From Fasciolopsis buskii (lineage: Eukaryota; Platyhelminthes; Trematoda; Plagiorchiida; Fasciolidae): a stretch of 64,000 bases of DNA. Below, piece by piece: positions 1-64,000 of this stretch (positions within the stretch are counted from its first letter, which is position 1; the number at the start of each line of letters is the position of its first letter). The position numbers were made by a program, and so were the translations under genes. Location of the stretch: contig LUCM01002455.1 in the NCBI GenBank assembly GCA_008360955.1, positions 212,716-276,715 of the forward strand, given 5' to 3'. The notes below the pieces were generated by a model. That model was not told the DNA's origin, did no database searches, and was given only the letters and a program-made list of their open reading frames with translations.

Positions 1-3000
1 CACCAGGTTTGGAACTTCGACTTTGCCACACTGGTTTGGATACCGTCGGACGCGAAATGTGTTTATAGGGCTTACTCAGGTGATGCATTTTAAGTCTGTT
101 AAGTCAAGCTTGAGGATAAATTTCCTATAATCAGTCTAAGTGAGTTGAGAATGATACAATCAAAATACCTCTTACACAATTTACATATAAAGGTACGAAT
201 TGGGAATTGTTTTTGTTCAACGGTGAATTCCTGCTGTTGGCAGTCTCTAGAATTTATCAACTGGCCTGAGATTCAAACTAGAAACGTGCCATTCGAGCAC
301 GTGTAGATCAAGAAAATATGCACTTATAGTGTATTACCTGCGAACTGCGTTGTTGTCGTATTAAAACTATTCCAGTCCATTCATTCTTGTTCTGAGCGGA
401 TCCAAGGTGAAACATTCAAGTATAACCGTTGCACGTGGAATGAGTTCGCTAAGGAAGACCTATTCATTTGTGATTTCATACTAGTGGTAATATGAATATC
501 CAGTCCGTTCATATTCAACATTTTTGGCCCCTAAAAGTCACTCTCCTCCAAATTTCCGTTTTATATAAATAGCTGCTTCGTTGAATGATGATCAGGTAGT
601 AATGATGTCTTGATTTCCGGTCGCAGGGCTCCGGCGTCCATAGACATAATTAATGGGCATTGGCGGTCTACAGGTAACTGCTGGCCACCGAGTTAATGTA
701 CTCGCGAGGATTGCAATTTGCCATTAGTATGGATTATGTATAGGTGGATGGACAAAATTTCCTCAGAAGCACACATCCGGTTTAGTGATTATTGCTGTTC
801 GATAGATATGCATACCCAGCGTATCAATGACGTTGTCCCGATACTTGTATACTTTTTTTGGTTCCCATAAGAATCTCATTTGAGTCTTCAGATGTGTTCA
901 TGGACGACAAATTCATATAAGAATCACACGATGACTCGTCTTAGGTTTTTTATCGTCTAGTCAAAACTAACTTTCGGTAAAAGAATACGAGATTCTGTAG
1001 GTTAGATTTGCTTTAAAAGATGAGAAACTTGAGACCAGTCACCGTGTGATTCTTACATGAATTTATGGTCCGGGCACGCTCCTATGGATTCAAAAAAAGA
1101 TACTCAAAGGATATCGATTGGCCATTTAATAAATCCAAACCGCGTAAGTGCCGGTATCTTCCGGTGCTTCACCCATCACCTGTTTTGGCCTGGTGAAAAA
1201 ACAAGAACCGATTCTGAAATTAAGTTCACAACAAAAGCCCGACCGAAGGTAGACATCCAGTTGAATTTATCGGACAAGCAAATAATGCGAATATTGATGG
1301 TTTCTGTAATTTTGGTGCAGTGCAGTACTCCCTGAAAATTACTGCATGCAAAATTTTGGGTTTTCACGCATCAGATACTCACCATATAAATGTTTGCAAA
1401 GAAGTAATCATGTACTCAGCAAATGACCTGTTCTAGTAGTAATCCATTTTGGTTAGGAATTGTCGGGCGGTCAATCGATCGATTTCAGTCAGTATATTGT
1501 GTTGTGATCCGTCGTCAAACTAACAATCACATTTATTCTATTCTAGGATAATGTGATCATTAACGACTGGCCTGCTTCTGTGGACCAAATTTTAGTCCTT
1601 AACATCGAGGTTGTTTTATTTGCAGGCGAATGCAAAATAAATTAGAGAAAGTATCCAACGGAGAGTACATTCGATGTCGTTTGACAGCGACGTTACAAAT
1701 GAAAACAGTCACCGAGGTTGGCATGACAAACAAACAGGCAATCTCAGAATTAACAAACGGATGACGAAAAGGAATTTGTTCAGTCGTCTGACGAGTCGCT
1801 ACTGAACACCAGTATTGGTCCAACGAGGAGCTCGCAGCTTTTACAGCCTGGCAACGGCGATGACTGAACAGAAGTGTTATTTAGAAAATCCAGAAGCAAC
1901 AACAGCGAATTTGTCAATACCAGCAGGTGTTCCACTAGGACCAGAGACAAGCAAACCTATTTCAGCTGACGATTGAGGAAGTCATGGGACTTACAGTCAG
2001 TAGGGCCGCGACATCAGTAAAATCGAAACGTGGATTGAGAGATTTCTTGATCATCCCAATCCAAGGGTTCAAAAGCAATATAAACGGCTGAGTCACATTC
2101 ACATCGAGTCATAAAAGATACATCCACGATATCTCAATTGTAGCAGGTCTGTAGCAGATTGAACTGCTATTTTTAATGAGTGGGCATCAGTAAGTGGCTA
2201 ACGTCAAAAAGAGTGAATATTATCTAGGAACTGGAGGATTATATTATCATTTACGCTGCTACAATCACGCACGAATGCAGACGATGATCATTATAGATCT
2301 CCGCTATTTGTCTTAGTTCTAACTTCACCTGGTTATAGCGATATAAGGATTAGTTTGCATGCTGGAAGGATCTCATCAGACTCACTTTCATTGAAGAATC
2401 TCACTAGCGAATATTTGAATCTGAATAGCTTCGAGAGCGACTGACAAATGGTACAAACATCAAAGTATAAACCAGACCTTACGGAGGTGGAAAAAATTCC
2501 AAGTCAGACTTTTCACTATGAGAAAGACTACTGAAACCAGGATTTAAGAGGCTGCAATCAACTTGTTGGTTCCGTGGAAATTGGCAGTAAGTGTACTTGT
2601 GTCAGTTTCGTTGTTACGAATGTAGACGCTGTAGTCAAATACGGTATCGAAACGTTTGGACATATTTACGAATGCGAGCAGATTCTAACCAAAAGCAGCC
2701 ATACTGTAAAGACAATCATACACTGCGTTTACTACTTGCCGATTTCGATTTCGGTAAGTTTGACAAATGTAGAAAGGACCTAAATGTGAAGAATCTTCGA
2801 CCTCGGCGTGATTCCATGTTACTCATGGACGCAACTCATTGGTTAATGCCGCATGTGCTTTACTAACCACGCTTTTTGGACATTTTACGCAGCAGCCGTT
2901 GGTTAGTCTTCCAAATTACTCAGGCATATGGCATCCACTGGGTGGAGGTTATGTTCAGGTGTCGTCCTCAGTGGCAATCAACAGTGCCTGACAGCTTCAA

Positions 3001-4071
3001 AGAGAGACACGTACTCTTTCTTCCCAGTTGAGTGCCTTTCCCAGGTCAGGTATTCTCAGCAGGATTGGGTCACTGTTCCAGTCAGCATCCATCGAGTTTT
3101 GACTTTTTCGTGTGCATCTCATAACTGTTTACGAGTAGTGCTTTGGGTTGGTAATATTTAGCTTCGATAGATTATCCAACCGTCTCTACTTCGGACCTGC
3201 AAATCTCAGGTTCTCCGACCAACCTTGCACTTGGGAAGTACCAGACTCTAGTTTCGCTCTCATTTCAGCTCCACAGTGGTGCATATCCGTCATCGATTCC
3301 CGAGTGTAAGGTTGCCCGGTGGACCTGTGATTTGTGCTTTCGAGGTGGAGCCCAATGGACAGATAGTCAAAGTTGATATAACACTAATCCCACACTACTC
3401 ACAAGTAGTTGAGAAACGTACATGTGATGATTCTGGTAGACCTGTAAGGTGATTATCTGTGATCGGGTACTTTTTATGGACCAGCTGACATCTAATGGAA
3501 ACCTGCAGATCCGATAAGACAACGTTTCCGGAGTATAATTGACAGTGGTTCACGTTTACTTAATGATAGACAATACTACAAAACCCCTTAGGATGAATGA
3601 ATATTACAGTCCTTTGACCCAACAAGATGGTGCCAGATTATCCGACTCTTGATCATCAGAGGAGTTAATGCTAAGGAGGTTGAAGTGAAGCCTGGATTAG
3701 TGATTTCAATGAGATCTGCACAGCGGACTTTTTGACGAAACTCGTTGTTCAATCAACTCAATTGGAATTCATCCAGGACAGTTCGTCGATGAGAGAGAAA
3801 ATTAATTAGCCGTACAGTAAACTGCTGTTCAATACTGTCCGCACGTACTCGAAGGAAAAGTGGAAATGCAATCATACAACTGTCGTGATCAGAATGGATC
3901 CGGACCAGCACCACGTATACGGAGTGCACCTAAACGAAAAGCACCATTTATGATCTCAATTTCTGCATTAGGTGGAAGAATCACCAAGGAATTTGATATC
4001 TGTCGCCAAGACGACATGTAGAATCTTTTGTTGAGGGGGCAAACCAAATGAATCCTAACTCTGATACAGAT
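1..4071. other. No gene recognised
   Basis: Only short open frames, none resembling a known family to me and none joined by convincing splice sites. This stretch could be intron or downstream flank of the minus-strand SPT6 gene, or intergenic. Old repeats too decayed to name by eye may be present. Confidence 0.5.
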
Positions 4072-4092
4072 TTACTACTACTACTACTACTA

Positions 4093-4128
<36 letters not shown>

Positions 4129-4190
4129 TTACTACTACTACTATTACTACTAATACTACTAATAATATTGCTACTACTATTACTACGGTT
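4072..4190. repeat. TAC/ACT trinucleotide microsatellite
   Basis: About 120 bp of interrupted (tac)n with scattered substitutions (cactac, attact, aataat) grading into tta/att units to about 4205. The interruptions increase towards the right. Confidence 0.95.
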
Positions 4191-4205
4191 ATTAGCATTA
4201 TTATT

Positions 4206-7200
4206 ATCAATAACCTAAATGGAAACCATGACTATTATGATTGGCACAAAATGTACAGCAGATTGCGCAGCGGCGATTCCAGAGCGGGATTTCATGTAAC
4301 TTTTTCGGGCATCTCCTGCTTGGTCTGCATTACGATTCACAGGGGCCTTATTGAAGTAAATATGTGAACAGTCGGTTAATTTGAGTCGGAGGCATTTTTG
4401 GGTCGGTCAGTTGATGATACGTGCCAGGCAGAATGGATTGCAACCATGGAAAATTTTCCCCACACATTCTTTAAATAAGCTTGGCCTGGCTAATGTGGGC
4501 ACAGCTAATAATTAATGGACTTTAAAAACCACTTGAAAACAAATCAGTGGTATGGTAATGGGGAATCCTTCAGGCCTAATCATACTTGATGGATATCTGT
4601 CCGTTCCTGAAAAAACTTCTGATAATATCTCTAAAACTTTACGTTTTTGACATTTCAATCATTTTCATGCTATATAGAAAAACTTTAACTCCGTTCATCA
4701 GAATCTTACTGTTTCGTTTGAGGAGGTTGAAACTATCGAAATTCCTCGACGATGGAATCGTAAGGCGAAAATGTAAAATAATGCAGCAACCTATCCGTCG
4801 AAAATTGACATGTACTGACCGAGTTCTGAATTTTTGAAAACTGATCCAATAAATTGCGAAAGTGTCTGTGGAAATAACTCGTCAGGAATATCTGTTCATA
4901 CAGTACTGCAGTACGGAAAGAATTTTTTTCTGGACGCTCTGAGACGTCATGGTTTCCTGAAATGATTAATCAACATTTATGTCTTCAATAGAACCAGGCG
5001 GGATCCTGTGTGTGGTGCCCCATAAGCTGGTAACCTTGGCCGAGGATGCCTTAGATGTCTACCTCCAACGCCAGAAGTCTGAATCTGCAATCATCCGGTC
5101 ACTTTGATAGGAGATAATGAATCGCTGTTCCTCGGGTGTTGACCACGCCATACCTACACAGACTGTATGACTCTATGTACACGTTTGTCTGTTCGTTTAG
5201 TGATGTGGGCCTCCCACGTTCCAGACTTGGTAACTTTAACTCCGAGCTTGTGCTCGAAGGATGAATCCAGAGGAAAGCGGACCTCATCATCCATCATTTT
5301 CCGTCTCTCATGTGGTGTGCCGGTTCACCTGAACATGTGATGTCACGTTCAATGAAGGCAGAAACGAACGGATGTCCGAGCGCAGTTTCAGATAGCCCAC
5401 AGAAAAAAATGAAGCGAGGCTTTTCCAATTGTCTAGAAAACCTAAACTCACGGTCTTCTGTGACCAGGTCAAATTAATTTTTCGTCTGTTCATCTTAACG
5501 TATAGTGGGAAGAGATGTCACAACTTCCACACTTGGATATAAAAACGAGTGCCTGGCAAAATAGCATACTCGAAACTGATGTGCTAGATTTCTGAAATGA
5601 AAATCTCAGACAGTATCACACCATCTTTTACCATTTGAAATTATCAAAAATATTCACAATTTGGTAAGAAGACATTTCAATTTGATAGGATCTGGTTAGT
5701 GTACGTCTATTCCCGAAGTGCACAGTAGTGAACCCTGGAGTATACTGGGCCAAATACATCCATGTAAGATGGGTCAAGTTTCAGTTGTGCGTGGACAATA
5801 ACTCAGTAAGCCAGTCGGATAGCATTTTCAAGTAGTTTATAACATAATTCCAAAAATACCGTGGGGAATAGCATAAAATGACATTGTTTTCAAGGTATTC
5901 TTTGGCAGCATGCTGTCACAGCATGTAATCGGGATAAAAACTATCGAGACAATAAAGACTAGTATAAGGGAGCCTAGCAAATCTACCGAGATCGGTGTTG
6001 GGGAGAAAGCCGTCAATAACTGATTACTAGGCGCGATCTACCGGACTACAGCAGAACAGTTCTTTTATGTGTCTGAGATAACTGCTTCCATCAAAGTGGA
6101 TTAGTCCTATATTAGGCGGAAAATCGGATCAGTTACTGAAACCAGACTGGCAGCAACAAGCAACGGGCTAGGCAAAAGGGAAACCAATTAGTTAGTCGAA
6201 TTGCGTAGAAACATCGGAGTGAAGTAATTCGATAGGACGGGACAAAAGATGCTCACAGAGCTACTATACCAAGAGGGTCAGGTTTCTACTTGAGAAGCTA
6301 AATTTTACCACTTGAATTAAAATAGTTAAGTTCATCTCGGTTCGGTTTTTACTGTCATTAACCTTGCACAAACATGTTCTGGTTTTGGGTGCTGAATCAG
6401 AAGAAAAGAAGAGAACGAGAAACAGGGAATGATCAACTAAAAGTTAGTAAGTTGAGGAACTATATGGGAGAAGAAAGATTTCAAATGCATTGAGCCATTT
6501 CGCTATTGTCACCAATCAACGCTCGGGAGGATCAAGTGAACACCAAATCGACGGTCTCATTGAGCCCACACGCGTCAGTCCACAGGTTAAGGTTTTCATA
6601 CTGGAAGCAACTTCTAATCAATGCTTGCCTCAGAGAACAGTGCACGACAAGACACGTTTTTTGCGGGCAGACCCAAAGATTATTTACATTGGTAACCTAA
6701 TTGAAAACAGTTCCAGTAAGCAGTAAAATTACTGAATCACTTAGATGAACTCAGCATTCAGAAGTACGACAGAACCACACAGATGCAATACATCACAAAA
6801 TATCCCCAACCAGAATCGACCAAAACTTTGTTGATTAGCAAAATTCCCTAATGAGAATAAAATGTTTGGTTGTGGATAAAGTAGCGAATTCTTTTTCAAA
6901 CTTCCTCAGTATTATACAATTAGGCCAACCTTGGAGTATCCTATTGAAATTGACCAGTCCAGTTATGGCGGTCATTAACAGCTTGAAACTTGTAACTATA
7001 GCCCTATGAGTTGTTTGAGGCGGTTTTCTGGTCTCTTAAAGAATGATATTATTGATGCTGATCTTTCTTGTATTATTAACGAAAATACGGATTCATTGGT
7101 CTACACAACCCATTTCCACTGTTCATCTCGCCAAATCCAAACGCAACTTCTGGAACGATCGCTCAGGAAGAGTTCAGGAATGCACCCTCCGATTGAAATC

Positions 7201-10200
7201 TACTTTGGCTGGATCGACAAAACACTGTGCAGATGAAAATCGTTTATCAGGTGATGAACTGGCTAGGTGACGCCTAATAGCTATAAACTTATGTCAGAGC
7301 ATCCAAACTCAACCACAGCATGGTTCCTTGTTCGCTGATTGCTGTCGCTAATAGTCTATACTTCTGAATCATTTGATCCGGCGGTCAACTATCGGTTGTG
7401 AATGACCACAATACTTGATATTTGGTGATTTTGTGGCTTGGCTCCACTGATCGCCACGCCCCGTTCTCAGGCCAGACGGTCACTACTTTCGTGACGGTTG
7501 TATGAGCTCCGAGGAAAAAATAAACACGAGGGCTATCGTATTACAGAAAGTCTAAATTGGTAATACTGTCCGACAAAATCTACCAACAACGCTGTCATTA
7601 ACATCATAACATACACAGCAAAAAAAAACGAAACATGGCACATTGATCTTTCGATGCACTCCTTAAGTCGTTTGGTCCAGATATTTGCATATTCTGTTTG
7701 ACAGTTAGGATTCCTACTGGTGCAGTGGCAGTCAATATGAGATGAAAGCACAATCGGATATGTCCAGATAAAGATATTCCGATGTGAAGGCATACAATCC
7801 CCAGACCCATAGTTTATTCAGGGGAGCATTTCTGGACAAAAATCGCACATATATCACACACCGCCATCGAATTAGGCATGACACCAAAATCGCAAAAGGG
7901 AGAAGAAACTTGTATAACAATCGGGTCAAAGGATTAGAATGGAATTTTGAAGTCGTTTTGGTTACTTCATATAGTTTCGAGATTTTCTTACTGGGCACCG
8001 GAACCGCAATGGTCACACTACAAAGCATTTGGTGAATGATTTCAGATGCTGGCCATATTCCTAAGCGTCTTGGACTCACGAACATCCTTTGAACTTCAAC
8101 CAGGATTTCCATATGTATTAATTCGGATCAGTGCTTGCACCACTTTACACCCTAACGGTCATTTAGTTTCTCTCTGTCATGTCTAGAGTGCACAAAGCTC
8201 ACGAGAGCAGACGATGGACATCACTGAACTAAGGGATGCTGAAACAATTAACAGGAGTGGTGAGATTCATTCGACCTAGTATATCGTACTAGATATCACA
8301 ACGCAATTAGAAGACTTAACAACAGACCAGTAAAATCGAAACGGAAAATTGGGTTGGTGCTGTTCTGATCTGATTTCTTCGTTATGAATGCAGTGGGTTC
8401 AAACAATGCTGTTCACCTCAGATGCCTCGGAAACTCAGAAGGCTCGCCTGTGCAACGACCGAAAACACGCTAGTTCCAACAGTGGTTCAATCGACGGAAT
8501 TAGAAAAATGATTTCGGCATCCAGATTCGAATCGGCCCTGAGTTTTAGACGGGTTTCAGATGGGAGATGTACATCACTTGGTTCATCCCTAGGTTAGAAT
8601 AACGGAAAAGCCACCAAAATTGACAGTTAGCCGTGAACATGATGAGGTTGGAATGGCTGAATAAGCGGTCACGGACAGGTAGCCGGAGTGTCGACGATCT
8701 GGCATGCCTCATCGCCACAGAACATTACGCGGGAATTGTGGCCTGCTAACACAAGAAAACTTGTTTCATTCTGTTGACCCGCCAAGGGTTATCACAAACG
8801 GTCCATGGACTGACCAACTGATCACCGGTTTGTCCGTGCCATTTCAAGATAACTTTCAGAGAAAATCACACAAACCAAAAACCGTAGGTGAAATTGGGAA
8901 ATTATAATTTGAGTTTCAGGAAGAGGCAATCCAACTGGTTTAGCTCAAATAGAACATGCCTGACACGGTAACCGAGTGGCAATTCGATGTTAGCTTAGAC
9001 CGGGATTGTCTCAATTTCACATCATACCGTTTGTCAACCAATGGTGCCTTCAGCCCCCATTTTAAGTGTGCCACATGCAAATTGAACCAGCAGTGACGCC
9101 TCTTTCTGAAATTCAACTTATTTTTGCCCATTTCAACGTGATTTTTTCTGAACTTTATCTTGAAATGGTAGAGGGCAACGCTACTGCCCTGAAGATCGGG
9201 CTTGACTGCGCAAAGGTTAAAGGTGCACCCTCGGATTAGATAGCTTATTGCAGGGTAAGCAATTAAGTGGCACAATAATTCAGAACGCAATCAACGCCGA
9301 ATAGAAAAACCTAAATAAAAAGCTTCCACTCATTTTCCGGTCGATGCTCAATTTGCAAACAGATACACCCTCGTATCGAACACAACATCTCATCTAGCCA
9401 ACCACCAGTTACACATCTAGCTTCATTGAGACACTAATCGTACTAGCGGTATTGTCTATGGAAAAAGTACTGTGCTGATTGTCTCGTCCTCCTTCGGCTA
9501 CCTTCCAAGTTTAACCCAACTTACCGGTTAATGCTCCTCTTCATCCTCGATATTTAATGTGTAAAAGCTGATGTATACAGGAGACTTTAGAGGTCGATGT
9601 ATTTTGCATTCCACAGATTGGCATTCACGGCTTCATATCAGTCATCTGATTAACATCCGCCTTAAATCTCTCAGCGAAGTTTCATCTGCGACTTTCTGCG
9701 TAGTTTAAAACTGATGCTCCTGGTCTTGCTAGTATTGGCTTGAGGGTCGCTGATTAAATCACAGTCGACGGCAGGTTGTATTCAATGAGAGTTAGAGGTT
9801 CATCCAAAGTAAGCAATTGCCGTTCTGATGGGAACAAATTGTTTGTTTCGGTAAATGAAAAAAGCGAGGTTAGTTATGTGGGTCTGTTTATTTATATCTA
9901 GCGTCTCCGCATGCCTCAATCTCTTGGCCTTTCTGTAGGGTAGGCTATATTTGACTCTAACCAGATGCTGATCAACCGATGAGGTCAATTTCTGCCTCAA
10001 TCACGCGTGCCGAATGAGGAATATTGCTGGCCTACCTTAATAGAACCGATTAACTGAACACGTTTATTATTATTTTGCACAAATCTGAATACAGACACTG
10101 TGCCATCGGAATCATGCAGAAGGGTGAAAATAATGAGTGCAAAAGGAGAAAGAAAAAAAGAACAATGTGTAGAGCTCACGCGCTAGTTTTTCTATTCTCC

Positions 10201-10229
10201 ATCTCCACAGCACCGGCCATCCACCCAGG
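4206..10229. other. No gene recognised
   Basis: Six kilobases with only short open frames. The longest minus-strand frame (7732-8112, 126 codons) has hydrophobic stretches but no family I recognise. No retrotransposon motif was identified with confidence. Confidence 0.45.
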
Positions 10230-10700
10230 CCCATGAGTCCTCTGTGGGTTCGGTACTACCCAGTTGCCCAAACCAAAGTAGTGGGTTGACTTAGAAGACC
10301 CTATCCTGAGCCTTTAACCAAACGATCTAACCCACAAGGCAGCAGGACGATCCGAGGGTCAAGTAACCCATTGGGGACCGGTGAATGATTGTTCAGTTCA
10401 TAGTCCCTTTGGGTGGTGCTAGACATTCTGAGTGCACAGTACACCCCCTCACTACGGACGTCGGTGAGTACATCCGTGTGCTTCGTATACCGCCTGTGGT
10501 TGGTTTGGAACCAAGGTTTAACCAACTTCCCTAGAGTGGTCATCAGTAAACAGTCAACCAAGTTGAGGGCGCCGGGCGTTCGCCTTCGTCTTGGGACTTT
10601 AGTAGGAACACCGCCAAGAGAAGGGAGTGCATAGAACTTCCTCAGCAAAGGCTATTTAAAACACCGGTCACTTGGGGGCATTTCGAGTGACGTTCAGGGC
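10230..10700 (-). repeat. Unclassified dispersed repeat, copy 1
   Basis: The reverse complement of this stretch resembles 49860-50260: both have a ctgaggaRgttctatgcac-like block, a GACGAAGGCgAA-like block, a ccaaccac-gg-cggYRtac block and a caccggtc-cca block, in the same order. The minus strand holds a 115-codon frame (10301-10648) whose conceptual protein resembles the other copy in pieces (ALN-V, QTNH-R-TKH). Family unknown: it may be coding debris of an element or a SINE-like repeat. Confidence 0.6.
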
Positions 10701-11035
10701 AAGTGGCCAACTCAGTGCCTGAACTGAGCGACGCCAAAAATATTAGTTCGTATCTGAATGGACGATCAATTTGCACTACATCCATGTGCACTCAGATAAA
10801 CGCAAGCACACATCATTTGCTCGATGAATGTAGGATCTGATTGTTCAGCTCCCTGTCATGTGACGAAGATTCGTTTGTCGTATCGATCAAAATTGTATGA
10901 AGCCTGTAAAACTGTATTCAGTTCAATCAGAAACGATCGGTTCAGTAAACGATTGCTCTGTTTCTCAGTGGTGGATTCACAAGTTTTCGCTGTACATCGG
11001 GTGTGATGCGCACGCGAATGTACATATAACGTGCG

Positions 11036-11746
11036 CCAAGATATTCGAAACGGTCTGAAAAAGGAGCAAAACGAAAACCCGAAATTTGCCACCCAAGCGT
11101 AAATATGCACAGATGCTTACTTCGTTTGCTTGCAACAGGCAAACTCGACAGTGAAGTCCGCATGTTAGTCAGGCTTGTGTCATGTCATCATGTCCAAAAT
11201 GAATGCGTCCCAATTGAATCCGAAAACTGTGTGGTTTAAGATTTGGTCGGGCCTCAAACGCGATGACCTCAATTTCTACCTGACTAGTCGAATAAACGAG
11301 ACTGAACTGTGCTGATCACGACCATTCATAGGATCATGAATGGAGGCTCTCGACGAAATCCAGGTGCCAAAAGTCAAATGATGACGAAGTCAACTCACCT
11401 TACCTCGTCCGTTGGCACCCGGGTTTCGTCGAGAGCCTCCATTCATGATCCTATGAATGGTCGTGATCAGCACAGTTCAGTCTCGTTTATTCGACTAGTC
11501 AGGTAGAAATTGAGGTCATCGCGTTTGAGGCCCGACCAAATCTTAAACCACACAGTTTTCGGATTCAATTGGGACGCATTCATTTTGGACATGATGACAT
11601 GACACAAGCCTGACTAACATGCGGACTTCACTGTCGAGTTTGCCTGTTGCAAGCAAACGAAGTAAGCATCTGTGCATATTTACGCTTGGGTGGCAAATTT
11701 CGGGTTTTCGTTTTGCTCCTTTTTCAGACCGTTTCGAATATCTCGG
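11036..11746. repeat. Long near-perfect palindrome (foldback repeat)
   Basis: The left arm 11036-11370 is the reverse complement of the right arm 11412-11746 about a centre near 11391. By direct comparison 11040-11358 pairs with 11424-11742 apparently without a mismatch (319 bp), then two mismatches (11359, 11362) before the ~41-bp spacer. No transposase or terminal signature is visible. Open frames seen in one arm recur in the other simply because of the symmetry. Confidence 0.95.
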
Positions 11747-14539
11747 TGCATTCCGTATAGATGGCCAAAATAATTTCTCCACACCAATACGAGATGGGGT
11801 ACTCTAAGCGCGTGTCCACAGCACATAAGACGAGGTTGCAGACGACGATTATAGGAATATCCGAGCTTTTATCAGGTTTATTATTGCGTTGAGTGAATTG
11901 TACGCGGGTACCAGGAGGTAAACCGACGTCCCCTCGTAACTTTGGTAACAAACGCGGCAAAATATTCGCTAGTGAACATGAAAGTAATGCGATTCTAAAT
12001 GCGAGTGTGTCAGGAACGGGTGTCGATCAACATCGCTGTTTCTCAACCTGAAGGTCGCGGATTCGAATCCTCTCACTGCCGGTCAAATCTCCCACTTAGC
12101 AATCTTCGGTCTCATTATCAAAGGAATGACAAAAAATCGTGGTAAAGTTTCATTCCCATCATGACCTTTAGAGTGAGCTGCATAGACATGTCAAAAGACG
12201 AAAAACTACTGGTTAAGTAAATTTTAATCTTGCTAAACCTCAGATTCCCCCTGTTATTCAGTCATCTTGGCTACAATTTGTCACTGTCGATCACAAACGT
12301 TGTGTATGACGGTGACACTACTTAGGTCCCTTAATACTTCTGGTTTTGTTGTTCTTAGCTTCATTTGTTCCGCGTATTTGGTGATGATTAGTATTTTTCG
12401 TTTTGTGATGGTTGGCTCACACAAGAAGACGGCACCAACGCATTAGGTACAAGGTACTGAAAAATTAGGAGAATATAGCCAAAGAGTGTAGAGGCATACC
12501 ACTCGTTGCAATTAGCTAAGATTGCCGTTACGTTTGTCAAACGAGGAACTACCATTAAAGTAATTTTTCAGGGGAATCATTGCTACCCTCCTAAAGTATC
12601 TTGGACTATTACGCATTGAAAAAAAATCGCATTCATGATGCAAATTAGACCTTTAAGCATATCAATAATATAGGAACCAGAAGGGACATCGTTACCAAAC
12701 TCCTACGCTGTCGCACGCCTGCATCTCAAACATTATACAGGTCTATTAGAAGACAAATTATGGTCACAACGGATGTTATGTGTACTCGGTTGGATTATGA
12801 AACGTACTCAAGACTTGGTTACCCTTATTCACTGGTTATTTTATAAGAAAAGTGGCTAGGCTCTCAGAAATCTTTACCGTGCAGATGGAATCCATGGGTG
12901 AAAATCGGCTATCAGTTACCAGGCTGAATGTCAATCTTGGGAATGGTTAAAGTCTTGTGGAATGTGACGTGTAAATCCAAGATGTTTGGGACGTCCCTAA
13001 GTGACAATATAAGAGAATCTTCTTTTTTGGCCTGTCCTAATCTCTCTCCGCTGTCAGGTCAACAGAGACCAAAGCCAATGACGCTCTGTGTGGACACAGT
13101 TGTTTGCCTTCACGGGATTTCTAGAAGAACGTTCCTAGTAAAACGTTGTTGCCGATTCGGCGAGATATGCGAAGTCTATCGTAAGTGAACCCTTTTCTTA
13201 TTCGCAGCTCGTACTATCCAGTTGGCACACCAGCCAAACTTCTTAATTTGACAGCTGCTCTACAGAAATTGACTGAATTTCCCCTTCTACTGCGAGATCC
13301 ATCATAGCTCGGCACCTTACTTCATGACAGGATCACATTCCTTTTTAGGTTTTATTAAATAAAAAAACTAGCCCTCATGAATAAAAAGTGGAACTCAATT
13401 ACATCATTAGTCACGACTAGAAAACATGCTTGATGGAAAACCAATGTTTGGGATGACCGTATAGCAAATTCAATGCCGTAGTTATTCTGTACGAACACTA
13501 ATGAATCTTATTTTCCTGATGATTCGAATCATAGATCACAAAGGACAACCGATAACGTGGAAATGGAGAACCGAAGAGCTAACAAATGTGTGGTGAACTT
13601 TTTTATCATTAGACACGGTTGTAATGATACCTGATCTGTAAACAGATTTGCAATATGAAATAATGTAGTTTTTGTGAACATTTTTTGAGACGCCGGTTGA
13701 ATTTTGAGCAGCTTCAATAGCGAACGAACAATCAGAGAGAACTTGAAGACTTCATACAGATTATAAAGAGAACAAATCTCCCCAACCAACCGGATTTTTC
13801 AAGTATATATCGCAAAGCCAACATATCACAATTAGGTTATATTTACAATGGAGTTAGAGCGAATAAAGCTGCTTATAGATTCAAGATAAAGGAGGAAGAT
13901 GGTTTCCAAAGTTTCGTCAGGTGGTTTATAACTGCGCACCTTTTGTTTCTTCCTGGCGCAAGACCCATCGAAATCTGAGATAGGGAGATCAGTCTTTCAG
14001 TGGGAATAGAAAATGTTCAACATGACTAGCGATCTTGCACAGACAGAATATAGGAACCGTGACCATAACCGGTCTGTGGTGTTCGAGGCACTCTTGGTGA
14101 ACGAGTTGTGAAGTCGCGTTCGCGTAGATAATTCCCACCAACCTAAAAGAACAGAGGATTAGGTGGTGTTGATAACATTGGAAAAATGTATAATGCAACT
14201 TCATGACGGCGACTTCCAAGGCGAGTGAAAAAAAATGCGTTTCGGCTAACAAGTGAGCTAAAATCAAATATAACAAGAGTGTGCAACTGACAGTAGATTC
14301 ATCATCCATAAAATGGACATGAGATCATCAGGGACAAGAAACAACTGAATATGTAGGACTTGGAAAATTTATAGTTTTTTTAGTTTAACTTCAGTTTGCT
14401 TTTTACAACCATGAATTCGGCGCTCATGTTCTCCAGTTTGGGCTGCTACTTACTCTACGGTAAACTTAGAAGGGAAGAGGACGACGAATAGTGAATGAAC
14501 TGTCAAACAATAAACAAAGACAACCCTAAAAAAGACGAA
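11747..14539. other. No gene recognised
   Basis: Short open frames only. A ggattcgaatcc block at about 12058-12069 looks like a tRNA T-arm, but no complete tRNA can be folded around it. Confidence 0.45.
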
Positions 14540-14880
14540 AGATTTCGGATGCAGGGAGGCCACCGACTGCAGCCTGCCATCATACTGCTCATCGTCTTCA
14601 ACAAACGCGTAACAGGATTATCAAGACCGCATTCCGACAGGTTAACTGAACTAGTTACTTAGTCGAGGCTTTAACACATTTCCATACACCACGAACTGAC
14701 CACCCTAACCCATCTCTCAACCAATACCTGCCGTGAGAACAGTATACAATGAAGCAGGCGACCTGTGGGGATGCGCAATACATGACTCAACCACATTAAC
14801 CTACTCAAACTCCGTGCTTCGTTTGCAGATCGGACTCTACGGTTCGGTACCACAAGCTAGATTTCTGAGTCCTTAAGATA
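14540..14880 (-). mobile_element. RTE-type retrotransposon 3' fragment
   Basis: The minus strand reads EARSLSRLMWLSHVLRIPTG, the conserved segment downstream of the reverse transcriptase core in fluke RTE elements (compare KLSRLRWLGHVLRM in copy C, 37451-38473). The frame is broken and nothing upstream is intact. It resembles the 3' portions at 48404-48903, 55341-55840 and about 63000-63200. Confidence 0.5.
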
Positions 14881-15717
14881 TTACTCTTATCATATTTCAG
14901 CAGCGTCACACAAGCACCGGTGCTCAAGGAATGCAGTCTTTGCACATCGGTCCTCAACGGTCGTGTTTTTGAACACTATAACACGACAAGTCTTACGGGT
15001 GCTGTGAAACTTGATTGATAATTAGATTTCAAGCTGAAGCAACAGATGCATCCAACCGATAAATGCCAGTCGGTCATGCAATTTATTGTTTAGGCAAATA
15101 CTTATGCTGTGAATCTCAGACGGATGGGGCGATTTCTTAGTAATCTCAGCTGGAAAGTTGAAAGGAAGCGGTGAAAGGATGCAACCGCGATGGACGCTAT
15201 TTCTCGTATTGAACGATGAGCGCAGGCATGAACTAGACTTGGGTTATCAAAAAACAACAAAAGGAAAGTAGAAATGAGTTTGTCTGATACCCATGCCAGT
15301 GAGAGGATGTGCTAGAGAATTACACGACCGACTGAATCCAGAATTACTGACGGACTACTGTAATTGAAACCGTGGGCCAACAGAAGGTAATTGCGGTCTA
15401 AAATTTGGCACAGAAATGTGACAGATACCACTCCGATCGGGTGGGTAACCGGCTTGTTCACCACATGTACGCCTTTGCGAACAGTCTGGATGAGAAGCTC
15501 AGAAAAATAACTCTCGGATTTCGAGCGTTTTATTGTAACGATAACCACCTAGAAAGCTCCGTCTGAAACTCAAGTCACTGATCAAAATCTAGAACCAGTT
15601 GCGCCGGACAGTTAGATTTACTAATTCTAGTGCGGTCACAGACTAAACACAAGCCAAAGCATGACCTGATTCCATAGATATCGATCAAATTGATCGAGAA
15701 TTTTCAACTGATCCACC

Positions 15718-17640
15718 TTCATCGTCGTTCGCTTTAAAATGCCTTCTTCCCAGTTATTCGTTTCCATGAAAATAGTGAATATCCGAGGGGGACAGGCGGT
15801 GGACCTATACAGGGGAAAGAAAAGAACGCCGCAGTAGCCAACACAGAGAACACAGTCTAATTATACAAACGCCCTTTTCCAATCTTCTGATTTGTCACAA
15901 GATGATAACACGATCGCCACTGTCCAAGGTTTATCGCCATATCGTGCAGTACCTCCAGCCAGCTAGTTGTCGGGTCTTTTGGACCCCAACCACAAAGACG
16001 TGGGACACCTACTTTGCCTAAGTTCGTTGTACGTCTTCTCACCTCCTCTGTCAAGTAATCTGCTGACCTCCAAATAGCTTCTTCCACTCCGTAGGAGCGC
16101 AAAACGGGGTGTGGTGTGGCGGATGAGTGTTCGCCGTAAACAACGTAGTCTACTAAGCTTCATACGTTGAGTTAAGGTGCTCTCAGAACCGATACCTAAT
16201 ACCAGATTCCAAACCTCCACATTACTCTCCAAGTCACTCTATTAACTGCCAACGATATTATGTAGACATCAGCGATCGAAAATCTCCAAGTGATGAACGT
16301 ATTCGACAGGCATATTCCACGTCTCGCAACCGCACAACAGAACAGAACTGAGAGCACTGAGGCACAGTACACATGGCCTTTCAACTTCAGTGAAATATCA
16401 AACCGACACTACAGGTGCTTCAGTACAGCATAACCTGCTGGAGCCCTGGATATGCATATCCTCACCCTCACTATCGTGCTACCATCCTTCGACACGCAGC
16501 TGCCAAGGCAATTGAAACGGTCCACAATTGTTAGGTCCTCTCTATCCAATACCAAGTTCGGGACTAATGTCGTCCAGTCTTGTACCATCACTTTACAGTT
16601 TGCAGGTGCAGAGCACATACTGAATGGAACTACAGCACTCAAAAGTCAGCCAAGTGCGCGCTGTGTATGGTCCGCAGATTCGAACGGGCACATGACGTCT
16701 TCTGCGTAATCTAGGTCATATAGCTCCTCTTCATTTTCCAGTTCGACCCCTACATCTTGGAGACCTCCTAAAGTGTCTTCCATTAACTTCAGCATGACGA
16801 AGTTAACGTCACGTTTTGTTGGTTGGGGTCCGAAAGACCCATGACCTAGCTGGCTGGACGCACGGAAGAATATGACAGTGAATCACGAACAGTGGTGATC
16901 GTGTTGTCATTTTTTATCGAATCAGAATGGTTGAAAGATTGCGTTTGTACAGTTGGACTTTGTTCCGTGTGTTGGCTGCAGCTTCATCTTATCTTTTCCC
17001 ACCTGCGTAGGTCCACTCCTTGTTCCCCTTGGATATTCACTCTGTGTATAGAAACATGTAACTGTATGGAAAATGCAGCGGTAGTGGGGCTTGCCTTGCT
17101 GTTTAACGCCGAACAATGAAAAGGATGACGATGAAGTTAGCCAAGAATGGAAAAATAGAACACCCTTGTCAAACACTGCTAGTCGCTTCGAATGAACTTG
17201 ATAATCCACCGTATACCCGTACGCGACCATAGGTATGCAAGTACAATACTCGCAACAGGTCCACGAACTTCGTTGGCATATCCTTCCGCTGGAGAGCACT
17301 GAATAGCGCTGTCCGATCCACTGAGTCGAACGCGCCTTTCATGTCGAGAAAGACCACGATCGTAAGGCGGCGGTGTGTATGGCATGTTTCGAGTGATCGC
17401 CGAAGATTGAAAAGCTGTTCGGTGCAACTTCGACCTGAACAAAATCCGGCCTGCTGTTCGCGGATGTTAATCTCGCGAATCGGTATCAAACGGCGCAGCG
17501 TTATCGAAACAAAGACCATTGTAAATAGCGGCATTCAACTTGTCCTACTTTTGGAGTTACTCCGTTTACCTTCCTTGAAGATGAATACAAATAGTGACTC
17601 ATCCTACGACATCGGAATATGTTCTTCGTTACAGGTATCA
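15718..17640 (-). mobile_element. Decayed RTE retrotransposon (minus), interrupted by a nested insert
   Basis: Reverse transcriptase pieces read in order on the minus strand: around 17534-17169 LRRLIPIREINIREQQAGF and TIVVFLDMKGAFDSVDRTAL; around 16790-16640 MEDTLGGLQDVG and LDYAEDV (the YADD box changed to YAED); 16642-16409 NLVLDREDLTIVDRFNCLGS; 16232-15857 LSRLRCLRRT and GWGPKDPTTSWLE. The 3' UTR ends near 15718 in a cgacgatgaag-type tail, typical of RTE. Several frameshifts and stops make it a pseudoelement. The segment 16808-17132 belongs to a second, opposite-strand element inserted into it. Confidence 0.85.
16808..17132 (+). mobile_element. 5'-truncated RTE 3' end nested in the minus-strand element
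   Basis: Plus-strand remnant coding GWGPKDP...SCCHFLSNQNG followed by a 3' UTR and a short gatgacgat tail. It is flanked by a probable target-site duplication, gaagttaac at 16799-16807 and gaagttagc at 17133-17141 (8 of 9 match). The interrupted host frame resumes across the join (PFLANF | VMLKLMEDTLGG), which confirms the insertion. Confidence 0.85.
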
Positions 17641-17699
17641 CGAAGCTAGGAGGTAAGTGTATTAGACAGAAGAGAGTTCGGCGGGATGCTAGTTCTTAA

Positions 17700-19590
17700 A
17701 CTAGAGGGTAAGACGGCATCTAGAAGGTTAGGTTAAGAAGCATCTTACAAAAGATTTTGAAAATAGTTGGATGAAGATAATCGAAAAATGGAAGTAGCGG
17801 TTGATTAAGGCAGTAGTCAAAGGCTATTTAAACTTATATGCGACGTCAGCAGATGACGAACTTCGGTCAATGAAACCATGTGACGGAAATGGAGAGCTTA
17901 TAAATAGCAAACAGAAAAGGCTTGACTGATTGACCGAATACTTCGAGGAATGGTTTAGCCGATTGGGCACCAATGTGGCTACTCTTAAGTCCACAACTAC
18001 GAGTACTTGGAAAGTGTCACTTGACTCTCCGGCCGGAGTGAAAATAGAATTCCGCTCTCGACTACTAGAGCATGCAAAGCGGCCGATTTTGACGAATGTT
18101 CCTCAATTCTTTTCAAAATGGATTAAGATGCGCTGTTAAGACCACTAACTACCTAGCTCTATGACATTTGGAATGAGAAGGCTATTATGAGAGTCGCTGA
18201 TTGTACCCAAGAAGTGAATACGAAGTGATGGAAGTATTCATTATGGGATCAGTTTAATTTCTGACAATTGCCAAATTATTAGCATCGATACTGGTACGCC
18301 ATCTGATACTGGTTCGCGACAGGAATATCCGCGAACAACGAGTCCGATTTCATTCAAGTCGACCTCGAATCAGTCAGAATTTTATCGCCCGTCAATAATT
18401 TGAAACGCATCACATCGTCTCCTGACAATCGCGGCTTTTCTTGGTCTGAAGCAAGCCTTTGACTCAGTTGAACGAACAGTGCTGTTTACGATAAGGATGT
18501 ATCACGGCGGTTCCTGAATATACTACTATTATTGTACCGGCATACCAATTGTTGCATACGCATACATGGTGAACTATCAAGTTCAATCGAAATGACCAGC
18601 AACGTTTGACAAGGCTGTCCCATTCCACAATTGTTTAGCCTCGCCGTGGATAAGATAATGGAGGGCGCTTTAGGTCTTCACGATGCAGATATCAAGCTGG
18701 AAAATGGTGCAAGGCTTAGCGACCCAAGTTACGCCGACCACTTCGCCCGATTGTTTGAATGTACGCGACGTGTACGACATGGGTTAGGCAGACTTGTAAA
18801 AGCTGCAACTTTATTTGGCATGTGTTTTGCGCTTTTGAAGCCTAAAGTGCTATCACAAAACCAAACGTCGGTGCTTCCGAGACTAACACTCAGGGAGAGG
18901 AGTTAACAACTATTGATTGTTTCAGTTACTTCGGGGACCGCTTGATTAGGGATGGTAACACGGCATTAAAGATGAGCACTTGTATATCGAAAGGACTAGT
19001 AGCGTACGCTAGATTGAAGGACATGTAGCGCCGACCTAGTTTCATGCTTGAGTTGAAAGATCGTGCGTACTGAGCCGCAGTGAGCACAGTTCTGTTGCAC
19101 GGTTGCGAAACAGAGTTCGCATGTTGAAGATGTTCGGACTTTGGAGGTTTTCGACCGTCGATGTTTGCGTGTTATCGCTGGTACTAAATAGAATGAAGGC
19201 GTGAGAAACTCTAACGATAAAAATCCAGTGTTGGTACGGGATCGGGAAGTGTTCCGTCAAAATGCACCTAGCCTAGTAGACCTCGTTGCTTGGGTTGCGC
19301 GTTATGTAGGGTAAACACGAGTATGGCATAATGTGCCGTTTCCCGTGTCTCCTTTGGAGCGGAAGAAGTCATACGGAGGTCAACAGATGAGATGGCAAAG
19401 TGGGGTGAGAAGACGTACAGCGAAGTTTGGCGAAGCAGTTATCCAATTTTGTTGTGTTTGGGGTCCAAAAGATCCCCCTCAAGCAGCTAACTGGGAACAT
19501 TGATATATGGTAGGTGACTGAGCAATGAAGACCGTATTATCACTTTCGGCCGAATTAGAATGACTGGGAAAAATATGCGCCTGAACTGTT
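17700..19590 (+). mobile_element. Decayed RTE retrotransposon (plus)
   Basis: Plus-strand pieces in order: a linker with ADDELRSMK at about 17850; TEYFEEWFSRLGTN (17933-); reverse transcriptase pieces around 18300-18560; 18631-18906 MEGALGLHDADIKLENGARL and SYADHFARLFE (YADD changed to YADH); then MRWQSGVRRRTAKFGEAV and GVWGPKDPPQAANW near 19390-19500. Many stops and frameshifts. It lies head-to-head with the minus element ending at 17640. Confidence 0.8.
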
Positions 19591-20051
19591 AAGTCATGTA
19601 TTTTTCGTGTTGGTTACTACGAGGTTCTTTCCTTTTCCTAGCTCTGTCGATCGAAGTAATGTCTGCTCTGGATACCTTTTATTTCCATTGTAACATGTAA
19701 CATGGTGAAAAAGGTAGTGGTCAGTTGGTCTCATCCAGTCGTTTGGCGATGTATGATGACAGTATGTTGTCGATAATCCTCCTGGTTAAATAGTGAAAGG
19801 AGAGGAAATGACACGTGCAAGCGACATGGAGGTCAATTAGCGTAGCACACGTGCTGACTACCTGCTTAGACAGCAATTTCACACCAACGATGAATTTCAC
19901 TTGAGAGTCTGGTTGTATGAATATATTAGAGTCTAGACGACGTATTTTTTACAACAATATAAAGTAGAGTGCGACAATATCGATCAGTGAACATATATCA
20001 AATAGAAGAATCTTCAAAATGGAGCAACATACAAACGGTAAGTGAACTTAC

Positions 20052-20297
20052 AGCATCATTATAATGTTCTTTGAACCACGTAATCATTCGGTCAAGTGTA
20101 GGAAACATTAGACGGCGGAAACGAAATCCTTCGGGGCGCACGCTAAACAGCTCGTAGTGGGGATTTTTATTCGGCATGTAAGCCAGAATAAAGTATCCAG
20201 GTCGTTCCTTTGTGGAACTAAGGAAATAGGGGATCCGGTCAGGGTTGACATTCTTCTCTTGTTGTAGCAGCGAGGCGAGGAATGCTCGGTCACCCCC
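20052..20297 (-). CDS. SUPT6H: SPT6 exon 14: C-terminal SH2 domain
   Basis: Residues 1372-1453. Starts GGDRAFLASLLQQEK and has IPYFLSSTKERPGYFILAYM, LFSVRPEGFRFRRLMFPTLD and MITWFKEHYNDA, matching the C-terminal SH2 of SPT6 (PEGFRYRGQIF and WFKDHYQD in animals). A good gtaagt donor at 20051 shows at least one more coding exon downstream. I saw no tail exon between 1 and 20051. Confidence 0.94.
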
Positions 20298-23200
20298 CTG
20301 TGTGGAATATGCATAAGTATGGAATGGATAAGGAACTTAAGATTGGTATTATAAGAGCTTCGGAATGACTATTTTCCTAGGCAAAGAAAAGGAAAGCGGA
20401 TGTTTCAGATTACGGCGTGGTGTCAAGTATATAATAATCGGTCTAGTAGAATCCAATAATGCTGCTAGATCAGGAAGCAATATTTCATTTCGACAAAACG
20501 AAGACTAATATGTTAGCATTCATCATGAGGTATAACTCACCATCAAGGAAAGATGGAAGCATCGCACAGCTGTTTCATTCTTGTTAGGAGTAACTAGCAG
20601 TGCATACCATGAAGTTAAACATGCTGGTACGAGCATGCTCAATAAGCGTAATGACTAAGATGTTCGACTCACAATCGTTCGTCCCGAGTTTGCGCCTTAG
20701 TTCGGTCGGGTGGATATACACCACTGACGATTCCCAACAAAGATGAAACAACTGCACAGTGTTTCCACAGTCTCTTAACGGTGCATTGAGCACTATACCA
20801 CATACTGAATAATTTCAGGTACCATATCGTCTGCAACTGGCATTGATAACAGTACTTTAAAAAATTTGCACAGAAATAAACACTGATGTGGGGTACACTG
20901 ACCGAGGGCAAACAACTAAGACTCGATCATTAACCCCATAACGGGCCCAGAAACAGTAACAAGCAGTTGCCATTAGCTGAGGATGAACGTATTATTAAAT
21001 TTATTCTCTGTCACCGTGGGTTTTGTTTGTGAATAAACCCAGTTACATGATTAATAAATTGGACCACTGAATCCCCCATCTCAGACAACCAATAAAGCGT
21101 AGCACTGTGCGACAGAACAAACAGAACAGGTAAATACATCAAATCTAAATTTTTACACCCAAGATTTTGTTTTCTAACCATAATTATTGAAGGTTTGGAG
21201 TTAGTAGAATTCATTATGATTTGGCGGCAAAATATCCAACGCCCACTCATTTCATAGAAACTGTAATTGATCAAGTATTCCAACAAAAGCAGATTGAAAT
21301 TGGCTAGTGCATTACAAAACGGGATGGTCAACAATGAGGATGCACCTTAACATGGCGTGGTGGCAAACGTCCTCCATGACCCAACGAGTTACACAAGAAG
21401 GCCCATCACAAGCTGCTCTAATCACGAATGGAAGATCATTGGGTAGAGGCCTACTGGTCCTCCAGGACACTGGGGGTTCATCTGAGCTGTCAGCTTAGTC
21501 GTAAGTGAGTAGAAGAATAATTGATCCAAGTAGATGGGCTTCCAGGCAACCAAATCCCACTGCCCAGTGAGCAGGTCCTTGTTGGAACCGACGGATAGGG
21601 TTGAAAACCCTAATCGTTCGTCTGCTTAGCTGCTGGACTATATAGGAGTATCCGACCGCCATTCCCCATGAATCACACGCAAACAAAGAGTTCTATACTG
21701 CACCGAGCGGAGTGGGCAGTGAAGAGTATACTACTCCTCAGAGTTCCCTCTCTTTTATTCAACCTGTCTCTTCTGTCTCCAACCCAATCTCTTTGCCTGC
21801 TCTGCCAACCCATAATATCCCCACTGATAACACGCCCGATACTCGCAACGGTTCGTTGTCAAATAGTTTAGTAGGTGGTTTTCATTCTGTTAGCTCCTCA
21901 CATGTTCTCAAGCCTCGTCAGCCTGTGAATCTCGGTTCCTTCAATGTGCGCACTTTAATGCAGGCTGGTCAACAAACATGATTAACTCTGAGAGTGGACT
22001 CACTTTCGATTGATATTTACTGCGTGAGTGAAACACGAATTCACGATTCGAGTAGAGTAATTCAACTAACTGCCCCTAATGTATCGCCAAGATATTTTTT
22101 CACACTTCAGGAGACGACGCGGCTCAGGCTGCGGGTCAATGCGGGGTAGGAATAGTCTTGAGTGAGAAGGCCTAAACAGCACTTTTAGACTGGATCCCAG
22201 TCAACAGTCGCTTGTGCGCCGTAAAACTGCATGGATCAGTCGGCGTCCGGAAAGATAGTAGTGTTAAGCGCAGTTTATTTTTCACCTCGGCATACGCCCC
22301 AACAGATTGCAGCACTGAAATGGAGAAAAACGAGTTTTATAATGACCTCGTCACCCTTGTTCGGAAGAACAAAGGCTCTGACACTGTAGTGGTGGTAAGT
22401 GATTTTAATGCACAAGTTAGATAACTGAGTGCATCGGAGTCCTGTTTAGGTGGGCGATGCGCCTTGCCTGTCCAGCGAACAGATAACGGGGAAAGACTTC
22501 TCCAAATCTGTGTAGACAATCACTTATTCCCATCTAGTATGAATTTCCGACGCAGTTCGTGTCGCACAGCGACATGGCGTTCTAACCCGACAGGTAGTCT
22601 GAGTCAGATCGACTATGTCGCAGTAAGCTACCGTTGGCGCGGTTCTGTTCAGAATTGAGGATCATACTGGAACACGTACGTCGAATCGGACCATACCTTA
22701 GTTTTAATACGATTTTTGCTGTAGCTCAATGGCCACCGGAGCAGATCGCAAACTGGGTTGGCTGTTGGATGTCTGTCTGATTCGGCTGTTAGCACCAGTT
22801 AAGAACGGAGATTATCCGATCAGCTGAGCATCCTCAAGAGCAGCATTATAGATGAGCGTTGGGATCAAATCAAACAGATTTCGTTTGTGGTCCTAGATCT
22901 AGCGTTCATCAAAGACACTGGATCTCGAAAGAGTCACTGAGCCTGATGGTGCAAAAACGCCAGTTCGCTAACTGCATAATGATTAAGATGTGTCGACATC
23001 TACAACGTCAAGCGACAGTAGGCCTTGAGAATGACCGTGAGAACTGGTTGGTTAAGTTAGCCGTAAAAATGGAATTAGCACTTGTTCCAGGTTTTAGTCA
23101 AAGACTGTTCAAGCGTATACGCGACACTGGCGGGCGTCGAACTTCGGTTAGTGAAGTCATATGTAATAGAAATAGAGAGCCCATTCATAATAGACAGTAA

Positions 23201-26200
23201 GGACTCAACCGTTGGTCTGAAAATTTCAAGGATCAGTTTAGCCGGCCGCACGCTAATGCACTTAGTCCGATGATCGCGACTGCTAATCTTTGAGATATGC
23301 CTCTTGACCCTGCAGCGGAAGTGAAAGTACAGTCGAATATTCGACTGCTGAAGAGGGGAAAACAGCCGGTCCCGACAAATTCCCCACGTTCTCTCCAAAC
23401 TGGACGTAGAGGTTATGGTTGGAACGAGCAACGTATTCCTATATCATGAAGTGAGTCACTGATTGTGCCCTTCTTCAGACAGGGAATGCATAGTGATTGT
23501 AGTAATTGTCGTGAGATTAGGTTAATTGCGATGGTTACTAAGGTCTTTGTTCGATAACGCTGCGCCGTTTGATACCGATTCGCGAGATTAACATCCGCGA
23601 ACAGCAGGCCGGATTTCGTTCAGGTCGAAGTTGCACCGAACAGCTTTTCAATCTTCGGCAATCACTCGAAACATGCCATACACACCGCCGCCTTACGATC
23701 GTAGTCTTTCTCGACTTGAAAGGCGCGTTCGACTCAGTGAATCGGTTTCTGTGAGATCAATGGCGTTGAGGAAGTGATAGTGAATCCTAGCGGTTTTTAA
23801 CTACCAACAACTCTGTCAGTAGTAAAGGTATATTCTGACAACTCTTCCAATTCCCGATAACGACTACGCGACACCGTTACCACCACACGGCATAATCTGG
23901 CTGTTCACTGTCTACTGACTACTGAGGTAGTAGTGAGTTAGACATTGAGAAGCTCATGGAGCGCCCGGAGTAGGCTGATTCGATTATCCCGAGACCCGAC
24001 AAAGTCTACGGACATTGGTAGGCAGAATACATTGATACATTGGCATTAAAATGAACAGCCAAGATGACATTTCAACTGAAAATTATTCTTTTTTGCAAAA
24101 ACAGGGGAATATCGACCAGTGCAGGCAATCAGAGTAAAGCTATCTACAGGAATTCCGGCAATGTAGCACATACTGTGTTAGCACAAACGAATAGCAGAAC
24201 AAAACAACTAAAATTAAGCGGAGAGGAACAGATCAAATAAATTGGTCGGTCTATGCTTACCATTGATTCTCGGTAGTATCGATAAGACATAATATCCCCG
24301 ACAAGCGAGACCATGGGTTGGACGTGCCTCGCGACAATTTCATCCAGGTCCTCAAATTCTTCATCCCCAATTATCAGCACCCGCCCGAGCGAGAAACTAT
24401 TTGATTTTTCTTTCTCTAGGACGTCTATATGCTGCATAATGCCTTCATCGACTTTCCAACTGACGGTTAGGTGATCAGGGCCCTTGAAAACCAATGTACA
24501 GACACATCAATCTTAAAGACTGGGTGAATCAGATATGACTGGCAAAAGAAGCAAAATGTTAGGATACACAACACGGGTAGGCTAAACAGAGACAGAAACA
24601 AGAAGCACAACCGATGGTTTACTTGTGAGATAACATGGATATGAAGGAAATAACGCTAATTATTAAGACGGGAAGTGGGACATTGTGGAGAGGAGCATCT
24701 TTCGATTCATGATGATTGTAGTTCTTGCGACCAGCAAGTAGACAACGTTTGGTCGCCATAGATGAAAAGTTGAACGCAAGAAGAAAAAATCAGTAGAACG
24801 AAACGACTGATTCCGGTTTTAGTACTAAGGTAATTTTGCCGTGTCCTCTAGCGTTGTGCAAACAGACATTGCTAACTTTATCAACTTAGCAATACCAAGT
24901 TAAAAAAATTAAATAGTGGCCTGAAATATGAATTATCGAAAAATTGTGAATTAAAACATATCTAACCCCATTAAAAATAATCCACTCCGGGAAAGGGATA
25001 TTCAATTTTGTAGGAAGCACTCACTTTCCGACTAGGACGAATTACAATGCCCCCTGGTTCCATGTCCGTTTCCATTGAGACCAACTGATCGTAACTGATA
25101 TTCTTGAAGTATGGATGAAAGATCACGCGAGATAAGTAAGGTGTTGATTTTTCCTTGGCTTTAGCTTTAGCTTCTTCTTCTTCTCGAATATCACGTTCTT
25201 CAGCTTCATAGTCATAAAACGGATCAGGACGTGGACGCCATATATGTTGATCATCCTGAAAGGGAAAGTGCATGAAAAGGAGCAAATAGCAGAACACAAA
25301 AGTTTACAACTTACGCTGGAATAATGAACAAGTCGATATTAATCGATATCTAGAGTACTTTTCCACCTAGGTTTTGCGAATATTACTAAGAAGCGTAACC
25401 ATGCATCATTCTCCAAAACAAAGACGTCATTGGTGAAGTCCTTAAACAATCATATTATATTACTGGATGCCGACAAGCCATTGATTTCGTAGATCGCGTA
25501 CGACGAACACTCGTCTACCATACCGTGCCCTATTTTATATTCTTCCTAAGGAATGGAAGAAGCCATGTGGAGGCCAACAGATGACGTGGCAACGTGGGAT
25601 GAGAAAATGTACAGCGAAGTTAGGCAAAGTAGGTGTAGACTGGAAAACTGGGGAAGAAACCGTGAAACTGTCGAACGAATTTGGTTCGGTTCAGAGCAAC
25701 AAGGTCGCGGACTGTTTACTCGGTTTAATATTCCAATCTCGAGTTTCTTAACCCGCAAGTTTCTAATCTTTTTCATTCCTGTTCTTCTAGAGGTTGCACA
25801 TCCAGCAGTTGTGTTGTGTGAAGTCATAATACTTCCCTATTTCGGTATTTCTCGTTCGAACTCGATTTATTTGTGTTAACCAATTGATAGCCAGTGAAAC
25901 TGGGACGATCATCACATGACAGGCACAGATCTTGGTGATATGAACTCCGTAAATTACCATGTGTCATTTGTTATTGTGTTTTCACTCGCACGTTGGTAAG
26001 TATGAACGAATCGTGTCTTAGTGCCGGCTTTCGAAAAGCTAGACGTGTACAGGCGAACATTTGAACCCCAACACTGTACTTACTGTTCAATTTTTTGTTT
26101 CGGATGACACAAAAGACATTCACAATCAACCGACGGGACAATCTTTTCGGATTTTCCTTATCCAATTAATGTATTGAATGTCAACTAGGTGAGACGAACG

Positions 26201-29200
26201 ATGGGACCACCAGTGTTCACATTTTATTAATGAAATGTGTAATGGTTTTATTTTGTCATACTCGTCAAACTATCCGTGGGTTTTTTTACCCGATTCCAAT
26301 GTTCCAGTTTGTTTTGTCATCAAAACACGGGAGACGAAATACAGGAATTCCAATGTGGCGAATTAGACAGTAGACAGTTACGAGTGATCGTGAAAGAAAT
26401 TGTAATTTGGTCTACGTCAGAGATGACACGAGAAGAAACAAACTGTGCATATAGAGGTTAGACTAGCTACAATGTGGTGTCAAACAATTTTTATTAGGCT
26501 CATTCATCTCATCTAATTGATGAATATACGAATCGTCGTACATCGGATAGCATTTCACGTGTGCTTGACATGTACGTGACTCGAAAAAGTAGAATTCATA
26601 TCGTTTGATGGATTGTTATTTTTTGGTTATAATCCGAACGAGATACGCATGGGTTAGCTAACACAATGGACATAGAGAATGTGTTTGGTAAGCGACACTC
26701 GAACTTCCTTTCCGTACTTTCGCAGACCCAGCCAGGGCTGACGAGGTCCCCTCATTCCATGATATGGCCAGCGCTAAATTAATCCATGAACAGCCACTGC
26801 ATTAAAGGAACACTGTTCGGTTGCAAGCCGTCAGAAAAGATATGTCTTGACAAGACAACACGCCCAAAAAAAAACATGTACAAGAAGACCACAATTCACA
26901 CGGCTGCTACAATTCAGACGTTCGGTGATGCAGACCAAATCAATACGGACTGAGCACCCTTGCTTCATCATCAAGCCTCATATTTGAACAAAATCCGGAA
27001 CCAAAATTCAAAAAAACCTTGGATCACTGCAAATAAATGTAAAGAGAAATATGCTTTCAGATCAGACATCCATAGCCCCAAATAATATGTCGAATAATAA
27101 GCGAAAAACAACGTTAGTGTTAGTGTTAGTGTAATCAGCATATACCATACAAAGAGAGGATTATTCCAAAAATGAGTGAAGAAAATGTGCCGTTCGGAGA
27201 CAGGCCTGTTCTTGTTTCGGCAAGAGAGCTTTTCTTACTAGAATCATTGGGAAGGAAATGCCGTATAATAGTCTGCGTAGTAATTCAGTGAGTGGAAATG
27301 ACTACAAAACTACTTGAATGAAGTCTACAAGAAGACCACAGCAGAAAGGACACAAGTTTGAGTTATATTTATAGTTCATGGATTTTCACTTAAGGTTGGA
27401 AACTTCTCGATTGGCCGAATCCATTCGATCCAATCACTTTCGCGAAATGTTTGGATTTCAAGACGGTTCGTAGTTAAGTTTTCATTGGTTGCTTGTCTAC
27501 GCAAGCCAGCTGGCTTGCATGTAAAATCACGACAGAATGACCTTGACAGTGTACTTGGATTATCCCGAATGACAGTTACAGGCTTCTAAGCAATGGACTA
27601 TAAATATCTGTCTCCAAATGTGGAAAGATCTAAGAGATTACACTCGGTCAAACATTTGTTAAAACATCGTCATGTACGGAGATCTCCACAGCACTGGTGC
27701 AAATGCTATATTGACAAATGGGAGTAGTGAACAGAGAAATGCTGGGTGTCATACTGTACCTGCCAGTGTGGGTTTATATGAATCACACTGTTCATGTATC
27801 AGTCAAATCTTTCTGTGGCATATTCTTGTTTTTCATGAAATTTCCAAAAACCAAATATTTGGAACGACGAACATCTATCGGAAAATCGATGCAGTGAAAC
27901 TGGGTAAAGAAAGTAAATGAGATCGGCAAAAGGTCACTTTGGATTAAACGAAGGCTTCTTTGGACTGTTTGGTTACCCGAAACCAACTGGGACAACCGCT
28001 CTAACTACATACAATATACTCTCATACAGAATATTTCATATCTTCGGTGAGTCTACTAACAGATCATACAATCCACTCCCGTACAATTTCTCTGTAGCAC
28101 CTTGTTATCGGCATCGTTTAGTGTTAAACATAAAGGGAAGATCCACCGACCGGTATCTATTACTCTAGGATATACGTCGCTATAGAAAGAATGGATATGC
28201 ATGATGGATAGCCAGTGGACTTACACAGGAAATACAGTCTGACTGAACGAGGGTAAAATTTTCAATTGGTCTAATTTGACAGGAAATGACTGCACAAATA
28301 AAACTCGCCCCCAAATCAGGATTAATTGTGTTTTGTGCAAAAACAAATGAATCGTAGAACAGGTGTGGTGTTGTCTCCCCCAACACTATGGTCTTTTCGT
28401 TGTCTCAGGTTGCATAACTTGGATCGAAATCAGTCCACTGCTTACTGGGAGTCTGCATTCATGTCTTACCACCATTGAGTGAATTCCGTTTTACTGATAC
28501 TACGTGTGCTGACGCATTTTAAATTGAAGCGATTCAATAATGGAACTGGACGAATCTCCAAACACAGAGCTCCAGTTGGGGAATCTAAGTGTACCACAGA
28601 TGGACTACGACTCGGTGCGATCACTTACCACTACTATTCGTTCAGATCCTCATACCATGCTACAGATAGAAAAAGCTGCACCAGGTAGCCTGGGACATAT
28701 TGACCCAATCATGAACAAGGTTCTACATGGACGAAGTGGAATGGCGGAAGCAAAATCATACACTGACTTCGGAGAAGCAAATGAGGAAGATAGTCGACCG
28801 AAAAAGCATTCCATGGGTCCATTTGAGAGAGAGGGTAAATGCGGCATGATATTTGCTAATCTGTACTTACCGACACACTCGTGGTGGGACGATGGAGTGA
28901 GCTCACGGAAAAAATGTTAATGGTTACTAATTCTTTAATAAGATATGTTACAAAAAATGGCAAAACTGACTTGAAATGCAGAGTTCCCTGAGAGGAGAAA
29001 TGAGTGTGACAGCGAGTACAAAATTGTCAAGCAGGTTCAGATAGACAGTCACAGCGGAGAAGCTATATATTGAGGTTGCATGGCTTAAGCAGAGGGAACC
29101 TACACAGGTCCCTTACGAAATTATATGGAAACATGATAAGAGTAAACTTACATGTTTACGAGGCTCGTCACTTTGGCAGGTTGGCTACATTGGGTCATGT

Positions 29201-32200
29201 TGCTTTCGTTGTTTTCATGCGAAATCTTTGGTTCCTTTATGATCTCCGTTCTTTCAAAAATCGTTCTCCATATTTCCTTCACGATCCGATTTGCCGTCCA
29301 TGACCTCCAGAGATCAATATCTATAAGAACTGCACCGTTCCTTATTTAGCACCCGCATTGACAACCCGTCACCGTATTTCAGCCCCACCGGCTGTGGAAC
29401 CTGTCATAATTCGCTCAAATTATTCCTCAGCGAGTTTTTATTTCATTTTCACAGGTCGTTGCCTGTAATGCTATGTGTTTCAATAATTTTTTCTTATTTT
29501 ATCCACGTTTGTTTGACTGGAATGTGACAATATATGTTTGTACGCAAAATTCTATACGATACAATACAATACAATACAATAAATATAATACATCACTACA
29601 TACAATAAACATATACAATAACAGTACAATACAATACAAATACAACATACAATTATACAGGAGTTACAACATACAATACAAACATATACCTACAATTACT
29701 CATACTTTAACACGGCCTTGTTTCCACTGACAATAAGTTTCTGTCATCTTTTTAAACTGTCGTTATTTTACCTACAGAGAATTCGAACGACAGATTGAAC
29801 AGTACGGCATGCTTCTTTGGATACAATTTTATTTGATCCGTGAATTTTGTCAACCAAACAAACTGTGAATAACCGCACTCAGCTTTGCTATTATTTGCCC
29901 CGGTCGTTCACGTGACGCCAATGTGCCCCACTTCTTAAACGGTTTTCGCCGTAGACCTAATGACATAGTCACGTGTTAGGAGAGAACAACAAAATCTTGA
30001 TTCACGGACAGCAGAAATAGACTTGAATAAATATAGCGCTTTTGAAAGTTAGTGAAGAAAGATTACAATGTTGATTAGATGCATAGTTCGTGCGTAGATT
30101 GTGCTGATTGGGACGTTCGTAAATGAATTTTTGTATGTGGATGCAATTTGGGCCAGCTAGGTACATGCGGAACAGGAGTGAAACAAAATCGGAAAGTGCC
30201 TATCTCAATGATCAGACCCGCGGAGCAATCAGTTTCAAATCTGAAAAGTAGCAATGAACAACAGCATCCTAACAAGCGATTTTCGATTCAACATCCTGTC
30301 ACGTCATCATACTGACAGCGAAACAATTTGACATGTTATTTTTCTAGTTTGACGGTAGGTCAACTCCATCGCAATTCCTGCGACTAATGCCTTTTAAAGA
30401 TTTCGAACTTTAGCGTCCAACCATCTACACTACAAACGTACTAAACTGAACTATTGTACGATTTACAAGAAATTGAACCAAACAACGATTTGCGTTCAAT
30501 CCCAAATAAGAGATTAGCAATAAGTTAGTTCCCCGATTGAAGCTTCTCACGTACTAAGCACATATAGGCCTCGGATAAGGAAGATGATGAACTGTTCTTC
30601 GAATAAGATTCACATGCATCATGGGTTCCTGATTCAAGCCAATATGTGGATAGTTCCCACAACGTCTATCCATGAATTAATATCATGCGGTCAAAGTTAA
30701 GAACATGTCCCTAAGCCGTCACATTCCGAGTGGATCCATTTTGTGTCCACTTTATTCAGGCAGCTAATGGCTGGTTGAAACTGATCTATTGGTGTAGAAC
30801 TGCATGCATAGAATGAAGCTTGATAGAAAGCAACTTTGGGTATTCTTCTGTACCAAGAAGTCAACTGCCAATATCTACAGTATATCTACATGTATTTTCC
30901 GTTTCAAACCAAAATTCAACACTTTCAACATGGCCCCGAGTCTACTAGCTTTCTTTATCAACTCCAATTCTCTGATTACACAATAGCCTCCAGTCTTCCG
31001 GTATTAAGTACGATAGTGGCCATCCAGTCGATACTTCATTTCGTCGAACTTCCACGGTTTGTCTACTTACACGAAAATTCTGCCAAAATGAAATGCCTCC
31101 GATGTTGAGGCAACAAGAGCTCCTCGTATGTAGGTCGCAAAGAGAATACAATGTTCACGAAGTGTCTCCACTTCCGTAGGCAACATGTATCGCACTCCTT
31201 TCACTGGTTTCTTTAGCTGGTCTACGATGATTTCGTCTGCTCCTCGAATATATTTCAGGCATCTAACACGACATTGCCAGATATTAACATTCGCCTGTTG
31301 GTTAGGTGTTTGTGTCGGGACTACCAATCTGAGAGATATTAAAGTATCGAAACTGTTTTGTTGAGTTTCGGTTTAAGGAACTCCAACTGCTACTGACGCT
31401 GGTCGTGCCGACGCAACCATTACCTGTTGTTGACCGTGCTGCCGTAGAAGGTATTCATCTTTCTGTTGGAACAAGCGTTTTGATTATGGGTAAACATAGC
31501 TGATCTATTAATTGTCAAGGAGTGAAGGGTGCCCAATCTTTTGACCGTAAAATGACGGGAATCCCCTCCGTTTAATCTCTGCTTCGCGTCCCAGGCAGCT
31601 CACAAACAGACAAGCTCAGATCTTGCTTTCATGCACATAAAATATCACACATGCTGACAGAGGACTAATAATGTTTGGCTAAAAGCAAGACGAGATGATG
31701 TAAGATGAAGGAGTCAATTTAATTCAATTTCGCCTGAATTGTTAAATTAAACGAGAAGCAACTGTGGCCCGTAACATGCCTTCCGCCATGATTATTGCAT
31801 CGTTGTTTGTTAAGTTTTGAGCACCGTTGAACCGTTAATCCCTCTTATACACTCACTCCTTCACCGACGGAAAACAGCTTAACGGGATTGGAAACACAAA
31901 AGATTTCTCCTATCATGCAACAGTCACTGCGCATCCACGTAGGAGATGATCACGGATGACTGTACCGTAAGCTTTAAGAAAATACGGGAACAAATTAACA
32001 TAGGGATCGTTTACAACTTATACCAAAAACCTGTGCTGCAATTTCGATCATGAGGTTACCGAAACATCGATGGCATTCCGCCAATTGAAAAGGACAATCT
32101 GACGTACGANNNNNNNNNNNNNNNNNNNNNNNNNGAGATCCAGTGTCTTTGATGAACGCTAGATCTAGGACCACAAACGAAATCTGTTTGATTTGATCCC

Positions 32201-35200
32201 AACGCTCATCTATAATGCTGCTCTTGAGGGTGCTCAGCTGATCGGATAATTTCCGTTCTTAACTGGTGCTAACAGCCGAATCAGACAGACATCCAACAGC
32301 CAACCCAGTTTGCGATCTGCTCCGGTGGCCATTGAGCTACAGCAAAAATCGTATTAAAACTAAGGTATGGTCCGATTCGACGTACGTGTTCCAGTATGAT
32401 CCTCAATTCTGAACAGAACCGCGCCAACGGTAGCTTACTGCGACATAGTCGATCTGACTCAGACTACCTGTCGGGTTAGAACGCCATGTCGCTGTGCGAC
32501 ACGAACTGCGTCGGAAATTCATACTAGATGGGAATAAGTGATTGTCTACACAGATTTGGAGAAGTCTTTCCCCGTTATCTGTTCGCTGGACAGGCAAGGC
32601 GCATCGCCCACCTAAACAGGACTCCGATGCACTCAGTTATCTAACTTGTGCATTAAAATCACTTACCACCACTACAGTGTCAGAGCCTTTGTTCTTCCGA
32701 ACAAGGGTGACGAGGTCATTATAAAACTCGTTTTTCTCCATTTCAGTGCTGCAATCTGTTGGGGCGTATGCCGAGGTGAAAAATAAACTGCGCTTAACAC
32801 TACTATCTTTCCGGACGCCGACTGATCCATGCAGTTTTACGGCGCACAAACGACTGTTGACTGGGATCCAGTCTAAAAGTGCTGTTTAGGCCTTCTCACT
32901 CAAGACTATTCCTACCCCGCATTGACCCGCAGCCTGAGCCGCGTCGTCTCCTGAAGTGTGAAAAAATATCTTGACGATACATTAGGGGCAGTTAGTTGAA
33001 TTACTCTACTCGAATCGTGAATTCGTGTTTCACTCACGCAGTAAATATCAATCGAAAGTGAGTCCACTCTCAGAGTTAATCATGTTTGTTGACCAGCCTG
33101 CATTAAAGTGCGCACATTGAAGGAACCGAGATTCACAGGCTGACGAGGCTTGAGAACATGTGAGGAGCTAACAGAATGAAAACCACCTACTAAACTATTT
33201 GACAACGAACCGTTGCGAGTATCGGGCGTGTTATCAGTGGGGATATTATGGGTTGGCAGAGCAGGCAAAGAGATTGGGTTGGAGACAGAAGAGACAGGTT
33301 GCATAAGAGAGAGGGAGCGTTGTGCATGAGGTATGATCTACAGCAAATAGGGATACTACGCAAGGAGTGGAACCGGAACAATAATCTTGAAATTTGAAGC
33401 GCAGCCGAAAGGCAAGGTCTCAATTGGCAATGTTTGTCGACTGGAAGAAAGTTACAGGGGTATGTTCAGCTTGTGGTAAAGAATTGAAAAACCCCTCTGC
33501 AGATGTGATTTGAGTGTAACTTAAATGCAAATAAGACAGACCGGGACGTGGCAGTTATAACTGTTTATTAGAGAGCAAAGAAAGAAAACTGATGGATAGC
33601 ACCCACAAAAATAGGAAAAAGTTGCTTACTATAGTAATCACGAGAAAATAAGCGACAATATCGCAACGACGATGTTCTTGATTTTTAACTGAAAGCTTGT
33701 GCACAAGCCACTAAATTCAAAGCATACGGGTTACTTACCTGTAAGTCAGATTTTTTGCAGGTCAGTTCTACATTGAACTTTGTGATATCGATTTTTACAA
33801 CACGGCACTGGATCAGCGCTCCAGGAAATGCACGTTCGAATAACTTTTCCGAAGGTGGATCTGTCAAGCGCAGAGGAACAAAACCTGCGATCCCATTGTC
33901 CAACTGTACGCGCAAACCGACTGGTTGTCCGGGGCACTCGTTATTATCAAAATGGCTCCAAACCTGAGATTTCGGAGATCACGAACAGAGAGTAGTTAAA
34001 ACATTAATAATAATTCCAAAAATTGAAAGATAAGAGTAACAAAAATAATTTTCAGAAAAAGATGATCTCAATCGAGCAAAAATGAAAATACTTAATTTAT
34101 ACAAAATATTTTATGGGAGTGGATTGCATTGGAAAATATCCCAGGTAACCGAAACTAGAGCACAGTATCAATAGGAACATTCCAGTGATGCATATCATGA
34201 AGTAAAACATGCTTGTACGAGCATGCTCAATAAGCGTAATGACTAAGATGTTCGACTCACAATCGTTCGTCCCGAGTTTGCGCCTTAGTTCGGTCGGGTG
34301 GATATACACCACTGACGATTCCCAACAAAGATGAAACAACTGCACAGTGTTTCCACAGTCTCTTAACGGTGCATTGAGCACTATACCACATACTGAATAA
34401 TTTCAGGTACCATATCGTCTGCAACTGGCATTGATAACAGTACTTTAAAAAATTTGCACAGAAATAAACACTGATGTGGGGTACACTGACCGAGGGCAAA
34501 CAACTAAGACTCGATCATTAACCCCATAACGGGCCCAGAAACAGTAACAAGCAGTTGCCATTAGCTGAGGATGAACGTATTATTAAATTTATTCTCTGTC
34601 ACCGTGGGTTTTGTTTGTGAATAAACCCAGTTACATGATTAATAAATTGGACCACTGAATCCCCCATCTCAGACAACCAATAAAGCGTAGCACTGTGTGA
34701 CAGAACAAACAGAACAGGTAAATACATCAAATCTAAATTTTTACACCCAAGATTTTGTTTTCTAACCATAATTATTGAAGGTTTGGAGTTAGTAGAATTC
34801 ATTATGATTTGGCGGCAAAATATCCAACGCCCACTCATTTCATAGAAACTGTAATTGATCAAGTATTCCAACAAAAGCAGATTGAAATTGGCTAGTGCAT
34901 TACAAAACGGGATGGTCAACAATGAGGATGCACCTTAACATGGCGTGGTGGCAAACGTCCTCCATGACCCAACGAGTTACACAAGAAGGCCCATCACAAG
35001 CTGCTCTAATCACGAATGGAAGATCATTGGGTAGAGGCCTACTGGTCCTCCAGGACACTGGGGGTTCATCTGAGCTGTCAGCTTAGTCGTAAGTGAGTAG
35101 AAGAATAATTGATCCAAGTAGATGGGCTTCCAGGCAACCAAATCCCACTGCCCAGTGAGCAGGTCCTTGTTGGAACCGACGGATAGGGTTGAAAACCCTA

Positions 35201-38200
35201 ATCGTTCGTCTGCTTAGCTGCTGGACTATATAGGAGTATCCGACCGCCATTCCCCATGAATCACACGCAAACAAAGAGTTCTATACTGCACCGAGCGGAG
35301 TGGGCAGTGAAGAGTATACTACTCCTCAGAGTTCCCTCTCTTTTATTCAACCTGTCTCTTCTGTCTCCAACCCAATCTCTTTGCCTGCTCTGCCAACCCA
35401 TAATATCCCCACTGATAACACGCCCGATACTCGCAACGGTTCGTTGTCAAATAGTTTAGTAGGTGGTTTTCATTCTGTTAGCTCCTCACATGTTCTCAAG
35501 CCTCGTCAGCCTGTGAATCTCGGTTCCTTCAATGTGCGCACTTTAATGCAGGCTGGTCAACAAACATGATTAACTCTGAGAGTGGACTCACTTTCGATTG
35601 ATATTTACTGCGTGAGTGAAACACGAATTCACGATTCGAGTAGAGTAATTCAACTAACTGCCCCTAATGTATCGTCAAGATATTTTTTCACACTTCAGGA
35701 GACGACGCGGCTCAGGCTGCGGGTCAATGCGGGGTAGGAATAGTCTTGAGTGAGAAGGCCTAAACAGCACTTTTAGACTGGATCCCAGTCAACAGTCGTT
35801 TGTGCGCCGTAAAACTGCATGGATCAGTCGGCGTCCGGAAAGATAGTAGTGTTAAGCGCAGTTTATTTTTCACCTCGGCATACGCCCCAACAGATTGCAG
35901 CACTGAAATGGAGAAAAACGAGTTTTATAATGACCTCGTCACCCTTGTTCGGAAGAACAAAGGCTCTGACACTGTAGTGGTGGTAAGTGATTTTAATGCA
36001 CAAGTTAGATAACTGAGTGCATCGGAGTCCTGTTTAGGTGGGCGATGCGCCTTGCCTGTCCAGCGAACAGATAACGGGGAAAGACTTCTCCAAATCTGTG
36101 TAGACAATCACTTATTCCCATCTAGTATGAATTTCCGACGCAGTTCGTGTCGCACAGCGACATGGCGTTCTAACCCGACAGGTAGTCTGAGTCAGATCGA
36201 CTATGTCGCAGTAAGCTACCGTTGGCGCGGTTCTGTTCAGAATTGAGGATCATACTGGAACACGTACGTCGAATCGGACCATACCTTAGTTTTAATACGA
36301 TTTTTGCTGTAGCTCAATGGCCACCGGAGCAGATCGCAAACTGGGTTGGCTGTTGGATGTCTGTCTGATTCGGCTGTTAGCACCAGTTAAGAACGGAAAT
36401 TATCCGATCAGCTGAGCACCCTCAAGAGCAGCATTATAGATGAGCGTTGGGATCAAATCAAACAGATTTCGTTTGTGGTCCTAGATCTAGCGTTCATCAA
36501 AGACACTGGATCTCACAAGGGTTGCTGGGTCTAATGAGCTAAAACGCCAGCTCCCTAACTGCAGGGAAGTGAATAAGATGCGTCGACAGTTGCAACGTCA
36601 GTTGACGGCAAGTCTTAAGAATTACCGTGAAAACTGGTGGGTTAAGGTAGCCGAAGAAATGGGAGTAGTGGCCGCTTCCGGTGACATTCAAATAATGTCA
36701 TACGCGACACCGGCGGGTGGCGAACTTCGGTTAGTGAAGTCGTGTGCGATAGGACTGGAGAGCTCATCCATGGTAGACAGCAAAGTGTGGACTGTTGGGC
36801 TGAGCACTTCAAGGATCAGTTTAACTGGCCGTGTTTAGGCCGACGTCTGTAGTTGCGAAGCGTTGGGAGGTGTCTGTCGATCCCCCAACGAAATTGGAAG
36901 TAGAGTCGAATATTCGACTTCTGAAGAGGAGAAAAGCAGCCGGTCTTGACGAACTTCTCTTAGTCCTTTTCAAACTGGGTGGAAAAGCTCTGATGATCTC
37001 AATTACCTCCTTGCTTCCTGATACTTGGAACGAGGAACGTATTCCGTCATCTTGGAGCGAGTCACTGAATGTACCCATTTTCAAAAAGGACACATGCAGT
37101 GACTGTAGCAATTGTCGTGGGATTAGTTTAATTCCGATATTTACTAAGATGTTAGCTTCGATAATGCTGCGTCGTTTGACACCGATTCGCGAGAGTAATA
37201 TCGGCAAACAGCAGGCCGGATTTTGTCCAGGTCGAGGTTGCATCGACCAAATATTCACTGTTCGCCAAATACTCCAAACGCCCCACACACCACCGCCCTA
37301 CGATCGTAGTCTTTCTCGACTTGAAAGGTGCTTTCGACTCCGTGGATCAGTCAGCGCTATTCAGTGCTCTCCATGGGAAGAGTAGGCCAGCAAAATTCAT
37401 AAGTTTATTGCGAGCATCCTACTCACATATATACGGTCGCGTGAGGCTATATGGGTAAACTATCAAGTTCATTCGAAACGACTAGCGGTGTTCGACAACG
37501 GTGTCCCATCTCTTCATTCCTGTTCAATTTCGTCATGGACGATGTGATGGAGGATGCTTTAGGAGGTCTTCAGAATGTAGGATTCAAACTGGAGAATGAA
37601 GGGAAACAGTGTGACCTAGATTACGCAGACGACGTTGTGTGCCTGTTCGAATCCGCGGATCATATACAACGCGCACCACATAGACTCTCGAGATCGGTTG
37701 CTCGGTTTGGCATGTGCTTCTCACCTTCAAAGTGCAAAGTGTTGTTACAGGACTGGACGACAGCAGCGCCGAACTTGATACTAGATGGAAAGAAACGGAC
37801 GATTATGGGCCGTTCCACCTACCTTGGTAGCTGCGTGTCGAACGATGGTAGCTCGGCAGTGGAGGCTGGTACGCGCATATCCAAGGCCCGAGGAGCTTAT
37901 GCTGAACTGAAGCACTTGTTGTGTCGTCCTGATATTTCACTGAAGTTGAAAGGTCGTGTGTACTGTGCTGCAGTGCGTTCAGTTCTGTTGTACGGTTGCG
38001 AGACGTGGAGTATGCGTGTGGGCGATGTTCGTCGGTTGGAGGTTTTCGACAACCGATGTTTACGTAGTATGGCTAGGATTGGATGGAGTGACCGGGTGAG
38101 TAATATTGAGGTTAGGAATCTGGTATTGGGTGGCACTTCTGAAAATAGCTTGTTTCAGCGTATGAAACTTAGTAGACTACGCTGGTTGGGTCACGTGTTG

Positions 38201-41200
38201 CGTATGACGAACACTCATCTACCATACCGTGCCTTATTTTGTGTTCCTCCTAAGGAATGGAAGAAACCATGTGGAGGCCAACAGATGACGTGGCAACGTG
38301 GGATGGGAAAATGTACAGCGAACATAGGTAAAGTAGGTGCCTCACATCTTCGTCTTCGTGGTTGGGATCGGAAAGACCCGTCAACTAGCTGGCTGGAGAC
38401 AGTGCAGGGTATGAAAGTGGATCACAAACAGTGGCGATCGTGTTGTCACTTTCTATCAAATCAGAATGATTGAACGAGTGGGTTTGTATAGTTAGACTGT
38501 GTTCCGTGTGTTGGCCACAGCGGCATCTTATCTTTTTTCACCTGTGATGATGATGAGATGTTGCACTTGAAATTCGCACTTTATTTCGTGATCTTTTCAA
38601 ATTGTATTAATTTGGGAAGTTACAATGTGGAAGAAAACTCACGTGATTGAGAAACTGGAAGTTGTCTTGGCGACAAAACGGACACATCCATGATCCGTTT
38701 GCTTCATTTTTCGTTGGGTTGGCAGAGTCCAGCTGATCAGGACGCGGACGGCGAGTGGCTACAGAGATCACGCGACATTCAACCAAGCGACCTACGTGGA
38801 ATGTTTCTGGTGTTTCGTGCGTGACCATACTAAAGATCAATTCGGGATTCGCAGACTGATACGGTGTGCGATAATCTCTGTATCGGTTATTTAGTTCCTT
38901 GCGGATGTCGTACAAAGTGATGTGTTTATCCCCATGATCTTGCCGTTTTAGTTCTTCAGCAAATGCATCTAGATCTAACTCGCGCAAGCGTGCCGGGCTA
39001 TGGGTAATTGAAAGATTAAGAGAAAGAAATTGTGAGAAAAGACGCAACGTGTACTTTTATCTTGATCGCCAATATATTGCGAATCAAGAAAATGAGTAAA
39101 TTGAATAATACCTTTTGGAAACCGCGTACCGCGATTTATAGAACTAGCCTTTCTGAGAGAAATCGCGTCATTCATTCAATCGGATCACGGTAAACAACTC
39201 ATCTGACTACATATCCATGGATGAACCCTCTACATGTGTCAAGTTTATTCAGAGAAATGAGATGACGAGAATCTCTATAGAAATTACATTCAGTTTGTAG
39301 GCCAATTTTTATATCTGATTTACTAAAATTACGGTCCGATCAAAACAGTCTAGATAAACTTGATGTTCAAGGTTACCATTAATTTTGAAAAGCACTGTGG
39401 TCCTCCCTCAGTCTACCAAGGATACTGAATGACCAATACTCAAGACAACCTTGTTGCGTTATGAAATGAGGGGGAGAGGAGGAAGAATTTCAGGTTACCA
39501 CAGTACAATTAGACAGACACCTAAATATCCTTGCAGAATCGGATGACGACCGCCTCGGGAAGTGTAAAAATTCAGACAAATAAATTAACTTAAAAAAGGC
39601 ATTTCAGAACTATATCAAGCCAGCTTCCGACTGCTACGAGATCGACTTCTTGTTGCATGCAAAGCGATTTACATCGTAAGAATTAAACTTCATAAACAGA
39701 AGGTGCGGTGAGGGGGTGTTGGAGAGGCACTGTTGTAAGCCTTTATTTCAGAGAGAAATAAAGTGGATGGGAAGACAGACAGAGAGGGTTGTGTTCACAA
39801 CATGATATTGCCCGATCCGCCAACTGAGATTTCGTTGTTAGGCTTGAAACCTAAGGGGTTTAGTGGCACTAATAGCGGCTGCTTTGGATTGGAGAGAGCA
39901 GAGTAGTTTTTTCAGCTAGCTTTGGATAAGCATGAGAAAGCGACATGCAGAAGTCCAAAATATAGATCAAAGGATGTTTCCTGGAACATTTCGCTGTAAA
40001 CTCCGGCAAAGTGATTAGTTTACAATAATAATCACGAACAATTTGACAGGACGGAAAGGCAAAACGATACGCGAATGCGTTCAAATAAACGTTTATTGCA
40101 ATTCGTCACCACGACATTGACCGATCCTTCGCGATTAATGGTTTTTGATAGTCCATGTCGCATTAACCGAATTGGATTTGTAGGAAAATATACGGTTCGG
40201 AGTCACATTATCAACCAGCTCGTTGGTAGATTTGTTGGAAATAGTACACGTTTTTCAACATTATATCATAACACACACCTCTAGAAAATTATCTATGAAA
40301 CCCAATTTGACTTTGGTTACTCAAAGTACCACTATCAATAGAAGGTAGTTGAAACATTGGACTGAGCTAGGCCAGCTAGGGAAAATTGACGAAAATGGTG
40401 AAAACTAAACTTTCATTCACCTTCGAACTATTTCTTCAAGAGCCGCTGTAGGATCACATTCATCGGTATCTTCATACTCCAAAGCATCGACAGCCATCTT
40501 TTTGGCTAAATGATAACTTTCTAGGTGAACTCGTGTGGAATCCAGAATTTCCACGTCATCCACATCTAAATCACGTACCAAGCCAGTATCAATTTTGATA
40601 AATCCGGCACAGTTTGTCAGGACCCGAGAGCCCAGTTCGATGACGAGACACAATTGAGTGCGATTGGTTAGAAACGTTTTCCTGTGCTTGAGCGTCTAAA
40701 ATGCAAATAAAGATTTGGTCTTTACAGGATTTAGAGCTTCTTGTTCGGGCAAGGGCAGTAAACGATGCTTAATCACCCACTGGGTTATTCGCTATTTAAG
40801 ATAATAGACTAATGTGAGAAGTACGGACGAAGCACATTCACAAAGTGGTAACGAATGATAGAAACATGCGACCGCGAGATACATTGCTGGGTCTGGCGGT
40901 GGAACATGGGATTTTTCAGAGTAAGATAAAACGTCATTCTGACATTGAAAACGTCGGATCAGAAAATCTTCAGCTTTGCAGTATGAACTCAAAACTACTG
41001 ATCAGCTCAATGGAATGGTCCATTCGATCACGCGTGAAGAGAAACAAATTCAACAAAATTTAGTTGTTTCCGTTTAGGCTGGAGAAACCAAATCGAATGA
41101 AAACTTTGCAGCACTATATGTGAGCGGTGTTCGAATGTTCACTTACTTTTAGCATGTGTAGAGCTTTACGTGGTCCTAATCCGGAAACAAATTGGAGTAA

Positions 41201-44200
41201 ATTGGCCGTGTGCGGATGGGACAAACACCGGTTCACATCCACACCTACTTCGTTGACTCGATTGATGAATTCAATTTCCAGAGTCTGCAGAAGCTTCTCA
41301 CGTGACAACGAGTCTTGCAACGGATGCCATCGGAAGCCAAGTATTTCGTCCTCAGTATTTACCAGCTGGGCAAATTCAGCTAGTGGATCCTGAAGACGTC
41401 GACCTAAAGAGATAGCTTGCCTAAGCAATGGAGAATATGAAGACGGCAGATCAGCTGAAGCACGCGAGGATTGGGCAAACACAACAGCTAACTCTGTCTC
41501 CATTAATTCGACATGAATACGTGGTAGACGTCGTTCTGAAACCAGATCGTCAACCAATTTCTGTAGATCCATTTGAAGGTACAGGGCTCGTCGACAGTTA
41601 CAACCAATGACTATCACCTGAGGGCGATGCTTCACCATAAAATTTGTGAGGCGTTGCATATCACTATCCTACGAATAAAATAAGAAGGAAAGACCATGAA
41701 ATAACGAATATGTGGTGTGATTTGATGTACAGACAGTAATCTATCAGATGACTACGGACAATGTGATCAACATGGCGGAAAACACAAAGGTCAACGGTGT
41801 TTTATTTGATTTAGTGTCTCCGGAAACATTTTTTAACCTACAAATAATTTGAATTGACAGGTGTAAAAAAACTTGCTTAACTGGCCGCAAGTATTCATCA
41901 TTTCAGACATTTTGATCAATCAAATTGAGTTCTGGAGCCTGTTTTCCAAATGGTTGTTTGAATGGCCTTGCTGATCAGTGCATCAATCGGTGACAGCTCT
42001 CTTCTCACCATCAATATCAACAAGCATCATATTCATTAACACTAGCCGTTTATCACTATTATGAATTGTGATCTTAAGTAGGATCCGGCAAAGCAACGTT
42101 TACCAAAATAAAGTGCATACGACTAGCACTACTCGGTGCTTGCCGTTTCGAAATTCTTTGAAAATTACCGCGAAGATATGGAGAAAACAGGAGTAAAATG
42201 AGTTCTCGATAACGTCCTCTTTCAAACAGCACACTTACTAATACAGTAGAGATGAGGATAGAAAGAACTGCCATACAGTCGATAATGGGAACGAGATTAC
42301 CAGAGCGGAACGCACTAGGAAGCCGTTGGGAGAAGATGGGTGTGAAAATATAAGATTCATTTCGAGCAAAAGGATTACGAGACGTGGTCAGTCCCTCCTG
42401 TGAAACTAACACAAATTAGAATCCAAAATAAGATAGAATTTAGAAACGAAGGGACGAAGTGAGTAAACTTCTGACTACGATCCTTGTCACGAGGTGTCGA
42501 GTATTTCGCAGATCAATTTGATGGCTCGTAGCCGTAAAATGTACAATAATGACCTTGAAAACGGGCCGTCTATTCCTCACTTAGCCAGACCAATTTATGT
42601 TCCTCGACCCTCTGAGACAGTTGCTTCGTGGCTGTCCCTAAAGCTGGCAAACAAACAAATAATTGACCAAAGGTAGAAGCAGGTCATTTATCTCTTAGGT
42701 CTACGGAGGAAATGGATCAACCGGTGAAGTGGTTCTGTAGTGTTAGTGGTAAACACTTGAGAAATCAAATTTTTTGATGCTTCTACAACCAAATAAATCA
42801 GAATTTATCTTAGAAATCGTTTGTATACCTTTTCTTTTCAGTGGTCGCTACTGTAAATCTATTGATGTAATAAATTCTTCTGAATGAGCCTCTTTGGGTG
42901 ACCATTTGAGAGATTCTAATTTTGAGGGACAATTGTTATCCAAGCAAACATTGCATGCAAGAACTGGAAGAGAACAATTCAGATGTATCCTAAGTTCCGA
43001 TGGGAAGAAAATTACGGAATGGATAAACTGATCAGCTCATGACAGCTTAGGATAATTTATACTTTTGGGCAGTCCATCAAAGGGTCTGGTCAGACTCACA
43101 ACCCTCCCTCAGCTCCGAGGCGAAACTAATTACCTCGTATTCAATTTAACTCATCAAAAGTCGAATCTTACAGGATTGGCAATAATCAACACGAAGATTC
43201 CGTTCACTGGAGCTGTAGAGCAGTAAATAGCTTATGGTAGCGAATATACCAGATTGAAATAGTTCGGGAAGCGATTCAATAATGACTGTTATGTATTACT
43301 CCCCATCCGCTTCATGAAGTAAACAATAAGTGGTTTAACTCAGCGACCGAAATCTCGATATGAAAACTGATACCGAAAACGGATACAAGTACTTTTGTTT
43401 TTTTGAGATCATCCGCGACACGGTTGGATTGAAGGAGACCGTGAAAGTGCAAAAAATCAACCACTTCTCCATTTGAATCAAGATGAACGGCTGAGACGAC
43501 GGACTCTCTGGCATCATCTTCGTCTTTCAGAGCCATGGCCAACACCCGCGCCCCTTTCGGCCAAACACTACCACCGCTATGTGCATCTGAGTCTCCGTGA
43601 CCACGTGCATCATATCTACCGCGCCCAGAATGGAATGGTGAATCAGCACCTTCTGTATCTGCTTCGTATGATCGGTGTCCATCGGTCGGATACGGGGCTA
43701 CTTGTAGGTAGTTGAACAGCCGTTTTGCACACAACTATAATGTAAAACAACGGAATAAAGTTTTATGAAAAAGAAATCAGACACGACGGAGAGATTTAAT
43801 GATTTTTCTTATCCCGTTTCAAGGGATAATAGCCTCATCCAGACATAATACATTAAAATTATATAAAACATTTATTCCAAGCAGCGTCAATTAATAACGT
43901 GGTGTGATGAAGTAATAAAAAGACAGTAGAACAGCAATGAAAAAAACAACTTTCCTCAATTGAAAATAAAAACTCGGTATCGAGAATATCGGTGGATATC
44001 AAGGCATCCAACCAATGCGTTTAACCAAAACTCTGACTCCCAAAAATAGTTTTAGGGGACTAAACTACCTATTACAAGAACATCGATGAAGTACATACAC
44101 GAAGAACAGCTTGCTGACTGCTTTCCAGCAGTTTCTCTCGGAGCTCACGGATGAGTGTTGGGTAGATGAACTCCTCGGCAGCTTGTTTCAGGACCAGACT

Positions 44201-47200
44201 ACGCTGTTCGTTCCAGGCCTGGACGAGAGAACTGAATTCGTCCTGATGGAAGAAACGCTGCAGCTCGTCTACCAAGGAAAGACCACGAATTTGCTCAGCT
44301 GGAACGTGAATGCTGTAAGTGATCAATTTATCCCGAGCAGCCTACACGAACGAAACCAGAGATAGTCAATATAAGAATATACGCTATGATAAGCGGTGAT
44401 AGATCGATCAAAACTAAAATGAAATCATGCACCCTCACATCCAATCTTTTAGTTAAGTCGACGAGAAACGGATTTGAACTAAAACGAATGAATTCGTTAT
44501 CACCTGCGCACAGGCAGCGAAGCTGTTAACTCAGATTATCCTGACTGCCTCGCGAAATCGGGAGACGACTCCCAGGTCATCCCAAGATGCCTCAAACCAG
44601 GTGGCCATCGAGGTCATTACGTATTGCCTGCATTTTGCTCTATCCAAGTGCAAAGGGCACCTATAAGATTGGCAGGGATACCACGCTGTATTTATTATTT
44701 CTGGAGAATTCGTCAACAGCTATGCGCTTCTAAGGCTCCATCAAAGGCGGCCAACCACAAGCAATCATGGAGTGGTCGGGACGTAAAGATATTCTTGAAA
44801 TAACCAGAAACGAAATCTGTTTGATTTGATCCCAACGCTCATCTATAATGCTGCTCTTGAGGGTGCTCAGCTGATCGGATAATTTCCGTTCTTAACTGGT
44901 GCTAACAGCCGAATCAGACAGACATCCAACAGCCAACCCAGTTTGCGATCTGCTCCGGTGGCCATTGAGCTACAGCAAAAATCGTATTAAAACTAAGGTA
45001 TGGTCCGATTCGACGTACGTGTTCCAGTGTGATCCTCAATTCTGAACAGAACCGCGCCAACGGTAGCTTACTGCGACATAGTCGATCTGACTCAGACTAC
45101 CTGTCGGGTTAGAACGCCATGTCGCTGTGCGACACGAACTGCGTCGGAAATTCATACTAGATGGGAATAAGTGATTGTCTACACAGATTTGGAGAAGTCT
45201 TTCCCCGTTATCTGTTCGCTGGACAGGCAAGGCGCATCGCCCACCTAAACAGGACTCCGATGCACTCAGTTATCTAACTTGTGCATTAAAATCACTTACC
45301 ACCACTACAGTGTCAGAGCCTTTGTTCTTCCGAACAAGGGTGACGAGGTCATTATAAAACTCGTTTTTCTCCATTTCAGTGCTGCAATCTGTTGGGGCGT
45401 ATGCCGAGGTGAAAAATAAACTGCGCTTAACACTACTATCTTTCCGGACGCCGACTGATCCATGCAGTTTTACGGCGCACAAGCGACTGTTGACTGGGAT
45501 CCAGTCTAAAAGTGCTGTTTAGGCCTTCTCACTCAAGACTATTCCTACCCCGCATTGACCCGCAGCCTGAGCCGCGTCGTCTCCTGAAGTGTGAAAAAAT
45601 ATCTTGACGATACATTAGGGGCAGTTAGTTGAATTACTCTACTCGAATCGTGAATTCGTGTTTCACTCACGCAGTAAATATCAATCGAAAGTGAGTCCAC
45701 TCTCAGAGTTAATCATGTTTGTTGACCAGCCTGCATTAAAGTGCGCACATTGAAGGAACCGAGATTCATAGGCTGACGAGGCTTGAGAACATGTGAAGAG
45801 CTAACAGACTGAAAACCACNAAAAAATTTGCACAGAAATAAACACTGATGTGGGGTACACTGACCGAGGGCAAACAACTAAGACTCGATCATTAACCCCA
45901 TAACGGGCCCAGAAACAGTAACAAGCAGTTGCCATTAGCTGAGGATGAACGTATTATTAAATTTATTCTCTGTCACCGTGGGTTTTGTTTGTGAATAAAC
46001 CCAGTTACATGATTAATAAATTGGACCACTGAATCCCCCATCTCAGACAACCAATAAAGCGTAGCACTGTGCGACAGAACAAACAGAACAGGTAAATACA
46101 TCAAATCTAAATTTTTACACCCAAGATTTTGTTTTCTAACCATAATTATTGAAGGTTTGGAGTTAGTAGAATTCATTATGATTTGGCGGCAAAATATCCA
46201 ACGCCCACTCATTTCATAGAAACTGTAATTGATCAAGTATTCCAACAAAAGCAGATTGAAATTGGCTAGTGCATTACAAAACGGGATGGTCAACAATGAG
46301 GATGCACCTTAACATGGCGTGGTGGCAAACGTCCTCCATGACCCAACGAGTTACACAAGAAGGCCCATCACAAGCTGCTCTAATCACGAATGGAAGATCA
46401 TTGGGTAGAGGCCTACTGGTCCTCCAGGACACTGGGGGTTCATCTGAGCTGTCAGCTTAGTCGTAAGTGAGTAGAAGAATAATTGATCCAAGTAGATGGG
46501 CTTCCAGGCAGCCAAATCCCACTGCCCAGTGAGCAGGTCCTTGTTGGAACCGACGGATAGGGTTGAAAACCCTAATCGTTCGTCTGCTTAGCTGCTGGAC
46601 TATATAGGAGTATCCGACCGCCATTCCCCATGAATCACACGCAAACAAAGAGTTCTATACTGCACCGAGCGGAGTGGGCAGTGAAGAGTATACTACTCCT
46701 CAGAGTTCCCTCTCTTTTATTCAACCTGTCTCTTCTGTCTCCAACCCAATCTCTTTGCCTGCTCTGCCAACCCATAATATCCCCACTGATAACACGCCCG
46801 ATACTCGCAACGGTTCGTTGTCAAATAGTTTAGTAGGTGGTTTTCATTCTGTTAGCTCCTCACATGTTCTCAAGCCTCGTCAGCCTGTGAATCTCGGTTC
46901 CTTCAATGTGCGCACTTTAATGCAGGCTGGTCAACAAACATGATTAACTCTGAGAGTGGACTCACTTTCGATTGATATTTACTGCGTGAGTGAAACACGA
47001 ATTCACGATTCGAGTAGAGTAATTCAACTAACTGCCCCTAATGTATCGTCAAGATATTTTTTCACACTTCAGGAGACGACGCGGCTCAGGCTGCGGGTCA
47101 ATGCGGGGTAGGAATAGTCTCGGTCCGAAGGATATCCCGCCATCGTCCCTAAAACGTGCGCCCCTGAGATAGCCTTTCTTTTTCCTTTTCAATCCATTGA

Positions 47201-50200
47201 AAACATGCCAAAAAATTTCTCTGGCCTCAAACGTGACAACTTCGCTGACCCAAACAACTAACACCCGGTCTCGAAGGTGTCCAAACCATTATCATCGACC
47301 AAATATGGCCGTCTCTTGAACGCGAAAGACTGCTGAACGAAGCAGAATCTGGATTCTGATGACGTCATCTCATTAGTGATTTACTGGCTTTCGTCTCACA
47401 TTCCTGGTCCACTGCACTCGGTAACTATGGAGAAACACTTGGTTTTGCTCGATATCCTTAAAACCTTCGACCGAGTTTGGCACGTAGGACTACTGGTGAA
47501 ACTGCTCATGTTCGGATTTTTCTCCAGCTCTCGTGTGGTGGTTATCATGTTTTTTCAGTAAGCGAACCAACTCTGTTCGAGCCAATGTGGTACTATCTCA
47601 TTCATTCCGCGTAAATGTTAGTGTTCACCAAGGTACTGTACTCACACTCACCCTCTTTCTTTTATGTATTGCCGATTTTCGTCCACTACATCCAATCCAG
47701 TTCACACCTTTGCCGGCGATTCCATTTTCAATTATTCCCTTTCTAATTGCACTCTCCGCCAGGCAGACAGGAACATTGCGACGTGCTTTCAGTGTATCGC
47801 TGAGTCCCGATCTCTAACAGATCTCCTTCTTAGGTTCTTGTAATCATGCCCATTGTAAGGCTTCCAAAAGCTCCCCTCTCTTTCTCTCATCTCAACATCA
47901 TTCATTTATTCCTCGTTCAAGTTTTGATTTAAATGACCTACAATCATGAGATTCTTGACTTATCTATAACCTCTTCGTCATGCTGGTCCTCTTTTATATC
48001 GTAGCTGGCTTCAAGTGATGCGTAGAAAAGTTGGTTTTCTCCTTGGCGCTGGACGTTTTTTATTCCAGCTCATATTCAATTGTGCAAGGCACGAATCCAC
48101 CACGCATGGAAATACTGCCGTCAAGTGTGGGGTGATGTTTTGCCTACTTCTCTCTCTACTTCATCGAGTTTAACGCAAAACAATCCGGCTGACCAACGAG
48201 CCATTCTTAAAATTCAATCTACAGTCAATTGCTCACTGCCGGTCGAATGCCTTATCGTGCCTTTTCCATGCCAATTCACTGGCTGACTGCTTCGCAAGTT
48301 CTTACTTCAATGACCTTCATCAAACTATACCACTTTCAGATTCCTAGTTATCCTTACCAAATTTCTGTTCCATGAAAGAAACAAAAAGATTATAATTCGG
48401 AGAAACCATAGAGGAGTGGAAATATTTCGAACACAAGAACACTACAGACTGGAACATTCAGCCATATCGCCTAAAGTCTCTGATCATCTCGTCTGAGGGT
48501 CTCGTGAACCCAAACTCGGTAATCTGACTCGAATTACTAAGAACGGTGCACTGGTTAGGATTTTTATGCCTTTTTTCCACGTCATGGACTGACTACCCTT
48601 ACTCATTTTCCAATACCAAAACATGTCCCGAAAAAAATGTATCCCGGAGTAATCCACATGAGGGCATCTGATACACTCCCCAACCGCCCTAACCTAGTCA
48701 AACTTGTCACCTACTCGACTAACTGAACTTTACGGCCTAATACACTGCGTCTAACCCTAGTATTGCTAATAAAATTCTCCTACTGATGTCCGACAACATT
48801 ACAAAGACATCGGTATTCAGACGACGACAATTTTTGCACACCTTTTGCCCGCAATGGTCACGTTTATGAACCGTGCAGCAGGACCGATTTTGCTACTGCT
48901 GTGCGAAATCGACTTTGATCGATGTCGCACTTACACTTCACCTGAACAGCCGCCACGTATACAGGTGTGATGGGCATTCGCCAGTTTGAGACATCTAAAG
49001 CTTCGGGGCGACATCTGCTTATCGATCGAAGGTGGAGTTTTCGTTGCAGTAGTGGGATCGATCTTGTTATATGGGGCAAAAACGTGGCCTGCGCGAGCAC
49101 ATATGCGAAGACAGTCGGTGTTTACATAGACATATGTATTCTTCCTCATATTGGCTCATGATATCACTGCATTACTACATGCAATATCAATTTTCTCATC
49201 CCGACCCTTCATGCACATTAAAATACATTTTAGTGCTAGAGTTAAGCCAACTGGGACGGCTTCAGCAGCTTCCTGGAGTGTTATTCTTAAAACAATTGTT
49301 ATTTTATCTCCTGCGTTTTCATGTCAGTAGTGAAATACTAATATTGCTCTTTAAATCAGTGACCTAATTAGTCCACACTTTTTCAACCCCAGCAAACGTA
49401 AATTATCTAGATGGTTTAACTATGCGCGTGTGAAAGCCGCTCGATTGGTTCCGCTTTGTAGAAGTCAGAAACAGATGCTCGTTAGCCATGCTGATACAGA
49501 AAAATGTCTCGCCGTTCTCGTTTTCAACTGGTAGCCGATCATCCTGGTCCCTTGCCACGACTACCGCCAATCGCAATCCCAGCCCTTCCAATTCCCCTTC
49601 CGTTTCTAATCCCCAGGGATTTCGTTTGTGAACCAAGAGATAACTGAGGCTCTTCCTTCCGGGCTATATTATTGGTCTGGTCGAACCCAAGCACAGATCA
49701 TGTGTCATCGGAGTCATGCGGTAAAACGAAAATAATGCTATGCGGCCTCTTTGTACCCCGGCCACGTGTCATCGATTATCCACTGGGATCCATAACTCCA
49801 GATGCCTCCGCATGGTCGGGGTGGGTATCTCAGGTTTCGAGTTGGCTAGCCTTCTTAGACGCCTTTTGAAACGCTCCAAAACGGTCGTGCATCTCAAATA
49901 GTCCCTGCTGAGGAGGTCCTACGCACTGTCTTTTCGCGACACAGTTTTTATTAAAGTGCGAGGACGAAGGCCAATGCCCGATGCCCTCAATCGAGTTGGC
50001 CGGTCTTTGGTGGTCCATCTAGGAGAGATGGATAGATCCTGACTTCAGACCAACCACGGGCGGCGTACAAAGCATGCGGTTGTATGCTCATGGGCTTGCA
50101 GCCAAGGAGTATACTGGACAACCATGATGTCTGGCCAATTTGGAGGGCGCGTGAACTGAGCAATCAGTCACCGGTCTCCAGTGGATAACGTGACCTTCCG

Positions 50201-53200
50201 CTCGTCCTGCTACCTCGTAAGATCGTTTAGTCAAAGGATAGTATTCATCTCATAGAGGGATTCACAGTTCCTTCCAGCCTTGCATCCAACTGATATTTAG
50301 TCAATACTTCTACTACTCCTACTTATTCAAATAACCGCACTTTGATATCTCAAATAACGAGAAGAAAAATCCGCCAGGTGCTGCGTTCTCTGAACGCAGG
50401 CAAACCACCCGGTCTACAACGCACTGGACTCACTGTGGCAAAAAAACGTGCACCGATATTAGTCCCTGTTCTTTACTGCCTTTCGATCTGCTTTCTACTT
50501 TCCTGGACTGACGGAAACACACTCCCTCTATCCCGAATAACTGTCCAGGTACCCCCATCTGTTATTTCAAATGTTTGAAGCACTAACTTGTGTTCATGGA
50601 GCGATTGTCACAAGGGATTAAAACAGCCTCGTACTGCCAATGAACTGCAGACTCTCCTGAGCGACTGCAAATAACGATCACGAAAAATACCCGTATTTCT
50701 CGAGCCGATTTACTAGTTAAACTGCCTATGTTCGGATTTTCTACGGTTCTCGTATCGTAGACATTAGGTTACTTTAACAAGAGAGCAAGATCAACTCGAT
50801 TCGAGGTTTTATCTTATTATAAACAAGCAAGGTGACAACTGAGATCATCAGAGCTTTTCCACCCAGTTTGAAAAGGACTAAGAGAAGTTCGTCAAGACCG
50901 GCTGCTTTTCTCCTCTTCAGAAGTCGAATATTCGACTCTACTTCCAATTTCGTTGGGGGATCGACAGACACCTCCCAACGCTTCGCAACTACAGACGTCG
51001 GCCTAAACACGGCCAGTTAAACTGATCCTTGAAATATTTTGCCCAACGGTCTAGTCTTTCCTGTCTACCACGGATGAGCTCTCCAGTCCTATCGAACACG
51101 ACTTCACTAACCGAAGTTCGCCACCCGCCGGTGTCGCGTATGACATTGTTTGAATGTCACCGGAAGCGGCCACTACTCCCATTTCTTCGGCTACCTTAAC
51201 CCACCAGTTTTCACGGTAATTCCTAAGGCTTATGGTCAACTGACGTTGTAACTGTCAACGCATCTAATTCACTTCACTGCAATAAGGGAGCTGGCGTTTT
51301 AGCTCATTAGACCCAGCAACCTTTGTGAGATCCAGTGTCTTTGATAAGCGCTAGAACTAGAACCACAGGTAAAATGTCCTGCCAAATGCATCCCTGCTTG
51401 AGTTCATCCCACTGTTCGTCTACATTGCTCTCTGTCGGAGTTCATAGTTTCTCGCACATTTTCTACCCATAAATGTTGCGAACAACATAATCAGACAGAC
51501 GTTCGAGAGCCAGACGGGTTTGTGGTCTGTATCGATGACCGTTGAGTTACGGCAAAAGTTGCATTAAAACTAAGGTATGGTCCGATTCGACGTACGTGTT
51601 CCAGTATGATCCTCAATTCTGAACAGAACCGCGCCAACGGTAGCTTACTGCGACATAGTCGATCTGACTCAGACTACCTGTCGGGTTAGAACGCCATGTC
51701 GCTGTGCGACACGAACTGCGTCGGAAATTCATACTAGATAGGAATAAGTGATTGTCTGTTCGCTGAGCAGGCAAGGCGCATCGCCCACCTAAACAGGACT
51801 CCGATGCACTCAGTTATCTAACTTGTGCATTAAAATCACTTACCACCACTACAGTGTCAGAGCCTTTGTTCTTCCGAACAAGGGTGACGAGGTCATTATA
51901 AAACTCGTTTTTCTCCATTTCAGTGCTGCAATCTGTTGGGGCGTATGCCGAGGTGAAAAATAAACTGCGCTTAACACTACTATCTTTCCGGACGCCGACT
52001 GATCCATGCAGTTTTACGGCGCACAAGCGACTGTTGACTGGGATCCAGTCTAAAAGTGCTGTTTAGGCCTTCTCACTCAAGACTATTCCTACCCCGCATT
52101 GACCCGCAGCCTGAGCCGCGTCGTCTCTTGAAGTGTGAAAAAATATCTTGGCGATACATTAGGGGCAGTTAGTTGAATTACTCTACTCGAATCGTGAATT
52201 CGTGTTTCACTCACGCAGTAAATATCAATCGAAAGTGAGTCCACTCTCAGAGTTAATCATTAAAGTGCGCACATTGAAGGAACCGAGATTCACAGGCTGA
52301 CGAGGCTTGAGAACATGTGAGGAGCTAACAGAATGAAAACCACCTACTAAACTATTTGACAACGAAACGTTGGGGATTTTATGGGTTGGCAGAGCAGGCA
52401 AAGATATTGGGTTGGAGACAGAAGAGACAGGTTGAATAAAAGAGAGGGAACTCTGAGCAGCAGCATACCTATCACTACCCACCCCGCTCGATGCAGTGGG
52501 TAGCGCGGCCTTGATCCTGATTATCCTGCGCGACGACCGAGGCTGTATGGATTTATTTGTAGGTGTGTAACTCACGGGGATTGATGAACGGGTGCTGGTA
52601 GGGACTCTAGCCGCTCAGAAGAACGATTAGGGTTCTTAACCAAAGTTTTTGGTTCTGACAAGAACCTGATTGCAAGGCAGCGGGGTATAGCTGAATGGAA
52701 GCGCATCTACGTTGCTCAAACTGTATCAGAACCGAGTTCGGTTCTTACTAATGAACATAGCTCAAGTCCGTTCAGCATTTAAATATTAGTCGCACGTAAA
52801 GTAGCCCCGTCATGTTTTCTTCGTTTTATCTATAGAGCTAAATGCAACTCAATCCAGTTGACCAGAGACGATTCTTAACATGCAATTTGTGTTTACATGC
52901 CATCGTCGGGCAATTGTCTCGCTGTACCACATATACAACCCCTATTTAGATTTTCTTTTTTCACAGTCCTATCTGGAGCCTTGGTTCACTACCTGTATTC
53001 AAGCCATTTTCATTAATTTTCTATCCAAGAATGGCCTAACTCCTTCTTTTAATCTTTTTTTCTTCCCCAAGACTGCTCAAGTTGCGGTGCACCCTTCCGC
53101 TACAGATTTTTACACCCCATTTATTTCTCCCTTATTTAAAAGTATAACTAACAAATTAGTTTTTGTGCCCTTCATATTCCAGTGCAATATGCATTTTCAG

Positions 53201-56200
53201 TGGGGTTCACTTTTTTGTCGTAAGTGATTACATTTAACTTAAAAAACGAATAAACTTGCACGAAGTAATAGAATACGAAAATCTGACCAAAACTTACATT
53301 ATGGAGCTGTAAAAATAGAAGAGAGCCCATAAGGTCCACAACAGGTTTCCCACTGATATACTTGAGTGCGTAAAGTGGATGAGATTCATCGATTTCCTTG
53401 ACACCTCGCGGTGTGGGTCGAACGGTAATAACGGCCTGTAACTGAAACATCTGTCGCATCATTCTTCGAACAAACGGTTCTCTGGAAATTTGGAAAGCAA
53501 GCATATAACGAGAAGCTGTGAGGGCCACGTCTGCTGAAGGGAACTGGGGACTCAAAAAGTCGCCAGCGGCATCAAGAGGCAGCATGGGACACTGGTCAAC
53601 ATCGTGCCGCAAATACTGATCCTGAACATTCTCGGCAAACTGTGCCGCCGAAAGACCAAAACGCTGCACTAAACCACCAAGACCTGCTCTTTGTGCGACT
53701 TCATAAGAAGCAGTAGCTCGAGCCTGCCTCTGGCGGATAGGGCGCCCTGTGAAAGGATCAGTGCTCATTGTGACGGGGACAGACTTGTCCACAGCATCAA
53801 GGTTGAAGTCTTGTGTTGACTCGCCACCACCGGATTCATCCTACACAACCGGTAATAAAAAGTGGGAGTAAGAACAAACCTTTTCAACATTATCTTTATC
53901 CTTTTCTCGTTTGAACCACTGTTTCATCGGCTCCGCGAAACACGAATAATACAATAAATAATTTAAACGAACATCGTTCACTTCCTCCACGGACTCAGCG
54001 CTGCGAACGCTAAAAACAAGTCACAGTACTTTGATGAGAAAATATGTTAACTAACCAAGCAATAAGCTTTAACAGGGATGCCATATGTTTCTTGTGTATG
54101 CATCCAGGATCGTCCGGAGCGGTACTACCGAAGAAATCATGTAGTTTTTGCAATATGTGAATCATATTTCGTTTTCTTTGTTGCAAGATTGTCCATTTTT
54201 CGTCCAACTGATAGATGCGCCATAAATCCTTAATGTTCAGATCGCGTTCAATACACTCTTTTCGATAGAGTGCAATGAAAGGGACCTCAAACAAGGATTC
54301 CCTCATCAGTTTTAAAGTATCACGAATTTTTGGTATCACAGTAGTTGGCTAAAGCAATCAGAGGATTCAAACAAACGAAACCCACTTTGAATTCCGGCTC
54401 TTCCTTAAAAGCTTGTGAATAAATCCATGCAGCTTCATCGGCCAATTCCTGTTGTTCCTGGGCATAATTGGCGGATGAGGGATCAACACGGTGTACAGGA
54501 ACTTGACGAAGCTGAAATCTTTCAGGTATATCCGTTTTTCGAATACGATCATCAGCAACACTATAATAGCCATGTTCGAGGTCACTGGGATCAAAAAATT
54601 CATAAACTCGATCATCCATAAGCAAGTTAGATCGTGGTTTCCGGCTTTTTCGGCGTGGTCGTGCAGAAGCCTCTTCGTCATCTGAATACTCAAGCTCCGA
54701 TTCCTCGCTGTACTCATCGCCTTCAGTTTGGCCTTTTCGGAACGCCTCAAATTCAGACAAATCGAAATCAACACCGAAGATCGATTGGGCTTGTTGAAGA
54801 GCAGCGCCCTTATGCACGACTCGTCTAGCTGTTTTAGCAGGAGCTTCATTCGCACGATCATCCACAATGAAATCTCGTATATCTGAACGAATTTTAAGGT
54901 AAAAAGGCATTAAATCTGCGGCAAATTCTAGCTCAGAAAATAGTCGCCAAAGTAGTGATATTATATTTTCACTTGAAGAATCTTATTATGAAAACCATTC
55001 TTTCTCAATCTCGTTAAGATATAAAGATCATACAGCATTGCGTAAAAAGTTCGATCAACAAACTGAGGCATTCCACATGGGAAAACAAAAGACGATGCAA
55101 CAAGTCAGACATGACATCAATAAATTTTGTCTGAAGGGCAAATAATGCTGCGTTTAACGCGTCGGTTTCATTACCTGCCAACGGGCTCATTCGTAGGTGA
55201 AGAATGCAGTAGCACGGGAAGGAGAGAGTACCGCTATTTTCAGCTTGTATAATCACTAATCTTGCATGAACGTTTTCTGGTTTTGGTCGATACCTTGAGC
55301 AGCGAATAATAATACAAAAGCCGAAAAATTACAAGATGGAGACCATAGAGGAGTGGAAATATTTCGAACACAAGAACACTACAGACTGGAACATTCAGCC
55401 ATATCGCCTAAAGTCTCTGATCATCTCGTCTGAGGGTCTCGTGAACCCAAACTCGGTAATCTGACTCGAATTACTAAGAACGGTGCACTGGTTAGGATTT
55501 TTATGCCTTTTTTCCACGTCATGGACTGACTACCCTTACTCATTTTCCAATACCAAAACATGTCCCGAAAAAAATGTATCCCGGAGTAATCCACATGAGG
55601 GCATCTGATACACTCCCCAACCGCCCTAACCTAGTCAAACTTGTCACCTACTCGACTAACTGAACTTTACGGCCTAATACACTGCGTCTAACCCTAGTAT
55701 TGCTAATAAAATTCTCCTACTGATGTCCGACAACATTACAAAGACATCGGTATTCAGACGACGACAATTTTTGCACACCTTTTGCCCGCAATGGTCACGT
55801 TTATGAACCGTGCAGCAGGACCGATTTTGCCACTGCTGTGTGATTTCAACTTATGATCAATAAGCAAATGTGCCGATGCTTCTCAACTGGGTAAATATTA
55901 ATCGATCCTCTTTTATATACGAAGACACTCCATCCGACATATGGCCACCTGGCGAAATGCAACTGTCCAAGTAACAAAACTTACATACTTCACCAAACTC
56001 TCCTGTTTGAAGAATAAGGTTCGGCTTGGTGCCAATCCGATCTTGCAATAGCATTCACTACTTGGAACGGGCGAGATGTATGAGAAGGTTGGGAACAGCC
56101 TGCAACTCACCTGGATCTTCACTCAGTAGCAGAACACCAACCGAATATAGACAAATATTAATGCCACTCTTCTTATGAGTAGACAGAGTGATTTTCACAC

Positions 56201-59192
56201 TCATCTCGACTATCAAGTTGCAAAGGAAGAGTGATGGTGCGTAACTCTGACCGACACTACTTGTCATGAGAAGTTTAAATGAAAGATGGCCGTATATATG
56301 AATTCGGCTTTGGTTGTCCGATACGGAGATTCGGAGAAAGCAATATAATTCACTGGCACTCATGACGGAGAGCCAGTGCCAGAGAACTGCATCGTCGATT
56401 GGGACCAATGCCACTTTCAAATCAAGGAAAACAGAAATAGTGGACCCACAGATTTTCTAACATCAGTAGCATACAGGTGCAATTGGCACAACTGCGAGCC
56501 GGTCGGAAACCGGCTTGATTTTCACGAATGCGCTCTTTGCGAGAACTGGACAATCGGGAGAATAACTCCACCGAGCAGTTTGGGTAAAACAATTACCAAA
56601 CCAATTCCTTTGCAATTTTTAAATGAGGACCAATCACCTATTTTGCAGACCGGTAAAATGATCGATTCATTGGAACCAGCAAGTTGTGAGGTGGCATGTT
56701 GTCTTTCGTTAAGTGCTGATGCTGGTTAATACGCCCAATGGGCTTCGGCTCACGGTAGTTTTTTTCTGTTTCTGTCCTTTTTAGGTCGGTCATGTAGCTC
56801 CTTCGAAGACCGCTGTCCCAGTGCATGTTACGTCACAATAGCTCTTAGGAATCGGCTCCTTTGACCAGAGTGACCCCAGAAGCTTTGGCAACTCCAGTGC
56901 TCAAACTTCGCCGCCAATGCTTGAAAATGATGGAGACAGACCATTTGATCCAGCCTCTTTGTCCTTTCAGAAAGCTTACCTCTTAAGGATGACTGGTGCC
57001 TAGGTACATTACAGACATAAGTGGAAGGTCAACTTTGGCGTTGGGGCAATTAAAATGCCCCATAGTGTTCCGCCCAACAGTACTAACAGTGAGCTGGTGG
57101 ACCGTCGGATTCCTTAGTCATCTCGCTTATCCTCAGGTTACATGGATCGGTGCTCCTAATCAGTTGTGAAGATTACGACTATTGCCGACAGCCACAGGCC
57201 TTTCCATTCCTCCGCACTTCCCTATCCACTGCTGCTATCGTTTATTTCTCAAGCTCTTAGCTAGTTGACACCTGGGGGTCTTGCGCTTCTGACTGTATGT
57301 GAAATCCGCAGGGACGGACCAGTGGGCACTCAAAAGAGCAACTGAGGTCGGGGATATTCACAATTTTTGAGTTTTATATGGCCCAGAGCCCTATGCGGCA
57401 GTAACCGCGAAGTACAGGGCTTCTTCGACCTGGTTCCAGTGCTCGCTCGGGTCCTGACCGTTTTGTCGAAACGAGCGCCGCACAGAAAGCTACGATCGGA
57501 ACTGAGGTATGCGACTATCATTTAGAAGCACCTGTATGGAACGCATGGCTTTCGTGTTAGCACGACTACAGAGTAGGCGAAAACGAAATACAGCACAGGT
57601 CAAAACATGATGAGTCCATGGATCTGGACCAGAATGACCGATCCACGTCATCGATGACCAATAGCAATGTGACCAATCTGAGTCGGATGCCATGAAGGCG
57701 AAGCAGGGTGCCGAGTGAGTCTAGGTCACTTTTCATGGCAAATGTCGGTGCTTTCCAGAAACAATCTGTGGTCGGAACAAACTTGGATAAGGTGACTACC
57801 ATTGTCGGTGCGATTGGCGAAGACAAAAATGGGTCTTTGATATGTCGTCCCGTCTCCATTACATGACAAAGTTAAACGTTGAAATCACCAGCAACTACCA
57901 CAACGTCTGCTGAACGGATTAATTAGGATAAGTCCTGAGAGAACTTGTCTTTGGCCTCAGGAGAGCTGTAATTAGTGGGCGCATACACACGAGCCATTTG
58001 TTATTGTTATATATAAACATTATATATATATATGTATATATACGTATTATACACCAGCTTGAAAACAAGCATGGTGTCAACGCAACAACATGCACACGGA
58101 ACTTTACAAAATGTGGATAAATAAGGAGGAATAATAAACCACAGCCAACTGTTTTTTGTGTTGTCACCGCACATATTTTGTGATCTTTTTGTTTGTTTCC
58201 GGATTATTTTTAAGGAGTACGAGTCCCACAGACAGACCACAGCATTCGCGCCACTGATGCCGGTTTTGAGCTATATCTATCAGCGTCTCCAACTAAAGAC
58301 AATCCACATCTCTTGGGCTCCAACCAGAAAGGCGGGGTGCACCAACCGAGGCCAAAGCTGGAACTAAAATCTTTAGACCTCTACGCCAAGTCACAACCTA
58401 CCCCTCACATCGCTTCTTCCAGCCTTGCTTAGTACGCGCAAAAAGAGCATAAAAAGATAAATGATGGGCAGACATACGCAATGTGTACGTGGTACACACT
58501 ACTGATCCTTAACTGGTTTTAAGATCGCAGCAAAAACCTCTGACAACAAAGTGAGTTAAAATAAAAAAATCCGATGGTTATGAATTCCTTTTCCAACATC
58601 TCTAGGATTGTTGGGTTTCAGCTCTCAATTGCCAGAAATAATAAGCAGCTAATCTAGGCAGTTTGTAACGCGGTAATCTAACTTCAGCACAAGCGACTAC
58701 AACACTTATCAGTGGGTGTTTTCGATGCTCTGCTTCGCATTCTAGAACCAAAGGGAAGGATATGACTTGATAAATATTTTCAATGAATCTTCAGTAAAGC
58801 GAAGTGCAAAATTCAGGCCATCTTTAATAATAAGCTAGAAGAAAAGATAACATCAAGAGCAAAAATTACTAAGATTCGTTCTGAAAACCTTTCTTGATGA
58901 AGATTCTGTTATCGATGTAAATCGAATTTGCCCCAAATAAATTAATTGGTAAATTACCATCGTACTCTTCCTCTTCCTCCTCTTCTTCTTCGTCCTCGCC
59001 TGTCATTCTAAAGTTAGCCGGTTTGCTGGCTACACCTCGACTGCTGGGCATTTCTTCATCATCTTCATCCTCAAATATTTGGCGTGCAATCACCTCGCGG
59101 TCGTCGTGTGGTTCATGAGCCACTTTCTTTGCTGCCACTTCTTCATCGTCTGCTTCATCATCATCATCGTCCAAAACCAGGCGCCGCTTCGG
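20052..59192 (-). CDS. SUPT6H: Transcription elongation factor SPT6, partial gene in 14 exons
   Basis: SPT6 is a nuclear histone chaperone that travels with RNA polymerase II, restores nucleosomes behind it, and binds the phosphorylated Rpb1 linker through tandem SH2 domains. I assembled 14 minus-strand exons by matching translated stretches to remembered animal SPT6 order and checking GT/AG ends: 59192-58958, 54882-54386, 54348-54056, 54009-53880, 53840-53298, 44341-44099, 43734-43393, 41668-41147, 40695-40421, 38997-38643, 33963-33739, 25255-25025, 24482-24261, 20297-20052. They total 4359 nt, exactly 1453 codons, with no internal stop. Intron phases are 1,0,2,0,0,0,0,0,2,0,0,0,0. Animal SPT6 is about 1700-1800 residues, so roughly 100 N-terminal residues and the C-terminal Ser/Thr/Pro-rich tail are missing here. 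No start codon, promoter or poly(A) site was identified. Introns range from 37 to 8956 nt, and the large ones contain retrotransposons. Confidence 0.95.
20600..21320. repeat. 720-bp repeat module, copy 1 (upstream of RTE copy A)
   Basis: Nearly identical to 34188-34912 (constant offset of 13588) and, from about 20857 on, to 45821-46286. A diverged relative of its first part is at 62640-62800. It sits directly upstream of the RTE 5' end in copies A, C and E but not in B, F or G, so it may be a separate repeat hit by the same ancestral insertion. Short frames on it are not supported as genes. Confidence 0.75.
21325..23755 (+). mobile_element. RTE retrotransposon copy A, 3'-truncated
   Basis: 5' region followed by an endonuclease domain: NLGSFNVRTLMQAGQQ, then after a stop IDIYCVSETRIHDSS, RLCAVKLHGSV, SAYAPTDCS, VVSDFNAQV, LLQICVDNHLF and QIDYVAVSYRWRGS. 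The frame is broken by stops at about 21979, 22170 and 22422 and near 22657. Up to 22925 it is ~99% identical to copy C, then abruptly more diverged. The reverse transcriptase start is present (23569-23754, REQQAGFRSGRSCTEQLF, VVFLDLKGAFDSV), and the element stops short after it. Lies in SPT6 intron 13. Confidence 0.88.
24261..24482 (-). CDS. SUPT6H: SPT6 exon 13: N-terminal SH2 completion
   Basis: Residues 1298-1371. GPDHLTVSWKVDEGIMQHID and [30 protein letters not shown] complete the N-terminal SH2 and lead into the C-terminal SH2. The acceptor is tttcaag at 24483; donor gtaagc at 24260, phase 0. Confidence 0.95.
25025..25255 (-). CDS. SUPT6H: SPT6 exon 12: linker and start of N-terminal SH2
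   Basis: Residues 1221-1297. An acidic/lysine-rich helix (EERDIREEEEAKAK) precedes RVIFHPYFKNISYDQL and GGIVIRPSRK, the first half of the N-terminal SH2 domain with its phosphate-binding Arg region. Acceptor ctttcag at 25256; donor gtgagt at 25024, phase 0. Confidence 0.95.
25488..25640 (+). mobile_element. RTE 3' coding fragment
   Basis: About 150 bp matching copy C around 38200-38330 (tcgtctaccataccgtgcc, cctaaggaatggaagaa, aacagatgacgtggcaacg). Identity stops abruptly near 25640. A small remnant close to SPT6 exon 12. Confidence 0.8.
25661..28179. other. Intron 11 of SPT6, no gene recognised
   Basis: AT-rich intronic sequence with short frames only. A gttagt hexamer repeats about three times near 27114-27130. 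No retrotransposon domain identified. Confidence 0.45.
28180..28330 (-). mobile_element. Probable RTE 3'-end fragment
   Basis: The minus strand reads CAVISCQIRPIENFTLVQSD, which lines up with the last codons and 3' UTR of copy C (CCHFLSNQND then gtttgtatagttagactg), and ends in a gatgg-like tail near 28195. Short and diverged. Confidence 0.45.
28540..28920 (+). CDS. Hypothetical 126-codon open frame in SPT6 intron 11
   Basis: ATG to TAA on the strand opposite SPT6. The conceptual protein starts MELDESPNTELQLG, is acidic at the start, and contains DFGEANEEDSRPKKHSMGPF and a Cys/Trp-bearing end. I recognise no domain, signal peptide or membrane segment. It is longer than most chance frames nearby, but there is no splice, promoter or homology support. 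It could be a nested gene, an exon of an unannotated gene or chance. Confidence 0.2.
   Translation: MELDESPNTELQLGNLSVPQMDYDSVRSLTTTIRSDPHTMLQIEKAAPGSLGHIDPIMNKVLHGRSGMAEAKSYTDFGEANEEDSRPKKHSMGPFEREGKCGMIFANLYLPTHSWWDDGVSSRKKC
29551..29700. repeat. ACAAT/ATACA-type pentanucleotide repeat
   Basis: An array of acaat units, pure at first (four or more tandem copies at 29560-29580) then interrupted by ataca, acatac and aacat variants to about 29700. A simple-sequence tract in SPT6 intron 11. Confidence 0.9.
29760..32109. other. Intron 11 of SPT6, no gene recognised
   Basis: Short open frames only, including 31067-31327 on the minus strand (86 codons, not recognised). Ends at an assembly gap. 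Confidence 0.4.
32110..32134. other. Assembly gap (25 N)
   Basis: A run of N of fixed short length. The base after the gap is the exact end of RTE copy B (gagatcc, the reverse complement of ggatctc). Confidence 0.99.
32135..33420 (-). mobile_element. RTE retrotransposon copy B, endonuclease part
   Basis: Minus-strand copy of the same 5' half as copy A: 32637-32849 gives RLCAVKLHGSV...DFNAQV and 32403-32597 gives LLQICVDNHLF...YRWRGS, with the same stops. 32135-33301 is the reverse complement of copy C 35348-36514 at roughly 99%. Beyond 33301 only a diverged 5' region continues to about 33420. Lies in SPT6 intron 11, sense to the gene, 318 nt beyond the exon 11 donor. Confidence 0.88.
33739..33963 (-). 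CDS. SUPT6H: SPT6 exon 11: S1 RNA-binding domain
   Basis: Residues 1146-1220. VWSHFDNNECPGQ, then RVQLDNGIAGFVPL and CRVVKIDITKFNVELTCKKS, a full S1-type beta-barrel core. Acceptor tctcag at 33964; donor gtaagt at 33738, phase 0. The exon is enclosed by RTE copies B and C in inverted orientation. Confidence 0.96.
34188..34912. repeat. 720-bp repeat module, copy 2 (upstream of RTE copy C)
   Basis: Nearly identical to 20600-21320, with rare substitutions such as gtgtgaca versus gtgcgaca near 34696. Directly precedes copy C and lies within SPT6 intron 10. Confidence 0.75.
34913..38556 (+). mobile_element. RTE retrotransposon copy C, near full length
   Basis: About 3.6 kb, the usual RTE length, antisense in SPT6 intron 10. 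The 5' half encodes the endonuclease (SAYAPTDCS, DFNAQV, SYRWRGS) broken by the lineage's stops. The RT region opens at 36831 (VESNIRLLKRRKAAGLDELL, LTPIRESNIGKQQAGF), shifts frame near 37285 (HTPPPYD versus TIVVFLDLKGAFDSVD), then runs clean from 37451 to 38473. The 3' end is a tgatgatgatgag tail at about 38544-38556, typical of RTE microsatellite-like tails. Confidence 0.9.
37451..38473 (+). pseudogene. Intact 3' part of the copy C reverse transcriptase frame
   Basis: An uninterrupted 340-codon frame: SSFETTSGVRQRCPISSFLF (RT palm), MEDALGGLQNVGFKLE, LDYADDVVCLFE with an intact YADD catalytic box, SPSKCKVLLQDW (thumb region), RSVLLYGCETWSMRVGDVRR, LEVFDNRCLRSMARI, LSRLRWLGHVLRM, and the C-terminal GWDRKDPSTSWLE and SCCHFLSNQND. 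The ATG at 37451 is internal to the ancestral polyprotein; upstream domains are in another frame or broken, so a working enzyme is unlikely. Confidence 0.85.
38643..38997 (-). CDS. SUPT6H: SPT6 exon 10: death-like domain to start of S1
   Basis: Residues 1027-1145. ELDLDAFAEELKRQ and GDKHITLYDIRKELNNRY are near-invariant in SPT6; HETPETFHVGRLV and WMCPFCRQDNF lead to the S1 domain. The donor gtgagt at 38642 sits about 85 nt from the 3' tail of RTE copy C, which lies antisense to the gene in the next intron. Confidence 0.96.
38998..40420. other. SPT6 intron 9, no element recognised
   Basis: 1.4 kb of intron without a recognisable gene or repeat domain. The short frames at 39869-40084 and 40075-40284 are unsupported. 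Confidence 0.5.
40421..40695 (-). CDS. SUPT6H: SPT6 exon 9: HhH and DLD start
   Basis: Residues 936-1026 plus two bases. Contains LTNRTQL, VLTNCAGFIKIDT, ILDSTRVHLESY and KKMAVDALEYEDTDE; all are landmarks of the second HhH motif and the start of the death-like domain. Acceptor gcattttag at 40696; donor gtgaat at 40420, phase 2. Confidence 0.95.
41147..41668 (-). CDS. SUPT6H: SPT6 exon 8: YqgF end and HhH start
   Basis: Residues 762-935. DSDMQRLTNFMVKHRPQVIVIG completes the YqgF sheet. LLRQAISLGRRLQDPLAEFAQ, FHPLQ-type FRWHPLQD and FINRVNEVGVDVNR follow; the last opens the helix-hairpin-helix module, whose FVSGLGPRKALHML hairpin ends the exon. Donor gtaagt at 41146, phase 0. Confidence 0.96.
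41669..43392. other. SPT6 intron 7, no element recognised
   Basis: 1.7 kb of intron; a 112-codon minus frame (42074-42412) has hydrophobic stretches but no recognised family. Confidence 0.45.
43393..43734 (-). CDS. SUPT6H: SPT6 exon 7: YqgF/RNase H-like domain, first part
   Basis: Residues 648-761. Begins LCAKRLFNYLQVAPYP (animal KLYNWLRVAPY), then a Gly/Asp/Ser-rich variable loop, then ARVLAMALKD and the VHLDSNGEVVDFLHF strand pair that opens the YqgF fold. The fold is RNase H-like but is thought to be catalytically inactive in SPT6. Ends DDLKKTK; donor gtactt at 43392, phase 0. Confidence 0.94.
44099..44341 (-). CDS. SUPT6H: SPT6 exon 6: core helices
   Basis: Residues 567-647. AARDKLITYSIHVPAE continues directly from the previous exon; then FFHQDEFSSLVQAWNEQRS and LREKLLESSQQAVLR, matching the YYRDEFSHQVQEWNRQR and KELKNKLL segments of animal SPT6. 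Acceptor gtgtag at 44342; donor gtatgt at 44098, phase 0. Confidence 0.95.
44804..45819 (-). mobile_element. RTE retrotransposon copy D, endonuclease part
   Basis: Minus-strand copy with the same 70-codon (45270-45482) and 64-codon (45036-45230) endonuclease fragments and the same stops as A, B and C. Its 3' end is cut at about 44804. Its upstream side ends at the single N at 45820. Lies in SPT6 intron 5. Confidence 0.88.
45820..45820. other. Single-N assembly join
   Basis: One N joins the minus-strand copy D (ending gaaaaccac) directly to the plus-strand module/copy E (starting aaaaaatttg). Both sides are high-identity repeats, so the join may not reflect true adjacency. Confidence 0.95.
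45821..47119 (+). mobile_element. 720-bp module (partial) plus RTE copy E, truncated
   Basis: 45821-46286 matches the module upstream of A and C. 46287-47119 matches the RTE 5' region through the endonuclease start (46674-46943, NLGSFNVRTLMQAGQQ then the shared stop). Identity ends at ggaatagtct, where a Jockey-like relic begins. Confidence 0.85.
47130..48360 (+). mobile_element. Decayed Jockey-like reverse transcriptase
   Basis: Pieces in order: LLNAKDC-TKQNLDSDDVIS near 47310-47370 (from the LLNEAQSGFR-type motif), LVLLDILKTFDRVWHVGLL (47424-), RTNSVRANVVLSHSFRVNVS and VHQGTVLTLTLFLLCIADF (47575-47680), then HAWKYCRQVWGDVLPTS (48106-). These match the RT A-to-C motifs and downstream thumb of Jockey/CR1-type elements. 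Stops and frameshifts throughout; the YADD box is lost. Confidence 0.75.
48404..48903. repeat. 500-bp direct repeat, copy 1
   Basis: Colinear with 55341-55840 at a constant offset of 6937 and almost identical (one difference noted, tttgctact versus tttgccact). The copied segment is part of the decayed 3' half of the minus-strand RTE element at 55336-57990. Confidence 0.92.
48895..49135 (+). mobile_element. RTE C-terminal fragment (plus)
   Basis: The plus strand reads AFASLRHLKLRGDICLSIEG and VVGSILLYGAKTWPARAHMR, which match the post-RT segment of RTE elements (compare GRVYCAAVRSVLLYGCETW in copy C). About 240 bp, broken. Confidence 0.65.
49400..49859. other. No gene recognised
   Basis: A 77-codon minus frame (49403-49636) and short plus frames, none recognised. 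It precedes the dispersed repeat copy 2 and may be its upstream part. Confidence 0.35.
49860..50260 (+). repeat. Unclassified dispersed repeat, copy 2
   Basis: Matches the reverse complement of 10230-10700 in ordered blocks (tcaaatagtccctgctgagg; gaggacgaagg; gaccaaccacgggcggcgta; gatcgtttagtcaaagg). Frames are broken here, so any coding role is ancient. Confidence 0.6.
50300..50812 (+). mobile_element. Jockey-like RT N-terminal relic
   Basis: SQITRRKIRQVLRSLNAGKP then PGLQRTGL and KKRAPILVPVLYCLSICF (50342-50580), the region just upstream of and including the first RT motifs. Further on, fragments like VKLPMFGFSTVLVS and NKRARSTRFEV reach the edge of RTE copy F, so copy F probably inserted here. 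Confidence 0.65.
50813..52700 (-). mobile_element. RTE retrotransposon copy F
   Basis: Minus-strand copy from the 5' UTR (near 52700, matching copy G 61530-61560) through the endonuclease (51814-52026, the same 70-codon piece and stop) to the start of the RT region (51010-50830, VESNIRLLKRRKAAGLDELL), 3'-truncated. It has private deletions, for example around 52258 and 51757. More diverged than A-E in 51340-51560. Confidence 0.85.
52790..53165 (+). mobile_element. Jockey-like 3' end relic
   Basis: FTCHRRAIVSLYHIYNPYLD and LFFFPKTAQVAVHPSATDFY then SPLFKSITNK resemble the end of Jockey/CR1 ORF2 (HRRAVASL, FPRTARLWNSLP, LFKSRVN). It is probably the far side of the element split by copy F. Ends about 130 nt from the SPT6 exon 5 donor. 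Confidence 0.6.
53298..53840 (-). CDS. SUPT6H: SPT6 exon 5: Tex-like core
   Basis: Residues 386-566. After a variable linker (DESGGGESTQD) it reads AGLGGLVQRFGLSAAQFAEN, LSPQFPSADVAL, YMLAFQISREPFVRRMMRQ and DESHPLYALKYISGKPV, all in the order known for SPT6. The donor gtaagt follows CTC CAT AAT at 53297, phase 0. The next intron is 8956 nt and holds RTE copies D, E, F and Jockey relics. Confidence 0.95.
53880..54009 (-). CDS. SUPT6H: SPT6 exon 4: helical core continuation
   Basis: Residues 342-385. Contains EEVNDVRLNYLLYY, matching the DELKDVYNHFLLYY-type helix of animal SPT6, then a charged linker ending KDNVEK. An alternative acceptor 9 nt further in (after 54001) keeps the same frame, so the first three residues are uncertain. 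Flanked by 46-nt and 39-nt introns. Confidence 0.9.
54056..54348 (-). CDS. SUPT6H: SPT6 exon 3: helical core with FEVPFI signature
   Basis: Residues 245-341. Starts PTTVIPKIRDTLK and contains SLFEVPFIALYRKE and DLWRIYQLDEKW, both highly conserved in SPT6 and in the related bacterial Tex core. Acceptor tgctttag at 54349; the donor gttagt begins at 54055 after TG, phase 2. Confidence 0.95.
54386..54882 (-). CDS. SUPT6H: SPT6 exon 2: end of acidic region and start of core
   Basis: Residues 79-244. The split codon G|AT joins EYD to DIRDFIVDD, an SPT6 signature. It is followed by IFGVDFDLSEFEAF, an acidic stretch, the YEFFDPSDLE segment and IPERFQLRQVPV, ending at ...AAWIYSQAFKEEPEFK. The region around FGVDFD/ERFQLR leads into the helical core. 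Acceptor ttcag at 54883; donor gtgggt at 54385, phase 0. The next intron is only 37 nt. Confidence 0.93.
55336..57990 (-). mobile_element. Decayed full-length RTE element of a second lineage
   Basis: Minus-strand pieces in order: endonuclease RVYAPTNYSSPEAKDKFSQD and ADVVVVAGDFN (57990-57870), then about 57860-57600 endonuclease debris; RT at 56570-56480 LFSRLSSSRKERIRENQAGF; 56420-56058 IHIYGHLSFKLLMTSSVGQ and LFLCNLIVEM (palm); 56054-55857 MLLQDRIGTKPNLIL and CYLDSCISPGG (thumb); then 3' coding debris to 55336. Its RT start resembles other fluke RTE elements but differs from copies A-G. Many stops. Lies in SPT6 intron 1. Confidence 0.8.
55341..55840. repeat. 500-bp direct repeat, copy 2
   Basis: Partner of 48404-48903, same orientation. 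Both edges fall inside the RTE sequence rather than at element ends. Confidence 0.92.
58010..58050. repeat. TA dinucleotide tract
   Basis: An interrupted (ta)n run with tatg/tacg variants, in SPT6 intron 1. Confidence 0.85.
58051..58957. other. SPT6 intron 1, no element recognised
   Basis: About 900 bp between the TA tract and the exon 1 donor with only short frames. Confidence 0.45.
58958..59192 (-). CDS. SUPT6H: SPT6 exon 1 of those visible: acidic N-terminal region
   Basis: Residues 1-78 of the assembled partial protein. A pyrimidine-rich acceptor ending ctctcag at 59193 precedes PKRRLVLDDDDD, then a basic-acidic stretch with REVIARQIFEDEDDEE and a run of glutamates. This matches the acidic region of SPT6 (the EKEAIAEEIF-type segment in animals), which in yeast binds Spn1/Iws1 and histones. 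The donor after GAT G (gtaatt, from 58957) leaves phase 1. There is no initiator Met here; the ATG/TTG codons are internal, so at least one exon lies further upstream and was not found. Confidence 0.85.
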
Positions 59193-59689
59193 CTGAGAGA
59201 TATGGGTTGACGAAAACGGAAAAAGTTATGATTGATAAGATGTTAACGACGGCGAAACTGAGAAGTTAAAACCACGTGATGGTCGTAACCTGTCATCTTG
59301 ATGTGCAGATTCAACTTATGAACAGGGGAAGCTTGTGAGCAAATAGCGACAAACATCAGCAGTTAAGGTTTGAAGACCAAAAACTGCCCAAGCGACCTGT
59401 CCATACCGACTTTTTCATGATCTGGCTGATACATGAGCAAGGTAGACGGAACAAACTGGGGCTCCTGAGCCCGAAAAATTGAGGAACGGGGATCTGAATT
59501 CATAATCCTGGGACTTGGAATCGAAGAGAAACATAACTCATCACTAGATCAGACACGGCAACGGCCAGGGCGACAGCGAATCGCTAACAATCATCAAACT
59601 GGCCGGATGACCGGGAATTTTAATCTATGACCTTTTGAGGTGATAAATATCACCGTACAACGTTAAGTAGCAATGTGAGTCCTAATGAC
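59193..59689. other. Upstream of the first visible SPT6 exon, nothing recognised
   Basis: The polypyrimidine tract and acceptor of SPT6 exon 1 occupy the first ~40 bases. No further exon is evident. Confidence 0.45.
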
Positions 59690-60960
59690 TGCTGTCTTCC
59701 ACATCGTTATATGTTTTATCAGAAAGAATGAATATGCAAGGTAGACAGAGTGAAGTGCCGAAGGTGAGCAAGAAAACAAAACCAACATAAAGAATACAGT
59801 CCGACTGTACAAGCGCATATTTCTTCAATCGTTGTGACTTGACAGAAAGTGACAACACAATCGCCACTGTTCACGGTTCGATGCCATATCTTTCAGCACC
59901 TTTACCAACCAGTCTACGTGCTAGTCGGACCCCAGCCATGAAGACGTGAGGGACTTACCCTACCCAAGTTCGTTGGTCATTTTTTTATTCCACGCTCTCA
60001 TGTCATCAGTTGACCTCCACACGGCCTCTTCCACTCCGAGGAAGGAACGGGAAGCAACACGCGGTACGACAAACGTTTTTCATACCGGGCACGTGCCTCA
60101 ACCAAGCTCGACAACCGACGGTGGATTATCCTCTGAGCCAGGGCCTAAAACTAGGTTCTTAGCTTTCACATTCATCACAGAGTCATTTATCAAATCCTAC
60201 GCAAACACCAATGACCAAAACCCTCCAAACGATAAACAAATGCAGCATGCAAACTTCATGTTTCGCAAACATACAACAAAACTAAGCACGCTGTGGTACA
60301 GCATCCACGACTTTTTAACTTCAGCAAAAAATCAGGTCGAGGCCACAAGTGTTTACTTTCTTGCTTTTATTTTATACCATTTCCCCCTGTGAGAGGATAA
60401 GTCGACTTCTTAGAGATCTCTGATTGCAGCCGTTCATGTGCCGTTCAGGACGCCACAAGAGCTTCAGGTCACCGTACATCACTCAAGCTAATTTCTTCTG
60501 CGGTGCTACCATCCTTAGTTAAGCCGCTGCCGAGGTAGGTGAAATGGTAGACAGCCGTTGGTTCCCCTCCATTTAGTATCAAGTTGGGCACTACTGTCGT
60601 CCAATTTTGTGACAGCATTTTGAAATCTGAAGATGCAAAGCACATGCCGAATAGAACCCTGGCCTTACAGTCTGTTTGGTGTATGCCGCGTACGTTTCCC
60701 TGGTTTCAAGCAAGCACAATGGCATCGGCGAAGTTTAGGTCACATTTCTTGGCGCCATTTAGAAGTTCGACATCAATATACTGAAGACCTCCGAAAGTAC
60801 GCTCCATCATTTTGTCGATGAGGAAGTAAAAAAAGGAACGGAGGCGGGGCTCCCTTGCTGATCGTTTCAAATGAACTTCATTATACACCATGCATGATTA
60901 CGCCACCATAGGCATGAGAATACAATGCTAGTGTGCTCCTTTCTTAGTTTCTCACTGGAA
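59690..60960 (-). mobile_element. Decayed RTE 3' half (minus)
   Basis: Minus-strand pieces: RT palm at 60890-60706 (MERTFGGLQYIDVELLNGAK, CDLNFADAI in place of YADD), thumb near 60620 (a KMLSQNWTTV-like segment), then 60030-59850 with the GWGPTST and 3' UTR part. 60170-60410 between them is unrelated to the copy C element and may be an insert. Ends near 59698. Confidence 0.65.
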
Positions 60961-61295
60961 TCTCCTTTGAATGGGATTTGTGGACAGAAGAAAAACGAGT
61001 GCGCATAACTGAAGAGCGGCAATAACCGCGAAATCAGTCGCTTGTTTCCAGGGAAATTTTGTCCATCCATCGATATTCGAAAAATATGGCTGAGAAGAAA
61101 AACCTATAAAATAGGGCCTTGCGTTCCCTTTCGGAAGGTCAGTATTGCATGATCAAGGAAAATCCTTCCTTAAATCACCATGGGATTCTTAAAGGAAATT
61201 ATCGTCAACTCACGATTCCAACGACACAAATGAGAGGATAGTGTAGTCCCAGGATAATTATAAACACTGCGTGCTTCCTTCGCCCGTATGAGTAA

Positions 61296-62413
61296 AAATT
61301 ACGAGACTGAACCTTGACGTGGTGTGACGGCTTCCGTGCCTCCATGATCCAACGAGCTATACAGGATGGCTTGTCTCAAGCTGAATATTCAATCATGCCT
61401 GGAAGGTCGATGGGTACAAGCAAGACGAAGTAGTCTCCTGATCCTCCAAGTTGGGGTTGATCTGAATTAGCAGCTCAGTCGGAAAAACGAGTGGAAGAAT
61501 AATTGATCCAAGTAAATGGGATCCCACCCAACCATATCCCGCTGCCTTGCGGTCAGGTTCTTGTCAGAACCAAAGACTTTGGTTGAGAACCCCAATCGTT
61601 CTTCTGCCTAGCGGCTGGACTCCCTAGCAGTACCCGTCCATCAATCTCCATGAGTTACACACCTACAAATAATTCTATACTGCATCGGTCGTCGCGCAGG
61701 ATAATCAGGATCAAGACCGCGCTACCCATTGCATCAAGCGGGGTGGGTAGTGATAGGTATGCTACTGCTCAGAGTTCCCTCTCTTTTATTCAACCTGTCT
61801 CTTCTGTCTCCAACCCAATATCTTTGCCTGCTCTGCCAACCCATAATATCCCCACTGATAACACGCCCGATACTTGCAACGGTTCGTTGTCAAATAGTTT
61901 AGTAGGTGGTTTTCAGTCTGTTAGCTCCTCACATGTTCTCAAGCCTCGTCAGCCTGTGAATCTCGGTTCCTTCAATGTGCGCACTTTAATGCAGGCTGGT
62001 CAACAAACATGACCAACTCTGAGAGTGGACTCACTTTCGATTGATATCTACTGCGTGAGTGAAACACGAATTCACGAATCGAGTAGAGTAATTCAACTAA
62101 CTGCCCCTAATGTATCGTCAAGATATTTTTTCACACTTCGGGAGACGACGCGGCTCAGGCTGCGGGTCAATGCGGGGTAGGAATAGTCTTGAGTGAGAAG
62201 GCCTAAACAGCACTTCTAGACTGGATCCCAGTCAACAGTCGTTTGTGCGCCGTAAAACTGCATGGATCAGTCGGCGTCCGGAAAGATAGTAGTGTTAAGC
62301 GCAGTTTATTTTTCACCTCGGCATACGCCCCAACAGATTGCAGCACTGAAATGGAGAAAAACGAGTTTTATAATGACCTCGTCACCCTTGTTCGGAAGAA
62401 CAAAGGCTCTGAT
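61296..62413 (+). mobile_element. RTE retrotransposon copy G, 5' part
   Basis: The longest 5' open frame of the lineage (61650-62012, 120 codons, MSYTPTNNSIL to NLGSFNVRTLMQAGQQT), then the shared stop and the endonuclease piece RLCAVKLHGSV...LVRKNKGSD. Identity to the family ends at ggctctgat (62413). The 5' UTR is more diverged from A, C and E and contains an inverted ggttctt/aagaacc-type stem around 61555-61595. Confidence 0.85.
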
Positions 62414-62639
62414 AGGGAGTTTCTACATAGGAATGGGAGAGAAATGAGAACAGTTTGCTCTTGTTGACACAGTGAAAAGCATCAGTGCAGTGAAGAAAGC
62501 AGGAACACAGATGCAACAGATCGAACGCGGTAATGGATCGAGTGACAGGGTTCAGTTTTATTGCTTACTTTGCAGCAGAAATTTGATTAACTTTTCCGTC
62601 CCCTCCCGACGACCGGGATGACCTGAGTGAATTCGGGGA

Positions 62640-62800
62640 GCTATTGTCATTACGGACCATATACGGTGGATTTGCACTGCTGATGATTCCCAACAATGAT
62701 GAAACAGCTGTACAGTGCTTCCATGGTTTCTTTATAGTGAGTTGAGCGGTCATATCACATGATGAACTAGTTTTGAATGGGTTGAACTAGAAATGTTTTG
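62640..62800. repeat. Diverged copy of the start of the 720-bp module
   Basis: Resembles 20690-20830 (gattcccaacaaNgatgaaac, cagtgYttccaYgg blocks). Here it lies 3' of an RTE fragment rather than 5', supporting its being a separate repeat. Confidence 0.55.
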
Positions 62801-62979
62801 TTCACTTTGGACAACTACTAACCTCACACCAACTTGCTCTGATTGTGGGCGCTAACTCACTGCATCATCTGTTCGGATAGAAAAAGAACGGGGAATAATG
62901 GAAGATGAACTGCAAAATAAGAAGTTGAAAAACTATACAGAGGAGAAATGGTGCCGAATTCAAGGAGGCCCCTGACTGC

Positions 62980-63470
62980 GGCACTCAGTCACATTAACTG
63001 TCACTCCTAGCCGTTACTTTAATGGATCTCGTGGACCCAAATCCCTAGTCTAACTGCACCTACAGTAGTTAAGTCGTCCAAGCTTTTTACCCATGCCATC
63101 GACTGTCCACCTCGAACCATCCTCCAACCATTACTATCTCAAAGAACAGCGTACAACGAGGCAGGCGTTCTCTGGGCATACGCAAAACATGTTCCAACCA
63201 CCTCAACCTATTCTGATTTAATGCCTATTCCAGAGACTGAACTCTGGAACTCAGTACCTAACACCTTACGTGAGTTATTCATAAAATTCCTCCGCCATAT
63301 TCTACTAATACTGTGAAAACAACGTTCAGAAAACCAAAGTCTTCGCATATTTTCTCTTAACAGCCATGTTTTGGAGCCGCAGAGCATTAACGACCTCGTT
63401 GCTGCCGTGTATACTCGACCTCTGGTCGACAATCGGATGTCAAACCGACATCACAGATGCCTCAAATTAG
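62980..63470 (-). mobile_element. RTE 3' coding fragment
   Basis: The minus strand at 63432-63208 reads GRVYTAATRSLMLCGSKTW and RCFHSISRIWRR (compare GRVYCAAVRSVLLYGCETW and RCLRSMARI). 63000-63200 resembles the 500-bp direct repeat and the 14.6-14.9 kb fragment. Confidence 0.65.
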
Positions 63471-63543
63471 CGAAAACCAACTGCACTTTCCGTAAGGGCG
63501 AAGACACTACTTCCGATATACGACCACCAGGTGAGATATACCT

Positions 63544-64000
63544 ACATTATCATCATTATCATCATCGTTCAGCGTTAAACAGCAAGGCAAACCTCACTGA
63601 CCGCTGCCTTTCCCCAGAGTTACACGTTTATATAAAAGGCGTGAATAGCCAAGGGGAACAGGGAGTGGACCTACACAAATGGGAAAAGATAAGATGCTGC
63701 TGAAGGCAACACACACAGTCTAACTGTACAAACGTACGTGATATCAATCATTCTGATTTGATAGAAAGTGACAACACGATCGCCACTGTTCGTGATCCAC
63801 TTTCATACCCTGCACTGTCTCCAGCCAGCAAGTCGACGAGTCTTTCGGACCCCAACTACGAAGACAAAAACGGGAGACACCTACTTTACCTATGTTCGCT
63901 GTACATTTTCTCATCCCACGTTGCCACGTCATCTGTTGGCCTCCACATGGTTTCTTCCATTCCTTAAGAGGACCACAAAATAAGGCACTGTATAGTAGAC
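63544..64000 (-). mobile_element. RTE 3' end continuing beyond the window
   Basis: The minus strand at 63932-63744 reads MTWQRGMRKCTANIGKVGVS, DSSTCWLETVQGMKVDHEQW and SCCHFLSNQND, close to the copy C C-terminus. A ~170-bp 3' UTR and a tail with repeated gatgat units (63546-63567 on the plus strand as catcattatcatcat) follow. The 5' part lies outside the window. Confidence 0.88.

Follow-up and report, generated by a model that had tools for sequence, protein, structure and literature searches.

In the window (the whole 64,000-nucleotide stretch of Fasciolopsis buskii DNA analysed here), the core of one broken RTE-type LINE is repeated in seven copies (A–G) within 42 kb. The copies go back to local duplication of a single dead one, and we consider it fairly probable (about 0.68) that this was false duplication in gap filling. 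Within the best-scored matches, sequence comparison showed this copying to be local and at the DNA level. For copies A–E we infer that it occurred in the assembly; in F and G part of it may be real and older, by local conversion or duplication.

Seven partial LINE copies in and beside SPT6

Exons of a fluke SPT6 gene were recognised in colinear order, with 67–97% identity to a Fasciola hepatica record and 69–95% to Echinostoma caproni, and their closest matches were fluke proteins. The introns hold many RTE-type LINE remnants. The gene, the seven copies, the DNA upstream of the element and the only two N runs in the window, both of which touch near-identical copies, are listed below. Spans are given in C-coordinates, a C-coordinate being the window position minus 33999.

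14029..59195, reverse strand: SPT6 exons; copies A–F lie in introns and G beyond the first matched exon
20601..22926, forward strand: copy A, near-identical part (C-coordinates 190–2515); three differences from C in the first 28 b, then five in 2298
22927..23746, forward strand: where A goes on, still in register, as an older RTE remnant that differs from C by 23% over 800 columns; A as a whole (20601–23746) spans 190–3352
32110..32134, no strand: 25-N assembly gap in contact with copy B
32135..33316, reverse strand: copy B (1334–2515), halting on its 3′ side at the 25-N gap; two differences from C in 1182
34189..36514, forward strand: the near-identical part of copy C, which holds the dead endonuclease and four stops
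34416..34900, forward strand: 485-b stretch lying upstream of the RTE; scored matches to it came from A and C over its full length, from E over 454 b and from nowhere else
36515..38560 (end approximate), forward strand: copy C continued, RT region and RTE-like 3′ end with TGA repeats; C as a whole (34189 to about 38560) spans 190 to the 3′ end
44803..45819, reverse strand: copy D (1464–2480), halting at a 1-N gap; six differences from C in 1017
45820..45820, no strand: assembly gap of a single N, across which D and E are opposed in opposite orientation
45821..47120, forward strand: copy E (448–1747), beginning at the 1-N gap and ending abruptly in unrelated DNA; two differences from C in 1300
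50825..52719, reverse strand: copy F (1110–3017), a mosaic with a near-identical core inside a divergent RTE remnant and three small private deletions
61308..62412, forward strand: copy G (930–1970), a mosaic with a divergent 5′ part, a near-identical core and an abrupt end

We take A–G to be RTE elements. The original prediction that the RT end of C is open with an intact YADD held for the final 342 codons (37445–38473), but the frame changes upstream in the RT region and C is not intact. Window positions 37445–38470 matched PF00078 at 38.9 bits. The broken endonuclease of C scored 26.7 bits (E 5e-6) against PF14529, just under the cut-off of 27.4, and the open relative P0121, with 58% identity across 98% of the query, matched PF03372 above the cut-off. 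By homology, two features of RTE-type LINEs were thereby recognised: a predicted apurinic-type endonuclease domain and, downstream of it, a predicted reverse transcriptase with YADD. TGA repeats, seen in this single copy, lie about 10–20 b beyond the last matched base of C (38536). A search of solved structures gave no match.

Copy A was 0.2% different from C up to window position 36514, which was the single best break point of the pair, and differed in 187 of 800 columns (23%) from 36515 on. The difference between C and F changed by blocks, from 28% (C 1110–1339) to 1.3% (1340–1769) and 0.8% (1770–2291), then to 33% (2292–2479) and 6% (2480–3017), and that between C and G was 23%, 1.9% and 0.5% in successive blocks. 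The observed break-point statistic was reached by none of 300 shuffles in each of five pairs. This loss of likeness, in mid-element and in register (A/C, F and G), indicates that the near-identical stretches are not whole young insertions. Accordingly, the expectation that A–G are near-identical over the endonuclease stood for a shared core, which is nearly invariant among the seven copies, but for only part of each mosaic copy.

The B/C/E sequence is matched by none of A, D, F and G, which are also mutually distinct, so that at least five haplotypes are present. The core of F and G is about 1–2% different, and the private deletions of F (24, 20 and 33 b) are natural-looking. Both differences between B and C fall within 15 b of the B 5′ end. 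Unrelated sequence begins where D, E and G end, and A and C have left flanks that show no relation to each other. The 5′ flank of B resembled F weakly (z 2.8), and the score of 162 was below that of the highest shuffle (171).

DNA outside the element was carried along with it. With window positions 34217–34900 as the query, A and C matched over the whole length and E from base 231 onward. In this search the best 40 of 1250 candidates were scored and 45 matches listed, and the three matches that reached the 485 b at 34416–34900 were all on the window's scaffold. A dispersed repeat lies within the first 199 b of the query; the remaining 42 listed matches belong to it, and all stop short of the other 485 b. 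Duplication of these otherwise unmatched 485 b together with the LINE indicates that LINE transposition alone did not produce the copies.

The window contains a second near-identical pair, 48402–48920 and 55339–55858, with 98.7% identity. Full-length matches to it were on the window's scaffold only (2 of 40 matches); none of the other 38 exceeded 83% likeness or about 206 b in length. An 11-kb palindrome was also noted, and its loop was inspected by eye. A protein pattern scan of viral contigs gave 36 pattern matches with none confirmed, and a search with one DNA pattern gave no match.

Shared stops and copies elsewhere in the assembly

The original prediction named stop codons in the endonuclease that are common to every copy covering them, and this was confirmed site by site. 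The four stops, by their positions in copy C, are as follows.

35567..35569, forward strand: stop 1, TGA after QAGQQT; the same in A, B, D, E and G
35761..35763, forward strand: stop 2, TAA, gaaggcctaaacag; the same in A, B, D, F and G, E ending earlier
36010..36012, forward strand: stop 3, TAA after DFNAQVR; the same in A, B, D and F, G ending earlier
36244..36246, forward strand: stop 4, TGA after RGSVQN; the same in A, B, D and F

The site of stop 1 is missing from F, removed by the 20-b deletion. Stop 4 had been listed for A–D, correctly as far as it went, but the list was incomplete and F has this stop too. The local copies also have in common a frame change that lies between stops 1 and 2 and that the original prediction left unmentioned.

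The assembly (703,196,239 bases in 6974 contigs, the window being on C1477) was searched with two core sequences. With a 1228-b core, the best 40 of 8321 candidates comprised A–D at 99–100% and 36 matches at 82–85%, all of the latter on contigs other than C1477; E, F and G were not among these 40. With a 522-b core, the best 40 of 6192 candidates comprised A–D at 100% and 36 matches at 88%. Thus no near-identical core copy off C1477 was among the best 40 scored in either search, and the proposal of one amplified RTE lineage fails within that range. All 36 distant matches to the 1228-b core were fetched; for the 522-b core 21 of 36 were fetched as a second set, seven having been counted already and eight left out. 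The median difference among the 36 copies was 7.2%, and the family is 12–18% away from the local core. In a tree, six local copies (E omitted) were split from the 36 others by a fully supported branch, and F and G grouped together as sister to A–D.

That most genomic copies lack the stops had been named as a finding that would refute the prediction, and this is what was found: none of the 36 other copies had a stop at even one of the four sites, all 36 having sense codons there. Among the 21 copies of the second set, stop 3 was absent and stop 4 was present in one. In 27 of the 36, the sites of stops 1 and 2 lay one base further apart than in the local copies, suggesting that the frame change is local too. 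On this comparison the stops are read as inherited from one dead local copy, and neither a dead master nor recoding is needed.

The same pattern appeared on other scaffolds. Among the 36 other copies (630 pairs), four same-contig pairs ranked 1–4 in divergence (0.08%, 0.25%, 0.81% and 3.7%). In the second set, whose 21 copies come from 16 further contigs and form 210 pairs, seven same-contig pairs ranked 1–7 at 0–0.77%; the nearest different-contig pair was 3.1% apart, and none of 10,000 label shuffles gave a result as low. In all ten pairs below 1% divergence in the two sets, both members lay on the same scaffold as each other. Scoring the best ~40 by query similarity lists twins together and so inflates the proportion of same-contig pairs that are near-identical. 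Twins on different contigs would be listed equally, so this bias fails to explain the absence of near-identical pairs across contigs.

Assembly gaps and block ends

Gaps were inspected on seven scaffolds, within a few kb around the copies. On six of them (the window's, C6633, C2202, C6098, C1736 and C4131) a copy lay within 2 b of an N gap; the C351 pair had no gap in the stretches fetched. One member of the pair was cut by an N run 0–2 b from the end of the near-identical block on C6633, C2202 and C6098, and likewise on C1736 and C4131. Contact with a gap was seen in three of six copies with a twin and in three of 30 without one. A report on false duplications (homotype or heterotype) in draft assemblies (PMC9516828) treats a gap separating the members of a same-scaffold pair as a primary mark of them and names incorrect gap filling in connection with them. 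A gap at or between a same-scaffold pair was found on the window's scaffold and on five of the six others. Gap contact alone is no proof of an artefact, as a real identical tract also tends to break an assembly internally.

Up to the gap edges, no difference was seen in 1365 b on C6633 or in 647 b and 58 b on C2202. Beyond the gap, the far edge of C2202 had no difference in 58 b and then 19 in 358 b, that of C6098 none in 855 b and then 31 difference columns in 439 b, and an RTE 3′ end formed the far side on C6633, with a likeness to the twin of only about 72%. The gaps held 3194 N against the 13 b that the twin would need on C6098, and 3372 N against 806 b on C2202. Differences also occurred close to some gaps: three within 51 b in D, six in the last 56 b at the near edge of C6098, and 11 at 46–87 b from the gap edge on C4131. 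Two copies on C4131, 4.3 kb apart and about 2.4% different (indel included), are gapless in the stretches fetched and resemble a real duplication.

Block tips beside unique flank were rich in differences (3/28, 2/15, 7/28, 3/45 and 3/26) in five blocks (A/C, B and those of C351, C6633 and C2202), tips selected post hoc, with 0–5 differences in the remaining 1.2–2.3 kb of each. The left end of D, with one difference, and the right ends of E and G, with none, are counterexamples. Such clustering is expected if reads spanning the junction keep the true local bases and the rest is filled from a neighbour.

Origin of the copies

The course of events that we favour would be as follows. An old, already dead RTE-type LINE copy and adjoining DNA without other scored matches sits in the SPT6 locus, and its sequence was copied locally, up to seven times within 42 kb, with the stops inherited. 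For A–E, contig ends and gaps in RTE remnants would have been filled or extended from another copy on the same scaffold. Such filling would leave identical blocks that reach N gaps and are joined to unrelated or divergent RTE sequence, and the filled blocks would often begin within a read length of unique flank. Two simpler forms of assembly error were rejected: one collapsed contig pasted unchanged is ruled out by the five haplotypes, and a genome-wide consensus as gap filler by the 12–18% distance of the family from the core, so that any filler must come from the same scaffold. Copies F and G fit assembly error worst. The 1–2% difference of their core and the deletions private to F suggest that they may be real older events.

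The same copying could have taken place in the fluke genome itself, by ectopic gene conversion, by break-induced copying with template switches or by small local duplications, which we regard as possible though less than even. A dead RTE segment and adjacent DNA would then have spread within about 40 kb in both orientations, and gaps would arise since near-identical tracts assemble poorly. The number of haplotypes, the deletions in F, the mosaic structure of F, G and A/C (in register, flanks divergent), the C4131 and C351 pairs that are gapless in the stretches fetched, and the grouping of F with G as sister to A–D all agree with this. It accounts less well for tract ends that meet N gaps on six of seven scaffolds, for D and E opposed in opposite orientation across one N, for N gaps kilobases beyond the duplicate's need on two scaffolds and for block tips shorter than a short read. 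Conversion gives no reason for such regular stops near the element edge, and conversion alone does not yield the left ends of A and C or the right end of E in non-homologous DNA. In its general form, that the genome really copies kilobase stretches of dead RTE and adjoining DNA nearby in either orientation, leaving near-identical sets private to a scaffold and about 3–12% apart between scaffolds, the idea seems to us unlikely. The DNA-level duplication offered in the original prediction thus survives in a broad sense, a single dead copy having been copied locally and probably just in the assembly.

Repeated retrotransposition of a dead master in trans by an active relative was also proposed, and near-identical copies that share lesions, in a family as numerous as this one (8321 first-look candidates), are what it would give. 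We hold it to be very improbable, as it is contradicted by the flanking DNA, the varying 3′ ends and the mid-element break of A/C. The flank copied with the element in A, C and E had no other scored match, and no near-identical copy was found elsewhere in 703 Mb among the best 40 per search. Only C reaches the 3′ end, the other six of the seven copies being without it; A, D, E, F and G end at five different internal points within gap-free sequence and B at a gap. Scanning of A, C, F and G revealed no target-site duplication of at least 6 b around A, F and G, and around C one 6-mer only, of repeat-tail sequence. The combination of common 3′ end, variable 5′ truncation and target-site duplications that marks retrotransposed copies of one master was not seen, nor, among the best 40 scored per search, was dispersal of near-identical copies over the genome. 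Tolerance of the stops, by recoding or in a selected non-coding role, would fit a core nearly invariant among seven copies, but this invariance is local and extends over upstream DNA. The shared frame change and the sense codons in 36 of 36 others contradict recoding, and the near absence of stops 3 and 4 from the 21 further copies also speaks against tolerance, which we rate as the most improbable explanation of all.

If the duplications are false, near-identical LINE pieces in this draft assembly would not stand for recent transposition, and the low-divergence end of a repeat landscape drawn from it would likewise be uninformative on that point. In a fluke genome study (PMC7370270), a peak at Kimura 0–5 in Paragonimus kellicotti is taken as recent and current activity; that assembly was gap-filled with PBJelly, and the project is described there as using an in-house gap closer, plus PBJelly for one species. 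If the copies are real, a local DNA-copying process would operate in this genome, which would be remarkable and worth study.

As in trematode LINEs of the RTE clade, the elements have an endonuclease and an RT related to trematode proteins and the YADD motif, and the TGA repeats of C may be a short repeat tail in place of poly(A); the elements differ in that every copy in the window is broken and that identity to the listed proteins does not exceed 64%. Ectopic gene conversion between dispersed repeats is a source of in-register mosaics, and the alternation of identical and divergent stretches in register resembles it, whereas some ends here lie in non-homologous DNA and at N gaps. The false duplications described in PMC9516828 were shown by read depth and linked reads and were mostly genes, exons and larger segments, whereas the window copies are short, embedded in divergent repeats and found in either orientation. 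What both have in common is near-identical duplicates on the same scaffold, at or between gaps.

Near-identical direct copies

Two direct copies of an old LINE remnant (window 48402-48920 and 55339-55858) were 98.7% alike, and no full-length match to this pair was found elsewhere among the 40 scored matches of the genome search. Lying outside the endonuclease-bearing core common to the seven RTE pieces (copies A-G), the pair repeats the pattern of near-identical copies confined to one scaffold. On C4131, another scaffold of the assembly, two direct RTE-bearing copies (45331-47500 and 49600-51796) lay ~4.3 kb apart and were ~2.4% different (indel counted); no gap was present at either within the stretches fetched. 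The C4131 pair looks like a real local duplication.

Other repeats and the N run

Two further repeat features were located in the window:
11032-11370 and 11412-11750, palindrome whose two arms, each of 339 b and 99% complementary, enclose a 41-b loop
34233-34409, dispersed repeat of ~175 b upstream of the endonuclease of copy C, with 77-82% identity to 42 matches on other contigs, among the matches listed

The palindrome could be a genuine hairpin, or it may have arisen as a fold-back artefact. At its end (63684-64000), the window abuts an N run of 4486 b, from position 276716 of the scaffold (C1477) onwards. An RTE 3′ remnant, 89% identical to copy C, reached this run, and the first base past it was the start of another RTE remnant.

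Reverse transcriptase of copy C

In copy C, 342 open reverse transcriptase codons (37445-38473), including YADD, were far better preserved than that copy's endonuclease, and showed 50-57% identity to the ten best protein matches. Three protein matches (P0005, P0007 and P0114) were fluke-like reverse transcriptases under bacterial names (Streptococcus dysgalactiae and a Pseudomonadota bin), labels perhaps due to contamination of those records.
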